Positions 1 through 64,000 of a DNA stretch of 64,000 bases are shown piece after piece. The position numbers were made by a program, and so were the translations under genes. Numbering within the stretch: the first letter of the stretch is position 1; each line of letters opens with the position of its first letter. The notes beneath the pieces are model-generated. The model did not search any database, was not told where the DNA came from, and was given only the letters and a program-made list of their open reading frames with translations. Origin of the DNA: Gluconobacter sp. Dm-62 (GTDB taxonomy: Bacteria > Pseudomonadota > Alphaproteobacteria > Acetobacterales > Acetobacteraceae); contig NZ_JAERLY010000005.1 of assembly GCF_018256155.1 (NCBI RefSeq), positions 62,001 through 126,000 of the forward strand, written 5' to 3'.

Positions 1-688
1 CAAAGTTCGGAAGATTGGTGGGAGGCTCACTATTTACAAACTGCTTTGCCAGTGGATTGACCCCGACTGGTATTACGCGCGCTGAAGCAAAACGACCGAA
101 CAAGGGGCCCGCTATGACTGCGATCGGGGTTCCGATCAGAACACCGAGGAGAATAGTGCGCCCAATATCAGCATGATAGGCGCTCAGTGCCAGGAGTGCG
201 GCTGGATGGGGCGGAATCAGGGCATGCGTGATGGACAGCGCCGCACCCATGGGGAGAGCGACACGCAGCAAAGGCGTATCGGTACGATCTGCCAAAACAA
301 AGGCTAGCGGAATTAGAAGAACAAACCCAACTTCGAAAAATACCGGCAGACCGACCAGAAGCCCGATCAGCATCATCGCCCAATCTACATGTCGGCGACC
401 CGAAATCGACGATATGGTCAGGACAATACGATCAGCTCCGCCAGACTCAGCCAGCATTTTTCCGAGCATGGTCCCAAGTGCAATAACAGTTCCGACATGC
501 CCCAGAACATGGCCCGCCCCGGCTTCGAAAGATCCTACGACCTTGTCCGCGGGCATTCCGGCAATCAATGCCAATAGAATTGAGACGGAAAAAAGCACAA
601 TAAATGGATTAATTCGAAGACGGGCAATGAGGATCACGACGGATGCAATAGCAGCGGTCGCAAGCGAGATGGCGAAGATTGAGCTCAT
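1..688 (-). CDS. gntP: GntP-family gluconate permease (N-terminal part, runs off the window)
   Basis: Reading the minus strand from the ATG at 688 gives an open frame to the window edge (about 229 residues) with strongly hydrophobic segments separated by short polar loops. It begins MSSIFAISLATAAIASVV and contains stretches typical of GntP permeases, such as GHVGTVIALGTMLGKMLAE and a later HALIPPHPAALLAL. GntP proteins are inner-membrane proton symporters for gluconate and related aldonates and are usually about 440 residues, so roughly half is present. It lies 132 bp downstream of the gluconate 5-dehydrogenase on the same strand, which supports gluconate or 5-ketogluconate traffic. The C-terminus lies outside the window, so an intact gene cannot be confirmed. 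Confidence 0.88.
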   Translation of the reverse strand, partial: MSSIFAISLATAAIASVVILIARLRINPFIVLFSVSILLALIAGMPADKVVGSFEAGAGHVLGHVGTVIALGTMLGKMLAESGGADRIVLTISSISGRRHVDWAMMLIGLLVGLPVFFEVGFVLLIPLAFVLADRTDTPLLRVALPMGAALSITHALIPPHPAALLALSAYHADIGRTILLGVLIGTPIAVIAGPLFGRFASARVIPVGVNPLAKQFVNSEPPTNLPNF

Positions 689-820
689 CCGGTGATAACT
701 TCCTTCTGGTGTCCCCGACCAGAACGCCGTTCGTGTCGAAAACCGTCCTATCACAAACCTGACAGACAACGCCCCGTACCACGCTTTACAGACATTGAAA
801 CGGGGATCTTATTCAAAATA

Positions 821-1591
821 CTAAAGTGATACGGTAATTCCGCCATCAACAGTCAGCATCTGACCATTTACAAAGCTTGAGGCCGACGAAGACAGAAACA
901 CGGCCGCGCCGACAAGCTCCTCCACCTGTCCCCAGCGCCCGGCGGGGGTGCGTTTGCAAAGCCATTCCGTAAATGCCTCATCAGAAACAAGCTTCTGGTT
1001 CATCTCCGTTGCAAAATATCCCGGCGCCAGTCCATTAATCTGAAGACCATACCGAGCCCAGTCTGTCGCCATGCCTTTTGTAAGATTTTTAACCGCGCCC
1101 TTGGTGGCCGTGTAGGGTGCGATACCCGGCCGGGCGAGGTCACTCTGCACAGAACAGATATTGACGATCTTGCCACGCCCCCGTGGGATCATGTGCCGCG
1201 CAACAGCTTGTCCCACGAAAAAAACAGCATTGAGATTAGTCGAAATCAGGTCATCCCAGTCTTTTCGCGTAAACTCTTCCAACGGTGCGCGTCGTTGTAT
1301 CCCGGCGTTGTTGATGAGAATGTCGATCGGCCCCCGATCGCGTTCGATCGCAGCAACACCGTCAATCACCGCATCCTGATCCGTCACGTCGAAAACAGCT
1401 GTACTGGCTTTAAAGCCCGCTGAATTGAAGTCCCTTTGAACCGCGTCCAGACTTTCTGCATGCCGACCATTCAGGACGATTTCCGCGCCGTAGAGCGCCA
1501 GCCCTTTTGCCAGAGTCAGACCGATTCCGCGCGATGCTCCTGTCACAAGTGCGCGCGTACCGGAAAGTGAAAAAAGATCGGGATGGGGCAT
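821..1591 (-). CDS. gno: Gluconate 5-dehydrogenase (5-keto-D-gluconate reductase), SDR family
   Basis: This 256-residue short-chain dehydrogenase interconverts D-gluconate and 5-keto-D-gluconate in the cytoplasm, usually with NADP(H). It has the TGASRGIG cofactor loop at residues 17-24, NNAG at 94-97, and the catalytic triad Ser147, Tyr160, Lys164. Arg43 after the second strand fits NADP binding. Length and sequence match the Gluconobacter Gno enzyme as I remember it. The frame opens seven codons earlier (ATG at 1612), but MPHPDLFSLSG at 1591 matches the family start. The GntP permease follows on the same strand, and the FGGY kinase operon diverges upstream. Confidence 0.93.
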   Translation of the reverse strand: MPHPDLFSLSGTRALVTGASRGIGLTLAKGLALYGAEIVLNGRHAESLDAVQRDFNSAGFKASTAVFDVTDQDAVIDGVAAIERDRGPIDILINNAGIQRRAPLEEFTRKDWDDLISTNLNAVFFVGQAVARHMIPRGRGKIVNICSVQSDLARPGIAPYTATKGAVKNLTKGMATDWARYGLQINGLAPGYFATEMNQKLVSDEAFTEWLCKRTPAGRWGQVEELVGAAVFLSSSASSFVNGQMLTVDGGITVSL

Positions 1592-1875
1592 ATTGATAAC
1601 CTCGAAAATCACTATTTCCCTGTTCCTAGCAGTCCGAACCGCTCAGGGAACAACAACTCCACGTGCCTGCAACGCAGCTCGTCACGCAGGTACCAAACTT
1701 TTGTAAGAAAAATATCTCACATGCATATGGACACCTTAATTGTTATATGTAACACGTTAAATGATAGTTCATGCCGGTGATATGTGATATTTAATCACGA
1801 TCAGGTGTCGTACGGAACTTCAGGTCTGCATGATCTGTCATGCAGACGCTGCTTCTCTGATCTGGGTGTGAATGT
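1592..1875. promoter_or_regulatory. Divergent promoter region between gno and the FGGY kinase
   Basis: This AT-rich 284 bp spacer separates the divergent gluconate and polyol operons and must hold both promoters. Short AT-rich partial repeats lie around 1720-1800 (for example GTGATAT with later ATCAC), but I could not assign a regulator. No sizeable coding frame fits. Confidence 0.5.
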
Positions 1876-3522
1876 ATGGATCTGGTTCTTGGAATTGACG
1901 TCGGCACAGGCAGCGCGCGCGCAGGTCTCTTCACCCTTGACGGGCAGAAGAAGGCAGCTTTTGTCCAGAAAATCCAGACATGGACACCTCGGGCTGAATA
2001 CGCCCAGCAATCCTCTGAAAATATCTGGTCATCGGTCTGCGAAGCAACCCGCCGGGCTCTGGCAATGCTTGAGGAGCCTTATCAGGTTATCGGCATTGGT
2101 TTCGATGCAACCTGCTCTCTTGTTGTCCTTGATGAGCAGGGACATGGCCTGTCAATCGACTTGGACGGCGAACCCGGACAAGATGTCATCCTCTGGGCCG
2201 ATCATCGCGCCGTAGAGGAAGCACGGGAGATCAATCGTGGTGGCCACGAAGTCCTGCGTTATGTAGGTGGTAAGATCTCTCCCGAGATGGAAACACCGAA
2301 GCTGCTCTGGCTGAAGCGTCACCTTCCTGAAGTTTATCATCAGGCGGGTTACTTTTTTGACCTTCCCGATTTCCTGACATGGCGTGCAACTGGTTCCCAG
2401 TCGCGTTCGGCTTGTTCAACAGCCTGCAAATGGACCTATCTCGCCCACGAGAAGCGCTGGGACGAAGGCTATTTCAGGTCGGTTGGGTTGGAAGAACTTG
2501 TTGCTGACAACTTCAAGCGCATCGGAAATGACATTCGTCCCCTAGGCGGTGTTCTGGACCTTAGCTTGAGCGATAAAGCAGCTACGGAAATGGGCCTCTT
2601 GGCCGGGATCCCCATTGGTGTGTCGGCGATCGATGCCCATGCCGGTGGCATCGGCCTGTTCGGTCTCAATACGGAAGGTTCTTTGTCTGATGATCAACTT
2701 GAGCGCTCAATCTCACTAATCTGCGGCACTTCGAGCTGTCATATGGCGGTCTCGAAAGAGGCACGTTTCGTCCCTGGCGTATGGGGCCCTTACTGGAACG
2801 CAATGGTCCCCGAAATGTGGCTGAACGAAGCCGGACAGTCCGCCACGGGTGCCCTGATCGACTTCATTATTTCCAGCCATACCTTCGGCTCCACACTCAT
2901 GCAGGAAACCAAAGACGCCGGAACCAGCATCTATGCCCTGCTGAATGCGCGGATCGAAAAGCTGGAAAGCGACAGGTTGCCGGGAACAATCACGGCTGGG
3001 CTGCATGTTTTGCCGGATTTCCACGGAAACCGGTCTCCCCATGCTGATCCCGATCTAACCGGAATGATCAGCGGCCTCACCCTGTCCGATACGATCGATG
3101 ATCTCGCCCGGCTTTACCTCGCCACCGTGCAGGGTCTTGCCTACGGCACGAAGGACATCATCGAGGCCCTCAACGCGCAGGGCTATCGCATCGATACGAT
3201 CCTCGCGACCGGCGGCAGCACCAAGAATCCGGTCTTTCTCCGCGAACACGCCAATGCAACCGGATGCCGCATCCTGCTTCCTGCCGAGCCGGATTCCGTT
3301 CTTCTGGGTGCCGCCGTCCTCGGTGCCGTTGCAAGCGGAACATACACCGACCTGCGGCAGGCCATGGCGCGGATGAGCCATGCCGGAGACGAGATCCTCC
3401 CCACCCCGCGCGTCGCTGCGTATCACGCCGCCAAGCGCAACATCACGCATGACATGCTCTCGAACCAGATCATCTGGCGTCAGCAGATGCGTGACGTTCT
3501 GGAAAAGGAGAGCACGCCCTGA
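1876..3522 (+). CDS. FGGY-family carbohydrate kinase, ribulokinase-like
   Basis: This 548-residue FGGY kinase phosphorylates a sugar or ketose with ATP. The N-terminal domain opens with LGIDVGTGSARAG, the phosphate-binding signature of the actin-like fold. SAIDAHAGGIGLFG near residue 255 carries the likely catalytic Asp, and ATGGSTKNP near 440 is the C-terminal FGGY nucleotide-binding motif. The length fits ribulokinase-like (YpCarbK) members. It is first in a same-strand series with a polyol-type ABC transporter and an SDR, so its substrate is probably the ketose made by that SDR (for example D-ribulose, D-xylulose or a hexulose). The exact sugar cannot be read from sequence. ATG 1876 is four bases after another ATG in a different frame. 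Confidence 0.88.
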   Translation: MDLVLGIDVGTGSARAGLFTLDGQKKAAFVQKIQTWTPRAEYAQQSSENIWSSVCEATRRALAMLEEPYQVIGIGFDATCSLVVLDEQGHGLSIDLDGEPGQDVILWADHRAVEEAREINRGGHEVLRYVGGKISPEMETPKLLWLKRHLPEVYHQAGYFFDLPDFLTWRATGSQSRSACSTACKWTYLAHEKRWDEGYFRSVGLEELVADNFKRIGNDIRPLGGVLDLSLSDKAATEMGLLAGIPIGVSAIDAHAGGIGLFGLNTEGSLSDDQLERSISLICGTSSCHMAVSKEARFVPGVWGPYWNAMVPEMWLNEAGQSATGALIDFIISSHTFGSTLMQETKDAGTSIYALLNARIEKLESDRLPGTITAGLHVLPDFHGNRSPHADPDLTGMISGLTLSDTIDDLARLYLATVQGLAYGTKDIIEALNAQGYRIDTILATGGSTKNPVFLREHANATGCRILLPAEPDSVLLGAAVLGAVASGTYTDLRQAMARMSHAGDEILPTPRVAAYHAAKRNITHDMLSNQIIWRQQMRDVLEKESTP

Positions 3523-3593
3523 AGCTCTTCCCCCACTCCGCTTCTCCCATACCTGAAAACATATCCGCATTTCTTTTCCAGAGGCCGATTTCC

Positions 3594-4922
3594 ATGACCC
3601 GTCTGAAATCAACCCGTACCGCCATCTGCACTCTCGCCCTTCTGCTCACGGGCTCGACACTGTCCAGCGCCCAAGCCACCGGCACTCTCACGATTGCCAC
3701 CGTGAATAACGGCGACATGATCGTCATGCGTCAGCTTTCGAGCGAGTTTGAAAAAGCCCATCCGGACATTCACCTGAACTGGGTGACGCTTGAAGAAAAC
3801 GTTCTGCGTCAGCGCGTCACAACTGACATCGCCATGAAAACCGGCCAGTTCGACGTCGTGACCATCGGGAATTACGAAGTACCGATCTGGGCCAAACAGG
3901 GCTGGCTTACTGAGATCAAGCCCGATGCCGCCTATGACGTGAACGATATTCTGCCAACCGTCCGTGATAGCCTGACTGCGGATGGCAAGCTCTATGCCCT
4001 GCCGTTCTACGCGGAAAGCGTCATGACCTATTATCGCAAGGACCTGTTCCAGAAAGCTGGTCTGACGATGCCGGATACCCCGACTTACGACCAGATCCGT
4101 CAGTTCGCCGACAAGATCACGGACAAGAGCAATCAGGTCTATGGCATCTGCCTGCGCGGCAAGCCCGGTTGGGGCGAAAACATGGCTTATATTTCGTCGC
4201 TCGCCAACACGTTCGGCGCGCAGTGGTTCGACATGTCCTGGAAACCGACCATGACATCCGACGCTTGGAAAGCGACCCTGAACTGGTACGTCTCGGCCCT
4301 GAAAGCTGACGGTCCTCCGGGCGCCACGTCCAATGGCTTCAACGAAAACCTGGCCCTGTTCGCCAGCGGTCATTGCGGGATCTGGATCGATTCCACGGTC
4401 GCAGGCGGCCTGCTGTTCGATCCCAAGCAGTCGCAGGTTGCGGACAAAGTCGGATTTGCCCCTGCCCCCAAAGGCCCCTACGGCAAAGGTCCGACCTGGT
4501 TGTGGAGCTGGAGCCTTGCCGTCCCCGTCAGTTCCCATCAGAGCGCGGATGCCCAGACCTTCATCACATGGGCCACGTCCAAGGATTACGTGAAGCTGGT
4601 CGCCGCACAGAAAGGCTGGGTCGCGGTTCCTGCTGGAACCCGCGCGTCAACATATGCCGCGCCGGAATACACCAAGGCCGCGCCCTTCGCCTCCTTCGTG
4701 TTGAACGCGATCAAAACGGCTGATCCTAATGGCCCGACCGCACAGCCACGCCCTTACACGGGCGCGCAGTTCGTCGGCATTCCGGAGTTCCAGGCTATCG
4801 GCACGCAGGTCGGCCAGACCGTTGCCGCGACCCTGTCCGACCAGATGACAGTCGATCAGGCCCTGACCTCCGCGGAGGCTTCGATCACCCGAGCGCTCCG
4901 TCAGTCCGGCCGCGCGCGCTAA
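3594..4922 (+). CDS. Extracellular solute-binding protein of a sugar/polyol ABC transporter
   Basis: This 442-residue family 1 solute-binding protein has an N-terminal signal peptide: basic MTRLKSTR, a hydrophobic stretch, then a likely cleavage after SSAQA. The mature part resembles SmoE-type sorbitol/mannitol binding proteins, with LYALPFYAESVMTYYRKDLF near residue 125 and WIDSTVAGGLL near 263. It should capture a polyol in the periplasm and deliver it to the two permeases just downstream. It starts 71 bp after the kinase stop and is followed 27 bp later by the first permease. The ligand family is inferred from similarity and from the SDR at the operon's end. Confidence 0.9.
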   Translation: MTRLKSTRTAICTLALLLTGSTLSSAQATGTLTIATVNNGDMIVMRQLSSEFEKAHPDIHLNWVTLEENVLRQRVTTDIAMKTGQFDVVTIGNYEVPIWAKQGWLTEIKPDAAYDVNDILPTVRDSLTADGKLYALPFYAESVMTYYRKDLFQKAGLTMPDTPTYDQIRQFADKITDKSNQVYGICLRGKPGWGENMAYISSLANTFGAQWFDMSWKPTMTSDAWKATLNWYVSALKADGPPGATSNGFNENLALFASGHCGIWIDSTVAGGLLFDPKQSQVADKVGFAPAPKGPYGKGPTWLWSWSLAVPVSSHQSADAQTFITWATSKDYVKLVAAQKGWVAVPAGTRASTYAAPEYTKAAPFASFVLNAIKTADPNGPTAQPRPYTGAQFVGIPEFQAIGTQVGQTVAATLSDQMTVDQALTSAEASITRALRQSGRAR

Positions 4923-4949
4923 CGCCGTCTGATCAAGGTTAAGAACGCC

Positions 4950-5858
4950 ATGCAGGCCGTACTCGAACATAGCCCGCCCGCAGGGGCGACAGCCCGGACC
5001 ACGAAGAGGACAGGTTTCCTGCTCCTCTCTCCGTCCGTGCTGATCCTTCTGGTCTGGTCGATCGTCCCACTCGTCATGACCCTGTGGTACTCGCTGCAGA
5101 ACTACAATCTCGTTGACCCCACGCTTCACGGCTTCGCCGGGCTCGACAACTACTGGTACCTGCTGACAGACCCCGATTTCCTGCACTCCCTGCTGAACAC
5201 GCTCGTACTGGTTGCCGGGGTGCTGATCATCAGCGTCGGTGGAGGCACCCTTCTGGCAGTCCTGTACGATCAGGAGTTCTTCGGTCGCGGCATTGCCCGC
5301 ATCATGGTCATTTCGCCGTTTTTCATCATGCCCACGGTCTCGGCATTGCTGTGGAAAAACCTGATGCTGCACCCGATCTATGGCGTCTATTCCGCCATGA
5401 TGCGGGCCGTGGGCCTCACGCCGATTGACTGGCTGGCGCGCTTTCCGCTCATGACCGTCATGATGATCGTTGCCTGGGAATGGCTGCCTTTCGCGGTCCT
5501 CATCCTGCTGACGGCCGTACAGTCTCTGGATGGGGAACAGCGCGAAGCCGCCCGCATGGACGGCGCAGGGCCGATCGCCCGTTTCCGCTACATCATCCTG
5601 CCGCATCTGGGCCGCGCCATCAGCGTCGTGGTCATGATCGAGACGATCTACCTGCTGACGATCTTCGCCGAAATTTCCGTCACCACGGCGGGCGGCCCCG
5701 GCGTGGCCTCTACCAATCTCGCCTATCTGATCTATTCCCGCGCCCTGCTTCAGTTCGACGTGGGCGGTGCATCCGCGGGTGGCGTGGTTGCGATCGTCAT
5801 TGCCAATATCGTTGCAATTTTTCTGGTGCGTGCCGTAGCCCGCAATCTGGAGGCCTGA
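4950..5858 (+). CDS. Sugar/polyol ABC transporter permease (MalF/SmoF type)
   Basis: This 302-residue inner-membrane permease has about six hydrophobic segments. The EAA loop that contacts the ATPase is clear: EQREAARMDGAGPIARFRYI near residue 195. Family 1 carbohydrate transporters use two such permeases; this is the MalF-like partner, with a cytoplasmic N-terminus (TARTTKRTGFLLLSPSVLI). Its stop at 5858 is one base before the next permease start, so the two are probably translationally coupled. Confidence 0.92.
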   Translation: MQAVLEHSPPAGATARTTKRTGFLLLSPSVLILLVWSIVPLVMTLWYSLQNYNLVDPTLHGFAGLDNYWYLLTDPDFLHSLLNTLVLVAGVLIISVGGGTLLAVLYDQEFFGRGIARIMVISPFFIMPTVSALLWKNLMLHPIYGVYSAMMRAVGLTPIDWLARFPLMTVMMIVAWEWLPFAVLILLTAVQSLDGEQREAARMDGAGPIARFRYIILPHLGRAISVVVMIETIYLLTIFAEISVTTAGGPGVASTNLAYLIYSRALLQFDVGGASAGGVVAIVIANIVAIFLVRAVARNLEA

Positions 5859-5859
5859 C

Positions 5860-6687
5860 ATGGCGCTCAAGACCAAAACCAGCACCCGGATCGGCGTCAC
5901 CATCCTTGGCTGGGGCATCGCGCTCTGGCTGTTCTTCCCGATTTTCTGGATGATCCTCACGAGCTTCAAAAGCGAAGTCCAGGCCATCTCCACGCCGCCA
6001 AAACTGTTCTTCATGCCGACGCTGAGCAGCTATGCCGAGGTGTTCGAACGGGCAAGCTACTGGCACTTTGCGCTGAATACCGTGATCGTCTCGGTGGGGG
6101 CCACAGCTATTGCCATCGCACTGGCCGTCCCGGCGGCGTACTCAATGGCCTTCATACCGTCAAAGCGCACCCGCGGCACCCTGCTGTGGATGCTCTCGAC
6201 CCGGATGCTGCCCCCCGTCGGCGTGCTGGTTCCGATCTATCTTCTTGCCCGCAACACGCATCTGCTCGACACCTGTACCGGCCTTGTAATCGTGGACATG
6301 CTCACGAACCTGCCGATCATCGTCTGGATGCTCTACACGTTCTTCCGCGAAGTTCCGGCGCCTATTCTGGAAGCAGGCCGGATGGACGGTGCCACACGCT
6401 GGCAGGAAATGACGATGGTCCTCCTGCCGCTTGCCCTGCCCGGCATCGCCTCCACAGCACTCCTGTCGCTCATCCTGTGCTGGAACGAGGCCTTCTGGTC
6501 CCTGAACCTGACCTCCTCGCACGCAGCTCCGCTGACAGCCTTCATCGCATCCTTCTCCTCTCCCGAAGGGCTGTTCTTCGGAAAACTGTCCGCGGCCTCC
6601 ACCCTGGCCGTCGCCCCGATCCTGATTTTCGGCTGGATCAGCCAGAAACAGCTCGTCCGCGGCCTGACCTTCGGAGCCGTCAAATGA
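5860..6687 (+). CDS. Sugar/polyol ABC transporter permease (MalG/SmoG type)
   Basis: This 275-residue MalG-like permease is the second membrane half of the importer. It has an N-terminal membrane segment (LGWGIALWLFFPIFWMILT), a typical extracytoplasmic loop, and an EAA loop (PILEAGRMDGATRWQEMTMV) near residue 170. The stop overlaps the ATG of a 17-codon frame that ends three bases before the ATPase gene, which may couple translation. Confidence 0.92.
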   Translation: MALKTKTSTRIGVTILGWGIALWLFFPIFWMILTSFKSEVQAISTPPKLFFMPTLSSYAEVFERASYWHFALNTVIVSVGATAIAIALAVPAAYSMAFIPSKRTRGTLLWMLSTRMLPPVGVLVPIYLLARNTHLLDTCTGLVIVDMLTNLPIIVWMLYTFFREVPAPILEAGRMDGATRWQEMTMVLLPLALPGIASTALLSLILCWNEAFWSLNLTSSHAAPLTAFIASFSSPEGLFFGKLSAASTLAVAPILIFGWISQKQLVRGLTFGAVK

Positions 6688-6737
6688 CTCTGATCCCGGC
6701 TCATTCCCTTCACTCTTTCTACACGAACGGGGCCTGA
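6684..6737 (+). CDS. Possible 17-residue coupling mini-ORF
   Basis: An ATG overlaps the permease stop (ATGA at 6684-6687) and opens a 17-codon frame ending at 6737, three bases before the ATPase ATG. The predicted peptide, MTLIPAHSLHSFYTNGA, has no recognisable features. The tight fit between two operon genes suggests re-initiating ribosomes carry across a 53 bp spacer rather than a functional peptide. It could equally be chance. Confidence 0.25.
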   Translation: MTLIPAHSLHSFYTNGA

Positions 6738-6740
6738 CCC

Positions 6741-7844
<1,104 letters not shown>

Positions 7845-7862
7845 TTTTAGGAACTGCACATC

Positions 7863-8636
7863 ATGTACATGGAAAAACTCCGCCTCGATAACCGCGTGGC
7901 CATCGTCACCGGTGGCGCACAGAATATCGGTCTGGCCTGCGTTACCGCACTGGCAGAAGCCGGCGCCCGCGTCATCATCGCCGATCTCGATGAAGCCATG
8001 GCAACAAAGGCCGTGGAAGACCTGCGCATGGAAGGCCATGATGTCAGCAGCATCGTCATGGACGTCACAAAAACGGACAGTGTGCAGAACGCCATCCGTA
8101 CTGTTCATGAGCAGGAAGGCAGTCTGGATATTCTGGTCGCCTGCGCGGGGATCTGCATTTCCGAGGTCAAGGCCGAGGATATGACGGATGGTCAGTGGCT
8201 CAAGCAGGTGGACATCAACCTGAACGGCATGTTCCGCTCCTGTCAGGCCGCAGGACGTATCATGATTGAACAGAAGAAGGGTGTCATTGTCGCGATCGGC
8301 TCCATGTCCGGCCTGATCGTCAACCGTCCGCAGCAGCAGGCTGCCTATAATGCGTCAAAGGCAGGTGTTCACCAGTATATCCGCTCGCTGGCCGCAGAAT
8401 GGGCACCTCACGGTATCCGCGCGAATGCCGTGGCACCGACTTATATTGAAACCACGCTGACCCGCTTTGGCATGGAAAAGCCAGAACTCTACGATGCCTG
8501 GATTGCCGGAACCCCGATGGGCCGGGTTGGCCAGCCTGACGAAGTCGCCTCCGTCGTGCAGTTTCTGGCCTCCGATGCAGCAAGCCTGATGACAGGCGCC
8601 GTCGTGAATGTGGACGCGGGCTTTACCGTCTGGTGA
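7863..8636 (+). CDS. SDR-family polyol dehydrogenase (Gox2181-like)
   Basis: This 257-residue short-chain dehydrogenase has the glycine motif TGGAQNIG at 16-23, Asp41 after the second strand (favouring NAD), Ser149, Tyr162 and Lys166. It probably oxidises the polyol brought in by the ABC transporter to a ketose, which the FGGY kinase could phosphorylate. It resembles the G. oxydans protein I recall as Gox2181, reported active on sugar alcohols; that memory was not checked. The start at 7863 follows AGGA at 7849. A second ATG six bases later is possible. Confidence 0.85.
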   Translation: MYMEKLRLDNRVAIVTGGAQNIGLACVTALAEAGARVIIADLDEAMATKAVEDLRMEGHDVSSIVMDVTKTDSVQNAIRTVHEQEGSLDILVACAGICISEVKAEDMTDGQWLKQVDINLNGMFRSCQAAGRIMIEQKKGVIVAIGSMSGLIVNRPQQQAAYNASKAGVHQYIRSLAAEWAPHGIRANAVAPTYIETTLTRFGMEKPELYDAWIAGTPMGRVGQPDEVASVVQFLASDAASLMTGAVVNVDAGFTVW

Positions 8637-8644
8637 GCTCATGC

Positions 8645-8673
8645 GATCCGGGCACCAGAAACGTGCCCGGATC
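8645..8673 (+). terminator. Perfect 11-bp hairpin after the polyol operon
   Basis: GATCCGGGCAC at 8645-8655 pairs with GTGCCCGGATC at 8663-8673 around a 7-base loop. It begins nine bases after the SDR stop, where a terminator is expected. No U-tract follows (an A-run lies at about 8681), so it could be a weak terminator or a 3'-end stabilising stem. Confidence 0.5.
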
Positions 8674-8747
8674 ACCGTAGCAAAAAAACGTAACAATCAG
8701 TCATCCGAGCAGAAATCTTTCAAAGTTTCATTTCGTCGCGACTCTAC

Positions 8748-8764
8748 TTGCAACTCACTCGCAA
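8748..8764. promoter_or_regulatory. Candidate Fur box upstream of the siderophore receptor operon
   Basis: TTGCAACTCACTCGCAA is an imperfect palindrome (12 of 17 positions symmetric) with TTGC and GCAA ends, similar to alphaproteobacterial Fur operators built on TGCAA/TTGCA arms. It lies 55 bp before the receptor start, compatible with a repressor site over the promoter or leader. Confidence 0.5.
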
Positions 8765-8818
8765 TATCGATACCAGCCTCTGATCACGCGTCATCGCGAA
8801 CAGTCATTGAGGTCGGGT

Positions 8819-11008
8819 ATGCACCGCAGCAGGATTTTTTACGCGATACCCCTCTCCCTCGTCATGAGTGGAGAAGTCTTCGCAGCCGACCAGAACACCA
8901 CAACCGAACAGCCTCCGCGCTCGGGCACGAAAAAAGCCATCCCAACCGGGACACAGGCCCAAACCATTGAAAAGCTTGAAGTCCGCGCGCGCAGGGCATC
9001 CACACTCGCCTCGTCCGCAACCAAATCGGACACGCCCCTGATCGAAACGGCGCAGTCGGTTACGGTCATCACCCGCAATGAAATGGATATCCGCAACGTT
9101 CTGAACCTCAATCAGGCCGTGCGCTATACGGCGGGCGTCACAGCGGATCTTCGTGGCGGGGGCGTGGGAACACGTTATGACCAGTTCGCCCTGCGCGGAT
9201 TTTCTGTGCCGACCTTTCTCGATGGACTGAAGCTTCAGGACAGCCCGACCGGTTATGCCGTGGCCCAGACCGACACCTCGCGTCTGGACCGTATCGAAAT
9301 CCTCAAAGGCCCGGCATCGGCCCTCTACGGCCAGTCGAGCCCCGGTGGCCTTGTCGCTCTCTCCAGCAAACTCGCCACGGATCAGCGCTCTTACGGCAGC
9401 GTGAATGCAACCGGCGGCATGTTCGATCTGTATCGCGTGGATGCCGATGTCGGCGGCTATGTGACGGATAACGGTTTCGTCCGCTATCGCCTTGATGGCA
9501 CGATCAACGGCCAGCACAGCCAGCTCGCCCGGACCGGCAGCCGCCGCTTCTCCATCAGCCCGTCCTTCACCTTCGGTGGCGATGGCCCGACGACGCTGAC
9601 AATCCTGGGGAATTACCAGTACGATCCGGAAAACGGCACTTATGGCGGCGTCCCGCTGGTCGGCTCGCTCAAGGCCGCCTCGTTCGGCTACCTGCCCCGC
9701 AATTTCTACGACGGTGATTCATCGTTCGAAAAATACAACCGCCGCCATGGCTCAGTCACCTATATCCTGAACCATCGCTTCAACAGCGACTGGAGCTTCA
9801 GCACGCGCGGGCGTTACGACGACATCAAGACCCAGTACCGCAGCGTCTATGACAGCGGCTATTACGTTTCGGATGACACATTGGCCCGCTCGGCCATCGC
9901 CACCAACGAACATACACACAACCTGACATTCGACAGCCAGTTCAAGGGCAAGGTCCGTACCGGGCCGCTGCGTCACACCATGATGTTCGGCTTCGACTAC
10001 ATGCAGCAGAGCGCCTCGGAAGTTGGCTACTATGGGTCTGCACCGGACCTGAACGTGTTCCATCCGAACTCCCAGATGGCCATTGCCAGCCCTGCTCCCT
10101 GGGTGAACTACAACACCGATTCCCATCAGGCCGGTATCTACGGACAGGACGAAATCCACTGGCGTCATCTGATCCTGACGGGCAGCATCCGTAACGACTG
10201 GTATCGCTCGCACCAGACCGACAACATGTACAACACGACGACCAACCAGAGCCCGAGCCAGATCACATGGCGCGCTTCCGGCCTTTACCATTTCGATTTC
10301 GGTCTCGCGCCTTACATCAGCTATTCGACGTCATTCCAGCCGCAGTCGGGCAGCGTCTCGACGGATGGTGGCAAGACCGTTCGCCAAGCCAATCCGTCCC
10401 TTGGCAAGCAGCTTGAAGGCGGCCTGAAATACCAGCTTCCGGGCACAACGGTTCTCCTCACGGCCGCAGGCTTTCATATCGAACAGACCAACGTTCTCGT
10501 CGGTATTGGCAATACGGGCTACAGCGCCGAAAGCGGACTGGTCCATTCGGACGGTTTCGAGTTCGAAGCCCATGCGGAACCGTTCCACAATCTCGTCCTG
10601 ACGGCGGCTGTCAGCATCCAGAAGGTGCATGATGACTCAACCGGCAAGCCGCTGATCCAGTCCGGCAAGGGCAATGCGTCGCTCTTCGCGTTCTATACGA
10701 TGCCGTCCGGTCCCGCGAAGGGTCTCGGCTTCGGCGGTGGCATGCGCTATTCCAATAAATCCTATGGTGGTGAAGCATCTTACGGGAGTGTCTGGGTGCC
10801 GCAATATGCCTTGTTCGACGCGTCAGTCCGCTACGACCTGTCCAACCTTTCCCACAGCCTGCACGGCTGGAATGTCGGCGCGAGCGTCCGCAATCTCTTT
10901 GACAAGAACTTCGTCGCCAACTGCCTGAGCTATGCCTCTTACGGTCAGGAATTCTGCTATTACGGAGAGCGCCGCAACGCGCAGGCCAATATTGGCTTCA
11001 GCTGGTAA
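8819..11008 (+). CDS. TonB-dependent siderophore receptor
   Basis: This 729-residue outer-membrane receptor has a signal peptide (MHRSRIFYAIPLSLVMSG, cleavage near VFAA). A short linker leads to the plug domain: IETAQSVTVITRNEM, RGFSVPTFLDGL and the conserved LKGPASALYGQSSPGGLV. A 22-strand barrel region follows, ending in aromatic SW (NIGFSW). It belongs to the ferrichrome/hydroxamate-type group and should import a ferric siderophore with TonB-ExbBD. I chose ATG 8819 over TTG 8807 because GAGGT at 8809-8813 is correctly spaced. DUF3649, PepSY-TM and DUF3325 genes follow on the same strand, a typical iron-regulated set. Confidence 0.92.
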   Translation: MHRSRIFYAIPLSLVMSGEVFAADQNTTTEQPPRSGTKKAIPTGTQAQTIEKLEVRARRASTLASSATKSDTPLIETAQSVTVITRNEMDIRNVLNLNQAVRYTAGVTADLRGGGVGTRYDQFALRGFSVPTFLDGLKLQDSPTGYAVAQTDTSRLDRIEILKGPASALYGQSSPGGLVALSSKLATDQRSYGSVNATGGMFDLYRVDADVGGYVTDNGFVRYRLDGTINGQHSQLARTGSRRFSISPSFTFGGDGPTTLTILGNYQYDPENGTYGGVPLVGSLKAASFGYLPRNFYDGDSSFEKYNRRHGSVTYILNHRFNSDWSFSTRGRYDDIKTQYRSVYDSGYYVSDDTLARSAIATNEHTHNLTFDSQFKGKVRTGPLRHTMMFGFDYMQQSASEVGYYGSAPDLNVFHPNSQMAIASPAPWVNYNTDSHQAGIYGQDEIHWRHLILTGSIRNDWYRSHQTDNMYNTTTNQSPSQITWRASGLYHFDFGLAPYISYSTSFQPQSGSVSTDGGKTVRQANPSLGKQLEGGLKYQLPGTTVLLTAAGFHIEQTNVLVGIGNTGYSAESGLVHSDGFEFEAHAEPFHNLVLTAAVSIQKVHDDSTGKPLIQSGKGNASLFAFYTMPSGPAKGLGFGGGMRYSNKSYGGEASYGSVWVPQYALFDASVRYDLSNLSHSLHGWNVGASVRNLFDKNFVANCLSYASYGQEFCYYGERRNAQANIGFSW

Positions 11009-11039
11009 AACCCTCCCAGTCCGTTCCAAACGCTACGAC

Positions 11040-11294
11040 ATGGCCCTGCGCTTTGTCGTGGCGTTGCCACTTGGCTATGTGCTGTCAGCAGTGGCGGGAA
11101 TCTGTATCGCGTTCGGGCTCCCCCTTTCGAAGGCAGACAGCGCCATGGCCGGGATCCTTCTCGGCCTGTTCCTATGGCCGATCGTCTTCATGGCATCTTT
11201 CGGTTTCACAAATATCAGACGGCTGGCATTGATAACCATCATGCTGATTCTGTGCCTGACGGCACTGGCAGCTTCAGGCGGCTGGCGACCATGA
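11040..11294 (+). CDS. DUF3649-type small membrane protein
   Basis: This 84-residue protein has three predicted membrane segments (VVALPLGYVLSAVAGICIAF, a middle segment with LGLFLWPIVFMASFGF, and ALITIMLILCLTALAA). Size, topology and position between a TonB receptor and a PepSY-TM gene match DUF3649, whose biochemical role is unknown. The stop overlaps the next gene's ATG (ATGA at 11291-11294), so the two are translationally coupled. The frame is open far upstream, but ATG 11040 is 31 bp after the receptor stop and starts the hydrophobic protein. Confidence 0.75.
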   Translation: MALRFVVALPLGYVLSAVAGICIAFGLPLSKADSAMAGILLGLFLWPIVFMASFGFTNIRRLALITIMLILCLTALAASGGWRP

Positions 11295-12754
11295 AGCCCA
11301 CATTCCGCGCCTCGATGGCTATGGTCCACACGACACTGGGCCTCGTGACAGGCTGGGTGTTGTTCGCCATCGCCCTATCCGGCGCATTGAGCGTTTTTCG
11401 GCAGGACATCAGCCTGTGGGCACGACCTGAACTCTCCGGTGCGGCGCCTGATCCGCTTCTGACGGACGCCCATGCACTGGACTGGCTAAGCCGCAACGCG
11501 TCCAGCGCCAGCGCCTGGTATGTCGCCAGCGCAACCGATCTTAGTTCCTTTGCAACAGCCCTCTGGCCAGATGCAAAGGGCGATTACATCCAGCGCGCCC
11601 TCGATCCGATCAGCGGCAGCCCGGACGGCATCCGGGACACGCTCGGTGGCGAGTTCTTTTACCGGTTCCATTTCGAGCTCCAGCTTCCCTACCCCTGGGG
11701 ACGGCTGATCGCAGCACTCGCAGCACTCGCCCTCGTCGTCGGGCTGCTCACCGGCGTCATCATCCATCGCCGCATCTTCGCAGATTTCTTCACCTTCCGT
11801 CCGTCCCGCGGACAGAGAAGCTGGCTGGACATGCACAACCTGCTCGGTGTCGCAGCGCTGCCCTTCCATCTGATGATTTCCTTTACGGGCGCCGTCACCC
11901 TCGGGTCGCTGCTGCTCCCATGGAGCACGCAGGCTCTCTATCGAAACGACCTGATGGCCTCCTATACGGAATTGAACCCGGCGCTCTATTCCCGCCCTGC
12001 AAGTGGCCATGCAGGGCATCTCGCGCCGCTCCTCCCCATGCTGCGGGAGGCTGAAAGACGGTTTGGCGGCGCGGGTCTGGAACAGATCTACGTCTTCAAC
12101 CCGTCCGATCAGGCCTCACTCGTCACGATGATCGCAGGCAATAGCCACACCGTCAGCACGTCCTCACAGACCATCACCTTCGACGGCTCGTCAGGCCATA
12201 TCCTTCAGGAGCACATTGAAAAACGCCCCGTCATAAAGGCGTACACGTTCCTGTATGGACTGCACGTCGCGCGCTTTGCCCCCGGCGTCACGCGCTGGCT
12301 CTATTTCCTGTCCGGACTGGGGCTCGCAGCCCTGATTGGCAGCGGCATGCATCTTTGGACAATCAAGCGCCTGCGCCGCCCGCATCATCTCGGACACCGG
12401 ATCGTCGCACGTCTGAATGTCGGGATGCTGATGGGAACGCCAATTGCGTTCGCATCCTTTTTCATCGCGAACCGAATTCTTGCGACAGCGATGCCGCATA
12501 GAGCCAGCTATGAAGTGACAGCCCTGTTCTTCGTCTGGGGCATTACACTGGTCTACGGACTGGCCCGTCGTCCCGAGCGGACATGGCCCGGGCTTCTGGG
12601 TGGCAATGCCGTAGCGTGCTTTCTGGTCTCGCTGCTCAGTCTGCCATGGCAGACCAGCGTAATCGCAGGCGTCAGCACGACGGCCGCTGCCCTGTCTGCC
12701 TCCTTCGCCTACGCGACCTTCCGCACCATACGAAAAGCGGCCCTCCCGACATGA
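11291..12754 (+). CDS. PepSY-associated TM-helix protein, putative ferric-siderophore reductase
   Basis: This 487-residue inner-membrane protein opens with VHTTLGLVTGWVLFAIALSGALSVF, the first helix of the PepSY-TM family, with the conserved His before it. Further helices occur near residues 145, 200, 340 and 385-480. The family is widespread beside siderophore receptors and has been linked to reductive iron release in the periplasm or at the membrane. ATG 11291 overlaps the DUF3649 stop, and its own stop overlaps the DUF3325 start (12751-12754). The longer upstream frame overlaps DUF3649 and is not used. Confidence 0.85.
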   Translation: MKPTFRASMAMVHTTLGLVTGWVLFAIALSGALSVFRQDISLWARPELSGAAPDPLLTDAHALDWLSRNASSASAWYVASATDLSSFATALWPDAKGDYIQRALDPISGSPDGIRDTLGGEFFYRFHFELQLPYPWGRLIAALAALALVVGLLTGVIIHRRIFADFFTFRPSRGQRSWLDMHNLLGVAALPFHLMISFTGAVTLGSLLLPWSTQALYRNDLMASYTELNPALYSRPASGHAGHLAPLLPMLREAERRFGGAGLEQIYVFNPSDQASLVTMIAGNSHTVSTSSQTITFDGSSGHILQEHIEKRPVIKAYTFLYGLHVARFAPGVTRWLYFLSGLGLAALIGSGMHLWTIKRLRRPHHLGHRIVARLNVGMLMGTPIAFASFFIANRILATAMPHRASYEVTALFFVWGITLVYGLARRPERTWPGLLGGNAVACFLVSLLSLPWQTSVIAGVSTTAAALSASFAYATFRTIRKAALPT

Positions 12755-13032
12755 GCTGGATTTCTCTGCTTTGTGGACAGAGCGCAATGCTGATGCTTGT
12801 CGCAGGTTCAATGCGTGGAAACCGCGTCTTCTGGCGCGACAGTCTCACGGACGTCCAACGGCGCACTCTGAAATCATGTGCCGCCACCGGCCTGCTCTTC
12901 AGTCTTGTCCTTCAGGCAATATCCGACGGGTTCATTGTCCTGAATGTCATTGAATGGGCTTTGCTCACTGGTCCGGAAATCATGATCGCGACCCTCGTAT
13001 GCTCCGTCCGGGAACACATCGCGCGACCATGA
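12751..13032 (+). CDS. DUF3325 small membrane protein
   Basis: This 93-residue protein has three hydrophobic segments (ISLLCGQSAMLMLVAGSM, ATGLLFSLVLQAISDGFIVL, ALLTGPEIMIATLVCSV). DUF3325 proteins are the usual last member of TonB receptor/DUF3649/PepSY-TM operons; their function is unknown. ATG 12751 overlaps the PepSY-TM stop. The operon ends here, 12 bp before the convergent phospholipase gene. Confidence 0.75.
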   Translation: MSWISLLCGQSAMLMLVAGSMRGNRVFWRDSLTDVQRRTLKSCAATGLLFSLVLQAISDGFIVLNVIEWALLTGPEIMIATLVCSVREHIARP

Positions 13033-13044
13033 TCCCAAGGCGCT

Positions 13045-15522
13045 TTATCCAGCCATCGCCGGATCGGTGATCGTCAGTTGCCCCGTTTCCATCCGACCGC
13101 CCAGAACATGCCTGAAGTCCGGATCATCCGGCGAAGTCAGCGTCACGTCATACCACTGATGCGTCACGGACAGGTCCAGCCTGATCTCATGATGCCCCCC
13201 GCCTTTGAGAACGACCGTCCGAAGTGGTGCAGCATTTCCCTGTCGATACTGGACAGTCACCGGCACCTTGCCGCCATTAACGAGCGAAAGAACGATTGCT
13301 GGCCTTTTCCCCTTTGTCCCGATTTCATAATGACAGCCTGACCGGAGCACGACACGGTCAATATGCCCCCGATACGCCCGGTAAAACCCGTTGGGCGCAT
13401 GAACCGCCACATCATACAGACCATCCGTAGCGGGAAGCGTTACATCCAGTTCGTCACCAGCCGCGACCGTATAGGTTCCCGCCTGCATATCCCGACCGCC
13501 ATTGCGATAGTCATAAACATTAAACGGAGCGCCAGCCGCCCGCTGCCCATGAACGCTCTGCCCTGCCCGCAACATCAAGCTGACATGGCCATGCCCTGCA
13601 TTCACGCCACCATCACAATAGAGCTCATAAGGCAGCGCGCAGGCCGGACGCGTCCCCGTTTCCTGTCGCACGGTGTTGTGCAGCAGATCCGGCTGATCCT
13701 TCAGCGCCATGACCTCGGCGGTTGACAGGGCGTGAAAACCACCCGGCATCGGACGGTTCCGCGCATCCTCGATGGCGCGCAGATGCGTGTTCCGATCCAG
13801 ATAGCTCAAGGACGGGGCCGCTTCGTCATGCGGATGGAAACATGACGTTAAATCGCCGCAGATCGCCCGACGCCATGGAGAAATATTGGTCTCCCGGACA
13901 GGTGTTCCGAACTTCTTCTCAACGAAGTGCTCCAGAAACCGCAACGTCGAGCTGTGATCGAAGAGCTGCGAATTCACCCGCCCTCCCCGGCTCCAGGGAG
14001 ACGCAACCACCATCGGCACCCGGAACCCGAGCCCGATCGGACCACTCCGTGCGAGGCGATCGGGAACGCCGAGGCGCACTTCGTCCTCAGCACTTGTATA
14101 TTCCAGCCCGTCCGGCCCGATCGAGGCGGAAGAACGTCCCGTCTCCGGACGCTGGGGATCGGGCGCGGCATAAGAACAGCAATGATCGAAATACCCATCA
14201 TTTTCATCATAGGTCAGGATGAAAATGGTCTTTTTCCACACGCCCGGATTTTCGGTCAGAATGTTCATGACTTCTGACGCATACCAGGCTCCATACCAGG
14301 CGGAGGTCGGATGGTCAGAGAAATGCTCAGGCGCTGCCATCCACGACACGGCCGGAAGCTGCCCCGTCTGCACGTCCTTGCGGAACTGGTACAGCACATC
14401 GCCCTTCGGCGCCTTCATTCCCTTTGCGTCCGGATCATCCGCAAAGGCCAGGTCTTCAAGCGTGTGATAGTCAGGATCGGCCCGGTTGGTCACAAAAGCC
14501 TTCGTGAAAAGAGCGCGCTCTTCAGGTGTCAGATTCTCGAACCCCTTCGCGGAGTCCTGACGCCGGCGCAGAACCTCCATCAAGGCCTTTGCCTCAACGA
14601 GCTGCTCGCCCCGATCGCCAGAGACCAGCATCTCCAGTTTCTCAAGCCGGTTGATATGCTCCGAACATTCCCTGATCCGTTCTTCGATCCACGCCCCAAA
14701 GCCAGGATTGGAGCTGACATTAAAATTGTCGAAACACTCCAGCACGTTACATCCGAAATTGGACAGCCAGGAACGCTCTGCCGCGGACATGCTCCCCGTC
14801 TGGCTGATCTCGTTCTGATAGAACTTCCATGAGACCCCAACCTTTTCCAGCCGCTCCGGAAAGGTCGTCCAGGTCATGCCGCCTTCAAGGATCTCCGGAT
14901 TGCGCATGTAAACGTTTGAGTCGGTGCTCTGCCGGTCACGAACAGTCCCGGTCCAGAAGACAAGACGGTTGGGCGTCGTACTCGTCATCGCCCCACAATA
15001 ATTCTGATCGCAGACCGTAAAGGCATCGGCCAGAGCATAATAGAACGGCAGATCCTCACGGGTATAATATCCCATGGTCAGAGGATACTGTTTGTATTCT
15101 TTCTTGTAAGGGCGCTTGACGTCCACCCAGCGGTCATGATGCCCCCCGTTCCATGCATCGACCTGACTGTCCCGGGAGTGCGGAATAGACCCCATCCACG
15201 TTACTTTGGTATCATGAATGTTCAGACGCCAGGGCGTATAGGTCTCGCCGCTTTTGCCGGACTGTACGAAGACGGAGTTGCCATTCTTCTGACGGATCGC
15301 CCGTTTGTCATTAAAGCCCCGGACACCGGCCAGTGTTCCGAACATATGATCAAAAGACCGGTTTTCCTGCATGAGAATAACGACATGCTCGGCATTCAGA
15401 TAGTTCGTTCCGGGGTCTGGAGCGATGGCATAGGCGCGACGAATGGCGGCCGGAAGCCCTTCGGTCGCTGCGGCGGCTCCACCAAACAGGGCGTATTTAA
15501 GAAAGGTTCTGCGAGTGGACAT
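13045..15522 (-). CDS. plcN: Phosphocholine-specific phospholipase C, Tat-exported
   Basis: This 825-residue enzyme hydrolyses phosphatidylcholine or sphingomyelin outside the cytoplasm. The N-terminus is a Tat signal (STRRTFLK at 2-9, then an Ala-rich stretch to about residue 33). The phosphoesterase domain begins with EHVVILMQENRSFDHMFG at 45-62, whose Glu and Asn bind metal in this superfamily, and continues to about 580. The C-terminal 200 residues carry two beta-rich DUF756-type repeats (MLRAGQSVHG; later VTVQYRQG). It lies downstream of a TonB receptor on the same strand, but a hairpin terminator separates them. The symbol is a family-level guess (PlcH/PlcN type). Confidence 0.9.
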   Translation of the reverse strand: MSTRRTFLKYALFGGAAAATEGLPAAIRRAYAIAPDPGTNYLNAEHVVILMQENRSFDHMFGTLAGVRGFNDKRAIRQKNGNSVFVQSGKSGETYTPWRLNIHDTKVTWMGSIPHSRDSQVDAWNGGHHDRWVDVKRPYKKEYKQYPLTMGYYTREDLPFYYALADAFTVCDQNYCGAMTSTTPNRLVFWTGTVRDRQSTDSNVYMRNPEILEGGMTWTTFPERLEKVGVSWKFYQNEISQTGSMSAAERSWLSNFGCNVLECFDNFNVSSNPGFGAWIEERIRECSEHINRLEKLEMLVSGDRGEQLVEAKALMEVLRRRQDSAKGFENLTPEERALFTKAFVTNRADPDYHTLEDLAFADDPDAKGMKAPKGDVLYQFRKDVQTGQLPAVSWMAAPEHFSDHPTSAWYGAWYASEVMNILTENPGVWKKTIFILTYDENDGYFDHCCSYAAPDPQRPETGRSSASIGPDGLEYTSAEDEVRLGVPDRLARSGPIGLGFRVPMVVASPWSRGGRVNSQLFDHSSTLRFLEHFVEKKFGTPVRETNISPWRRAICGDLTSCFHPHDEAAPSLSYLDRNTHLRAIEDARNRPMPGGFHALSTAEVMALKDQPDLLHNTVRQETGTRPACALPYELYCDGGVNAGHGHVSLMLRAGQSVHGQRAAGAPFNVYDYRNGGRDMQAGTYTVAAGDELDVTLPATDGLYDVAVHAPNGFYRAYRGHIDRVVLRSGCHYEIGTKGKRPAIVLSLVNGGKVPVTVQYRQGNAAPLRTVVLKGGGHHEIRLDLSVTHQWYDVTLTSPDDPDFRHVLGGRMETGQLTITDPAMAG

Positions 15523-15659
15523 ATCAACCGTTGCCTGAAGCCTGAGAGCGCATATTGCTCAAAAATAAAGGAATATGGGGTTTGAATAGTCGCCCTTCAG
15601 GCCGAATTCATCCCGCAACGCCTCGACTTCATAAAAATTTCACTTGGCAACAAAAGATG

Positions 15660-15696
15660 AACGGGCGTGGATCGTTTGACCGATCACACGCCCGTT
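15660..15696 (-). terminator. Hairpin terminator of the second TonB receptor gene
   Basis: AACGGGCGTG at 15660-15669 pairs with CACGCCCGTT at 15687-15696; an inner GATCG/CGATC pair extends the stem. On the minus strand it is followed by CATCTTTTGTT, a modest U-tract, as expected after the receptor stop at 15723. It should limit read-through into the phospholipase gene. Confidence 0.75.
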
Positions 15697-15722
15697 CGTT
15701 CCAAACTCTCGGAAAACCGCGA

Positions 15723-18200
15723 TCAGAAGTCGATCGACGTCTTCACGTAATACATGCCGCCGTTGAACCCATACGGCGAATAGGACGCATATTTTGTTAG
15801 GCCCTGCTGTGTGTGTGAGATGGAAGACGGAACGCGCGTCGGGTATTTATTGCCAAGATTGTTGGCCCCCACTCCGATGCTCCAGCGCGGCAGGATCTTG
15901 TAGTCCACTTCAAGATTGGTCAGCAGCGCGGGGTTCTGCATGAACGGAACACTCCCAGCACCTGTCGGAGCAGCCATATAGATGATTGAACCGTAGCGCA
16001 TTTCCTGCACAAAGGCGGACCACTTGCCATATGTCCAGTTTACGCTGATCTGCTCGCGGTTCTTCGGAGCGGCATGAAGGACAACTTCCTTCGTATATTC
16101 ATTGACGAAACTGGCTTTCGAGGAGCGGATTTCCGTATCAGAGAAGTTGATTCCCATTGCAAACCGGAACTGGCCCAGACGCTGCGTATGAAGCGTATAA
16201 TCAGCGCTGAAATCGCCACCAAATGTCTGGGTATTATAAAGATTTGCGTAATAGGACAGTGATGTCGCGCTCTCAAGACTGTTCTGCGCCAACAGGTTCA
16301 TGAGGACGGAGTCATTCGCGTCAACACTGTAGGTCTTCGTGCTGCCCAGACGAGAATTGATGGCGATGTAATACAGATTTCCAGTCACATGGAAATTGTC
16401 TACAGGCGTTGCATCAAGACCGATGCTGTAGCTGCGGGAATATTCGCCCTTCATGCTGCCTGAACCGAGATACTTGGCAATCGAGCTATTGGCCGGAACC
16501 TGATCCACCGTATAGCCAGGATACGGCGCGGAGTAGAAATAGGACATCTCGCCAAGCGTCGGCGGACGATAACCCGTATTGACGTTGGCGCGCACGGCCC
16601 AGCGCTTGTTGAAGTTATAGCGGGTCCCGGCCGAACCAGTCTCGACAGTGGCCAGGTTGTTGTAGCTCGCAACGCGGCCACCCAGCGTCCATTCCCACTT
16701 CTTCGTTACATAGAAGTCGAGATCGGCGAAACCTTCATAGACGTCACGGTTCTGGTTGGTCACGGCCATCGGAACGTTACCCGGATGATCGGTGGCGCCC
16801 AGTCCTTCCCAGGATGCCGTCTCACCTTCGGTCATCTGGAAGGTATCGTGGCGGTATTCAGCGCCAAACTTCAGATCGACCGGCCGCGGCAGAAAACCCG
16901 TCTGAAACGAACGCGAGCCACGGATACCGCTCGTCAGTTCGGTCGCAATGGACGATCCGTCATAGAATGACGTCTGCGTGCTGTCAGGAAGGGAAACGTT
17001 TTCAGAGTCCTTGGTGCCGTATTTCTGCGCATCCCGCCCGAACGTGACATAGGCATCCCACGCAAACCCGAATTTATGGGTCCGAATGCCGTTATCCGTC
17101 TGGAAATCGTACTGATCCATCGTGATATAAGGCTGGTTGCCGTTCGGATACAGGTTTGTATTGATCCAGGTATCCGTATCGGCCGCACTACGGTACGTCT
17201 CGGCCACGTTGGCACGACGATGCGAGAACGTCGAAGTGCTGTAGGCGCTGAACCCCTCTCCCAGCGGCAGAGACATATTCTCGCTCAATGTCTCGAGCGT
17301 GGATTTGGGAAGACCAAGACCGCGCTGAACATCACGATTGGCGGTCTCGTTACGGGAATCGCTGTACAGCGTCCCGTAGAAATCGCCGCCGCGGGTGGTC
17401 GGCAACTGATGCGTCACCTGGGCTGCGAGATCGAGATATCCGCCTCTGTTGCCCAGAGCCATGCCGTAATTGGCTGATCCATCAAGTCCTTGGCCATCGC
17501 CTGCGTAATAGCCATTGTTCTTGAAGTTGATGCTACCACCATGCGTATCGCGCTTGAGCACGATATTGACCGCCCCTGCGATCGCATCCTGGCCGTAAAG
17601 TGCCGAAGCCCCTTCCGTAATGACCTCGATATGATCAATCGCAGATACAGGAATCAGAGAAATATCGGCTGGTTCACTGCCCCAGTTCGTACCGGCATTC
17701 GAATTGAAATTCGCACCGATATGACGACGATGACCGTTGACGAGGATCAGCGTATCGTCAGGTGACTGCCCGCGAAGCTGCATGGTCTGGACGAAAGCAC
17801 TTGCGCCACCACCTGGCAGAGCCGCCGTCGTAATAGCCGGATTAGCTTGTGCCAGTGCGGACAGAACATTCGTCTGGCCCGTCTTGAGAAGTTCCGCCCC
17901 GGTCACCACAGTCACCTGCGTCGTACTATGACGAGCCGTTACCGGAGAGAAGACAGAGTTCGTCTGCCGTCCACCAACCTGAATACTTTCCGTTGACACA
18001 GCCTGAAGCGATGTCGGGGCATGATGAACCGGCGCCTTACTTTGAGAAGGAGCAGCGGCTGAGCCTTTTTTGGCGATAATCTTGTGATGTTTCACAGGCA
18101 CGGATGGCGCAGCCGACGCTGCAAAAACCATATCCGGCATGAACGCGCCCAGTGCAGCACTTGCGACCAGACAGAGTTTCCAATTTGACCCAATCAACAT
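15723..18200 (-). CDS. TonB-dependent receptor (non-siderophore group)
   Basis: This 825-residue outer-membrane receptor has a signal peptide (MLIGSNWKLCLVASAALGAF, cleavage near VFAASA). A low-complexity Ala/Pro/His/Lys linker runs to about residue 70, before the plug (TQVTVVTGAELLKTGQTN, then ITEGASALYGQDAIAGAVNI near 195). The barrel ends in YYVKTSIDF with a terminal Phe. The NGHRRH and EGASALYGQDAIAGAVN patterns resemble receptors for vitamins, sugars or unknown organics more than siderophore receptors. The substrate cannot be assigned. A LysR gene diverges upstream and a phospholipase follows after a terminator. Confidence 0.88.
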   Translation of the reverse strand: MLIGSNWKLCLVASAALGAFMPDMVFAASAAPSVPVKHHKIIAKKGSAAAPSQSKAPVHHAPTSLQAVSTESIQVGGRQTNSVFSPVTARHSTTQVTVVTGAELLKTGQTNVLSALAQANPAITTAALPGGGASAFVQTMQLRGQSPDDTLILVNGHRRHIGANFNSNAGTNWGSEPADISLIPVSAIDHIEVITEGASALYGQDAIAGAVNIVLKRDTHGGSINFKNNGYYAGDGQGLDGSANYGMALGNRGGYLDLAAQVTHQLPTTRGGDFYGTLYSDSRNETANRDVQRGLGLPKSTLETLSENMSLPLGEGFSAYSTSTFSHRRANVAETYRSAADTDTWINTNLYPNGNQPYITMDQYDFQTDNGIRTHKFGFAWDAYVTFGRDAQKYGTKDSENVSLPDSTQTSFYDGSSIATELTSGIRGSRSFQTGFLPRPVDLKFGAEYRHDTFQMTEGETASWEGLGATDHPGNVPMAVTNQNRDVYEGFADLDFYVTKKWEWTLGGRVASYNNLATVETGSAGTRYNFNKRWAVRANVNTGYRPPTLGEMSYFYSAPYPGYTVDQVPANSSIAKYLGSGSMKGEYSRSYSIGLDATPVDNFHVTGNLYYIAINSRLGSTKTYSVDANDSVLMNLLAQNSLESATSLSYYANLYNTQTFGGDFSADYTLHTQRLGQFRFAMGINFSDTEIRSSKASFVNEYTKEVVLHAAPKNREQISVNWTYGKWSAFVQEMRYGSIIYMAAPTGAGSVPFMQNPALLTNLEVDYKILPRWSIGVGANNLGNKYPTRVPSSISHTQQGLTKYASYSPYGFNGGMYYVKTSIDF

Positions 18201-18437
18201 TGCATCCCTCTCAAGTCGCCGGAATCCCGATACGAAAGTATGAGTTTATGGTACGGATACGTTATGTTTTGGCGTCATATGGATTATTTATATTCCAATT
18301 TCGCAACGAGGACGCAGGAAAGTTTCGCAGCGTCACGCATCGTGAAAATTTGGGCGCTTTCCGATGGATTCATTGACGATTTCCACCATTAGGCAGACTA
18401 TCGGGATCATAGTTCGTCACATCAGGAGATTGATCCG
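18201..18437. promoter_or_regulatory. Divergent promoter region, TonB receptor / LysR regulator
   Basis: This 237 bp spacer holds both promoters. It is AT-rich around 18270-18300. AGGAG at 18424-18428 is a good ribosome binding site nine bases before the TTG start at 18438. I found no convincing PhoB or Fur site. LysR proteins often act from such divergent regions, so the receptor is a candidate target. Confidence 0.5.
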
Positions 18438-19376
18438 TTGGATATCAGGCGTTTGCAGGCCTTCGTGAAGATCATCGACCTCGGCAGCATTTCTCGCGCT
18501 GCCGACCTGTTGAATATCGCCCAGCCCGCACTCAGCCAGCAACTGGCGGCCCTTGAAAGCGCCTTCCGCCAAAAGCTTGTGATCCGAAGCAAGAGCGGCG
18601 TCACTCCTACAATTGCCGGTTCAGTGCTCTACCGGCACGTTCAGCCCCTGAGCAAGCAGTTCGACCGGGCGATGGTCGAAATCACACAGGGTGCCGGCCC
18701 CCTCGTCGGCAAGGTGTCCGTCGGCCTGTCCCCGTACAGCGCGGGTTCCACCCTCTCTGTTGAGCTTCTTCGCCGTATCCGGGAAGAACTTCCCGGCATT
18801 ATTCTGCATCTGACCGAAAGTTTCGACGACATCTATAGTGAGCTTGTCATGACAGGCCGACTGGATATGGCCGTCATTCATGGCTCAGGCCCCATGAAGG
18901 GCGTCAGCTTCACCCCCCTGATGAAGGAGGAGTTTTTCCTGCTGGCCCCGCACGCACTCGATATCCCTCATGATGACGAGAACACGGTCCAGCTTGCTGA
19001 CATTACGGAAATACCTCTTCTGGTGCCTCCGAAGCATAACTTTGTCCGAAAGGCCATCGACATGGCGTTTCTGCGCAAGGGGCTGGAGCCAACCATCGTC
19101 GCGGAAATCGAAGCCCTGACCACGCTTCAGGGCGCCATCCAGGAAGGGATTGGGAGCACCATCCTTCCCTGGTCGGTAGCAAGCAGGATTGCTGTCGAAG
19201 GCAAGTCCCGCATCTATTCCCTGCGCAATCCCGTCATCAGCGAGAATGTATCGCTCTGCATTCCGGAACTCGTTCCCGAGACGGAAGCGTCGGTTGCCGT
19301 CCGCGAGCGCCTTATCGAACTTGCCCGGGCCATGGCCTCGTCCCGCAACTGGCCTGGAACGCAAGCCTCTACATAG
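18438..19376 (+). CDS. LysR-family transcriptional regulator (Nac-like)
   Basis: This 312-residue LysR regulator has its winged helix-turn-helix in residues 1-60 (IRRLQAFVKIIDLGSISRAA, then LNIAQPALSQQLAALES). The effector-binding domain spans about 90-300. The N-terminal style is that of Nac/Cbl-like members. The start is TTG, supported by AGGAG at 18424-18428; no ATG fits. It diverges from the TonB receptor and overlaps the convergent aspartate ammonia-lyase gene by 8 bp at the 3' ends. Either neighbour could be its target; the effector is unknown. Confidence 0.88.
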   Translation: MDIRRLQAFVKIIDLGSISRAADLLNIAQPALSQQLAALESAFRQKLVIRSKSGVTPTIAGSVLYRHVQPLSKQFDRAMVEITQGAGPLVGKVSVGLSPYSAGSTLSVELLRRIREELPGIILHLTESFDDIYSELVMTGRLDMAVIHGSGPMKGVSFTPLMKEEFFLLAPHALDIPHDDENTVQLADITEIPLLVPPKHNFVRKAIDMAFLRKGLEPTIVAEIEALTTLQGAIQEGIGSTILPWSVASRIAVEGKSRIYSLRNPVISENVSLCIPELVPETEASVAVRERLIELARAMASSRNWPGTQAST

Positions 19377-20863
19377 CGGCCTCTTCCACCCGTCCAACAT
19401 TAGGCCGGGTCAGAAATTCGGGCCGCAGCAGGCTTGCAAGCGCCTTCTCGGACAGAAGCTCCTCCTGAAGCACGAGCTCCGAGACGGTCCGGTTTTCCAC
19501 AAGGGCGCGTCGGGCAATCTGCGAGCAGGTATCGTATCCCAGAACAGGCACCAGTGCTGTGACGATGCCAATATTTCGTTCAAACAGGATAGCGACACTG
19601 CTCCGTATCCGCGACAATACCAGCCACGCATTTCCTGGTCAGAACCGTTACGGCTGCCGTCAGCGTCTTCAGGGACGAGAAAAGACAGTATCCGATCATT
19701 GGCTCGAACGGATTGAGCTGAAACTGCCCCCCATCGGCACACATGCTAAGCGTGACGTCATATCCCGCAACAAGATAGGCCACCTGGTTAACCGCCTCCG
19801 GAATGACCGGATTCACCTTGCCGGGCATGATCGAAGACCCAGCCTGTACTGCTGGCAGCGTGATTTCTCCAATACCCGCCCGTGGCCCGCTTGAGAGCAG
19901 CCGCAGATCGCTTGAAATCTTGGACAATTTGAGCGCCAGTCGCTTCAGAACACCCGAGAACTGTACGAAAACCCCGACATCCGACGTTGCCTCGATCTTG
20001 TCAGCTGCCCCCGTGACAGCCAGACCTGTCAGCCTGCCAAGCTCCCCCACAACGGCCTCTGCATAGCGCGGATCAGTGTTCAGACCCGTTCCAATCGCCG
20101 TCCCGCCCAGATTGACTGTCAGGAATGCCTTGGACTGATCCCGGATGTGCTGGATTTCAGTTTCAATCGCATGCTGAAACGCCCTGAACTCCTGCCCGAG
20201 CGTCATGGGAACCGCGTCCCGCAACTGCGTGCGCCCGACTTTCAGAATAGCTGCGAATTCATCGGCCTTTGTCCCGAAGGCCTGCGCCAGATCTTCCAGA
20301 GCGGCCAGTAAAGGTGCGGTCGCCGCAAGCACACCCAGCCTCAGCGCCGTGGGATAAACATCGTTGGTGGACTGCGCCATGTTCACATGGTCGTTCGGAT
20401 GCAGAGCCCGGTAATCGCCAGCCTTTTTCCCTGCCAGCCTGAGCGCCACATTAGCAATCACTTCGTTGACGTTCATGTTGGTGGACGTTCCAGCCCCCCC
20501 CTGCATGGCATCCACGATGAAATCCTTACGGTAATCATCGCTCTTCAGCAGCGTGAGACAGGCCGCTTCGATCAGGTCCGCCCGCGTCTCATCCAGATAG
20601 CCGAGAGCTCTGTTCGTCCAGGCTGCCGCCCGCTTGACCGTCACAAACGCACGGATGAAGTCTGGAAACGCTCCCACCGGCTCGCCACTGATCGGAAAGT
20701 TCTCTGTTGCCCGACTGGTATGGACACCCCAGAGGGCTTCAACTGGAATCCGAACTTCTCCCAGCAGATCTTTCTCAACCCGGAAACTGGCTGGCGGTAG
20801 CATATCCTTCTGCTGCGTCGTCATGTGCGCCAGGACTTCTGACTGGGGTGCAGATGTCGTCAT
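19369..20863 (-). pseudogene. aspA: Aspartate ammonia-lyase gene with a single-base frameshift
   Basis: The enzyme converts L-aspartate to fumarate and ammonia. The first frame (20863 to 19580, 427 codons) carries the core, including GSSIMPGKVNP and GQFQLNPFEPMIGY, then stops at TGA 19582-19580 just after ADTEQCRYPV. The C-terminal segment ERNIGIVTALVPVLGYD continues at once in another frame to 19369. Removing one T from GTTTGAA joins the frames into CRYPVERNIGIVTAL, which fits the family perfectly. The break therefore removes the last 70 or so residues. It may be a true mutation, a sequencing error, or a prfB-like +1 shift. Earlier internal ATGs at 20824 and 20803 are alternative starts. Confidence 0.85.
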
Positions 20864-21097
20864 TTCGGATATCCAGAGCTGTGATTAAACCAGAGCATGA
20901 CCCTTCGGCAAAGGGTCTCCAGAAGCCTTTCAGCCCCTGACTGATCTGGAGCCTATTATTGCGACTTCGATTCAACCCCATATGATTGTGATATAGGGTC
21001 AGACAATTTTCGGCAGTATCTTGGCGCTGTCGAAACGACTTACGATGCCTCCATTCGCGCACGCGTTACCAACCCCTGCGGCAATGGAGACCCATCA
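20864..21097. promoter_or_regulatory. Divergent promoter region, aspA / aspartate aminotransferase
   Basis: This 234 bp spacer contains a perfect 7-bp hairpin, GACCCTT at 20899-20905 with AAGGGTC at 20911-20917, about 35 bp upstream of the aspA start, and a GGAGA ribosome site just before 21098. The hairpin has no U-tract on either strand, so it may be an operator or leader stem. Confidence 0.4.
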
Positions 21098-22300
21098 ATG
21101 CCCGGTTTTGCTGATCGACTGAACGGAATTGGAGTTTCGGCCTCCGCCGCCATGACCGACAAAGCCCGCGAACTCAAGGCAGAAGGCCTCAAGATCGTCA
21201 GCCTCTCCTCCGGCGAGCCTGATTTTCCGACCCCCGACCATGTCGTGGAAGCCGCCATTGCCGCCGCCCGCGCTGGTGATACCAAATACCCGCCCCAAGA
21301 TGGCAAGCCCGCGCTCAAGAAGGCCGTGCAGGCCAAGTTCCTGCGCGAGAACCATCTCGATTACGCCCTCGACGAAATCCTCGTCGGCAATGGCGCCAAG
21401 CAGATCATTTTCGACGCGATGATGGCGACCTGCAATGCTGGCGATGAAGTCGTTCTCCCCGCCCCGTACTGGATCAGCTACTCGGATATCGCCCGGCTGT
21501 GCGGCGCAAAGCCCGTGCAGGTGGACTGCCCGGCTGAAGACAATTTCCGCCTGTCCGCCAAGGCGCTGGACGCAGCCATCACGCCCAACACCAAATGGCT
21601 TCTGCTGAATTTCCCCAATAATCCGACCGGCGCCTGCTGTCCGCGCGCGGATATGGAAGAAATCGCCGCCGTCCTGCTGAAGCATCCGCATGTCTGGATC
21701 ATGACGGACGATATCTACGAACATTTGATCTATGACGGCTTCGAGTTCTGCACCATCGCCGAAGTCGAACCGCGCCTGAAAGACCGCGTGCTGACCGTCA
21801 ACGGCGTGTCCAAGGCCTATGCCATGACCGGCTGGCGCGTCGGCTATTGCGGTGGCCCGCGTGAGCTGATCGCCGCCATGAACAACATGCAGGGCCAGTC
21901 GACCAGCGGTATCAACACCATCGCCCAGGCCGCAGCCATCGCCGCTCTCGAAGGTCCGCAGGACTTCCTGAAAGAGCGTGCCGCGGAATACCAGTCGCGT
22001 CGCGATCTGGTGGTTGGTCTGCTGAATGCCATTCCGGGCGTGACCTGTCACACACCTCAGGGTGCGTTCTACGTCTACCCCGAAATCGGTGCCTGCCTGG
22101 GCAAAACCACACCAAAAGGCCGCCATCTGGCAACAGACGCCGATTTTGTCATGGCGCTTCTGGAAGAACGGCAGGTCGCATCCGTTCAGGGCGGCGCTTA
22201 CGGCATGAGCCCGTTCTTCCGCATTTCCTATGCGACAGACCGGGAAACGCTGAAGGAAGGCTGCCGCCGTATCGCAGACTTCGTCGCCTCCCTGCGCTAA
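21098..22300 (+). CDS. aatA: Aspartate aminotransferase (class I, subgroup 1-gamma)
   Basis: This 400-residue PLP enzyme transfers the amino group between aspartate and 2-oxoglutarate. The N-terminus matches bacterial subgroup enzymes (SLSSGEPDFPTPDHV at 36-50). NFPNNPTGA near 171-179 and DDIYEHL near 204 are conserved, and VSKAYAMTGWRVGY holds the PLP lysine at 239. The length is typical. ATG 21098 has GGAGA seven bases upstream. It is divergent from the aspartate ammonia-lyase gene, so aspartate metabolism is clustered here. A strong terminator follows directly. Confidence 0.92.
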   Translation: MPGFADRLNGIGVSASAAMTDKARELKAEGLKIVSLSSGEPDFPTPDHVVEAAIAAARAGDTKYPPQDGKPALKKAVQAKFLRENHLDYALDEILVGNGAKQIIFDAMMATCNAGDEVVLPAPYWISYSDIARLCGAKPVQVDCPAEDNFRLSAKALDAAITPNTKWLLLNFPNNPTGACCPRADMEEIAAVLLKHPHVWIMTDDIYEHLIYDGFEFCTIAEVEPRLKDRVLTVNGVSKAYAMTGWRVGYCGGPRELIAAMNNMQGQSTSGINTIAQAAAIAALEGPQDFLKERAAEYQSRRDLVVGLLNAIPGVTCHTPQGAFYVYPEIGACLGKTTPKGRHLATDADFVMALLEERQVASVQGGAYGMSPFFRISYATDRETLKEGCRRIADFVASLR

Positions 22301-22306
22301 AACGAA

Positions 22307-22336
22307 AAACGAGGAAGCCTCACGGCTTCCTCGTTT
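22307..22336. terminator. Strong hairpin terminator between convergent aatA and the BCCP operon
   Basis: AAACGAGGAAGCC at 22307-22319 pairs perfectly with GGCTTCCTCGTTT at 22324-22336 around a 4-base loop. It lies six bases past the aminotransferase stop and 29 bases past the end of the convergent BCCP paralog, so it can serve both strands; the U-tract is only TTT each way. Confidence 0.8.
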
Positions 22337-22364
22337 CCTCTGAATCCGGCAATTTCCGTTACGA

Positions 22365-22811
22365 TCAGGCTGCTGGTTCAACCCGCACAACAACGGCTCC
22401 ATAGCCGGTCAGCACACCCTCCTGCCCGACAACATCAACGACGGTTCCTTCAACAGGCACCGTGACCGGAACCTGCAAGGTGCCGATCCGCATCTGGCCC
22501 ACAACATCGCCCTGACGCACCACAGTCCCGATCTCCGCCAGATCCGTCAGTGCCAACACCCCGAAATAGGGTGCCTTAACCGCAATGTCGGACGACGGCA
22601 CCTCGACAGGCGCCGCCGCGGTTGCGACCTGCGCACCTGACACCAAAGCGGGAGCGGGAGCCGGCACGCGCATGAAGCAGCGCGCGCCCATACCATCCGA
22701 AAGCTCGATCGTCTCCAGCCCAGCCTGAACCAGCAGATCCGCAATCCGGGCAAGATCCTCCGAAGACGGGATCCCTTCAAACACCGGAACCTGATTTTCC
22801 ATAGTGCTCAT
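22365..22811 (-). CDS. BCCP-like protein lacking the biotin-accepting lysine
   Basis: This 148-residue protein has the two-part layout of acetyl-CoA carboxylase carrier proteins: an N-terminal helix region (LARIADLLVQAGLETIEL), a Pro/Ala linker, and a C-terminal biotinyl/lipoyl-type fold from about residue 75 (VKAPYFGVLAL to YGAVVVRVEP). Where carriers have E-A-M-K-M, this one reads RIGTLQVPVTVPVEG, so the lysine is replaced by Leu. It cannot be biotinylated at the usual site. ATG 22811 overlaps the biotin carboxylase stop, making it the last gene of the operon. It may be a structural or regulatory partner; the role is unknown. Confidence 0.75.
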   Translation of the reverse strand: MSTMENQVPVFEGIPSSEDLARIADLLVQAGLETIELSDGMGARCFMRVPAPAPALVSGAQVATAAAPVEVPSSDIAVKAPYFGVLALTDLAEIGTVVRQGDVVGQMRIGTLQVPVTVPVEGTVVDVVGQEGVLTGYGAVVVRVEPAA

Positions 22812-24175
22812 GATGGCGCCCTCTCTGCCAGCCAGCGTTCGAGATAATGAATATCGACACCACCGTCCTGAAACTTCGGATCAGCCAGCAGGTCCTGATG
22901 AAGGGCAATATTGGTCGAAATCCCCTCCACCCGCATCTCGGCCAGCGCCACCCGCATCCGGGCAATCGCCTGCTCTCGCGTTGCGCCGTAGCTGATGATC
23001 TTGCCGATCAGCGAGTCATAATATGGCTGAACCGTGTAGTTATTGATCACATGCGTATCAACGCGAATACCCGGCCCACCCGGCAGATCCCAACGCGTCA
23101 CCGTACCCGGAGAAGGCATGAACGTCGCCGCATCTTCCGCATTCAAGCGGCACTCGATCGCATGCCCCTGCATCAGGATGTCTTCCTGCCGCACATCAAG
23201 CATTCCACCCTGCGCGACCCGTAACTGCTGGGCGACAATATCAATGCCGGTCGTCTCTTCCGTAATGGGGTGCTCGACCTGTACACGCGTATTCATCTCG
23301 ATGAACGCGAAGATCCCGTCTTCATACAGGAACTCGAACGTCCCGGCCCCGCGATAGCCGATCTGGCGGCAGGCCTGAACGCAGCGCTCCCCGATTTCGG
23401 CAATAGTTTCTGGCGGAATGCCGGGAGCCGGTGCCTCTTCCAGAACCTTCTGGTGACGCCGCTGCAAGGAGCAGTCCCGCGCGCCAAGCCACAGCGCCGT
23501 CCCATGCGTGTCACACAGGACCTGAATTTCGACGTGGCGTGGCTTCTGCATGTATTTTTCAAGATACAGCGTCGGATTGCCAAAGGCCTGCTGGGCCTCC
23601 TTGGCCGTGAGTGCTACGGCATCCTCAAGTTCATCGACGGTGTGTACGACCCGCATGCCACGACCGCCACCACCGCCCGATGCCTTGACGATCACCGGAA
23701 AGCCGACTTCAAGCGCAACAGCCCGAACATCTTCCGCCGATGCCGGAAGCGGCCCGTCAGAGCCTGGAACGCAGGGCACGCCCGCATCCCGCATGGCCCG
23801 TTTGGCCGTAATCTTGTCCCCCATCATTCGGATGGAATCCCCGGTCGGACCAACAAATGTCAGTCCTGCCGCTTCAACCGCGTCCGCGAAATCGGCATTT
23901 TCCGAAAGGAAGCCATACCCCGGATGGATGGCCCCTGCCCCCGTTACCTTCGCGGCCAGAAGCAGGCCTTCCCTATCAAGATAGCTTTTCGACGCAGCGG
24001 CCGGGCCGATGCACAAGGCGACATCCGCTTCACGGACATGCCGGCTGTCCACATCTGCTTCCGAATAGACCGCGACCGTCTCCAGCCCGAGCTGACGACA
24101 GGCGCGCTGGATCCGCAGGGCAATTTCCCCACGATTGGCAATCAGAACTCTTTTGAAACGCTGCATGTCACTCAT
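22808..24175 (-). CDS. accC: Biotin carboxylase (AccC family)
   Basis: This 455-residue ATP-grasp enzyme carboxylates biotin on a carrier protein using ATP and bicarbonate. Clear signatures: VLIANRGEIALRIQRACRQLG near the start, GAIHPGYGFLSENADFADAV near 80, the glycine loop KASGGGGGRGMRVV near 165, and FIEMNTRVQVEHPITEE near 285. Length is standard. It overlaps both neighbours by 4 bp (ATGA) in an SDR-BCCP-BC-BCCP-like operon divergent from 5-oxoprolinase genes. Such BC/BCCP pairs beside pxp genes are often a second copy distinct from the fatty-acid enzyme, and no carboxyltransferase subunits are nearby. Whether it is the housekeeping AccC cannot be decided here. Confidence 0.88.
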   Translation of the reverse strand: MSDMQRFKRVLIANRGEIALRIQRACRQLGLETVAVYSEADVDSRHVREADVALCIGPAAASKSYLDREGLLLAAKVTGAGAIHPGYGFLSENADFADAVEAAGLTFVGPTGDSIRMMGDKITAKRAMRDAGVPCVPGSDGPLPASAEDVRAVALEVGFPVIVKASGGGGGRGMRVVHTVDELEDAVALTAKEAQQAFGNPTLYLEKYMQKPRHVEIQVLCDTHGTALWLGARDCSLQRRHQKVLEEAPAPGIPPETIAEIGERCVQACRQIGYRGAGTFEFLYEDGIFAFIEMNTRVQVEHPITEETTGIDIVAQQLRVAQGGMLDVRQEDILMQGHAIECRLNAEDAATFMPSPGTVTRWDLPGGPGIRVDTHVINNYTVQPYYDSLIGKIISYGATREQAIARMRVALAEMRVEGISTNIALHQDLLADPKFQDGGVDIHYLERWLAERAPS

Positions 24176-24609
24176 ACCAGACGGAACAGAGGCGTTCCCA
24201 TGTCAACTTCGGTGCCACCAGCGACCAGAATCTCTTCAACCGTGCCCGCAATATCCGCGCGGACAGGATTAAAGACCTTCATGGCCTCAAGCAGACCAAC
24301 CTGCTGCCCCGCCTCGACCTTCTGGCCGAGCGTGACATAAGGCGGCGCATCCGGTGACGGCGCGAGATGAAACACCCCGTAGGACGGCGCGGTAATGGTT
24401 TCCGCAGCCTTGGTTACGGGCGCAGCAACTGCAGGTGCAACAGGAGCTTTCGCCTCTGATGACGCCAAAGGTGCAGCAACGACCGCCGTTCCCTGCTCCC
24501 CATGAGGCTTCGCAAGCCGGATCTTCCGACCGTTTTCCTCAATCTCAAGCTCCGCAATCGGAGCCTGAGCCATGAGATCGATCAGACGTCTGATCTGTGA
24601 GAGATCCAC
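24172..24609 (-). CDS. accB: Biotin carboxyl carrier protein (AccB family)
   Basis: This 145-residue BCCP has an N-terminal helical region (LSQIRRLIDLMAQAPIAELE), an Ala/Pro linker (40-75), and a biotinyl domain with LLEAMKVFNPVRADIAGTV near residue 112; the Lys of AMKV is the biotin site. It should be the substrate of the adjacent biotin carboxylase, whose ATG overlaps its stop. The position of the last motif Met is Val, which is tolerated. It sits 5 bp downstream of the SDR gene in the same operon. Confidence 0.88.
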   Translation of the reverse strand: MDLSQIRRLIDLMAQAPIAELEIEENGRKIRLAKPHGEQGTAVVAAPLASSEAKAPVAPAVAAPVTKAAETITAPSYGVFHLAPSPDAPPYVTLGQKVEAGQQVGLLEAMKVFNPVRADIAGTVEEILVAGGTEVDMGTPLFRLV

Positions 24610-24614
24610 TGATA

Positions 24615-25370
24615 TCAGCCCGGAGCAGAGGTTTTCTTCGCAAAGTTCAGACCACCCACGACCTGCATCGTCGGCAGCACTTCCATGAAGCTGACATTCA
24701 TGCGTTGAGGCGCCTCAACCGCGAAAGCCACGGAGTTGGCAATGTCTTCCGGCAGCAGAGAATCATACTCGTCGAAAAAGCGCTTCTTCGCCTCGGCCAT
24801 GTCACCGATCAGCCGACCAAAAACCTCAGTTTCAACGCGCGCCGGCGACACTTCCGTCACCCGGATCTGACGGCCGAACAGGTCACAGCGAAGCTGCTGG
24901 GACAGCGAATGAACAGCGGCCTTCGTCGTGTGATAGACCGTGTTTCCACCCGCAAAAGCATAATGGCCAGCAATCGAACTGATGTTGACGATATGACCAT
25001 GGTTCCGCTCGATCATGCCCGGCACCACCAGTCGCGTGAGTTGCAGAACAGCGCGCAGGTTCACATCCACAAGCGCATCGATATCATCCGGCGTCGTATT
25101 GGTGATGTTGCCTGTCCGGGACTGGCCCGCATTGTTGACCAGAACATCGACTTCCAGGCCAGCGATCAGAGCCTCGAGCCCGGCCTGATCCGACACGCTA
25201 ACGGCATGGGGGATGCATCCCGTTTCGCTTGCCAGGGCTTCAAGACGCTTCGCATCACGGGCCAGAGCATGAACTTCAATGCCGCTTTCACTCAGCCGCC
25301 GGACAATGGCAGCGCCAATACCCGAAGAAGCGCCAGTGACGAGAGCGGTGCGATAAGGAGTATTGCTCAT
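24615..25370 (-). CDS. SDR-family oxidoreductase, first gene of the BCCP/biotin carboxylase operon
   Basis: This 251-residue short-chain dehydrogenase has TGASSGIG at about residues 12-19, NNAG near 95, ISSIAG with the catalytic Ser, and YHTTK with the catalytic Tyr and Lys. ARDAKR after the second strand favours NADP. The start is uncertain: MSNTPYRTALVTG at 25370 is the natural family start, with in-frame ATGs at 25385 and 25436. It resembles 3-oxoacyl/serine-type dehydrogenases, and the substrate is not identifiable. Being first in an operon with ACC-like subunits, and divergent from pxpBCA, suggests a shared pathway around 5-oxoproline or a related acid. Confidence 0.8.
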   Translation of the reverse strand: MSNTPYRTALVTGASSGIGAAIVRRLSESGIEVHALARDAKRLEALASETGCIPHAVSVSDQAGLEALIAGLEVDVLVNNAGQSRTGNITNTTPDDIDALVDVNLRAVLQLTRLVVPGMIERNHGHIVNISSIAGHYAFAGGNTVYHTTKAAVHSLSQQLRCDLFGRQIRVTEVSPARVETEVFGRLIGDMAEAKKRFFDEYDSLLPEDIANSVAFAVEAPQRMNVSFMEVLPTMQVVGGLNFAKKTSAPG

Positions 25371-25640
25371 GCGAAGGAAACCCATTGCTGGAGTATAAGA
25401 AAGACCGCCCTCCGCGCCGTAGACAATACGGAGCATCAGACAGGAATATTATTCCGACGCTAATGGACTTATTTGGCAAACACCAAGAGCCGTTCGTTCT
25501 TGCCCCATAACATAATCCGATGGAACCCACCGCTCACCCCTGAGAACCATAAGATTATCCAATGACATCACAAGGCGAATTGCTCTGGCCATTATTCCCG
25601 TGCCAGTCATATCGTTTCGTTACCGCCTCAAAAAGAGGCA
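25371..25640. promoter_or_regulatory. Divergent promoter region, SDR/BCCP operon and pxpBCA
   Basis: This 270 bp spacer must hold both promoters. A short stem, GCCTC 25625-25629 with GAGGC 25635-25639, sits just before the pxpB frame and would hide the Shine-Dalgarno-like AGAGG. No other clear operator was seen. Confidence 0.45.
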
Positions 25641-26393
25641 TTGAGAAAATGCGACGGAACCGTCACAGCCCGGGAACTGCATGTTTTGACCGCTGACACG
25701 CTCCTCACACCGGAACGACATCACGCCGCCAGCGCCTCCATTAGCGCTCCGGTCATCAGCATGATGGGCACGCGCGCCATGCTGTTCGAAGCCCCCGGCG
25801 AATTCACCATGCAGCAGCAGCAGCGGATCTGGGCCCTCATTGTCCACACCGAGAACCGCCCGGACATCCAGGAACTCGTTCCCGGCGTCACAAACCTGCT
25901 CCTGATCTTCACCCATGCCCCCGAGCATCCCGAACAGGTCGCAGACTGGCTGCGCAAGGCTTGGGAAACCCTCCCGCCCCGCCAGATCGATGGACGCCTG
26001 TTTGAAGTTGGCGTGCGATACGGCGGAGCACTGGGCGATGATCTGGCAGCCGTTTCCGCCCATACAGGTCTCTCTCCCGAAGAAGTCATCCAGCTCCATC
26101 AGGCGGGCGAATACACCGTCTGCGCCGTCGGAAGTGCGCCGGGATTTGGTTACCTGCACGGTCTTGATCCGCGCATCGCAACGCCACGGAAATCCGTCCC
26201 ATCCCTGAATATGCCAGCAGGAACCGTGACGATTGGCGGAATGCAGGCCGGAATTTCCGCGCTGACCGGACCGAATGGCTGGAACTCGATCGGATATACG
26301 GAGATCTGCCTGTTCGATCCCCATCGTAGTTCCCCATCGCTCTTTGCCATAGGCGACCGTATCCGCTTTTACCCGGAGAGCATCGAACTGTGA
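25641..26393 (+). CDS. pxpB: 5-oxoprolinase subunit PxpB (KipI family)
   Basis: PxpB, PxpC and PxpA together hydrolyse 5-oxo-L-proline (pyroglutamate) to glutamate with ATP. This CDS carries the KipI/carboxyltransferase-CT domain hallmarks: PDIQELVPGVTNLLLIF near residue 73, GSAPGFGYLHGLDP near 163, and PAGTVTIGGMQAGIS near 190. The frame opens at TTG 25641 (250 aa), but the SD-like AGAGG is only two bases away. TTG 25686 (235 aa) or ATG 25761 are alternatives; comparison with E. coli PxpB suggests the real start lies near 25690-25760. The stop overlaps pxpC (ATGA). Confidence 0.85.
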   Translation: MRKCDGTVTARELHVLTADTLLTPERHHAASASISAPVISMMGTRAMLFEAPGEFTMQQQQRIWALIVHTENRPDIQELVPGVTNLLLIFTHAPEHPEQVADWLRKAWETLPPRQIDGRLFEVGVRYGGALGDDLAAVSAHTGLSPEEVIQLHQAGEYTVCAVGSAPGFGYLHGLDPRIATPRKSVPSLNMPAGTVTIGGMQAGISALTGPNGWNSIGYTEICLFDPHRSSPSLFAIGDRIRFYPESIEL

Positions 26394-27394
26394 TCACGAT
26401 CCTTGAGACAGCCCCTCTCAACACCGTGCAGGATCTGGGACGCCCGGGATATCGCAATCTGGGCGTCGGCAGTTCGGGCGTCATGGACCCGCTGGCCCTG
26501 AAAATCGGGAACAACCTCCTTGGCAACAGGGCCGACGACGCCTGCATCGAGCTTCAGACCTATCCCTTCGTGATCCGCTTCGAGACCCCGACCAGCTTCG
26601 CCGTCACGGGCATTGACGCACCGATCACACTGGACGGTAGCCCCGTTCTCGCGTGGTCGGTTGAAACGGCCGCTGCCGGGCAGATCCTGCAGGTAGGAAT
26701 CCCGAAAACAGGCGCCCGGGGCTATGTCTGCGTTGGCGGCGGCATAGACGTTCCGGTTGTGCTGGGCTCACGCAGCACGCAGCTTCGCGGCAGTTTTGGC
26801 GGGGTTGAGGGACGGTTTCTTGAAGTCGGGGACCAGCTTGTGACGCAGCCTGCGGCCGAGCATCTCTCAGGCTATGGCGCCGTACCTCCCGCGCGGGTTC
26901 TTGATACGGCACCCAGCGAAGAAAAAACCGTAATGCTCCGCGCCATCCCGGGAACGGATTATACCCGTTTTACGACTGACTCCCGAGAGCGCTTCTGGGA
27001 TCAGCCGTGGCGTATCACGCCACAGAGCAACCGCGTCGGGTATCGTCTCAGCGGCGCACCGCTGGCTTTGCTCGAACAGGTGGAACTGCGGTCATACGGC
27101 ATCATTCCGGGTATTGTGCAGGTCCCGCCAGCAGGCGAACCCATCGTCCAGCTTGCCGATGCCAACACGGCTGGTGGTTATCCACGCATCGCAACCGTCA
27201 TCGAAGCCGATCTCTGGCGTCTGGCTCAGGCCCGGATCGGGACGTCCATCCGCTTCGTGGAATGTAGCCATAAAGCCGGCGTTGATGCCGAACAGCCGAT
27301 CAACAGCTATCTGGACGACCTGCGCCTGATGATGGCCCATTATCGCGCGTCCAGTCAGTCCCGAAACGGCGCCAAACCCGGAGGCAAAGCATGA
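26390..27394 (+). CDS. pxpC: 5-oxoprolinase subunit PxpC (KipA family)
   Basis: This 334-residue subunit forms the other half of the PxpBC catalytic pair and shares the fold of the allophanate-hydrolase/urea-carboxylase CT domain. It begins ITILETAPLNTVQDLGRPGY, followed by GVGSSGVMDPLALKIGN, both hallmarks of the KipA family. GGIDVPVVLGSRST near 118 and the C-terminal ADANTAGGYPRIATVI are also conserved. It starts at GTG 26390, overlapping pxpB by 4 bp, and ends overlapping pxpA by 4 bp, so the trio is tightly coupled. Confidence 0.92.
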   Translation: MITILETAPLNTVQDLGRPGYRNLGVGSSGVMDPLALKIGNNLLGNRADDACIELQTYPFVIRFETPTSFAVTGIDAPITLDGSPVLAWSVETAAAGQILQVGIPKTGARGYVCVGGGIDVPVVLGSRSTQLRGSFGGVEGRFLEVGDQLVTQPAAEHLSGYGAVPPARVLDTAPSEEKTVMLRAIPGTDYTRFTTDSRERFWDQPWRITPQSNRVGYRLSGAPLALLEQVELRSYGIIPGIVQVPPAGEPIVQLADANTAGGYPRIATVIEADLWRLAQARIGTSIRFVECSHKAGVDAEQPINSYLDDLRLMMAHYRASSQSRNGAKPGGKA

Positions 27395-28158
27395 AAATCG
27401 ACCTCAATTCCGATATGGGCGAAGGCTTTGGCCGCTGGCGCATCGCCGATGACGACGGGCTGATGGATGTCATCTCGTCCGCCAATATCGCCTGCGGATT
27501 TCATGCCGGCGATTACGCGATCATGAACCGGACCGTTCAGCTCGCGAAGGAAAAAGGCGTCGGGATCGGTGCGCATCCGGGACTGCCCGATCTCATGGGC
27601 TTCGGCCGCCGATCCATGGCCGTTTCGGATGCCGATATGGAAGCCATGATGGTCTACCAGATCGGTGCACTTCAGGCTGTAGCGGCCCTGCACGGCCACC
27701 GGGTGACCCATGTCAGCTATCATGCAGCCTTCGGAAATATGGCCAATGCCGACGAAGGCCTCGCGCTCCGTCTTGCCCGCGCCATTGCGGCGCTGGATCG
27801 GGAACTGACAATATTCTGCATGCCGGGACAGCTCACGGAGCGCGCGGCGGATAAGGCAGGCCTTCGTGTCCAGACCCTTTTCCTTGCGGATCGAGCCTAT
27901 ACAAGCCTTGGCGCGCTGGTTCCTCGGGGTCAGCCCGGAGCTGTCATTCATGATCTGTCTGCCATCAAGGCGCGTGTGCGACAGTTCCTTGAAGATGGCT
28001 CCGTCACGACGTCCGTGGGGTCTCGGCTTGAGGTCAAGGCCCAGTCCATTCTGGTCCACAGTGATACGCCCGGTTCGCTGGAACTGGCCAGGGCCATACG
28101 CTCGGAAATCGAGGCCACCGGGGCAGTTCTGACGCCAGCCTGCCAGCTTCACGACTGA
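27391..28158 (+). CDS. pxpA: 5-oxoprolinase subunit PxpA (LamB/YcsF family)
   Basis: This 255-residue protein begins KIDLNSDMGEGFGRW, the diagnostic start of the LamB/YcsF family, and continues with SANIACGFHAGDY near 31 and GIGAHPGLPDLMGFGRR near 53. In the PxpABC complex it completes ATP-dependent 5-oxoprolinase. ATG 27391 overlaps the pxpC stop. Length and motifs look intact, so the three-gene enzyme is complete. The context suggests glutathione or glutamine-derived pyroglutamate salvage. Confidence 0.93.
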   Translation: MKIDLNSDMGEGFGRWRIADDDGLMDVISSANIACGFHAGDYAIMNRTVQLAKEKGVGIGAHPGLPDLMGFGRRSMAVSDADMEAMMVYQIGALQAVAALHGHRVTHVSYHAAFGNMANADEGLALRLARAIAALDRELTIFCMPGQLTERAADKAGLRVQTLFLADRAYTSLGALVPRGQPGAVIHDLSAIKARVRQFLEDGSVTTSVGSRLEVKAQSILVHSDTPGSLELARAIRSEIEATGAVLTPACQLHD

Positions 28159-28322
28159 CACCCATAAGAAATCCTTATTACGACGCCAGAAGTTCCTATG
28201 GCTGGATTTCACAAACATGCATTACGTTTTCAGAACGTCGTTGGAGATCATTCCTGCAACGGTTCTGGATCCGCTATCAAAGCACTGCTGCGTCAGTATC
28301 GTGCATCGGGGTATGAGTTGTC

Positions 28323-29240
28323 ATGAAGCATGATCTGAAACGCGGTGCAGTGCTTCTGGCATCAGCTACTTTTTTTGTTGCGGCGCTGAATGCACTTCAG
28401 AAACTGACAGGGACAAGACTTCCCGCGCTTGAAATTATTTTCTTCCGCAACCTGTTCTCCCTTCCCTTTGTTCTTCTGATTGCCTCCAGAACAGGCATCA
28501 TCCTCAAGACACATCACTTCAGAGGTCATCTCATCCGCTCGGTTATCGGGTTGATCAGTATGATCATGGTCGTCATTACCGTGACGCGTCTGCCGCTCGC
28601 GGAACAGCAGGTTCTCTCCTACACCCAGCCCCTGTTTCTGGTGCTGCTCTCGATCCCGCTTCTGGGCGAACGTCCTTCCATGCAGCGCTGGATTGCGGTT
28701 CTGATCGGGTTTGCGGGTGTGGTGGTGGTCGCTCTGGGGAAAGGGCTCCTCAATACGGATGCAACCTCCGTTTCCACCATTATCTATCTGCTCGCTCTGG
28801 CGCAGGGTGCGGTAGGCGCCCTCACGACCATGCAAATCCGGCAGCTTTCCGCGACAGAAGCCAGCACGACAATTTCGCTGTGGCAGGCCATTCTCATGAC
28901 CGTCATGACAGCGGCCCCACTGCCCTTCATCTGGGTTACACCCGGCTGGCAAGATGCTCTGTGTCTTGTGGTTGTCGGGGCTTTTGCCGGCATCGCACAG
29001 GTCCTCCAGACCGAGGCGTTCGCGTCCACACAGGTCTCGGCCATCGGGCCTTTCGCCTATACGGGCCTACTCTGGGCGGCGCTGATCGGGTGGTTCGGCT
29101 TTGGCGAAATTCCCAGCTCAGCAATGGCTGTGGGCGCCGTCCTGATCATTGGCTCAGGAATCTGGATGCTCCGTCACGACCGGGCCTCGAAAGCCCGGAC
29201 GGCCGTCACCGCAACCGTAGAGGCGGCGGAAGGCTCCTGA
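28323..29240 (+). CDS. DMT-superfamily transporter (two EamA domains)
   Basis: This 305-residue protein has about ten hydrophobic segments arranged as two EamA repeats: IIFFRNLFSLPFVLLIASR in the first and a matching pattern around 150-280. The first repeat ends with LSYTQPLFLVLLSIPLLGERPSMQRW, a common drug/metabolite transporter stretch. It may export an amino acid, nucleotide or metabolite; substrate unknown. It lies 164 bp after pxpA on the same strand. The C-terminus is charged and cytoplasmic. Confidence 0.85.
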   Translation: MKHDLKRGAVLLASATFFVAALNALQKLTGTRLPALEIIFFRNLFSLPFVLLIASRTGIILKTHHFRGHLIRSVIGLISMIMVVITVTRLPLAEQQVLSYTQPLFLVLLSIPLLGERPSMQRWIAVLIGFAGVVVVALGKGLLNTDATSVSTIIYLLALAQGAVGALTTMQIRQLSATEASTTISLWQAILMTVMTAAPLPFIWVTPGWQDALCLVVVGAFAGIAQVLQTEAFASTQVSAIGPFAYTGLLWAALIGWFGFGEIPSSAMAVGAVLIIGSGIWMLRHDRASKARTAVTATVEAAEGS

Positions 29241-29323
29241 TCCCTCCTCCCCTTATTATTTCCCAATTCCATCCCTGATTTCGCCCCTACCCGAAGCGAT
29301 AGAAATCCCCGGAGAATGACAGC

Positions 29324-30583
29324 GTGACACCCGATCAAGCCACACCGTCCCCATCCCGGAAGCGGAACATTCCGTCTCGCTACATATTTTTTCTGCTTGT
29401 CTTCCTGATGTACGTCATCAGCTACGGTGACCGTGCGGCCTTGTCCATTGCGTTGCCCACGCTCGGCAAAGAGTTCACGCTGTCTCCGGTACAGATGGGC
29501 TGGGTCTCGTCCAGCTTCCTGTGGTCGTATTTCCTGCTGAATCTTCCGTCAACCATGCTCCTCGACCGCAAGGGAGCACGCCTGATCGGCAGTCTGGCCG
29601 TCTCGATATGGTCTTTTGCGATGCTGCTGGGCGGGATGGTTCACAACATTACGCAGTTCCTGATGACACGCGTTCTCCTTGGCGTAGGTGAGGCACCGAC
29701 TTTTGGTGTAGGCGCAACCGTCGTCCGCAACTGGGCGCTTCCCAAGGAGCGTGGTTCGGTCATGACGGTTCTGCTGACCGGCATGCAGCTTGGGCTGGCG
29801 GGCGGCACGATCGCAGGGGCTTATCTGATTGCGCTCTTTGGATGGCGTTTTGAATTCATGGCGCTCGGCGTCATCGGCCTGGTCTGGGCGGCCATCTGGT
29901 GGCTGGTCTATCGTGCTCCCGCCGAAAAAAAATCCTCCCCTACCCGCGCGCCCTTTTCATTCACATCAGTGCAGAACCTGTTCCGCTCCAAGTCCTTTCT
30001 CGGCATTCTCGTCGTTCAGTGTACCCAAAATTACCTGAACTTTCTGGTTATGTCGTGGATGCCGCTCTATCTTATTCATGAGCTACATATCGATATTACC
30101 GGAACGGGCAATCGGACAGCATTGTGCTACCTTACCGCCGCTCTCGGGGCCATTATCATCGGACGTATTCTGGAACACATCACGTTCCGCAACGGAATTC
30201 ACCCGCCCCGCCGCAGATTTATTGTTGCCATCTGCCTCGCAGGCGCCGCCACAATCGGATTTTTGCCCCACTTCCACACCATGACGCCAATCCTCTTCAT
30301 TCTCGGCGGCTCTCTTGCCTGTCTGATTGCAGCGAATGGAGCCAACACTGCCCTGCTGACGGATCTTATTGAAGATGGAGACAAAATCGGCACTGTCACC
30401 GGCGTTACACTCACCTGCAGCAATTCACTCGGGCTTTTTGCCCCGATTGTCACAGGCTACATCGTCTCATACACGGGCCGTTTTGATATGGCTTGGTATA
30501 TGTGTTCCGCAGCATTGATTGGCGCAGGCCTTCTTTCACTTCTATTGGTTCGCGCACCAATTTCCATGCAGCACAAACAATAG
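29324..30583 (+). CDS. MFS transporter, anion:cation symporter type (hexuronate/galactonate-like)
   Basis: This 419-residue protein has 12 predicted helices. The early stretch FLMYVISYGDRAALSIALP and the loop LLDRKGARLIGS (motif A-like) fit the ACS family that takes up hexuronates, galactonate or glucarate. The second-half VLLGVGEAPTFGVGATVVRNW is also characteristic. The start is GTG 29324, with GGAGAA at 29311-29316 seven bases upstream. Substrate is inferred only to the level of a sugar acid or other organic anion. Confidence 0.85.
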   Translation: MTPDQATPSPSRKRNIPSRYIFFLLVFLMYVISYGDRAALSIALPTLGKEFTLSPVQMGWVSSSFLWSYFLLNLPSTMLLDRKGARLIGSLAVSIWSFAMLLGGMVHNITQFLMTRVLLGVGEAPTFGVGATVVRNWALPKERGSVMTVLLTGMQLGLAGGTIAGAYLIALFGWRFEFMALGVIGLVWAAIWWLVYRAPAEKKSSPTRAPFSFTSVQNLFRSKSFLGILVVQCTQNYLNFLVMSWMPLYLIHELHIDITGTGNRTALCYLTAALGAIIIGRILEHITFRNGIHPPRRRFIVAICLAGAATIGFLPHFHTMTPILFILGGSLACLIAANGANTALLTDLIEDGDKIGTVTGVTLTCSNSLGLFAPIVTGYIVSYTGRFDMAWYMCSAALIGAGLLSLLLVRAPISMQHKQ

Positions 30584-30608
30584 ATCCTGAGCCCCATAAA
30601 ACGAAAAA

Positions 30609-30646
30609 TGCCCTGTATTCTGCATGTTCAAGCAGAATACAGGGCA
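30609..30646 (-). terminator. Perfect 15-bp hairpin terminator
   Basis: TGCCCTGTATTCTGC at 30609-30623 pairs exactly with GCAGAATACAGGGCA at 30632-30646 around an 8-base loop. On the minus strand it is followed by TTTTTCG, so it terminates the small lipoprotein gene and can stop the convergent MFS transcript too. Confidence 0.88.
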
Positions 30647-30663
30647 CGAACCGTCACGGAGAA

Positions 30664-30831
30664 TTAGTTCCCGAGCGAACGATCCACAGAACGACCTGCG
30701 CGCTCGATCGGCCCCTTAGGCGGATCTACCGTATCACGGACCTTCTCACCGAACGTCCGATGATGTTCGCATGCAGTCAGCGTAACACAGGATACCGAGA
30801 GAGCCAGCAGAAGCAGGATTGATTTACGCAT
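30664..30831 (-). CDS. Small lipoprotein, entericidin-like
   Basis: This 55-residue protein has a short basic N-terminus (MRKS), a hydrophobic stretch LLLLALSVSCVTLTAC with a lipobox-like LTAC, and a charged tail rich in Arg, Asp and Gly (GEKVRDTVD, IERAGRSVDRSLG). It resembles the entericidin type of tiny lipoprotein, but sequence evidence is weak. The frame opens 33 codons earlier; ATG 30831 gives the signal peptide. It has its own strong terminator. Confidence 0.65.
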   Translation of the reverse strand: MRKSILLLLALSVSCVTLTACEHHRTFGEKVRDTVDPPKGPIERAGRSVDRSLGN

Positions 30832-31011
30832 ACAGACTGTCCTTGGAAAACGGTTGAGCGTCATAGAACGGCGATACTCACGTTCGGTTCCCTTTATGAA
30901 ACGGCCTGATGAGGTGACGATCGACGTCATCGACTTCCCGGATTTGTCTTCAGATCAATCTCAAACTTCACAATAAAACCTGAGATAAATTCCAGCCCAC
31001 ACCCTCATTTC

Positions 31012-31029
31012 CTGTCGCAAAACGGTCAT
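31012..31029 (+). promoter_or_regulatory. Candidate PhoB box upstream of pit
   Basis: CTGTCGC at 31012-31018 and CGGTCAT at 31023-31029 form two 7-mers with 11-bp periodicity separated by AAAA, matching the PhoB direct-repeat pattern (CTGTCAT, four bases, CTGTCAT) at 11 of 14 positions. It lies 70 bp upstream of the Pit gene. This is a sequence match only. Confidence 0.45.
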
Positions 31030-31098
31030 GTTTCAACAGTCGCATCTCCATGCCGTGTCTCATAAATTACGAAAAGGTAAACAACCCATGGATCAGTG

Positions 31099-32724
31099 AT
31101 GTCTGAATCGACCATAGGCTCCCGCGCGGAGATCCCGGCTTCCTCGCGCCCCGACATGAGTGGGGGCAACAAGCCCCTTCATGTCGCACTCTTTTTTATC
31201 GTGCTGTTCGGCGCGCTGGGGTTCGCCGCATTCAGCATCCTGCGGGACATGCATTCGGTCGGCGAAGGTGCTCTGGCAACAGGCACTTTCGTGATGCTCG
31301 GCATTGCCCTGATCATTGCGCTTGCTTTTGAGTTCGTGAACGGCTTCCACGATACGGCCAACGCGGTCGCGACCGTCATCTATACCCGCAGCCTGCCGCC
31401 GCTCGTGGCCGTTATCTGGTCCGGTTTCTGGAACTTCCTCGGCGTCGCGCTCTCGACGGGTGCGGTGGCCTACAGCATCGTGACGCTTCTGCCGGTGGAG
31501 CTGATCCTTCAGGCAGGAAGCAGTGCGGGCTACGCCATGATTTTCGCCCTGCTGATCGCCGCCATCGTCTGGAACCTCATCACCTGGGCCTTCGGTATTC
31601 CCAACAGTTCGTCTCATGCGCTCGTGGGATCGATCATGGGTGTCGGTCTGGCCAACCAGCTGATGTCACCGACAGGAGCCGCCACACAGGGCGTGGACTG
31701 GGGACAGGTCGAGAAGGTTTGTGCCTCTCTTCTTTTCAGCCCGATCTGCGGATTTGTCATGGCCGGAGCTCTGCTTCTCGTCATGAAACTTGTGGTCCGT
31801 AACAAGGCGCTCTATCAGGCTCCCGAAGGCGACACCCCGCCGCCGCTGTGGATCCGGGCACTGCTGATTTTCACCTGCACAGGCGTTTCGTTCTCGCATG
31901 GTGGCAATGACGGACAGAAGGGCATGGGCCTGATCATGCTGATCCTGATTGGTGCGGCCCCCACGGCCTATGCGCTGAACCGGGCGATGCCGGAGAGTGC
32001 CATGCCGGCCTTCATCCAGTCATCCTCCGAAGCCGAGAAGATTTTTCTCACTCACGTCCCGAACCGATCCACGACGCTAACGGCCGAAAACGCCCGTGAG
32101 ATCGTCGGCGCTGGTCTGCGTGCCAAGTCTATCGCGTCTTCTGAAACCTATGACGCACTGGCCGTCCTCAGCGATGACATCTCCACATCAGTCAAGACCT
32201 ATGGCTCCATGAAGGCCGTCCCGGCCGCGGCTGTCCCGAACGTCCGTACGGATATGTATCTGGTCGCAGACGCCATCCGCGTCATGGGAGAGGCCAAGGG
32301 TTTTACCCCGGCAGAAACGAAGTCTCTAAAATCCTTCCAGTCCGAACTGTATCACGGCACACGCTTCATCCCGCTCTGGGTCAAGATTTCCGTCGCCATC
32401 GCGCTGGGCCTTGGCACGATGGTTGGCTGGAAGCGCATTGTCGTGACGGTCGGTGAAAAGATCGGCAAAACGCACATGACCTACGCCGAGGGCGCATCTG
32501 CCGAAATCGTGGCGATGACAACCATCGGCCTTGCGGAGGGATATGGCATGCCCGTTTCCACGACCCATATCCTGTCCAGCGGCGTGGCAGGAACCATGGC
32601 CGCCAACGGCTCCGGCATCCAGCTCTCACCCCTGCGCTCCATGGCGCTGGCGTGGGTCACGACCCTGCCCGCCGCAATGGCGATTGCCGGAATCCTGTAC
32701 GTCCTGTTCCGTCAGATTTTCTGA
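31099..32724 (+). CDS. pitA: Inorganic phosphate transporter, Pit family
   Basis: This 541-residue inner-membrane symporter carries the two Pit signatures: FEFVNGFHDTANAVATVI near residue 76 and, near the C-terminus, AEGYGMPVSTTHILSSGVAG. A large hydrophilic loop lies between about 290 and 410. It imports phosphate, generally as a metal-phosphate complex with protons, at low affinity. The ATG at 31099 follows a GTG at 31096 in the same frame. A PhoB-box-like repeat lies upstream. Its stop abuts the convergent Nudix stop with no gap. Confidence 0.92.
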   Translation: MSESTIGSRAEIPASSRPDMSGGNKPLHVALFFIVLFGALGFAAFSILRDMHSVGEGALATGTFVMLGIALIIALAFEFVNGFHDTANAVATVIYTRSLPPLVAVIWSGFWNFLGVALSTGAVAYSIVTLLPVELILQAGSSAGYAMIFALLIAAIVWNLITWAFGIPNSSSHALVGSIMGVGLANQLMSPTGAATQGVDWGQVEKVCASLLFSPICGFVMAGALLLVMKLVVRNKALYQAPEGDTPPPLWIRALLIFTCTGVSFSHGGNDGQKGMGLIMLILIGAAPTAYALNRAMPESAMPAFIQSSSEAEKIFLTHVPNRSTTLTAENAREIVGAGLRAKSIASSETYDALAVLSDDISTSVKTYGSMKAVPAAAVPNVRTDMYLVADAIRVMGEAKGFTPAETKSLKSFQSELYHGTRFIPLWVKISVAIALGLGTMVGWKRIVVTVGEKIGKTHMTYAEGASAEIVAMTTIGLAEGYGMPVSTTHILSSGVAGTMAANGSGIQLSPLRSMALAWVTTLPAAMAIAGILYVLFRQIF

Positions 32725-33444
32725 TCAGCCCCTAACGCATTGTGCGGATTTCAGATCCGCACAATGCTGCTGGTACAGATGCCAGCTCAGCAGACAATGG
32801 GCATTCGGCGTATGGCGCGGCATGTCTTCCAGCGGAACAACACACACAGTCGTATGCTCGTGCTCATCCGCCAGCCCGGCTTTCCGATTGAACAACCCGT
32901 CCAGTTCCGCCCGTGTCAGAACGATATCGACGGCATAGAGTATCATCTCTTCACTGCTCCCCCCGGGCGACAAAAAAACCGGAGTGTCACGCAGCCTGTA
33001 GGGTTTACCTGCTGTCAGGTTGAGTCCCGTTTCTTCCCGTAATTCGCGAAGCGCGGCTATCTCTACAGCTTCCCCATCAATTACGCCGGCTGGTAAAGCC
33101 GTCACCATCTGCCCGACCGGAAGCCGTGCTTCCCGCACAAGGACGACATATTTTTCGTCAACGGCATCCTTGATTGTGACAACGGGCATGATGGAAATCG
33201 TCGGATCCCGCAGCATGGCAAAACAGGGCATTTTTGCGCCCTCGTTCCATGCATCTGCTTCTACGACGACGAAGCCGACACGTGTGCCGAACATCAGCAC
33301 ATCGCGGACAAGAACGGAGCGCAGATCGAAATTTAACCGGGTCTTTTCGAGCCAGTTCGAAAATTGTGGAGCTTTGAGGACTTTTTCCTGAAGCTCCGAA
33401 GATATGCCCGTCGCAAACCGGACCGGAACATTCTGCTGCGTCAT
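32725..33444 (-). CDS. Nudix hydrolase, ADP-ribose pyrophosphatase-like
   Basis: This 239-residue protein contains a Nudix box at about residues 122-146: ALPAGVIDGEAVEIAALREL then REETGL, with the Mg-binding Glu residues. The Pro-Ala-Gly before the box and a long N-terminal beta region are typical of ADP-ribose/GDP-mannose-type members, which cleave nucleoside diphosphates linked to another group. The upstream gene (GAPDH-family) is on the same strand 79 bp away and may share a transcript. The last residues (CADLKSAQC) are encoded by a 31-bp inverted repeat. Confidence 0.85.
   Translation of the reverse strand: MTQQNVPVRFATGISSELQEKVLKAPQFSNWLEKTRLNFDLRSVLVRDVLMFGTRVGFVVVEADAWNEGAKMPCFAMLRDPTISIMPVVTIKDAVDEKYVVLVREARLPVGQMVTALPAGVIDGEAVEIAALRELREETGLNLTAGKPYRLRDTPVFLSPGGSSEEMILYAVDIVLTRAELDGLFNRKAGLADEHEHTTVCVVPLEDMPRHTPNAHCLLSWHLYQQHCADLKSAQCVRG
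32737..32767. terminator. 13-bp hairpin inside the 3' end of the Nudix gene
   Basis: GCATTGTGCGGAT at 32737-32749 pairs perfectly with ATCCGCACAATGC at 32755-32767 around a 5-base loop. It begins 12 bases after the Pit stop, where its terminator would sit, yet is translated on the other strand as the end of the Nudix protein. No U-tract follows on the plus strand. Confidence 0.55.
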
Positions 33445-33523
33445 GGCCGACCTCTCCTCAGACGTTATGAAGATACCTCTTCCATAACGCCCTTTGGGGC
33501 AACTCCGGTGCGAAGATCGACCG

Positions 33524-34543
33524 TTATATGCTTCCCATGAGAACCGCGGTGTCGATCATCCTGTTCGAGAACCCCCATTCGTTATCGTACCAGCTACAGA
33601 TATGAACCATCTGGCCTTTCTGAATGAGGGTCGTCTGCGTCGCATCAAACGTGGAGGATGCAGGGCTGTGGTTGAAGTCGCTGCTGACCAGCATTCCGTC
33701 GCTGTAATCCAGTATCCCCGCGAGAGACCTCTTGGACGCCTCGTGGAAAACCGCGTTCACGTCCTCCACAGATGACGGAGCACGTGATGGCAGGAAATCA
33801 AGTGCGACCATTGAGACGTTCGGCGTCGGGACACGCAGCGACGATCCGGCCAGCCGTCCCCTGAGATGCGGCAGGACAAGATCGATCGCCTTGGCCGCGC
33901 CCGTGGACGTCGGAACCATGTTCAATCCGGCGGCCCGCGCGCGCCGCAAGTCACGATGCCTGCGATCCACGATCTGCTGGTCCCCGGTATAAGAATGGAC
34001 CGTCAGCATGTAACCGCATTCGATACCGAACGCTTCGTCCACAACCTTCACAAGTGGCGCCAGACAGTTGGTTGTGCAAGAACCGTTCGAGACGACAGTC
34101 ATGCCCGGCCGGAGAGCGTCATTATTTACGCCATACACGATCGTCGCATCAACATCACTTGCCGGAGCAGAGATAAGGACTTTCCGCGCTCCCGCCTGCA
34201 ACAGAGGCTGCACGGCCTGTTTCGATGTAAAAAGCCCCGAGCATTCCATGACGACATCCACACCATCGAGGGCCACCGCCGCCGGATCACGCTCCGACGA
34301 AATGCGGATCGGCCCGTAATGCCTGCCTTGCGCCTCAATCCTCAGCTGGTCGCCTTCAAGCTGGACCTTTCCTGAAAACCGGCCGTGAATGCTGTCGTAA
34401 ACCAGCATGTGAACCTTGTCTTCAACACTGCCTGGACCATTGATAACAACGGGAACAATGTCGGTCCGACCGCTCTCGATAATACTTCTCAAAGTCAGAC
34501 GCCCTATCCGTCCAAATCCATTGATCCCGATCTTGACTGCCAC
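33524..34543 (-). CDS. gap: GAPDH-family aldehyde dehydrogenase (glyceraldehyde-3-P or erythrose-4-P type)
   Basis: This 339-residue enzyme has KIGINGFGRIGRL at the start, NGSCTTNCLAPL with the catalytic Cys near residue 155, HSYTGDQQIVDRRHRDLRRA near 180, and WYDNEWGFSNRM at the end. It oxidises an aldose phosphate with NAD(P) and phosphate or water. Compared with canonical GAPDH, the catalytic motif reads SNGSC instead of SNASC, and a divergent VEDKVHMLVYDSIHGRF region precedes it, so erythrose-4-phosphate or another substrate is possible. The start is GTG 34543, preceded by GGAGA with good spacing; the frame opens at 34681. It is the probable last gene of the ACAD-ETF-MFS transcript. Confidence 0.85.
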   Translation of the reverse strand: MAVKIGINGFGRIGRLTLRSIIESGRTDIVPVVINGPGSVEDKVHMLVYDSIHGRFSGKVQLEGDQLRIEAQGRHYGPIRISSERDPAAVALDGVDVVMECSGLFTSKQAVQPLLQAGARKVLISAPASDVDATIVYGVNNDALRPGMTVVSNGSCTTNCLAPLVKVVDEAFGIECGYMLTVHSYTGDQQIVDRRHRDLRRARAAGLNMVPTSTGAAKAIDLVLPHLRGRLAGSSLRVPTPNVSMVALDFLPSRAPSSVEDVNAVFHEASKRSLAGILDYSDGMLVSSDFNHSPASSTFDATQTTLIQKGQMVHICSWYDNEWGFSNRMIDTAVLMGSI

Positions 34544-34610
34544 GATACCGTCTCCGTTTGGTGCCCCGATGTCAGGGCCTGTCCTGGTGTGAGTGAGGAT
34601 TGGCCTGCGC

Positions 34611-36017
34611 TTACAGGCCGATGCGATTGAGGGGTTTGCCAGCCATGAGGTTCCGCTCGATCTGCTCAAGCGACACGCCACGCGTTTCGGGCACGAACTT
34701 CATCGTCACGAAAATGAAGACGAGGTTCAGGAGCGCGTAGAGCCAGAAAGTCTGCGCATTTCCCATTGCCGTGAGAAGCGACAGGAACGTGAGACCAACA
34801 ATCATGTTGGTGCCCCAGTTGGTGAAGGTGGAGCATGCGATGCCGAAGTCACGCCCCTTGATAGGCTGCACTTCAGAGCACAGGATCCACACCAGAGGCC
34901 CGGCGGAAAATGCAAACCCGACGATGAAGCACAGCAGCATCGCAACAGCCGCGTAACGCGCCAGATCGCTGTTACCCGTGCCGAAATACAGCAGCATGCC
35001 AACCGTAAACATGCCGAGCGCCATCATGATGAAGCCCGCGATCAGCATGGGCCGCCGGCCCCAGCGATCGACATATCCAATGGCAATGAACGTGGAGAGC
35101 ACATTGACCAGCCCCACGATGACCGTGCCCCACAGCGCAGCGCTGGTGCCAAAACCCGCCATCTCGAAAATATGCGGCGCGTAGTACATGACCACGTTGA
35201 TGCCGGTGAACTGCTGGATCGCCTGAAGGGCCACGCCCAGATAGACCGCCCGGCGGAAATTGGGGTTTTTCTTGAACAGCGTGTAGCCACCGTCGGACTG
35301 CGCAAGCTGCTCGCGGATCTCGACGATCTCATCGCGGGCATGCGCATCATTGCCGCGCAAACCGTGCAGAACGTCGAAAGCCTCGTCATGCCGGCCCCGC
35401 AGAACCAGCCAGCGCGGGCTGTCCGGCAGGAACAGCACACCGATCAGAAACAACACTCCGGGAACACCCACGATCCCGAGCATCCAGCGCCACGACCCCG
35501 AATAAGCGAGCAACGCATCGGAAATGAACGCCACCAGAATGCCCACCGTAATCATGAGCTGATAGACGGAAATCAATGCGCCACGATGCTGCTGATGGGC
35601 GATTTCCGAGATGTAAAGTGGCGCGGTAAAGCTCGCGACACCGATCGCCAGCCCGAGGACGACGCGCCCGCCAATCAGCAGGGCGACAGATGGCGCCAGC
35701 GCGCACATCGCCGATCCGGAAATGAAAAGCAGTGCCGAAATGATCAGCAGTTTTTTGCGGCCCAGAATGTAGGACAGGCGCCCGCCACACAGCGCGCCCA
35801 GCGCTGCCCCGACCATCATGCCGGAGACAATGCACTCCTTGCCGAAATCATTGACCTGAAACTCAACCCCGATGAATTTCAGCGCTCCGGATATGACACC
35901 CAGATCCAGCCCGAACATCAGACCTGCCACCGCAGCCAGTGTGGCTACGAGGGCACTTCTGCCGTTGAGTGAAACGCGCGGAACGCTCTGTACAACGCCA
36001 ACGTCACTCATGACCAT
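34611..36017 (-). CDS. Sugar:proton symporter, MFS sugar porter family
   Basis: This 468-residue protein has 12 helices and the sugar porter signatures: GLDLGVISGAL near residue 37, LGRKKLLI in the 2-3 loop, PDSPRWLVLRGRHDEA near 200, QQFTGINVVMYYAPHIF near 265, and FVPETRGVSLEQIE at the C-terminus. It probably imports a hexose or pentose, or sorbose, with protons. It lies 96 bp after the ETF-quinone oxidoreductase and 67 bp before the GAPDH-family gene on the same strand, which links sugar uptake to this operon. ATG 36017 or 36011 could be the start. Confidence 0.9.
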   Translation of the reverse strand: MVMSDVGVVQSVPRVSLNGRSALVATLAAVAGLMFGLDLGVISGALKFIGVEFQVNDFGKECIVSGMMVGAALGALCGGRLSYILGRKKLLIISALLFISGSAMCALAPSVALLIGGRVVLGLAIGVASFTAPLYISEIAHQQHRGALISVYQLMITVGILVAFISDALLAYSGSWRWMLGIVGVPGVLFLIGVLFLPDSPRWLVLRGRHDEAFDVLHGLRGNDAHARDEIVEIREQLAQSDGGYTLFKKNPNFRRAVYLGVALQAIQQFTGINVVMYYAPHIFEMAGFGTSAALWGTVIVGLVNVLSTFIAIGYVDRWGRRPMLIAGFIMMALGMFTVGMLLYFGTGNSDLARYAAVAMLLCFIVGFAFSAGPLVWILCSEVQPIKGRDFGIACSTFTNWGTNMIVGLTFLSLLTAMGNAQTFWLYALLNLVFIFVTMKFVPETRGVSLEQIERNLMAGKPLNRIGL

Positions 36018-36113
36018 CTTCCTCTTCTTGATCTTCTTGCATGATCGGAAGAAACACTTCGGCAGACATGGATTCCGAACCCTGCATGGATGCCGTTACT
36101 TGGATATTTGGAC

Positions 36114-37763
36114 TTACATATTCGGGTAATTCGGGCCGTCCCCGCCCTGTGGCGGGGTCCAGACGATGTTCTGGGACGGATCCTTGATGTCGCAGGTCTT
36201 GCAGTGCACGCAGTTCTGGAAATTGATCTGAAAGCGCGGCTTGCCCGCATCTTCGACAATTTCGTAAACCCCGGCCGGGCAGTAACGCTGCGCCGGCTCG
36301 GCATAGACCGGCAGGTTCACCGTGATCGGAATATCAGCATTCCGAAGCTTCAGATGGCAGGGCTGACCTTCATGATGGTTGGTAAACGAAAACGCCACAT
36401 TGGTCGTCCGGTCAAAACTGAGCTTCCCATCCGGCTTCGGATAGTCAATCGGCGAAAAATCCGCTGCCTTCCCCGTCGCCGACGCATCGGTCTTATGATG
36501 ATGCAGGGTTCCAAACAAAGGCGCTCCCGTTACGGACGCCGTCCACATATCCAGACCGCCCAGCACAATCCCGCCCGCCAGTCCGAATTTTTCCCAGAGC
36601 GGCTTGACGTTCCGGACGGTCTTGAGATCGCTGGCAACCGGCCCTTCTCTCAGAGCAGTTTCATAAGCCGTGAGTTCATCGCCGCTCCGCTCCTCCCGGA
36701 TTGCCGCATGAGCAGCTTCGGCAGCGTGCATTCCCGAATAGATGGCATTATGGCTGCCCTTGATGCGCGGAACATTCACAAGTCCCGCGGAACAGCCCAG
36801 CAGCGCACCGCCGGGGAAAACGACTTTCGGGATGGATTGCCATCCCCCTTCCGAAATAGCGCGGGCGCCATAAGCAATCCGCTTTCCGCCTTCCAGCAGT
36901 CCAGCCATCAACGGATGATGCTTGAAACGCTGGAATTCCCGGTATGGGTCGAGATAGGGGTTTTCGTAGCTCAGATGCACGACAAACCCGACACAGACCT
37001 GATTGTTGTCCAGATGGTAAACGAACGCGCCACCACCGGCATTGCGCCCCAGAGGCCAGCCCATCGTGTGCACAACCGTGCCGGGTTTGTGCTTTGCCGG
37101 GTCCACCTCCCAGATTTCCTTGAGGCCAATCCCGAATTTCTGCGGGTCCTTACCGTCCGACAGACCGTAACGCTTCATAACCTGAAGCGCTAAAGATCCC
37201 CGCGCACCTTCGGCGATCAGCACATACTTTCCTGCCAGGATCATGCCGGGTTCGTAGTTCTCTCCCGGCGTGCCATCAGCGTTCCGCCCGAACTCGCCCG
37301 CGATCACGCCCCGGATTTCGCCTTTCCCGCCATACACAAGTTCACTGGCCGCCATACCGGGGAAAATCTCGACGCCCAGCCCTTCTGCTGTTTCGGCAAG
37401 CCAGCGGCAGACATTCCCCAGCGAGACGATGTAATTGCCGTGATTGTTCATGAAAGGCGGCATGAGCCAGTTGGGAAGACGTGTCTGGCCCTTCTCACCC
37501 AGAACATAGAAGCTGTCCGTCTCCACCGGCACGGTGATCGGCGCGTTCATCTCCCGCCACTCCGGCAGCAGGACGTTGAGCGCGCAGGGATCAATGATCG
37601 CGCCGGAGAGGATGTGGGCGCCAACCTCGGATCCCTTGTCCAGCACGACGACGGACAGGTCCGGGTCTAGCTGCTTGAGACGGATGGCAGCGGACAGGCC
37701 TGCGGGTCCAGCGCCGACGATGACGACGTCATAGTCCATGCTTTCGCGTTCAATCGCCGTCAT
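36114..37763 (-). CDS. etfD: Electron transfer flavoprotein-ubiquinone oxidoreductase
   Basis: This 549-residue membrane-associated flavoprotein passes electrons from ETF to ubiquinone. It has the FAD-binding VVIVGAGPAGLSAAIRL near residue 12 and a C-terminal 4Fe-4S ligand set: RYCPAGVYE, then CVHCKTCDIKDPSQNI. The final PPQGGDGPNYPNM is a family trademark. It begins 43 bp after etfA. ATG 37763 is supported by GGGAGAA seven bases upstream; the frame opens at 37784. It connects the acyl-CoA dehydrogenase of this operon to the respiratory chain, which in Gluconobacter ends in quinol oxidases. Confidence 0.95.
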   Translation of the reverse strand: MTAIERESMDYDVVIVGAGPAGLSAAIRLKQLDPDLSVVVLDKGSEVGAHILSGAIIDPCALNVLLPEWREMNAPITVPVETDSFYVLGEKGQTRLPNWLMPPFMNNHGNYIVSLGNVCRWLAETAEGLGVEIFPGMAASELVYGGKGEIRGVIAGEFGRNADGTPGENYEPGMILAGKYVLIAEGARGSLALQVMKRYGLSDGKDPQKFGIGLKEIWEVDPAKHKPGTVVHTMGWPLGRNAGGGAFVYHLDNNQVCVGFVVHLSYENPYLDPYREFQRFKHHPLMAGLLEGGKRIAYGARAISEGGWQSIPKVVFPGGALLGCSAGLVNVPRIKGSHNAIYSGMHAAEAAHAAIREERSGDELTAYETALREGPVASDLKTVRNVKPLWEKFGLAGGIVLGGLDMWTASVTGAPLFGTLHHHKTDASATGKAADFSPIDYPKPDGKLSFDRTTNVAFSFTNHHEGQPCHLKLRNADIPITVNLPVYAEPAQRYCPAGVYEIVEDAGKPRFQINFQNCVHCKTCDIKDPSQNIVWTPPQGGDGPNYPNM

Positions 37764-37806
37764 GACTTTTCTCCCTGTCCGCACGTGATACCGAGGCTGC
37801 GCATGA

Positions 37807-38733
37807 TCAGATCTTTGCTGTCAGTTCGGGCAGGATGGTGAACAGGTCCCCAACCAGCCCGTAATCGGCAACCTGAAAAATCGGGGCATCCTCGTCCTTG
37901 TTGATCGCAACAATCACGCGGGAGTCCTTCATGCCCGCGAGATGCTGGATGGCGCCCGAGATGCCGACCGCGATATAAAGGTCCGGCGCCACGACTTTGC
38001 CGGTCTGCCCGACCTGCCAGTCATTGGGCGCATAGCCCGCATCGACCGCCGCGCGGCTTGCGCCGACCGCAGCGCCAAGCTTGTCCGCAAGAGTGGTAAT
38101 GGCGTCGAAGTTTTCCTTCGACCCGAGGCCACGTCCACCAGAGACGATAATCTTGGCGGATGTCAGGTCCGGGCGTTCGGATGCGACCGTCTTGTCCTCG
38201 ACCCACTGTGACAGGCCGGGATCAGCCGGAACGCTGGCGGCTTCGACGGAGGCACTCCCGCCGCCCTGTGCAGCCGTGAACGCCGCTGTGCGGACCGTGA
38301 AGACCTTGACGGGATCGGATGAACGGATCGTCTGGATCGCATTGCCCGCGTAGATCGGACGCTCGAAAGTGTCCGCGTCCTGAACGGCTGTCACTTCAGA
38401 CAGGACCATGACGTTCAGGAGTGCTGCGGCACGCGGCAGCACGTTCTTGGAAAATGCCGTCGCACCCGCTGCGATGTGGCTGTAGTCTTTGGCCAGCGAA
38501 ACGATGAGCGCGCTGACGGGCTCGGCAAGGCCATGCGCCAGAGACGCATCATCCGCCACGAGCACCTTCGACACACCCGCCAGTTTCGCCGCCTCGTCGG
38601 CCGCTGCCGCGCAGTTCTCGCCCGTGACGAGAAAATGCACATCGCCCAGCGTGGCAACCGCTGTCAGGGCCTTGGCGACCGTATCCGTCCCAAGACGCCC
38701 CTCATTGACTTCGGCAAGTAGCAGAACAGACAT
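37807..38733 (-). CDS. etfA: Electron transfer flavoprotein alpha subunit
   Basis: This 308-residue subunit carries FAD in the C-terminal domain: [13 protein letters not shown] near 195, [13 protein letters not shown] near 220, [20 protein letters not shown] near 240, and [19 protein letters not shown] at the end. With EtfB it accepts electrons from acyl-CoA dehydrogenases. Its ATG shares one base with the etfB stop (TGATG at 38733), indicating tight coupling. Confidence 0.95.
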
Positions 38734-39494
38734 CAGAGGACTCCTGCTTCATTCTTCAGTTTGGACACCAGCTCATCGACAGACCCGACCTTCACCCCGG
38801 CCTGACGCTGCGGTGGCTCAACTGTCTTCAGAACAGTCAGACGCGGGCGAACCGCGACGCCGAGAGTGTCGAGCGACACCTCTTCAAGCGGCTTTTTCTT
38901 GGCCTTCATGATGTTGGGCAGCGCCACATAGCGAGGCTCGTTGAGACGCAGATCCGTTGTCACAACGGCGGGAAGATTCAGCCTGATGGTCTGAAGACCA
39001 CCATCGACCTCACGCGTCACGAGTGCAGACCCGTCCTCAACCGTCAGGGCCGAAGCAAATGTGCCCTGCCCCCAGCCCAGCAGAGCGGCGAGCATCTGGC
39101 CGGTCGCGTTCATATCGTTGTCGATGGCCTGCTTACCCGCGATCACCAGGCCCGGCTGTTCGTTCGCGACAACCCTGCTCAGGATCTGCGCCACTGCGAG
39201 CGGCTCCAGATCCATATTCACGTCATCCGTTGCTGTGACGAGAATGGCGCGGTCCGCTCCCATCGCAAGAGCAGTCCGCAGCGTATCCTTCGCCTGCGCA
39301 ACCCCGATGGAGACGACGACCACTTCTGTCGCCACACCTTTTTCCTTGAGACGAATGGCCTCTTCGACCGCGATTTCGTCAAAGGGGTTCATGGACATCT
39401 TGACGTTCGCCAGATCGACGCCAGACCCATCCGGCCGGACGCGGATGCGGACGTTATAGTCGACGACCCGTTTCACAGGGACGAGGATCTTCAT
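38733..39494 (-). CDS. etfB: Electron transfer flavoprotein beta subunit
   Basis: This 253-residue subunit starts [18 protein letters not shown], the classic EtfB start, with [20 protein letters not shown] near 40 and [16 protein letters not shown] near 195. It binds AMP and docks to dehydrogenases. The frame opens at 39572, but ATG 39494 matches the family. It lies 14 bp after the TIM-barrel gene in the same operon, which starts with an acyl-CoA dehydrogenase. Confidence 0.95.
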
Positions 39495-39508
39495 GATACT
39501 CTCCGTTC

Positions 39509-40366
39509 TCAGCAGATATCGCGGAAGCGCTGTATCATCACATCCAGCACTTCGGCCGGATCGCGCTTCCACCAGTTGTTTGCAGAAAAAATCTCGACTT
39601 CGCAGAACCCGTCATATCCCGCGCGCTCCACCCCCGCGCGCAGACCTCTCAGATCTGCCACGCCGTCCCCCATCATTCCGCGATCCAGCAGAAAATCCGT
39701 CGTGGGAACCAGCCAGTCACACAGATGGAACCCCATGATGCGCGTCCCTGCCCGTTCAAGCTGGCGGGGAAGATCGGTGTCCCACCACACGTGATAGACA
39801 TCGACCGCCACACCCAGCGTGTCGGAATTGAGAACGTCGCAGATATCCAGGGCATCACGCAGCGTCGGCAGGCAGGACCGATCCCCGCCATACATCGGAT
39901 GCAACGGCTCCAGAGCCAGCTTGACGTCCCGTTCGGACGCATAATCCAGCACCGCAGAGAGACGATCCGTGACAATATCGAGGCTCTCCCTGACGCCTTT
40001 GGTGCCGGGTTCAACGCCGCCCACGACGATGGTCAGGATCTTTCCTCCCAGATCAGCGGTCTCGTCGATGGAACGATGGAAATCATCCACGACCGCCTGC
40101 CGTCCGTGTGGTGCCAGAGGCCCCACGAGAAACGGTGAACGGCACAGCCCCACGACCTCCACTCCGGCCCGCCGGGCGTACTGCCCGATGGCCGAAGCCC
40201 GGCCCTGAAGTTCCGGACGCCAGAAAACGATGCCGCCGATGCCACGCTCGGCGCAGGCGTCGATCATCCGTTCAGCGGACCATCCAGCCCCTGCCCCCGG
40301 CATATTATGGCCAAGGGTCGCGGTATTCAGGGCCAGCGCGGAATGATCATGGGTGAAGTCGCGCAT
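39509..40366 (-). CDS. Sugar phosphate isomerase/epimerase-type TIM barrel protein
   Basis: This 285-residue protein has the AP-endonuclease-2/xylose-isomerase-like TIM barrel: [13 protein letters not shown] near residue 12, [12 protein letters not shown] near 150 with the metal-binding Glu, [12 protein letters not shown] near 187, and [14 protein letters not shown] near 255. It likely binds a divalent metal and rearranges a sugar, sugar acid or cyclitol. It overlaps the DUF993 gene by one base (TGATG), and DUF993 with such barrels recurs in sugar catabolic clusters. Substrate unknown. Confidence 0.8.
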
Positions 40367-41517
40367 CAGTCAGCCCCATAGAGCGACAGAAGCGAATTCA
40401 TGCGGCGGACGGCCAGTTCCGGATTACGGAGCAGGCCGCAGCCATCCGCCAGCCGGAAGATCTCCGTGAAATACGGCAGCGGCCGCATGGACTGCGCACC
40501 GCCCAGCATGATGAAGTGATCCTGAAAGCCGTTCAGCCAAGCCAGGAACACGACGCCCGTTTTGTAATACTGGGTCGGAGCCTTGAAGATCACCCGGGCC
40601 AGCGGAACCGTGGGATCCAGCGCCGCGCGGAAGGCGGCCTTGTCGCCTTCGCCGAGTTTGCTCACCGCATAGGCGGCCAGCGGCGCCAGCGGATCGAACA
40701 CGCCCAGAAGCGCGTGGCTGAAACCCTGCTCGTCGCCTTCGATCAGTTCCGGATAATTGAAGTCATCCCCGGTATACATTTTCACGCCTGCCGGAAGCAG
40801 ACGGCGCATCCGGATTTCCTTGTCCTTGTCCAGAAGGGAAATCTTGATGCCGTCGACCTTGGAGACGTTCTGCCCGATCATCTCAAGTACGGTTTGCAGA
40901 GCCTCGTCGAAGCTGTTCGTGCCCCAGTATCCGGCCAAAGCGGGATCAAACGCCTCACCCAGCCAGTGCAGGACGACTGGCTCGTCACAGGCTGAAAGAA
41001 CTTCGCGGTAGACGCGCAGATAATCCGCCGGTCCCTTCGCGACCCGGACCAGCGCCCGGCTCGCCATCAGGATGATCCGGCCACCAACCGCCTGAATGGC
41101 TTCGACCTGTTCCAGATAGGCTCGGATGACCGCATCCACATCCCGCACGCCTGCCGGGTCCAGATGATCGGTGCCACAGCCATTGACGACATCGGCATCC
41201 GGCAGTTCCGCCTTCGTGCGGCGGATCAGTTCCAGCGCCATCGGCCAGTCCAGACCCATGCCACGCTGGGCCGTGTCCATCGCTTCGGCGATACCGAGCC
41301 CAAGATCCGCAAGGTGGCGGCGGAACGCCATCGTCTTGTCCCAGTCGATGGTACCGGGGCCGGACGGCGCGCTACCCGTATAGGGATTGGCGACGACATG
41401 GGCCGCCGAATAGACGATGCGGGCGGGATTGCGCCCCAGCACACCTGTCGGTGCGGGGGTTCCGATCAGGTGATAGTCCGTCTTCCGGCCGGTTTCATCG
41501 GGAAGAATGATTTTCAT
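40366..41517 (-). CDS. DUF993 protein (dihydrodipicolinate synthase-like aldolase fold)
   Basis: This 383-residue protein matches DUF993, a poorly characterised family with a DapA-like TIM barrel. Visible features include CGTDHLDPAGVRDVDAV near 114, RIILMASRALVRVAKGP near 147, GDDFNYPELIEGD near 250, and a plausible Schiff-base Lys in DGIKISLLDKDKE near 225; the catalytic residue is inference. Members often sit with isomerases and dehydrogenases in sugar or sugar-acid catabolic operons. Here it lies 8 bp after an SDR and overlaps a TIM-barrel gene. An aldolase-like cleavage of a keto acid is plausible. Confidence 0.75.
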   Translation of the reverse strand: MKIILPDETGRKTDYHLIGTPAPTGVLGRNPARIVYSAAHVVANPYTGSAPSGPGTIDWDKTMAFRRHLADLGLGIAEAMDTAQRGMGLDWPMALELIRRTKAELPDADVVNGCGTDHLDPAGVRDVDAVIRAYLEQVEAIQAVGGRIILMASRALVRVAKGPADYLRVYREVLSACDEPVVLHWLGEAFDPALAGYWGTNSFDEALQTVLEMIGQNVSKVDGIKISLLDKDKEIRMRRLLPAGVKMYTGDDFNYPELIEGDEQGFSHALLGVFDPLAPLAAYAVSKLGEGDKAAFRAALDPTVPLARVIFKAPTQYYKTGVVFLAWLNGFQDHFIMLGGAQSMRPLPYFTEIFRLADGCGLLRNPELAVRRMNSLLSLYGAD

Positions 41518-41525
41518 GACCGTTC

Positions 41526-42293
41526 TCAGAAACGCGGCACAAGCATTCCGGCATCCGCCGAAATCACCTGGCCTGTGGTGTAGGGAAGTCCGCCCGAAGC
41601 GAGGGTTGCGATGATGCCGCCCATGTCCTCGGGCTCGCCGACGCGCGGCAGCAGGGTCAGTCCGTCCACAGCACGCTGGCGGTAGTGCTCGATCACGGCC
41701 GCTGTCATGTCGGTCGCGATCAGACCGGGCTGGACGTCATAGACCGCGATGTTTTCCGGTCCGAGCCGGACGGCCAGAGCCTTGGACACCATCGCCGCAG
41801 CCGCCTTGGACGCGCAGTATTCAGAGCGCTGGACCGCTACGGCCGTGGCGTTGGAGGACGTTACATTCACGATGGAATGAAACACCCCCTCGGGCCGCGG
41901 ACGGGACAGAAGCAGCTTCGCAAAAGCCTGCGAGAGAAAGAACAACGCCTTGGTATTTACCGTCAGGCACCGGTCCCAGCTTGCCTCGCTCACATCCAGC
42001 AGGTCACCGCGCTGGAGAACGCCGACACCCGCATTGTTCACGAGCGTTGTCAGCGGCCCGAGCTTGGCCTCAACCTGCGCCAGCCGCTCCGCATGGACAG
42101 ACAGATCCGTGATGTCGAACGGGAGCGCCATGACGGACGCGCCAGTTTCAGACAGACGGCTGACGGCGGAACGCAGTTCCTCGTCATCAAACGGTCCATT
42201 GACCGCTAAAGCGAAGCCCCGTTTCGCCAGAGCCTGCGCCGTCGCGAAACCGATACCCCGTGAGGAACCGGTGACGAGAGCGACCTGTTTCAT
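41526..42293 (-). CDS. SDR-family dehydrogenase (3-oxoacyl reductase-like)
   Basis: This 255-residue short-chain dehydrogenase has TGSSRGIGFATAQAL near residue 8, NNAGVGVLQRGD near 88, TSSNAT with a Ser, and YCASKAA with the catalytic Tyr and Lys. The start overlaps the acyl-CoA dehydrogenase stop by 4 bp, so they are translated together. It may act on a hydroxyacyl or sugar intermediate between the dehydrogenase and the DUF993 protein. The exact substrate is unknown. The C-terminus (GMLVPRF) is standard. Confidence 0.82.
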   Translation of the reverse strand: MKQVALVTGSSRGIGFATAQALAKRGFALAVNGPFDDEELRSAVSRLSETGASVMALPFDITDLSVHAERLAQVEAKLGPLTTLVNNAGVGVLQRGDLLDVSEASWDRCLTVNTKALFFLSQAFAKLLLSRPRPEGVFHSIVNVTSSNATAVAVQRSEYCASKAAAAMVSKALAVRLGPENIAVYDVQPGLIATDMTAAVIEHYRQRAVDGLTLLPRVGEPEDMGGIIATLASGGLPYTTGQVISADAGMLVPRF

Positions 42294-43432
42294 GCCCGTG
42301 CGCCTTTACGGAGCAGTTCACGCGCGATGATCATGCGCTGGATCTGGTTTGTGCCTTCATAGATCTGGGTGATCTTGGCATCACGGTACAGACGCTCGAC
42401 CTCGAAGCCACGGATATAGCCCGAGCCACCGAAAACCTGCACGGCATCGGCCGTCCGCGCCACCGCCATGTCACCGGCAAAGCACTTGGCCATGGAGCAC
42501 GCGCGCGTCGCATCCTGCCCACGATCGATCTTCGTGGCCGCTGAATGGACCAGAAGCCGTGCGGCCTCAATGTCCTTGGCCATGTCGGCCAGAAGCCACT
42601 GCACGCCCTGAAATTCGGAGATGTGCTTGCCGAACTGCTTGCGCGTTCCGGCATAATCCACGGCCGCTTCAAGCCCGGCCTGAGCAATCCCGACGGCCAG
42701 TGACGCAATCCCCACGCGCCCCTTGTCGAGCACGCTCATCATCATGTGGAAGCCACGGTTCATCTCGCCCAGCAACGCATCACTGCCCAGACGGACATCC
42801 GAGAAATCGAGCGCGCCGACCTGGCTCGCCCGCTGGCCCATCTTGTGTTCCTTGGGGCCGCGCTCGACGCCCTTGGCATGCAGATCCACGATGAAAATGG
42901 ACATACCGCGGTTGCCCGCTTCCTTGTCGGTCCGCGCCAGGACAAAGCCCGTATCGGCGACCGGCGCGTTATGGATCCAGATCTTGCCGCCGTTGAGGAC
43001 CCAGCCGTCGCCATCGCGCACGGCGGTCGTACGGATACCGGAGACGTCCGTACCAGCCTCGGGCTCCGTGATACAGTAGGCGACCTTGCGCTTCATGGAG
43101 AGGATGTCGGGCAGCATTTTCTGCTGCTCCGGCGTTCCGTGACGGACCAGAAGCGTGGAGATCAGCTCCACCAGACCGCACTGGTCGGCCACGCTGGCAT
43201 AGCCACGGGAGAGTTCTTCCATCACGACCGCATAGGTCAGCGTATCGAAGCCCGGTCCGCCGAGTTCTTCGGGCACAGCAATGCCGAACAGGCCCAGCTT
43301 GCCCATTTCTTCATAAATTTCTGCTGGGAAGCGCTCTTCGCGGTCCAGCGCCTCTGCGGCGGGACGGATGACGTTATCCACGAAAGACCGTGTCGTTTCG
43401 CGGACTTCTTCCTGCATTTCGTTCAGAAACAT
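42290..43432 (-). CDS. Acyl-CoA dehydrogenase family flavoenzyme
   Basis: This 380-residue enzyme has ACAD motifs: CITEPEAGTDVSGIRTTA near 125, WIHNAPVADTG near 157, RKQFGKHISEFQGVQWLLAD near 265, and QIYEGTNQIQRMIIARELL at the end, with Glu of YEGT as the likely catalytic base. It dehydrogenates an acyl-CoA and hands electrons to ETF, encoded in the same transcription unit. The ATG at 43432 is preferred over 43444. An operator-like palindrome (43448-43469) lies just upstream. Gluconobacter is not known for fatty-acid oxidation, so a short-chain or hydroxylated acyl-CoA is possible. Confidence 0.9.
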   Translation of the reverse strand: MFLNEMQEEVRETTRSFVDNVIRPAAEALDREERFPAEIYEEMGKLGLFGIAVPEELGGPGFDTLTYAVVMEELSRGYASVADQCGLVELISTLLVRHGTPEQQKMLPDILSMKRKVAYCITEPEAGTDVSGIRTTAVRDGDGWVLNGGKIWIHNAPVADTGFVLARTDKEAGNRGMSIFIVDLHAKGVERGPKEHKMGQRASQVGALDFSDVRLGSDALLGEMNRGFHMMMSVLDKGRVGIASLAVGIAQAGLEAAVDYAGTRKQFGKHISEFQGVQWLLADMAKDIEAARLLVHSAATKIDRGQDATRACSMAKCFAGDMAVARTADAVQVFGGSGYIRGFEVERLYRDAKITQIYEGTNQIQRMIIARELLRKGARA

Positions 43433-43447
43433 AGCCGACTCCACATA

Positions 43448-43469
43448 AGTAACTAACTAGATGGTTACT
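43448..43469. promoter_or_regulatory. Operator-like palindrome A (ACAD operon)
   Basis: The left half AGTAACTAACTAG (43448-43460) is followed by a near-symmetric right half ending GTTACT (43464-43469). The outer arms AGTAAC and GTTACT pair exactly. The same 13-mer occurs in reverse at 46442-46454 before the CoA-transferase gene. It lies 16 bp before the acyl-CoA dehydrogenase start, suited to a TetR-type repressor. Confidence 0.65.
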
Positions 43470-43543
43470 ATTGAAAATTGTTAAAGACTACGGCTTTCGC
43501 CACACTCACCGATCAATCATTATTGAAGCTTTCCGAGCCGGTC

Positions 43544-44806
43544 CTAGCGAACCAGTACGGCTCTGAAATCATTGACGTTTGTCCCGGTCGGACCCGGCAC
43601 AAACAGGTCTCCCAGCGCCTCGAACGCGGTATAGGCGTCGTTCTCCATCAGGATATCCGTGGGGTTGAACCCCTGCTCCCGCAGGCGTTCCATGCTGACG
43701 CCATCCGCGAACGCCCCAGCGTTGTCTTCGGAACCGTCAATCCCATCGGTATCCGCCGCCAGAGCCGAGAACGGCAGCCCTTCCGCCGCCAGCGCAAAGG
43801 CCAGCAGGAACTCGGTATTGCGACCACCCCGACCACCCTGCCCGCGTATGGTGACGGTGGTCTCTCCGCCCGAGAGAATGACGACAGGGCGCCGGAAAGG
43901 CCGCCCCCGCAGAATGACTTCCCGTACCAGAGCGGCATGCACCTTGGCGACGTCCCGGGATTCCCCTTCGATCGCGTCCGACAGGATCACGGGATAAATC
44001 CCCGCCTGCCGCACCTTTTCCGCCGCAGCTTCCAGCGACAGATGTGCGGAGGCGATCACGTGCACCTCGTTTCTGCTGAAAATCGGATCGGTCGCGAGCG
44101 GAGCACGCCCTTCTTCCCCATCCAGCCAGGATTGGATCTTTTCGGGCAGACGCAGCTTCCACGTCTTTGCCAGACGACGGGCATCTTCCCGCGTCCCCAG
44201 ATCAGGCACGGTTGGCCCGGAAGCCACCTGTGCGGGATCGTCAAACGGAACATCCGACACCACGAGAGACACGACTTTCGCCGGTGCCGCAGCCGCGGCA
44301 AGCCGGCCGCCCTTGATGCCCGAGACCTGCTTACGGATGCTGTTCATGACGGAAATCGGCGCACCGGATGCGAGCAGGACGCGATTCAATTCGGCCTCGT
44401 CCTCAAGCGTCATGCCCGGCGGCGGGGATGGCAGAAGAGCCGACCCGCCACCACAGATGAGAGCCACGACGAGATCGTCCGGTCCCAGCCCCTTCACCGC
44501 CTCGAAAAGCGCCTCCGTGGCTTTCAGGCCGGCTTCGTCCGGCACCGGATGCGAGGCTTGCAAAACGCGGATGGATTGCGTCGGGCAGACATTGCCGTAA
44601 CGCGTGACCACCACGCCGCTGAGTGGTCCTTTCCAGACGCGCTCGAAAGCCGCGGCCAGCTGGGCCGCGCCTTTTCCCGCGCCAACCACAACCGTCCGTC
44701 CCTTCGGGGGCTCGGGCAGATGTGCCGCCAGGATCTGCTCCGGTTCGGCCGCGCCAACGGCGGCGTCGAAGAGTCCTGTCAGAAACATGCGGTCCTGAAG
44801 CATCAT
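43544..44806 (-). CDS. ttuD: Glycerate 2-kinase (TtuD/MOFRL family)
   Basis: This 420-residue kinase phosphorylates D-glycerate to 2-phosphoglycerate. It has VVVGAGKGAAQLAAAFE near residue 40, CGGGSALLPSPPPGMTLE near 120, MNSIRKQVSGIKGGRLA near 155, and the C-terminal MOFRL domain with GGETTVTIRGQGGRGGRN near 305. The frame opens at 44872; ATG 44806 has AGGA seven bases upstream. It follows the CoA-transferase gene 40 bp later, so the operon probably produces glycerate from a sugar-derived acid. Confidence 0.92.
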   Translation of the reverse strand: MMLQDRMFLTGLFDAAVGAAEPEQILAAHLPEPPKGRTVVVGAGKGAAQLAAAFERVWKGPLSGVVVTRYGNVCPTQSIRVLQASHPVPDEAGLKATEALFEAVKGLGPDDLVVALICGGGSALLPSPPPGMTLEDEAELNRVLLASGAPISVMNSIRKQVSGIKGGRLAAAAAPAKVVSLVVSDVPFDDPAQVASGPTVPDLGTREDARRLAKTWKLRLPEKIQSWLDGEEGRAPLATDPIFSRNEVHVIASAHLSLEAAAEKVRQAGIYPVILSDAIEGESRDVAKVHAALVREVILRGRPFRRPVVILSGGETTVTIRGQGGRGGRNTEFLLAFALAAEGLPFSALAADTDGIDGSEDNAGAFADGVSMERLREQGFNPTDILMENDAYTAFEALGDLFVPGPTGTNVNDFRAVLVR

Positions 44807-44846
44807 GGTCAGTTCCTGTCTGTCCGTCTGGCGCGAGGGGTGAAGG

Positions 44847-46418
44847 TCACAGGGGCAGTCCCATGGGTTCATCCTGGAACAGGGCCGCGTCCATGTCCTT
44901 CAGATCGGGCGAGACTTCGAGGTGAGCCGTTGCCTGATCCAGAATGTCCCGCTGCAAGTCGATCCCCGGCGCGATTTCAGTGACCGTCAGCTTGCCACCC
45001 AGCAGCCTCAGAACGCAACGCTCCGTCACATAAGTGATCTCCTGGCCGGTTTCGGTGGCACGGGCTCCAGAAAAGCTGACCTGAGACACTTCAGGCACGA
45101 TCTTGGCGATCTTGCCTTCCTTGTCGATCACAAGACGCCCGTCCTCGATATGCATTTTCGCCCCGGCATTGAAATTGCCAGAGAAGATGATGCGCTTTGC
45201 CCGCGCCGTGATGTCCACGAACCCCCCGGCCCCCGCCGTACGATGAGGCGTAGCGGCGAGACGGCTGACATTCACCGAGCCGTTCTGTCCGATCTCAAGA
45301 AAGGACAGCAGGGAGCAGTCGAAGCCGCCTGCCTGAAAATAGGAGAACTGGTGAGGCGATGCGACAAAGGCCTCGGCGTTACTGGCGCAGCCGAACTTGA
45401 AGTCCAGCAGGGGAATACCGCCCACGGCACCCTGCTCGATCACCCAGGTCACCGCGCCGTGGCGGCCCTCTTCCAGTAGGATACGAGGGACGTTTGCGGA
45501 AATGCCGAAGCCGATATTTACCGCCCAGCCCTGCTTCAGTTCCTGCGCCACGCGGCGTGCCATGACTTTGGATGGTCCGAAATCGGGGATGTCGAACGTC
45601 GAAAGCGGGCGGAAAATCTCGCCGGAAATGGCGGGATCGTAAGCCGTGGCGGTTGTCTGGAGTTGGTCCGGGGCCTCGACGATCACATCGACCAGAATAC
45701 CCGGAACCTTGACGTCATGTGGCTTCAGAGTGCCCTGTGCGGCCACCCGACGGACCTGCGCAATCACGAGGCCACCGTTGTTGTGCGCCGCCAGCGCCAT
45801 TTCCATGGCGCCGAGCGTGGCCCCTTCCTGCTCAAACGTCAGGTTGCCGTTCTCATCTGCCGTCGAGCCGCGGATGATGGCCACATCCGGACGCAATGCC
45901 GGGAAATACAGCCAGTCTTCGCCCTCAAAATCCATATGACGAACGAGCGGGTTCAGCCGTGCCGTCTCGTTCATCGCGCAGCCATCACGCTTCGGGTCCG
46001 CGAAGGTATCAAGCCCGACCTTGGTCAGCACGCCGGGACGCTTTGCGGCCCCTTCCCGCAGCATGTCGAAAATCACGCCGGACGGAACGTTATAGGCGGC
46101 CAGATCCTCCGCCTGAATCCGCTGCCAGATCAGTGGTGGCTCGGCATTGCTCGGCCCCGAAGGATAGGACCCGCCAATAATCTTCGTGATCATGCCCGGA
46201 CGGGCGAGATGGTCCACGCCCTTGGTACCGAACATGTCGCCCGCGGCAATCGGATGGATGGTCGTCAGCTTTGCCGGTGATTTCGTTGCCTCGAAACGCT
46301 GCCCCAGTGCCTCGAGAACCGCGTCAGGACACAGAAGTCCCGAAGACGAATTGACGGCAACCATGGCTCCGTCCTTGATGAGGCTCACAGCCTCGGCCGC
46401 TGTCCTGACTTTCATCAT
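44847..46418 (-). CDS. Acyl-CoA:acetate/3-oxoacid CoA-transferase (YdiF type)
   Basis: This 523-residue class I CoA-transferase moves CoA between carboxylic acids. The N-terminal half contains the NSSSGLLCP loop near residue 18; the C-terminal half has EQGAVGGIPLLDFKFG near 325 with the catalytic Glu, then GGFVDITARAKRIIFSGNFNAG near 395. Its start (ATG 46418, or 46415) is 18 bp from an operator-like element shared with the ACAD operon. With ACAD, ETF and glycerate kinase, it probably activates a sugar-derived or short-chain acid as a CoA ester. Confidence 0.9.
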   Translation of the reverse strand: MMKVRTAAEAVSLIKDGAMVAVNSSSGLLCPDAVLEALGQRFEATKSPAKLTTIHPIAAGDMFGTKGVDHLARPGMITKIIGGSYPSGPSNAEPPLIWQRIQAEDLAAYNVPSGVIFDMLREGAAKRPGVLTKVGLDTFADPKRDGCAMNETARLNPLVRHMDFEGEDWLYFPALRPDVAIIRGSTADENGNLTFEQEGATLGAMEMALAAHNNGGLVIAQVRRVAAQGTLKPHDVKVPGILVDVIVEAPDQLQTTATAYDPAISGEIFRPLSTFDIPDFGPSKVMARRVAQELKQGWAVNIGFGISANVPRILLEEGRHGAVTWVIEQGAVGGIPLLDFKFGCASNAEAFVASPHQFSYFQAGGFDCSLLSFLEIGQNGSVNVSRLAATPHRTAGAGGFVDITARAKRIIFSGNFNAGAKMHIEDGRLVIDKEGKIAKIVPEVSQVSFSGARATETGQEITYVTERCVLRLLGGKLTVTEIAPGIDLQRDILDQATAHLEVSPDLKDMDAALFQDEPMGLPL

Positions 46419-46436
46419 GTTCCAATGCCTTTGTAT

Positions 46437-46458
46437 ATAACTAGTTAGTTACTATAAT
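46437..46458. promoter_or_regulatory. Operator-like element B (CoA-transferase/glycerate kinase operon)
   Basis: CTAGTTAGTTACT at 46442-46454 is the exact reverse complement of the 13-mer in element A (43448-43460). Its flanks are AT-rich and partly symmetric (TATAA before, TATAA after). It sits 18 bp upstream of the CoA-transferase start and overlaps where its promoter should be, suggesting one repressor controls both operons. Confidence 0.65.
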
Positions 46459-46466
46459 TCCGAATA

Positions 46467-46496
46467 AAAAAGCCCGGCCCGACAGCACGGCTTTTC
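46467..46496 (-). terminator. Terminator of the sndh-sdh operon
   Basis: AAAAGCC at 46469-46475 pairs with GGCTTTT at 46490-46496; on the minus strand the stem runs into a T6 tract (complement of the A-run at 46467-46472). It lies about 40 bp after the sdh stop, separating it from the CoA-transferase promoter. Confidence 0.65.
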
Positions 46497-46535
46497 CGCT
46501 ATCCCGTGTTTTCAGATGATGCGGGAGACCCCGGT

Positions 46536-48131
46536 TCAGGCGTTCCCCTGAATGAAGTCTGCTGCCCGCTCGCTGATCATAATCGTCGCGGCATTCGTGT
46601 TGGACCCCAGCAGCGAGGGCATGACCGAGCTGTCGCAGATCCTGATGCCTTCAAGGCCATGCACCTTCAGGCGCGGATCGACGACGGACATGTCATCCCG
46701 GCCCATCTTGCAGGTGCATGTCGGATGATAGGACGTCCGGCCATGTTCCCGCGCATAGTCACGATACATCTGCATCGTCGGCTGTTTACCGCTAAAGAAA
46801 CAGGTCTTCCTGATGTGCTTCTGCAAGGAGGGCTGGGAGAACATCTCGTAGCTCAGCCGCACACCTTCCGCAGAGGTTTCAAGATCAGCGGGGTCGCCCA
46901 GAAAATTGGGATCGACCAGCGGATTGAGCCTCGGATCCGCCGAACGCAGCCGGACGGTTCCGCGTGACTTCGGCCGCAGCACATAGCTGTTCAGCGTGAT
47001 GCCGGACGTGCCTTTGGGAACGGACGTCACCCCTGCTTCCGCTCCCGCACCGGCGAGAAAATGGAACTGCAGATCAGGCACTTCCGAAGACGGGTTCGAG
47101 TACCAGAATGCACCGCCTTCAACCACGTTGGACGCAACGGGGCCCGAGTTGAACATCGTGTATTCAAGACCCGCCCAGAGCATCCAATGCAGCTTGCGGT
47201 ATTTGTCGAAGCTCTCATCCGTCTTAAGTTCAGCCACGATATCCACGCCGAAATGGTCCTGGAGGTTCTCCCCCACGCCAGGCAGATCCTGAACGACGGA
47301 AATCCCCTTTTCCCGCAGATGCGCGGCAGGACCGACGCCTGACAGCATCATCAGCTTTGGTGTTCCGATGGCGCCTGCGGTCACGACGATTTCCTGCGTG
47401 GCCTCGGCCGTCTCAAGAGTGCCATTCGCAATGTACTGCACGCCCGTAGCCCGCGTTCCATCGAACACGATCTTCAGAACCAGTGCACGCGTCACGACTG
47501 TGAGGTTTTTGCGCCCCAGAGCCGGACGCAGATATCCCACAGCCGTGGAGCAGCGCCGGTTGTTCCGGATGGTCATCTGATAGATGCCGGCTCCGGCCTG
47601 CGATGCGCCATTGAAGTCGGGATTGTAGGGCAGCCCCAGTTCCTGACAGCTCTGGACGAAGGCGCGGCTGGTAGGGTTCGGCTCTGCAAGATTGGAAACT
47701 CCCAGCGGTCCGTTCGTCCCATGCCAGTCCCCTGCGAAAATCGCATTTCCTTCGGAGCGGATGAAGTATTTCTGGACGTCCCTGAAGCTCCACCCATCAG
47801 CACCTTCCGCAGCCCAGCGGTCGAAATCGGACGGATGCCCCCGCGTGAAGACCTCCGCATTGATGGACGACCCACCACCCAGAACCCTTCCCTGCACATA
47901 AGGGATCTGCCGGTTATTCGCATTTTTCTGCGGTTCCGTCAGAAGATCCCAGGTGTGCGGGCCGGTGGTCATCTTCGCGAAACCGACCGGCATATGAATC
48001 AGAGGATGCGTGTCCCGTTTGCCCGCCTCGATGAGACAGACACGGACGGAAGGATTTTCGGAAAGGCGAGCTGCGAGAACACAGCCAGCCGAACCGCCAC
48101 CGACAACGATGTAATCAAAGCCGCTCGTCAT
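46536..48131 (-). CDS. sdh: GMC-family FAD oxidoreductase, probable L-sorbose dehydrogenase
   Basis: This 531-residue flavoenzyme has [19 protein letters not shown] at the start (FAD Rossmann), [17 protein letters not shown] near 80, [17 protein letters not shown] near 255, and [10 protein letters not shown] plus [13 protein letters not shown] at the C-terminus, where the His and Asn act in catalysis. It belongs with choline/alcohol dehydrogenases. The size and position directly after a 498-residue aldehyde dehydrogenase match the Gluconobacter L-sorbose dehydrogenase that makes L-sorbosone, as I recall. There is no signal peptide. Alternatives are choline or glycol dehydrogenase. Confidence 0.78.
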
Positions 48132-49627
48132 TACGAAATCCAGTGCGAACGTTTGCCAGTCTCGATATGGACAGACTTGATCTGCGTGTATTCCTCGACG
48201 CCATACAGGCCGGACTCACGCCCCCATCCCGACTGCTTGAAGCCACCCAGAGGCGTCTCGGGACCACCGCTCATGATGGTGTTGACCCAGAAACGGCCTG
48301 CGCGAACGCGACGCGTCACCGCCAGTGCCTTGTTGATATCCTTGCTCCAGACCGATGCGGCGAGGCCGTAAACCGTGTCATTGGCAATTGCGATCGCCTC
48401 ATCAACCGTATCGAAATGGAAGGATGCCAGAACCGGGCCAAAGATCTCGTCACGCGCGATACCCATGGAGGGCTTCACGTCAGTGAAGAGCGTCGGCTGG
48501 ATGTACTGGCCGTTGCCGAAATCGACGATCCCGCCACCGCAAAGGAGCTTGGCACCCTCGGCCTTGCCCTTCGCGATATAGTCAAGAATGGTCTTGTTCT
48601 GCGCTTCGGTCGTGATGGCGCCGATCTGCGTTTCCGGATCAAACGGGTCTCCGACGCGGATCTTTTCCATTTTCGCGACAACGAGACGCTCGAACTTCTC
48701 GGCAACGGACCGTTCAACGATCAGGCGGCTCGACGACACGCAGCATTGCCCGGTGTTGAAGCTGATCCCGAAGGCCACGGCATCGGCTGCGTCTTCAAGG
48801 TCACTGTCCGCAAACACCACGATGGGGTTTTTGCCACCCAGTTCGAGGCCGAGCTTCTTGAGGTTGCTGTCAGCCGCCGCATGAATGCAGGACTTCCCAA
48901 CTCCCGTGGAGCCGGTAAAGGACAGCATGTCGATGTCCTGATGCTCAGTCATGGCCTGACCGATCGTGCGACCCGTTCCCGTTACAACATTGAATACGCC
49001 TTTCGGCAGACCTGCATCCGCAAGAACTTCCGCCAGAAGAAGCGTCGTGGCGCTTGTCACTTCGGCAGGCTTCACGACCAGCGTGCAGCCGGAAGCGAGA
49101 ATGAACGGCGCGCGCTCGCACAGGATCATGAACGGGAAGTTCCAGGGCGTGATCAGACCAACAACGCCAATGGGTTCCCGCAGGACCATACCGAACAGCC
49201 CCCCCCCCAGATTGTTGAACGTATCACCATGCAGCAGACGTGCAGCACCGGCAGCCATTTCAAAACAGGCGATACAGTGATCGATCTCACCCTTGGCTTG
49301 ACTGATGGGTTTGCCGTTTTCGAGAACCTCCCAGTAAGCAATGTCGTCGCGGCGCTCGCGCAGCAGGCCCGCAGCCTTCAGAAGAACCGCGGCACGGTCC
49401 GCGGATGGCAGACCCGACCAGCTTCCATTCTCAAATGCGCGACGTGCAGCAGCTACGGCCTCGTCAAGGTCTTCACGGGTGCAACGCGGAATACGGGTGA
49501 CGGGAACATCATGAGCCGGCGAAGACCGATCGAAGAATTCCTTACCTGCGTGCCATTCTCCATCAATAAAGAATCCGAACTCACGCGGCTTTAACGGTAA
49601 AGATATATTTTTTGCGACAACATTCAT
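48131..49627 (-). CDS. sndh: NAD(P)-dependent aldehyde dehydrogenase, probable L-sorbosone dehydrogenase
   Basis: This 498-residue ALDH oxidises an aldehyde to an acid. It has [16 protein letters not shown] near 165, [15 protein letters not shown] near 240, [14 protein letters not shown] near 263 with the catalytic Glu, and [16 protein letters not shown] near 295 with the nucleophilic Cys. The length is exactly that reported for Gluconobacter L-sorbosone dehydrogenase, which forms 2-keto-L-gulonate. Its stop abuts the sdh start (TGATG). A run of ten G on the coding strand (49199-49208) encodes part of NLGGGLFG. The SDH/SNDH pair is divergent from a TetR regulator. Confidence 0.85.
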
Positions 49628-49946
49628 GAGACTTCTTCCTGCTGACTATGGGGCCGTCATCCCTTTTTTCAATGTACAGCCCGATTTTTATTCTTCTGAC
49701 CTGGAAACCCCGAGAGATATTACAACGTACGATTTCCGTTCCCGGACGATCCTCACTTGCATTTGACCGGAGGCGCTCGGGTTCTAACTTCCTAACGCCT
49801 AATGCACCGTATAGTTACTTACACATATCGCAGGGGTGCACCAGCATGAAATCACGTTACGTTGATATTTTTTCTCACTTTAAGTGTGATTTTATGGGCT
49901 GCTTTTCTTTTGGGGCGGTTTCCCTCAAAAAGAGCGTCCATGTTGA
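49628..49946. promoter_or_regulatory. Divergent promoter region, sndh-sdh / TetR regulator
   Basis: This 319 bp spacer is AT-rich and has no convincing gene. It contains TAGTTACT at 49812-49819, an 8-mer also present in operator-like elements A (as AGTAACTA) and B. The sequence around it is less palindromic. TetR genes commonly repress themselves and the divergent operon from such spacers. Confidence 0.55.
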
Positions 49947-50627
49947 GTGCGGAACAAGCCCCTGATGCCCCTTGAGAAAAGCAGACCGTCCTCCTCCTCT
50001 ACGAAAAAGCGTGTTAGGGACGCGGAGGCCACAAAATTACGCATTCTCGAAGCAGCCAAGAAAGAGTTTGCAAAGAATGGGCTTGAAGGCGCACGGGTCG
50101 ACGCAATTGCTCTGGATGCCAACGCAAACAAGCGCATGCTGTATCACTATTTCAAAAGTAAGGACGGGCTCTTCAGGACGGTTCTGGAACGAGAATATCT
50201 TAATATCCGGGCTGAAGAGACCAAGCTGGATCTTGAGAACCTACCACCCAGAACAGCTCTTGAAACGCTCGTTCGCTTTACATGGGAATACTACATTGCA
50301 AATCCCGAGTTCATTACCCTCGTAAACAGCGAAAATCTCTGCAAGGCCGCGCATATCAAGAACTCCCCTACCCTGAAGACGATCAGCCAGAAATTCGTTC
50401 GTCGTATCCAGTCACTTCTGGATCGGGGGGTTCGAGAAAACGTCTTTCGCGAAGGCATTGATGCTGCACAGCTGAACATCACGATTGCCTCGATAAATTA
50501 CTATTATTTTACGAACCGCTTCACCGGATCGGTAATCTTCGAGCGGGATTTTACGGCGCCCGAGGCGTTAAAAGAAAGAATTACCTTTAATATCGAAACG
50601 ATATGCCGTCTGGTTTGCAAGAACTGA
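49947..50627 (+). CDS. TetR/AcrR-family transcriptional regulator
   Basis: This 226-residue regulator has a TetR DNA-binding domain at about residues 25-75 (LRILEAAKKEFAKNGLEG, then ALDANANKRMLYHYFKSKDG) and a helical ligand-binding C-terminal half ending IETICRLVCKN. The style is that of members with a TetR_C-type domain (FTWEYYIANPEFITLVNSEN). The start may be GTG 49947 or ATG 49965; GGAA at 49951-49954 supports the latter. Divergence from sndh-sdh and shared operator-like elements nominate it as the local repressor of the sugar/CoA operons. Confidence 0.88.
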   Translation: MRNKPLMPLEKSRPSSSSTKKRVRDAEATKLRILEAAKKEFAKNGLEGARVDAIALDANANKRMLYHYFKSKDGLFRTVLEREYLNIRAEETKLDLENLPPRTALETLVRFTWEYYIANPEFITLVNSENLCKAAHIKNSPTLKTISQKFVRRIQSLLDRGVRENVFREGIDAAQLNITIASINYYYFTNRFTGSVIFERDFTAPEALKERITFNIETICRLVCKN

Positions 50628-50899
50628 CGGTGATTTTTTATTATGAAAATCTTCCCTTACACCTCTGAATTCAGGGTCTATTTCTCCCTACAATACGACA
50701 AATATTGAATCCGGGTTACAAATTATAATCTCGTTTCGTCATTTTTCGCTTGCATCATCGATCGATGTAACGTCTATCTGATTGTGGCAGGTGCTCTTAA
50801 GCGAGTTTTCGACGCGTGTTGCGTCATTCGTTCTCCTTAGGTGTTATGATTTCGTGCGTATTTTGTGCACGACTGCTATTGTTAAAAAGGAGCCTCGTT
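50628..50899 (+). promoter_or_regulatory. Upstream region and likely long leader of the cold-shock gene
   Basis: This 272 bp region before cspA has no gene. Cold-shock mRNAs in many bacteria carry long structured leaders that control translation by temperature, and the spacing and AT-rich start fit that. A strong AAGGAG ribosome site lies at 50887-50892. The transcription start cannot be located from sequence alone. Confidence 0.45.
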
Positions 50900-51106
50900 A
50901 TGGCAACAGGCACCGTAAAATGGTTTAACTCCACCAAGGGCTTTGGTTTCATCCAGCCTGACAACGGTGGCCAGGATGCGTTCGTTCACATCTCTGAACT
51001 CGAGCGCGCCGGAATGCACACCCTCAACGAAGGTCAGCATGTCTCTTACGAGCTCGAGTCTGGCCGCAACGGCAAAACATCGGCAGTGAGCATCAAGGCA
51101 ATCTGA
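50900..51106 (+). CDS. cspA: Cold-shock protein (CspA family)
   Basis: This 68-residue single-domain RNA/DNA-binding protein has MATGTVKWFNSTKGFGFIQP, including RNP1 (KGFGFI at 13-18), and DAFVHISELERAG with RNP2. It melts RNA secondary structure in the cold or in growth transitions. ATG 50900 follows AAGGAG seven bases upstream; the longer frame from 50816 is not used. A strong rho-independent terminator follows. Confidence 0.95.
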   Translation: MATGTVKWFNSTKGFGFIQPDNGGQDAFVHISELERAGMHTLNEGQHVSYELESGRNGKTSAVSIKAI

Positions 51107-51137
51107 TTGCCCTGATGTACATTTCGATGTGCAGAGA

Positions 51138-51162
51138 GCCGCCCGTAAGGGCGGCTTTTTTT
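51138..51162 (+). terminator. Rho-independent terminator of cspA
   Basis: GCCGCCC at 51138-51144 pairs with GGGCGGC at 51149-51155 around GTAA, followed by seven T at 51156-51162. It is a textbook terminator 31 bp after the stop. Confidence 0.95.
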
Positions 51163-51461
51163 ATGCCCGGATTTTAGCGGCCAGCGACGTTGTAGAGGTC
51201 TCCCCCCCCCCTCGCTTCGGCATATCCGAAAATTCAGCGTAGCTAAATCTGCCATGCGCCCCGTCCCGATAGGCTCAGCTTCGCCATCACGCTGTCCGGA
51301 ACAACAAGAACTTCAGATTCAAAGTTCTTATCCCCCTACCTTCAGAGCATACAGGCGACGGCCGCCTTTGATCCTGAGATTGATATCAGTGACATCAACC
51401 GGGTCGGCCGCCTGCACTCAGTCTTTTATTCGTCAGCATCCTGATCTGCACATAAGGCCGT
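51163..51461. other. Intergenic region without a recognisable gene
   Basis: About 300 bp between the csp terminator and the convergent dehydrogenase end. It holds a ten-base C tract (51202-51211) and an 8-bp inverted repeat, AAGAACTT 51307-51314 with AAGTTCTT 51323-51330. Short frames here lack any family signature. It may contain the dehydrogenase terminator or a decayed segment. Confidence 0.6.
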
Positions 51462-52538
51462 TTAGCCCTGCTGTTGATAGACCTGTCCGTAGCGGTTGGC
51501 GAGATAAGCGGCCAGCGGAATATCCTCCTGACGGACAAAGCCCTTTGAAGGGATCTTGCCCTCTGCCAGCAGATCCAGAACAGCACAGATGGATCCTGCC
51601 GTCGTAAGCTGGATGGCAGTACGATATCCGCCCATAAACTCACCGGCATAAATGGTGCGGGCCAGAGTTTCCTGCTGCTGTCTGCCATCCCGCATTCCGG
51701 TGACGATCACCGACAAAACTACCAGATCCTGTGCCGTTCCAGGAATGGCATGCGTAAAAATGTCCTGGAGGATGTGCCGCCGCTCTGACAGACGCAGGTC
51801 CGACAGGAGGACCTTCATGATATCGCGATGTCCCGGATACCGCATGGTACGGTAATTGAGTTCCCGAACCCGACCATCATAGGTTTCACAGAGTGAGCCC
51901 AGGCCACCGGATGTATTGAAAGCCTCGTAGGTAACGCCATCGACCCCAAGGGTTTCCGTGCCTTCAAGAGCGGGAACGAGAGTGCGTCGGCCGCTGACAA
52001 TGGCCTCACACGGCTCAATATACTCGTTGATCAGGCCTTCCGTACTCCATGTCAGGTTGTATCCCAGAGCATTGGAGGGGAAACGCGGCAGTGCTCCGAC
52101 ACGCAGCCGGATCGTATCGACCTCGTCAAAATGTCCTGCCAGATCGTGCGCGGCAATGGAGACAAAACCGGGCGCCAGACCACATTGGGGTATGAACGCG
52201 CTCGATGCACCTTCGGCCAGCGCCCTCACATCCTTCGTGGACGCGACGTCTTCGGTCAGATCCAGATAATGAACCCCGGCCGCCGCGGCAGCTTTTGCGA
52301 CAGTCCGCGTCAGGTGAAAGGGAAGCGCGGACAGAACAGCGAACTGACCTTTCAACAGGTCCGGATCAAGGCCCTGAGCGATATCGGCTGTCCGGCGGGC
52401 AATCCCTTCAGGCAGCTTCAGGCTGTTGAGATAGTCTGCATGACAATCGAGCAGTGTCACACGGTATCCGCCGTGATGAAGAAGCTCTGCGATGGCTGAA
52501 CCGATCTTGCCTGCGCCTGCGACTGTAACCTGCTTCAT
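51462..52538 (-). CDS. Saccharopine dehydrogenase-like oxidoreductase (lysine dehydrogenase type)
   Basis: This 358-residue protein has a Rossmann start, VTVAGAGKIGSAIAELL, and the LYS9/lysine 6-dehydrogenase pattern SALPFHLTRTVAKAAAAAGVHYLDLTED near residue 70 and FIPQCGLAPGFVSIAAHDLAG near 115. The C-terminal domain includes GTETLGVDGVTYEAFNTSGG near 195. Enzymes of this group act on lysine, saccharopine or related amino acids with NAD(P). It diverges from an Lrp/AsnC regulator, which typically responds to amino acids and so supports an amino-acid substrate. The exact reaction is not established. Confidence 0.8.
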   Translation of the reverse strand: MKQVTVAGAGKIGSAIAELLHHGGYRVTLLDCHADYLNSLKLPEGIARRTADIAQGLDPDLLKGQFAVLSALPFHLTRTVAKAAAAAGVHYLDLTEDVASTKDVRALAEGASSAFIPQCGLAPGFVSIAAHDLAGHFDEVDTIRLRVGALPRFPSNALGYNLTWSTEGLINEYIEPCEAIVSGRRTLVPALEGTETLGVDGVTYEAFNTSGGLGSLCETYDGRVRELNYRTMRYPGHRDIMKVLLSDLRLSERRHILQDIFTHAIPGTAQDLVVLSVIVTGMRDGRQQQETLARTIYAGEFMGGYRTAIQLTTAGSICAVLDLLAEGKIPSKGFVRQEDIPLAAYLANRYGQVYQQQG

Positions 52539-52659
52539 GGTCGTATCCTGTTCCGGAAGTGTTACGGACAGGATCAGGGTCGAAGCCGACGGATCTCAAG
52601 TGGCAGCATGACGGCGAAAAGGCATTCCCAGCGGCAGATTGCCGTCTATAACAGGCAGA

Positions 52660-53088
52660 ATGACGGACCCGACTGACCAAGCCCTTCTTGATATACTGCG
52701 TCGCAATGCGCGCATTCCCACTGCTGCTCTGGCCCGCAGGCTGGGAATGTCACGCACGACTCTGCAGGGGCGCATGGAGCGTCTGGAACGGCAGGGGCAT
52801 ATTCGCGGCTACACGCTCCTCGAAAGTCCGGATGAGGATCTGGTACGCGCCCATGTCTCGATCGTCATCACGCCAAGACATAGTCAGAAAGTGGAACGGG
52901 ACCTGAAAATGCTCCCCGAACTGCGGGAGCTTCATGCGGTCAGCGGCGCCTCCGACCTGATCGCTCTTCTGGGGGCCTCTACAACCGAAGACATCAATCG
53001 TGCCATTGACGATATCGGCCAGCTTGAAGGCGTGGAACGGACGGTCTCGGCGATTATCCTGTCGACGCGCTTTCGAAAGGGACGTTGA
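52660..53088 (+). CDS. Lrp/AsnC-family transcriptional regulator
   Basis: This 142-residue regulator has an N-terminal helix-turn-helix (ALLDILRRNARIPTAALARR, then MSRTTLQGRMERLERQG) and a RAM ligand-binding domain (LVRAHVSIVITPRH to VERTVSAIILSTRF). It is probably local, controlling the divergent lysine/saccharopine dehydrogenase-like gene in response to an amino acid. ATG 52660 gives the normal start (MTDPTDQALLDIL); the frame opens at TTG 52639. Confidence 0.88.
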   Translation: MTDPTDQALLDILRRNARIPTAALARRLGMSRTTLQGRMERLERQGHIRGYTLLESPDEDLVRAHVSIVITPRHSQKVERDLKMLPELRELHAVSGASDLIALLGASTTEDINRAIDDIGQLEGVERTVSAIILSTRFRKGR

Positions 53089-53190
53089 GACAGGCTACAG
53101 AAGGCTTCCCATCAGAAACGGCTTGATTTCAATATTGTCCGCTGTCCACTCTTCAAGAAACTGACGTTTACCGCTCATGACGGAGCCCGG

Positions 53191-54171
53191 ATGCCGACGC
53201 CCCTTCCCACTTCTGACGCCATCACAGTCAACAACCTCCGAAAAACCTACCGGATCCGTGAGGGGGGGAGCTGGCGCGGGAAAACGCGCGATATCGTCGC
53301 CTTGGACGGGATTTCCTTTTCGGTTCCCAGAGGCCAGATCGCGGGTTTCATTGGCCCGAACGGGGCGGGAAAATCGACGGCGATCAAGATCCTGTCCGGC
53401 ATCCTGCGCCCCACGTCGGGAGACGTGCAGGTCAATGGGCTGGTGCCCTGGACGAACCGCGTCGCCCATGTGGCAAGGATTGGCGTCGTATTCGGCCAGC
53501 GCACCCAGCTCTGGTGGGATCTTTCCGTTGCTGAAGGTCTGGCCCTTCTGCGCGACATTTATAGCGTCGAGCCAGAACGCTTTGCCCGCAACCGTGCCCG
53601 GCTGGCGGATGCACTGGATCTGGGCGGAATCATGGACCAGTCCGTCCGCCAGCTTTCGCTGGGGCAGCGAATGCGCGCCGAAATTGCGGCATCGCTCATT
53701 CACGACCCGGACATCCTCATTCTCGATGAACCCACGATCGGACTGGATGCGCCGTCCAAGCTCGCTGTCCGGGCATTCGTTCATGAACTCTGCCGCGACC
53801 GAGGCACGACCGTCCTGCTGACGACCCATGACATGCACGACATCGAAGCCCTGGCCGAACGCGTGATCGTCATCGGTCATGGCCGCATTCTCGCGGACAG
53901 CCCGTTCGAGGCTCTGCGCACCACCACCCTGTCCGAACGTATTCTCGAACTCGATTTCCATGGCACGCCCCCCGATCTGACGCTCCCCGCCGGTGCCCGT
54001 GAAACCGCCCGCGCGTCCCAAAGCGTCACAATCACCTTCGACCCACGCCAGATCCCGGCCCCGGCTCTTGTTGCGCATGTGGGGCACCTTCCGGGCCTCG
54101 ACGACCTGCGCATCAGCCGCCCTTCGATCGACGAAATCATTACCCGCTTCTATGCGGACCACGCTGCATGA
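53191..54171 (+). CDS. ABC-2-type exporter ATPase
   Basis: This 326-residue ATPase has Walker A GPNGAGKSTAIKILSG near residue 55, Q-loop region GQRTQLWWDL near 100, signature LSLGQRMRAEIAASL near 155 and Walker B ILILDEPTIGLD near 180. The C-terminal 80 residues are a substrate-domain-like extension seen in ATPases of this group. It forms a transporter with the two membrane proteins directly downstream (4 bp overlap at 54168). Such DUF990-linked exporters handle drugs or cell-surface components; cargo unknown. ATG 53191 has GGAG upstream. Confidence 0.9.
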   Translation: MPTPLPTSDAITVNNLRKTYRIREGGSWRGKTRDIVALDGISFSVPRGQIAGFIGPNGAGKSTAIKILSGILRPTSGDVQVNGLVPWTNRVAHVARIGVVFGQRTQLWWDLSVAEGLALLRDIYSVEPERFARNRARLADALDLGGIMDQSVRQLSLGQRMRAEIAASLIHDPDILILDEPTIGLDAPSKLAVRAFVHELCRDRGTTVLLTTHDMHDIEALAERVIVIGHGRILADSPFEALRTTTLSERILELDFHGTPPDLTLPAGARETARASQSVTITFDPRQIPAPALVAHVGHLPGLDDLRISRPSIDEIITRFYADHAA

Positions 54172-54992
54172 GCCTGCGCCCCTATCTCACCGCATTTGGC
54201 CTGCAATGGAAGATCGGCCTGCGATACCGGATCGCCGTTATTGCTGGACTGGTGGCGCAGATGTGGTTCGGGGCCGTCACGCTGATGGCCTATGCCTCGG
54301 TCTATCACGCCGCACCTGACGTGCAGGCTCCGCTCTCGCTGCGACAGGCCATGACCTATACCTGGATCCAGCAATCGCTCTTCACGCTTCTGCCGCTCGG
54401 CTGTCTTCCTGCCATCGGCGATGCCGCCAAGACAGGGGCCATCGTCTATGACCTGCTCCGGCCGGTCGATATGTGGAACTGGTGGCTTTCGTCCAGTCTC
54501 GCACGATTGCTGGGGAATGCAGTGCCCCGTGCGGTCCTGCTATCCTGCGTTGCCGGACCGCTTGCCATGCTTGTCGGCCTCGGCGCCTGGAGCCTTGCCC
54601 CGCCTGCAAGCCTGCTTTCCGCTATTCTGGCCCTCATCTCCATCACGCTGGGGGCACTTCTTTCGGCCACCATCGTCATGTGGTGGAATATCCTGACGGC
54701 CCGCACGCTTTCTCCGCTCGGCAGCTATGCCGTCGGAACCCCGCTGGCGGTCCTCCTGTCCGGAATGCTGCTACCGCTGCCGCTCTATCCCGACTGGATC
54801 AGGCCCTTCCTGCTCGCACAGCCTTTCGCCGGTATTACCGACATTCCCATTCGGATCTATCTCGGGACACCCATTCCGGGTGGGGTCGCAACGGGTCTGA
54901 GTCTTCAGATGTTCTGGGTGGTAAGTCTGACACTTCTCGGACGTCTCTGGATGCGTCAGACCGTGAACCGCCTAGAGGTGCAGGGTGCCTGA
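54168..54992 (+). CDS. ABC-2-type membrane subunit (DUF990-like) 1
   Basis: This 274-residue protein has six predicted helices, with the first after FGLQWKIGLRYRIAVIAGLV. AAKTGAIVYDLLRPVDMWNWWLSSSL near residue 85 is a hallmark of the ABC-2 family 6 (DUF990) permeases, and LSGMLLPLPLYPDWIRPFLLAQPF near 200 is the conserved segment. It starts overlapping the ATPase stop (ATGA) and its end overlaps the next permease, so all three are co-translated. Confidence 0.85.
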   Translation: MSLRPYLTAFGLQWKIGLRYRIAVIAGLVAQMWFGAVTLMAYASVYHAAPDVQAPLSLRQAMTYTWIQQSLFTLLPLGCLPAIGDAAKTGAIVYDLLRPVDMWNWWLSSSLARLLGNAVPRAVLLSCVAGPLAMLVGLGAWSLAPPASLLSAILALISITLGALLSATIVMWWNILTARTLSPLGSYAVGTPLAVLLSGMLLPLPLYPDWIRPFLLAQPFAGITDIPIRIYLGTPIPGGVATGLSLQMFWVVSLTLLGRLWMRQTVNRLEVQGA

Positions 54993-55818
54993 CATGTCAC
55001 AATCCCCTTCCCGCACACTCAGCGCGATTGGCCTTTACCGTCGCATGGCCGGGGCCTCGATCGTCGCGCAACTCCGCTATCCCGGCACCTTTGCCATTCA
55101 GGCTATCGGGAATTTTGTCACCACGCTTCTGGGCTTTTTTGGTATCTGGAGCCTGTTTCACCGCTTTGGCAGCATTGCCGGCTGGGATATCGGCACGGTT
55201 GCCGTCCTGTACGGGCTGGTGAACGTCGCCTTTGCCGTGGCTGAAACGCTGGGGCGTGGCTTTGAAGTCTTTGGCGGCGAATATGTCCGGACAGGGAGCT
55301 TCGATCGTCTGCTCCTGCGACCGCGCTCGACCCTGCTTCTGCTTCTGGGCCATGAACTCCGCCTGCGCCCGATCGGACGCTTCCTTCAGGGCGCGTTCGT
55401 CCTCATTGCCGGGCTCTGGCTCGCACCGCATGTGCAATGGAGCGCGCTCCTTGTGCTGCCCAGCGCCATTGCAGGTGGAGCAGCCATGTTCCTCGGCGTT
55501 CTAATCGGCCAGGCCGCGTTGTGCTTCATCACGGTCGAGGGGCTGGAAGTCGTGAACGTCCTGACCTATGGCGGCGTCGAGGCCGGACAGTATCCGCTGA
55601 CCATGTTCGGCCGCTGGCTCCGGCGGTTCATCACCTTCGTCCTGCCGCTCGCAGCCGTCTGCTATTATCCGGCTTTGTTCAGCCTTAACCATCCAGACCC
55701 TCTAGGCATGCCCACATGGATCGGCAGCCTTTCGCCCCTTGGTGGATTTGCATTTCTCGGCGTCATGGTCCTTGTGTGGCATCGGGCCGTGGCGGGATAT
55801 GTCTCCAGCGGGAGCTGA
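54985..55818 (+). CDS. ABC-2-type membrane subunit (DUF990-like) 2
   Basis: This 277-residue second permease has about six helices and the DUF990 pattern FEVFGGEYVRTGSFDRLLLRPRST near 90 and LVGDLF-type C-terminal loops replaced here by LGGFAFLGVMVLVWHRAV. GTG 54985 is favoured by GAGG at 54975-54978 and overlaps the previous gene by 8 bp; ATG 54994 is the alternative. With the ATPase and first permease it should form an exporter heterocomplex. Confidence 0.82.
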   Translation: MPDMSQSPSRTLSAIGLYRRMAGASIVAQLRYPGTFAIQAIGNFVTTLLGFFGIWSLFHRFGSIAGWDIGTVAVLYGLVNVAFAVAETLGRGFEVFGGEYVRTGSFDRLLLRPRSTLLLLLGHELRLRPIGRFLQGAFVLIAGLWLAPHVQWSALLVLPSAIAGGAAMFLGVLIGQAALCFITVEGLEVVNVLTYGGVEAGQYPLTMFGRWLRRFITFVLPLAAVCYYPALFSLNHPDPLGMPTWIGSLSPLGGFAFLGVMVLVWHRAVAGYVSSGS

Positions 55819-55828
55819 AAAGCCGGGC

Positions 55829-56245
55829 TTACGAGCCCGTGCCCATCAGTGACACATGAGCAGCAATGATTTTCCACCCGTCGGTCGTGCGGAACCACGT
55901 CTGGCTCTGACGCCCGATCCGTTCCGCCCCGATGCGCCGGAATTCCAGATCCACGGTCGCAACATCCTGACCCACAGCCGTAATAACCCGCCGCAGAACC
56001 TCACGCGGTGGAGATCCTCCTGTCCGCCCCCGTCGAAAAGCCTGAATTTCCTGAAATCCGTACAGGTTCTCGCCCACTCCGTAACGGACCGTTTCGGCAC
56101 CGTCGTAAAAGAGAGCGTCCAGTTCGTGCAGGATATTGTCCCCCAGCGCTTTTTCATAACGGTCTGACATCTCGGTCACCTCCGCCAGAACCTGAGGATC
56201 ATTCAGGGCGGGAACAGAATGCGATGTCACTTTTTGATCTCCCAC
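55829..56245 (-). CDS. AtzH/HpxZ-like (DUF3225) protein, SnoaL-type fold
   Basis: This 138-residue protein has the cone-like fold pattern of AtzH/HpxZ proteins: NDPQVLAEVTEMSDRYEKAL near 14, LDALFYDGAETVRYGVGENL near 40, and RQSQTWFRTTDGWKIIAAHVSLMG at the end. Relatives accompany amidohydrolases in s-triazine or oxalurate catabolism, but none is next to it here. It may be a stand-alone enzyme or accessory factor. The convergent exporter operon ends 10 bp away. Confidence 0.75.
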   Translation of the reverse strand: MGDQKVTSHSVPALNDPQVLAEVTEMSDRYEKALGDNILHELDALFYDGAETVRYGVGENLYGFQEIQAFRRGRTGGSPPREVLRRVITAVGQDVATVDLEFRRIGAERIGRQSQTWFRTTDGWKIIAAHVSLMGTGS

Positions 56246-56519
56246 AGAGCGACCAGGAGGGCCTTCCCATTGCTCTGAAACATATCAGTCCTTCGGAAAA
56301 GCGCCATCTCGCAACAAAACCAAAACGCTCGAACAGTAACGAAAATCTGTATTTAAATTCATAAATATAGATTAATCTGTTTAAATGATAAAAATTTATT
56401 AATGCGCCACCAAAAGTAAAAAACCGTCCATAAATCACGATTTAAAAGACGTTGTATTTCAGGACCAGTATCGTCCCGGTTTCCCTTCCTTGCTCAAAAT
56501 CTGTCGGGAACCGAGCTGA
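56246..56519. promoter_or_regulatory. Upstream region of the RND efflux operon
   Basis: This very AT-rich 274 bp spacer (notably 56310-56460) must carry the promoter of the RND operon and of the divergent DUF3225 gene. No TetR or MarR gene sits beside the operon, and I saw no clear operator. Confidence 0.45.
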
Positions 56520-59500
56520 ATGAATGCCATTGTCATCACCGCGCTGAGGCGACCGCTCACCTTTGTCGTCCTGTCGATCATGATCGTGATGCTTGGCGTC
56601 ATGTCCATTTTCAAGACACCAACGGACGTCTTTCCAAACATCAACATCCCCGTCGTTTCGGTCGTCTGGACCTACGGCGGCATGCTGCCCGAGCAGTTCG
56701 CCGGACGCATTATCTATAATTACGAACTCAATGTGACCTCGACCGTCGAAGGTATCGAGCACATGGAGTCCAACTCCTATTACGGTCGTGGGATCGTCAA
56801 CATCTACTTCCAGCCCGGGACCGATATCGGCCCGGCGGAAGCGGATGTCGTCGCCATTTCCCAGACCGTAATCCAGCAGTTGCCGACGCATATTCCTGCA
56901 CCGATGGTCATGCGGCTTGAGGCGTCGTCCGTGCCGGTCATTTCGCTTCAGATCACATCCGATAAACAAACGCCGTCGGATCTGTTCAAGCTTGGCGTTA
57001 TTTCCGTCCGGCCGCTTCTGGTTACGGTTCCCGGCTCCGTCGTGGCGCATCCCTATGGCGGGATGGACAGCTTCGTCATGATCGCGCTGAACCAGGCGCA
57101 GCTTCGGGCGCATCACCTGTCGGCCATGGACGTTCAGGCCGCCATGCGCGACCAGAACATCGTGCTTCCTGCGGGCGATCAGAAGATCGATGCGACCGAC
57201 TGGATGGTGCAGACCAACGCCACCCCCACCAGCATGAAAGCCATTGGCGACATTCCGGTGAAGCGCGTGGGCAATGCGGTCATTTACATCCATGACGTGG
57301 CGGACGTGTATCGCGGCGGCCATCCGCAGACGAACGTGGTTCTCGTCAAGGGACGTCAGGGCGTGGAAATCGTCGTCATGAAGGGCGGCGGAGCCTCGAC
57401 GCTGGATGTGGTCAACGGCGTGAAGGACCTCCTCCCCCGTCTGCGCCGCATCCTGCCGCCTGACGTTCATGTCTCGGTCCTGACGGATGCTTCGACCTTC
57501 GTGAAGGATTCCATCAAGGACGTCGTTCGTGAAATGGTCACGGCCGCGTTCCTGACGGGGCTTGTGGTGCTGCTGTTCCTCGGGTCCTGGCGCTCAACGA
57601 TCATTATTGCGACGTCGATCCCGCTGGCCATCCTGTGCTCGATCATCGGGCTGGGCTGGGCCGGACAGTCCATCAACGTCATGACACTTGGCGGTCTGGC
57701 GCTGGCGGTCGGTATTCTCGTGGATGACGCCACCGTCATGATCGAGAACATCGACACCCATCTTGAGATGGGCAAGGGTCTCGAAGACGCCATCATCGAT
57801 GCGGCCAACCAGATCGTGGTGGCGACATTCGTTTCCACGACCTGCATCTGCATCGTCTGGCTGCCGCTGTTCGAGCTGGACGGCGTGGCGGGCTTCCTGT
57901 TCCGCCCGATGGCCATGGCCATCATGTTCGCCATGATCGCCTCCTTCATCCTGTCGCGGACGCTCGTTCCGACGATGGCGAAATACCTGCTGACCGATCA
58001 CGTCAACAGCGGCCTGCACGGTGAGGAGCATGAAGCCCTTCACATGGACCAGACGGTCGCCGGTGGCCCGCGCAAGGGGTTCCTTGGCCGCTTCCAGCAG
58101 GGATTTGAGCGTGGTTTTACCCGCTTCCGGGAGGGCTATAACCGCGTCCTGACCCGCTGCGTCGAGCGCCGCATTGCCTTCGTGGGCGTGTTCCTCGGCG
58201 TCTCGCTGCTCTCGCTCGGGCTTTATGCCACCGCAGGGCGGGACTTCTTCCCGGAGACGAAATCCGGCCTTCTTCAGATGCATATGCGCGCGCCTCTGGG
58301 CATGCGGATTGAAGTGGCTGGCCGGATTGCAGCCCTCGTGGACGACCGTATCCATCAGATCCTGCCCGGCAAGGTCGAGGACATCATCAGCAATTGCGGC
58401 CTGCCCGAAGGTCCGCACAACCAGGCCTTCATTCCAACACCCAGCATTGGAACGCAGGACTGCGACCTGACCATCACACTCAAGGACGAGGCCTCGCCGG
58501 TCTGGGATTACCGCCGCCTGCTCCGCAAGGATCTCTCGGCACAGTTCCCCGGCACGGTCTTTACGTTCCAGCCGGCTGACCTGACGGCCAAGATCCTGAA
58601 CTTCGGGGCGCCGTCTCCGATCGACATTCAGGTTTCCGGCCCCGATATCCGCCAGAACTACGCCTATGCACGCTCCATCCTCGGCCAGCTCCGGCATATT
58701 CCGGGCACTGCGGATGTCGTGATCCAGCAGACCATGAAGACGCCAACCCTCATGGTTCAGGGCAACCGGACCTTCAGCCAGGCGACCGGCCTGACCGAAG
58801 CCGATCTTGCCAATAACGAGCTGATGGCGCTGTCAGGAAGCTCCACGGTCGATCCGCAATACTGGCTCGACCCGAGCGACAACGTGACCTTCCCGCTCAA
58901 CGTCTATGTCTCGCAGGACCAGCTCACCCATCTGACGGACCTGATGACGATCCCCGTGGACAAGGGCGACGGAGACCCGAGCGGTACCCAGACCCAGCTT
59001 CTCGGCGCCATCAGTGCAATCAAGGCGACCGGCACACCAGGTGAAGTCTCGCACTACAACTCCATGCCGGACATCGACATCTATGTGTCGGCGGAAGGCA
59101 CCGATCTGGGCTCCGTTCTCGATGGTGTACACAAGGTCCTGAACGACACGGCCAAGACCGTTCCGGCATCCGCTCAGGTTGATGTCCGCGGTCAGGCCAC
59201 GACCATGCACGGGGCTTATAACCAGCTCGTGCTCGGCCTCGCCGTCTCGGTGGTGCTGATCTATCTGCTGATCGTGGTGAACTTCCAGTCCTGGCTGGAT
59301 CCGTTCATCATCATCACGGCGCTGCCCGGCGCGCTGGCAGGGATCGCCTGGGCGCTGTTCCTCACACATACGCGCCTCTCCGTCCCTGCGCTGACGGGTG
59401 CGATCATGTGCATGGGCACCGCAACCGCAAACTCGATCCTCGTGGTCTCCTTCGCCCGCGAGCGGATTGAGGAACATGGCGACGCCCTGCGCGCCGCCGT

Positions 59501-59717
59501 GGAAGCCGGTTACGGGCGTATCCGTCCCGTCATCATGACCGCTCTGGCCATGGTGGTCGGCATGGTGCCGATGGCGATTTCCAACTCCACCAATGCTCCG
59601 CTCGGCAAGGCCGTGATTGGTGGCCTGATCGTCGCCACCATCTCGACCCTGCTGTTCGTTCCCTGCGTCTACGCAATTCTTCACAACCGTCCCGCGCGCC
59701 ACAAGGAGACAGTCTGA
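56520..59717 (+). CDS. RND efflux pump inner-membrane permease (AcrB/HAE family)
   Basis: This 1065-residue permease expels a substrate from the periplasm or inner leaflet using proton flow. ALRRPLTFVVLSIMIVMLG begins the first helix; the first large periplasmic domain follows (TDVFPNINIPVVSVVWTYGG). TM4 carries LALAVGILVDDATVMIENID near residue 395, with the Asp pair of the proton relay. The second half repeats the layout and ends with IGGLIVATISTLLFVPCVYAIL. Length is standard. The adaptor and outer-membrane factor follow with 1-4 bp overlaps, so a complete tripartite pump is encoded. The substrate is unknown. Confidence 0.93.
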   Translation: MNAIVITALRRPLTFVVLSIMIVMLGVMSIFKTPTDVFPNINIPVVSVVWTYGGMLPEQFAGRIIYNYELNVTSTVEGIEHMESNSYYGRGIVNIYFQPGTDIGPAEADVVAISQTVIQQLPTHIPAPMVMRLEASSVPVISLQITSDKQTPSDLFKLGVISVRPLLVTVPGSVVAHPYGGMDSFVMIALNQAQLRAHHLSAMDVQAAMRDQNIVLPAGDQKIDATDWMVQTNATPTSMKAIGDIPVKRVGNAVIYIHDVADVYRGGHPQTNVVLVKGRQGVEIVVMKGGGASTLDVVNGVKDLLPRLRRILPPDVHVSVLTDASTFVKDSIKDVVREMVTAAFLTGLVVLLFLGSWRSTIIIATSIPLAILCSIIGLGWAGQSINVMTLGGLALAVGILVDDATVMIENIDTHLEMGKGLEDAIIDAANQIVVATFVSTTCICIVWLPLFELDGVAGFLFRPMAMAIMFAMIASFILSRTLVPTMAKYLLTDHVNSGLHGEEHEALHMDQTVAGGPRKGFLGRFQQGFERGFTRFREGYNRVLTRCVERRIAFVGVFLGVSLLSLGLYATAGRDFFPETKSGLLQMHMRAPLGMRIEVAGRIAALVDDRIHQILPGKVEDIISNCGLPEGPHNQAFIPTPSIGTQDCDLTITLKDEASPVWDYRRLLRKDLSAQFPGTVFTFQPADLTAKILNFGAPSPIDIQVSGPDIRQNYAYARSILGQLRHIPGTADVVIQQTMKTPTLMVQGNRTFSQATGLTEADLANNELMALSGSSTVDPQYWLDPSDNVTFPLNVYVSQDQLTHLTDLMTIPVDKGDGDPSGTQTQLLGAISAIKATGTPGEVSHYNSMPDIDIYVSAEGTDLGSVLDGVHKVLNDTAKTVPASAQVDVRGQATTMHGAYNQLVLGLAVSVVLIYLLIVVNFQSWLDPFIIITALPGALAGIAWALFLTHTRLSVPALTGAIMCMGTATANSILVVSFARERIEEHGDALRAAVEAGYGRIRPVIMTALAMVVGMVPMAISNSTNAPLGKAVIGGLIVATISTLLFVPCVYAILHNRPARHKETV

Positions 59718-60928
59718 TGGCCTCCCTTTCCCGTAAGTTCATTCTTGGCGCGGGAGCCTGCGCCGTGGGCCTCTACGTCGCATTCCTCGTCGTCGATCGC
59801 GTCCATGCCGTCAGCACCCTGCGCGCAGAAACCAATGCCGCCGCCATTCCTGACGTGTCGGTCGCCTCGCCGCACCGCACGAGCCCCAAAGTATCCCTGA
59901 CACTGCCCGGCAATATCGACGCCTGGTATCAGGCACCGATCTACCCCCAGGTCTCTGGCTACGTGAAAATGTGGTACAAGGACTATGGCGCGCATGTAAA
60001 ACAGGGCGACGTTCTGGCGGAAATCAACGCGCCGGCGCTTGATGCCGAATATGCGCAGGCCAAGGCCAGCCTCGCTTCAGTCATGGCGAAATATAACCTG
60101 GCTTCCGTCACGGCGAACCGCTGGCGGGCCATGGGCAAGTCCCAGTCCGTATCCGGCCAGTCGGTCTCGGTCGCCAATGCGAATGAACAGTCCGCCAATG
60201 CTGAAGTACAGGCCGCACAGCGCAATGTGGATCATTTCGAGGCGCTCGAACGCTTCAAGCAGCTCGTGGCCCCGTTCGACGGGATCGTCACGGCGCGTTC
60301 GGTCAATGTTGGCGATTACGTCAATAATGGCGGTGGCGGCCTGAATGCGACCGGCAGCGCGTCCGAACTCTTCACCGTGGCCGATACGGACAAGCTGCGC
60401 CTGTTCGTCTCCGTGCCAGAAGTCTTCTCCTATGTCCTGCAGGACGGCATGACCGCACAGGTCACCGTGCCGCAATATGCGGGCAAGACCTTTACGGCGA
60501 AGTATCTGACGACGTCCAAGGGCTATGACCCCAATACGCGCACGGCCATTGCGGAATTCGTGCTCGACAATCCCGGCAATCTGCTCTGGCCCGGTACCTT
60601 TGCCTCTGTCGCCCTGACGGCGAAGAACACGGATGCCAACCTGTATGAAATCCCAAGCGGCAGTCTCGTTTTTGAAGAAAAAGGCATGCAGGTCGCCCTC
60701 GTGGATGCCACCAGCCACGTCCATTACGTCAATGTGCAGGTGGGCCGGATGGCGGATAGCTCGACGGAAATCCTGAGCGGTCTCAAGCCCACGGACCGTC
60801 TCATTAACAACCCGCCTGCCGACCTGCTGGAAGGTGATGTGGTCCATGTCGTCACCCCGGCGCGTGGCTATAATGAAAGCGGGTTTGAGACTGATAATGA
60901 CTCCTCCGACAATGACGGGGACGAATGA
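59717..60928 (+). CDS. RND efflux periplasmic adaptor (membrane fusion protein)
   Basis: This 403-residue adaptor has an N-terminal signal anchor (GAGACAVGLYVAFLVVD), a lipoyl-type half-motif VSGYVKMWYKDYGAHVKQGD near 76 with its partner VAPFDGIVTARSVNVGDYV near 185, and an alpha hairpin between them. The C-terminal part (VQVGRMADSSTEILSGLKPTD) is the membrane-proximal domain. It starts on the last base of the permease stop (TGATG) and overlaps the outer-membrane factor start. Confidence 0.92.
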   Translation: MASLSRKFILGAGACAVGLYVAFLVVDRVHAVSTLRAETNAAAIPDVSVASPHRTSPKVSLTLPGNIDAWYQAPIYPQVSGYVKMWYKDYGAHVKQGDVLAEINAPALDAEYAQAKASLASVMAKYNLASVTANRWRAMGKSQSVSGQSVSVANANEQSANAEVQAAQRNVDHFEALERFKQLVAPFDGIVTARSVNVGDYVNNGGGGLNATGSASELFTVADTDKLRLFVSVPEVFSYVLQDGMTAQVTVPQYAGKTFTAKYLTTSKGYDPNTRTAIAEFVLDNPGNLLWPGTFASVALTAKNTDANLYEIPSGSLVFEEKGMQVALVDATSHVHYVNVQVGRMADSSTEILSGLKPTDRLINNPPADLLEGDVVHVVTPARGYNESGFETDNDSSDNDGDE

Positions 60929-62496
60929 TGATCCCAGCCACGTTCCGACGCCTCGCACTCACCGGTGGATCAGCCCTCGCGCTGATCAGCCTCTCGGCCT
61001 GCGATCTGGCACCAACTTATAAAGCCCCGAACTTCGTCGTCCCCTCGAACTGGCAGGGGCAGGCGCCCTTCGCTCTGGCCACACCGGCGGATACGGCGCT
61101 GCCAGCCAACTGGTGGACCATGTTTCAGGACCCACTGCTGAACGATCTTGAAGCACGGGCCACGGCTGATAACGGCGATATTCAGGCCGCGGCCGAGCGC
61201 TTCATTCAGGCGCGTTCGCTCGTTGTGGCGGCACGGTCTGAATTGCTGCCGCATGCCAGTCTGGATGCAGGAGCCTCGGACAACAAACAGTCCGCCGACC
61301 GACTGTTCCGCAATGGCGCGACCCAGACCCAGACCAGCGAGGATTATGGGGGGCTGGTGTCATGGGAGCCTGATTTCTGGTCGTCCATCCGCAACCGCGT
61401 GCGGGCGCAGAAACAGTTCGCCCAGCAGCGCGCCGCCGATTTCGCCATGGCGCGCCTGAGCACGCAGGCCGAACTGGCGCGCGATTATATCCAGCTGCGG
61501 GGTTATGACGCGCAGGATGCGATCTACGAGCAGTCCATCGGCTATTATGAGCGGGCCGTCCGCATTACGGAAAATCAGGTCCAGAATCAGGCAGCCCCTC
61601 GCCTCGATCTGGCGCGTGCGCAGGCGCAGCTCTACACCACGCAGGCCGCCCGTCTGGACATTCAGGCCGCACGACAGGTTACGGAACACGCCATCGCGGT
61701 GCTGACCAACAGTTCACCGTCGAGCTTTCATATCCCTGCCAGCCCACAGTTCCATTTCATCCAGCCAACGATCCCGACGGACGTCCCCTCAACCCTGCTT
61801 CAGCGCCGCCCGGACATCGCCTCGTCCGAACGCGAGATGGCGCAGGCCAACCGAGAAATCGGCATTGCCCGTGCGGCGTTCTATCCGCATATCGCGCTCA
61901 AGCTGAATGGCGGGTTTGAAGCCAACGGATTTGATCTGGCCAATCTGGCCAACTCGCTATGGACCTATGGCGCAAGCTTCCACATGCCGCTGTTCGATGG
62001 AGGTCTACGCCGTGCGGAGCTTCAGAGAACATGGTCGGCCTATCGCGAAACCCGCGACGACTATCGCATGAAGATCCTGTCAGCCTTTCGCGAAGTGGAA
62101 GACGGCCTGTCCCTGACAGAGCGTCTGACGAAGGAAAACGCGGCGCTGGAACAGGCGGTCAAGGCCAACCTTTCCACGCAGAACATGACCATGACGCTCT
62201 ATCAGGGTGGCGTTGGAACCTATCTTGAAGCCATCGTCAGTCAGGAAAACACGCTGGAAAGCCGCATCCATCAGGTCGAGGTTGCGACACGCCTCTATCA
62301 CGCGGATGTGGACCTGATCCGCAGCCTTGGTGGTGGCTGGAACGTGAAGGATCTGCCGACCATGGACCAGACCCTCTCGATCACGCCGCTGCAATACGAC
62401 AACCTGCATCACCCCAAACCCGTCGGAGACGTCACGGCGTCCCAGCACCCCGAACAGTTCGAAAACCTGACAACAGGACTGCCAACGCCACGATGA
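60925..62496 (+). CDS. Outer-membrane efflux lipoprotein (NodT/OprM family)
   Basis: This 523-residue outer-membrane factor has a lipoprotein signal, ALALISLSACDLAP, with lipidated Cys near residue 28. The NodT pattern follows: NWWTMFQDPLLNDLEARA near 70 and the repeat LLQRRPDIASSEREMAQANRE near 292. The C-terminal 50 residues extend past the usual end. ATG 60925 overlaps the adaptor stop (or ATG 60928 two codons' distance away in frame). It completes the pump. Confidence 0.92.
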   Translation: MMIPATFRRLALTGGSALALISLSACDLAPTYKAPNFVVPSNWQGQAPFALATPADTALPANWWTMFQDPLLNDLEARATADNGDIQAAAERFIQARSLVVAARSELLPHASLDAGASDNKQSADRLFRNGATQTQTSEDYGGLVSWEPDFWSSIRNRVRAQKQFAQQRAADFAMARLSTQAELARDYIQLRGYDAQDAIYEQSIGYYERAVRITENQVQNQAAPRLDLARAQAQLYTTQAARLDIQAARQVTEHAIAVLTNSSPSSFHIPASPQFHFIQPTIPTDVPSTLLQRRPDIASSEREMAQANREIGIARAAFYPHIALKLNGGFEANGFDLANLANSLWTYGASFHMPLFDGGLRRAELQRTWSAYRETRDDYRMKILSAFREVEDGLSLTERLTKENAALEQAVKANLSTQNMTMTLYQGGVGTYLEAIVSQENTLESRIHQVEVATRLYHADVDLIRSLGGGWNVKDLPTMDQTLSITPLQYDNLHHPKPVGDVTASQHPEQFENLTTGLPTPR

Positions 62497-62500
62497 CCGG

Positions 62501-62532
62501 ACACGCCTGTCCGGTCAGGGCAGGCGTGTTTT
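62501..62532 (+). terminator. Terminator of the RND operon, with an overlapping alternative stem
   Basis: ACACGCCTG at 62501-62509 pairs with CAGGCGTGT at 62521-62529, followed by TTTT. A second perfect stem, GACCGGACA 62495-62503 with TGTCCGGTC 62508-62516, shares bases and cannot form at the same time. The region lies between convergent genes. Confidence 0.7.
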
Positions 62533-62542
62533 CATCTGAGGC

Positions 62543-63103
62543 TCAGGAAAAAATCCGTTCCATCCATACCTCGATACTGTCTCCACTGCTGATCTGCGGA
62601 TCAATCAGTCCGTCAACCATGAAAGTCGGGGAGACATGAATGCCGTTCTGCCGTGCATATTTGCAGTGCCATTTGACGGCCTGCTGAAGCTCAGGGACGG
62701 CAAAGGCCTCAGCCAGTTCCAGTCCGCTATAGGCCTCGATCCGCCGGATAATATCGTTGGGTGTTGCATCCATATTCGGACCGGAACAGTGATCCCGAAA
62801 CTCGAACTCCTCCCGGTGCTCTCCCACAACGGTCATGACAGTCCGCGCGGCCTCCCGGCCGTTTTCCAGCGTGGAAGCCGCCAGAATGCAACGGACGATC
62901 ACGCCTGAAAACATATGCCACGGCTGTGACTGCAACCGCACCCTGACTGTCAGCCGATCTTCTCCAGCGGCCTTCAGGAGCCCGTCCAGCTTTCCAAAAG
63001 CCCGCACTGAAAACGGGCATGTCGGTTCGAGAAAAACTTCGAACAGCTTTGGCCCATGTCCCCACACCAGCGGCGCGACGGAGAGGGAAGTCGATCCTGT
63101 CAT
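62543..63103 (-). CDS. DsbA/thioredoxin-fold protein with a single active-site Cys
   Basis: This 186-residue protein has a DsbA-like layout: FEVFLEPTCPFSVRAFGKL near residue 21 where CPFC would be expected, then a helical insertion, and the cis-Pro loop GIHVSPTFMVDG near 152. The second Cys of the motif is Ser, so it cannot form the usual disulfide. There is no signal peptide, suggesting a cytoplasmic role such as glutathione-linked or other thiol chemistry. It is transcribed toward the RND operon; upstream, a lipoprotein gene diverges. Confidence 0.78.
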   Translation of the reverse strand: MTGSTSLSVAPLVWGHGPKLFEVFLEPTCPFSVRAFGKLDGLLKAAGEDRLTVRVRLQSQPWHMFSGVIVRCILAASTLENGREAARTVMTVVGEHREEFEFRDHCSGPNMDATPNDIIRRIEAYSGLELAEAFAVPELQQAVKWHCKYARQNGIHVSPTFMVDGLIDPQISSGDSIEVWMERIFS

Positions 63104-63227
63104 GATGTCTGTAATCCTTGTTACATTCTAAAGGCATTGACCTTTTCAGAAGTAACGATCCAATAAGCAGTCAGGTTCTGCTGGGCCTGTGCTTTACCCC
63201 GGCCCTTGCCACGAGTAGGCTTTCTTC

Positions 63228-63560
63228 ATGCGTTACGTGATTCTTTCCAGCCTGTTTCTGCTCGCATCCTGTTCTTCTGCGCCATGGGTTACGGGGCACA
63301 CGGACAGCAAGTGCATCCGGGAGCAGATGCTGAGTGGGGCCCAGGGCAATCCCCGCCCCTTCGCCACCGCAGCGAGCCTCTGCGCTGCCGCCATCCGTCA
63401 CGACAACGGTGGTCATGACCGCCCGCTGGACGTACGCGACGACACGACCCTTCAGGCCATGGCCGAAAACCCGGATTTCAACACCACCGGGCTTGCGTTC
63501 GTTCCGCGCGATTCCAAAACGCGCATTCCCGGCGGGATACGCAACATCAATATCGACTGA
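63228..63560 (+). CDS. Hypothetical lipoprotein
   Basis: This 110-residue protein has a lipoprotein signal MRYVILSSLFLLASC (lipobox LASC at 12-15). The mature part contains two Cys and a polar C-terminus with no recognisable domain. It diverges from the DsbA-like gene and is followed 55 bp later by a VOC-family gene on the same strand. Confidence 0.7.
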   Translation: MRYVILSSLFLLASCSSAPWVTGHTDSKCIREQMLSGAQGNPRPFATAASLCAAAIRHDNGGHDRPLDVRDDTTLQAMAENPDFNTTGLAFVPRDSKTRIPGGIRNINID

Positions 63561-63615
63561 GCCTGCGTGGAAACATTTCCGTTTCCCCGCACCCGGTCAC
63601 CAAGGAAGGTCTTTA

Positions 63616-63996
63616 ATGTTCAGCCACATCATGCTGGGTAGCAATAACATTGCCCGTTCCAAGACATTTTATGATGCCACACTCGGCGTCATCGGCTGTA
63701 CGCCTGCGGAACCCGATGCAAAGGGCCGTCTGGCCTATGTCCATTCCGGCGGACGTCTGCTCATTACGAAGCCACTGAACGGCGAGCCTGCAACCGGTGC
63801 CAATGGTGAGACGATCGGTTTTGCCATGAACAGTCCCGAACAGGTCGACGCCTGGCACAAGGCTGGCGTCGAGAATGGTGGCGAGGCGATCGAAAACCCG
63901 CCTGGCATCCGCCACACCGCAATAGGCGACCTCTATCTCGCTTATCTGCGCGATCCAGACGGCAACAAGCTCTGTGCCCTGTACAAGGCCGCCTGA
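63616..63996 (+). CDS. VOC-family protein (glyoxalase/bleomycin-resistance fold)
   Basis: This 126-residue protein starts FSHIMLGSNNIARSKTFYDATLG, a typical vicinal-oxygen-chelate start, and ends YLRDPDGNKLCALYKA with the metal-ligand region in the last strand. Members act on dicarbonyls, glyoxylate or antibiotics; the substrate here is unknown. ATG 63616 follows AAGGAAGG. A 5' extension of the frame to 63334 is not used. Confidence 0.85.
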   Translation: MFSHIMLGSNNIARSKTFYDATLGVIGCTPAEPDAKGRLAYVHSGGRLLITKPLNGEPATGANGETIGFAMNSPEQVDAWHKAGVENGGEAIENPPGIRHTAIGDLYLAYLRDPDGNKLCALYKAA

Positions 63997-64000
63997 AGCT

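Follow-up and report, generated by a model that had tools for sequence, protein, structure and literature searches.

The gene cluster at 33524..50627 of the window (the whole stretch of 64,000 nucleotides that was analysed) raises the question why genes for L-sorbose oxidation lie beside genes for the dehydrogenation of acyl-CoA esters in Gluconobacter sp. Dm-62. A preliminary description had proposed a CoA-linked route for L-sorbose or a sugar-derived acid. Our tentative answer, held with slightly less than even confidence, is that TetR controls a regulon for the breakdown of a sugar-derived hydroxy acid in the form of its CoA ester.

Composition of the cluster

All genes named for the cluster were located by profile searches and structure-sequence matches at the following positions. 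The ORFs of the GAPDH-family protein, ETF beta, the ETF-ubiquinone oxidoreductase (ETF-QO) and glycerate kinase probably start too early.

33524..34546, minus strand: GAPDH-family protein (Pfam Gp_dh_N/C; GAPDH-I; syntenic within the genus); the ORF opens to 34681, with the start presumably near 34546
34611..36017, minus strand: sugar porter, MFS (Sugar_tr 427 bits; TIGR00879)
36114..37784, minus strand: ETF-QO, second copy of the genome (PF05187, PF21162)
37807..38733, minus strand: ETF alpha subunit (PF00766, PF01012)
38733..39494, minus strand: ETF beta subunit (PF01012; ORF opens to 39572)
39509..40366, minus strand: xylose-isomerase-like TIM barrel, relative of SMc04130 (3ju2) (PF01261; 3ju2/3qc0 E 2e-75)
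40366..41517, minus strand: DUF993 protein, putative lyase of DHDPS fold
41526..42293, minus strand: SDR of the PRK12745 group, 3-ketoacyl reductase-like (NF009386 above cut-off)
42290..43444, minus strand: acyl-CoA dehydrogenase (ACAD), short-chain type (PF00441/02770/02771; aligned to 6fah_C and 5ol2_C)
43448..43469: candidate TetR-type operator upstream of ACAD, AGTAACCATCTAGTTAGTTACT on the minus strand
43544..44872, minus strand: glycerate kinase, DUF4147/MOFRL type (PF13660, PF05161; start probably inside the ORF)
44847..46418, minus strand: family I CoA-transferase, YdiF-like (PF01144; 2ahu E 4e-102; Glu kept)
46436..46453: candidate TetR-type operator upstream of the CoA-transferase
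46536..48131, minus strand: SDH, GMC flavoprotein of L-sorbose dehydrogenase type (PF00732, PF05199)
48131..49627, minus strand: SNDH, L-sorbosone dehydrogenase (~97% identical to 7w5l, 498 aa)
49802..49819: weaker candidate operator copy in the TetR-sndh gap (11/16 consensus positions)
49947..50627, plus strand: TetR regulator, TetR_C_29 (PF17938, PF00440)

The described arrangement of three minus-strand units under a divergent TetR gene agreed with the genes and strands. No copy of the shared operator precedes the sugar porter, though, and it and GAPDH are therefore assigned to the third unit only tentatively.

All 498 residues of SNDH align with 7w5l, an L-sorbosone dehydrogenase of known crystal structure; a count by eye gave about 16 differences. 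The adjoining GMC protein of 531 aa is called SDH for its position beside SNDH, not for a match to an assayed enzyme. According to passages of two reports (PMC10602560, PMC8102297), SDH and SNDH of Gluconobacter convert L-sorbose to 2-keto-L-gulonate. The locus resembles this pathway in its SNDH (~97% identity) and in the GMC flavoprotein beside it; the pathway descriptions in these passages name no downstream CoA genes.

ACAD, CoA-transferase, ETF and ETF-QO are, by sequence, complete family members. The three domains of ACAD are present, the Glu of its YEGT motif is kept, and its closest matches are short-chain enzymes. In the alignment of the CoA-transferase with 2ahu its Glu matches a Glu of YdiF, which we take to be the catalytic residue.

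Fold matching assigned DUF993 to the dihydrodipicolinate synthase (DHDPS; class I aldolase) fold; the match lists were filled by DHDPS-type chains, and other TIM families may also match. The AlphaFold model has a pLDDT of 90.5. DUF993 has the TIM-barrel fold in common with the DHDPS/class I aldolase superfamily, but with only ~15% identity and ~90 additional residues, and it carries a putative Schiff-base lysine. Lys225 is invariant across 30 sequences; it aligned with a lysine of the DHDPS of the same genome, but in a profile alignment that was non-significant (E 0.16). DUF993 had been proposed as the cleaving enzyme, and by its class I aldolase fold it is likely a carbon-carbon lyase, with the cleavage itself presumed. 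SMc04132 (4dnh) of Sinorhizobium meliloti, 56-57% identical to DUF993, and SMc04130 (3ju2) belong to the same DUF993 and TIM families as the window proteins; both structures are titled hypothetical or uncharacterised. A passage of PMC12542648 lists SMc04133 as putative oxidoreductase. The name DUF993 was found in none of 5.39 million open papers.

Inheritance and regulation

Within the genus, DUF993 was found in 12 of 26 genomes, and a second ETF-QO in exactly the same 12, which bears out the proposed dedicated ETF/ETF-QO adjoining ACAD. The CoA-transferase and the only strong ACAD match were present in 11 of these carriers; in the twelfth the cluster begins at a contig end. The complete order from TetR to GAPDH was found in nine of the 11 other carriers (L032, L147, L149-L152, L154-L156), while the L153 locus stops before TetR and the L148 contig begins at DUF993. 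In these nine loci DUF993, ACAD and sdh-sndh, whose co-occurrence the preliminary description had suggested comparing, stand together. Judged from this distribution, the set from TetR to GAPDH is one unit, inherited together. In a cluster-free relative, broken pieces of ACAD and CoA-transferase adjoin an intact glycerate kinase.

The gene set recurs in other families (Sinorhizobium meliloti pSymA, Paracoccus, others), which rules out a cluster special to Gluconobacter. Sugar transporters and SDH/SNDH accompany the ACAD cluster also in distant groups. In other bacteria the DUF993/TIM pair occurs with a Gfo/Idh dehydrogenase and without CoA enzymes. In total, 64 loci with SDR and/or ACAD and 52 Gfo loci were compared, with counts limited to the stretches read; L052, L053 and L054 are the same contigs as L151, L148 and L156, duplicates that are included in the 64-locus, tree and operator counts, and S. 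meliloti is represented twice, by L132 and L134. After removal of L052-L054 and L134, 116 loci remained, 61 with SDR and/or ACAD, 52 with Gfo and none with both. The difference between Gfo and CoA gene content is one change on the tree and therefore one event. Within the stretches read, SDH was found in 47/64 SDR/ACAD loci and 0/52 Gfo loci, glycerate kinase in 22/64 and 2/52. Outside Acetobacteraceae the cluster frequently includes a crotonase (20 of the 64 loci), whereas none of the 25 Gluconobacter- and Acetobacter-type loci checked has one. SDR without ACAD (40% identity threshold) was found in 13 loci, some of them short stretches.

Related clusters contain a solute-binding protein of the D-allose/ribose receptor type (best PDB match 2rjo), which is not decisive for the substrate. 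The neighbours of the Gfo loci include an NMT1 receptor (24/52), an 'enolase' without family match (32/52) and a TctC receptor; these genes pointed to no substrate.

The palindrome GTAACYANNTRGTTAC lies upstream of ACAD and of the CoA-transferase, with a weaker copy between TetR and sndh. It was detected upstream of ACAD in 45 of 51 loci (control 0/51), outside Gluconobacter in 32 of 37 (control 0), and upstream of the CoA-transferase in 29 of 41 (control 0/41; 4/41 and no longer clean if three mismatches are allowed). Only 9/52 Gfo genes and 2/13 SDR genes of loci without ACAD are preceded by it. The weak TetR-sndh copy stands at the same position in L147 and L149-L152 with 11-12 consensus positions; in L032, L054 and L154-L156 the best scores are only 8-10. 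Scans of the locus for sigma-70 promoters and terminators gave a signal no higher than shuffled sequence. The cluster is apparently under one regulator, TetR, via the predicted shared operator. The co-regulation of the units claimed before is consistent with the palindrome before two units and the weaker copy before the third, as read from the sequence.

Proposed route and alternative explanations

The cluster has ACAD, ETF, ETF-QO and a 3-ketoacyl-type SDR in common with fatty acid beta-oxidation, and some relatives also have a crotonase. In contrast, sugar genes belong to the same regulon, and thiolase (Thiolase_C, PF02803) was found in none of the 26 genomes, with 12 of 14 controls positive; the claim that ordinary beta-oxidation is missing in the genus is borne out. 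Crotonase and MaoC hydratases are both absent from 8 of 12 cluster carriers. The other four have crotonase or MaoC elsewhere, including the genome of the window with one crotonase outside the cluster. No enoyl-CoA hydratase of either type was found in the window cluster, and no beta-keto acid cleavage enzyme among its proteins. Ordinary beta-oxidation was rejected, because thiolase was found in none of the 26 genomes and neither hydratase in 8 of 12 carriers.

L-sorbose is not supported as substrate of the CoA branch, since SDH and SNDH would turn it into 2-keto-L-gulonate, in which an ACAD should find no hydrogen on the alpha carbon. On the same chemical grounds 2-keto-L-gulonyl-CoA was rejected as ACAD substrate.

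For the preferred sugar-derived hydroxy acid, the sugar porter would import a sugar or polyol, and SDH and SNDH would oxidise its primary alcohol to the acid. The CoA-transferase would load CoA onto this acid. ACAD would take the alpha and beta hydrogens and pass the electrons via ETF and ETF-QO to ubiquinone; if the alpha or beta carbon bears a hydroxyl group, the product would be an enol, which would turn into a ketone with no need for a hydratase. Such a hydroxyl is probable because most carriers lack a known hydratase and thiolase. SDR and TIM-barrel isomerase would set the position of the ketone, DUF993, as relative of class I (Schiff-base) aldolases, would cleave the chain, and a three-carbon product would yield glycerate and then 2-phosphoglycerate. 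The GAPDH paralogue may have a role in gluconeogenesis. Substrate and cleavage by DUF993 within this route are what we infer. That a quinone-linked ACAD acting on the carbon chain of a CoA-bound sugar acid, a hydratase-free enol, DUF993 as a new Schiff-base lyase of the DHDPS superfamily and a second, CoA-free bacterial branch arriving at this cleavage via Gfo/Idh all hold jointly is rather unlikely.

As crotonase occurs in 20/64 loci and 13 SDR loci lack ACAD, the ancestral route may have included a normal hydratase, in which case the enol argument may apply to acetic acid bacteria only. Glycerate, the end product proposed earlier, agrees with the kinase in the window cluster; the link is weaker than apparent, because the kinase is present in only 22/64 loci within the stretches read and outlasts the loss of the other genes.

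By analogy, the closest precedent is CoA-linked deoxyribonate oxidation. The cluster of Klebsiella michiganensis, as given in passages of Price et al. (2019, PMC6365646), comprises CoA-synthetase, hydroxyacyl-CoA dehydrogenase, thiolase, CoA-transferase and glycerate kinase. There, too, a CoA-ester sugar acid is oxidised and cleaved, with CoA-transferase and glycerate kinase leading to 2-phosphoglycerate. In contrast to its first three enzymes, the window cluster has entry by CoA-transferase, an ACAD served by ETF and ETF-QO, a TIM isomerase and DUF993, and no thiolase was found in the genus. A variant of that route, from a 2-deoxy (or 2,3-dideoxy) sugar acid via CoA ester and 3-keto ester to glyceryl-CoA, is unlikely for the window. 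CoA-transferase and glycerate kinase genes also adjoin here, the SDR is of the 3-ketoacyl reductase group and crotonase is present in many related clusters; but deoxyribonate requires no ACAD, and the missing Thiolase_C and the eight carriers without crotonase or MaoC argue against it. To our knowledge, Claisen cleavage is not expected of a Schiff-base aldolase fold either.

Less probable again, SDH and SNDH would form a 2-ketoaldonate, e.g. 2-keto-L-gulonate, which DUF993 would cleave to hydroxypyruvate and glyceraldehyde; TIM barrel and SDR would turn the C3 units to glycerate for the kinase, and the CoA and ACAD genes would serve a second acid. SNDH shares ~97% identity with an enzyme that forms 2-keto-L-gulonate, enzymes of the DHDPS fold use 2-keto acids as substrates, the DHDPS entry 3c0j is by title a complex with hydroxypyruvate, and Gfo loci without CoA genes would be accounted for. 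However, in the genus ACAD and CoA-transferase are bound to the unit as tightly as the other genes, they carry the strongest operators, and SDH is missing in 17/64 SDR/ACAD loci within the stretches read.

These 17 loci, the weakest operator copy before sndh and the divergent or downstream sndh-sdh of some Acetobacteraceae loci (L033-L036, L061) would also suit a separate sorbose operon, loosely tied and co-located by history. This is very unlikely, as the nearest relatives retain the weak copy at a constant position and SDH occurs in 47/64 SDR/ACAD loci vs 0/52 Gfo loci. Least probable is an ordinary module for short-chain or branched acyl-CoA beside the sorbose genes by chance: ACAD is closest to short-chain enzymes and TetR regulators often accompany acyl-CoA genes, but thiolase and, in 8/12 carriers, hydratases are missing, sugar transporters and SDH/SNDH lie alongside in distant groups, and ACAD is lost jointly with the CoA-transferase.

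Literature and significance

In the open-licence literature we found no published pathway fitting the full gene set, no glyceryl-CoA with ACAD and glycerate kinase, and no glycerate kinase with ETF in Rhizobium. SMa1400-type gene names and sugar-acid names gave nothing relevant to the cluster there, and DHDPS family with ACAD, glycerate kinase and sugar nothing relevant by title. Where this literature joins sndh with an ACAD, the latter belongs to a study of Komagataeibacter caiA. The earlier statement that no such pathway is described stands for the full set, but for deoxyribonate a related CoA-linked route with glycerate kinase as its last enzyme has been described (passages of PMC6365646).

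The regulon offers a pathway context for DUF993, an operator for finding further members and a shortlist of substrates. Furthermore, natural loss strains of the cluster exist within one genus. For vitamin C fermentation, SNDH, used for 2-keto-L-gulonate, would sit in a regulon with possibly another natural purpose.

Gene content of the cluster

The window belongs to a Gluconobacter-like host genome of 3.46 Mb. The cluster consists of a minus-strand run of 13 genes and a divergent regulator gene.

Features of the cluster in the window, the run in transcription order
33524–49627 (−), whole run; first genes: L-sorbosone dehydrogenase (SNDH), L-sorbose dehydrogenase-type flavoprotein (SDH), CoA-transferase, glycerate kinase
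(−), continued: acyl-CoA dehydrogenase (ACAD), SDR, DUF993 (putative lyase), TIM barrel, ETF beta, ETF alpha, ETF-ubiquinone oxidoreductase (ETF-QO), sugar porter, GAPDH-family protein
49947–50627, TetR gene, divergent from the minus-strand run

Along its full length the SNDH matches 7w5l, the crystallised L-sorbosone dehydrogenase; counted by eye, about 16 of the 498 residues differ. Nearest to the ACAD are caffeyl-CoA and short-chain enzymes, and the YEGT glutamate is kept. The CoA-transferase is YdiF-like and has likewise kept a glutamate that lines up with one in YdiF. For the GAPDH paralogue (33524–34546) NADP use is possible, because ING was read by eye after strand 2, where IND is usual and its Asp is said to select NAD.

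Other genes in the window were recorded as well. The genes at 1876–8636 (FGGY carbohydrate kinase, extracellular solute-binding protein, ABC permease and ATPase, SDR) resemble an operon for the uptake of a polyol or sugar. At 8807–18200 lie two TonB-dependent receptors and a PepSY protein, together with a phosphoesterase, which is listed here.

13045–15522, phosphoesterase with PLipase_C_C domain

A biotin carboxylase, a carboxyltransferase A/B-domain protein and a LamB/YcsF protein (22808–28158) resemble a 5-oxoprolinase or related biotin-dependent set. An RND efflux set with AcrB-type pump, membrane-fusion protein and outer-membrane protein is located at 56520–62496.

Predicted operator

A palindrome close to AGTAACYANNTRGTTACT is common to the stretches upstream of ACAD and CoA-transferase. 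Its core pattern occurs without mismatch at two sites in the whole genome, both in the cluster; with one mismatch allowed, seven sites were found genome-wide versus seven for the reversed-pattern control. A weaker copy between TetR and sndh (49802–49819) is kept at the same place in the compared loci L147 and L149–L152, and scores just 8–10 of 16 in L032, L054 and L154–L156.

For the comparison across loci GTAACYANNTRGTTAC was searched with at most two mismatches in the 200 bases before each gene, with the reversed pattern as control. It precedes ACAD in 45 of 51 loci and CoA-transferase in 29 of 41, and was also found before Gfo/Idh genes (9/52), TetR (7/74) and SDR in loci without ACAD (2/13); the control gave 0 in every case. 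No match was detected before the unit-internal starts of DUF993 (0/119), TIM (0/114) and ETF beta (0/32). Outside Gluconobacter, the genus from which the motif was derived, it was present in 32 of 37 loci before ACAD and in 20 of 27 before CoA-transferase (control 0). This is good evidence, at the sequence level, for co-regulation of the units via the predicted operator.

Inheritance and loss within the genus

DUF993 is present in 12 of the 26 genomes of the genus, which share kinship and are not 26 independent events. A second ETF-QO was found in all 12 and in none of the other 14, ACAD matches better than 1e-40 and full CoA-transferases each in 11 of the 12 and none of the 14. The one exception is the carrier genome G305, whose contig (L148) starts at DUF993. 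Remaining ACAD-type matches in the 26 genomes were weak (E 3e-11 or worse). Besides the window, 9 of 11 carriers have the complete gene order; L148 is one of the two others, and the contig L153 stops before TetR. The cluster is one unit.

Glycerate kinase occurs in 16 of the 26 genomes, 11 times at the cluster and five times in genomes without DUF993. In four of these five (L142, L143, L144, L146) it lies near a saccharopine-type dehydrogenase, which flanks the cluster in the window, and the same 0.4 kb of DNA separates both genes; in L145 the kinase is located elsewhere. On the other flank, L143 and L144 have the phosphate transporter, which was not found in the 9 kb read of L142; in L146 its position falls past the contig end. 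At L142:8552–10933 an intact kinase stands between a broken ACAD piece and a broken CoA-transferase piece, the latter with an internal stop (genome search). An operator-like site with two mismatches lies beside the ACAD remnant (position 8925). The cluster was therefore lost at least in L142. The kinase evidently has other uses beyond the cluster, and therefore glycerate, the proposed end of the route, is weaker as proof of the cluster's product.

Two oxidation systems and comparison with known routes

In the family, 78 of 299 genomes contain DUF993. A scan of genome contigs confirmed at least 578 loci, of which the best 80 were kept. The Paracoccus versutus plasmid pTAV3 carries a cluster with sugar transporter, Zn-alcohol dehydrogenase, ALDH, GMC, aldo/keto reductases, CoA-transferase, crotonase, glycerate kinase, ACAD, SDR, DUF993, TIM and ETF. 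The same gene set, with gaps, recurs on pSymA-type plasmids of S. meliloti and on one plasmid of Janthinobacterium; for these no ETF was listed.

Among 120 DUF993 loci (14 from Gluconobacter, three being the same contig twice), SDR and/or ACAD occur in 64 and a Gfo/Idh dehydrogenase in 52; no locus has both, and four have neither. Genes were counted at ≥40% identity, and the stretches extended to about 29 kb at most, with many shorter. The split corresponds to one change on the DUF993 tree, and TIM is found in 60 of the 64 and 50 of the 52 loci. By gene content, the DUF993/TIM core is accompanied by two different oxidation systems. Since the same operator match occurs in some loci of both kinds, a shared effector is suggested. 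In a Chelatococcus locus a 462-aa protein annotated as 'enolase' (L138:9300–10688) adjoins Gfo/Idh and DUF993; at the limits used, neither Pfam nor NCBIfam gave a match to it. Such a neighbour occurs in 32 of the 52 Gfo-type loci.

The nearest published route found is CoA-linked deoxyribonate oxidation. Compared with this route, the cluster has an ACAD with its own ETF/ETF-QO, DUF993 and a TIM isomerase, and is without thiolase. Of the earlier proposal, a CoA-linked route for L-sorbose or a sugar-derived acid, the CoA-linked outline stands; L-sorbose as its substrate is not supported. We read the cluster as a putative variant form of CoA-linked sugar-acid catabolism.
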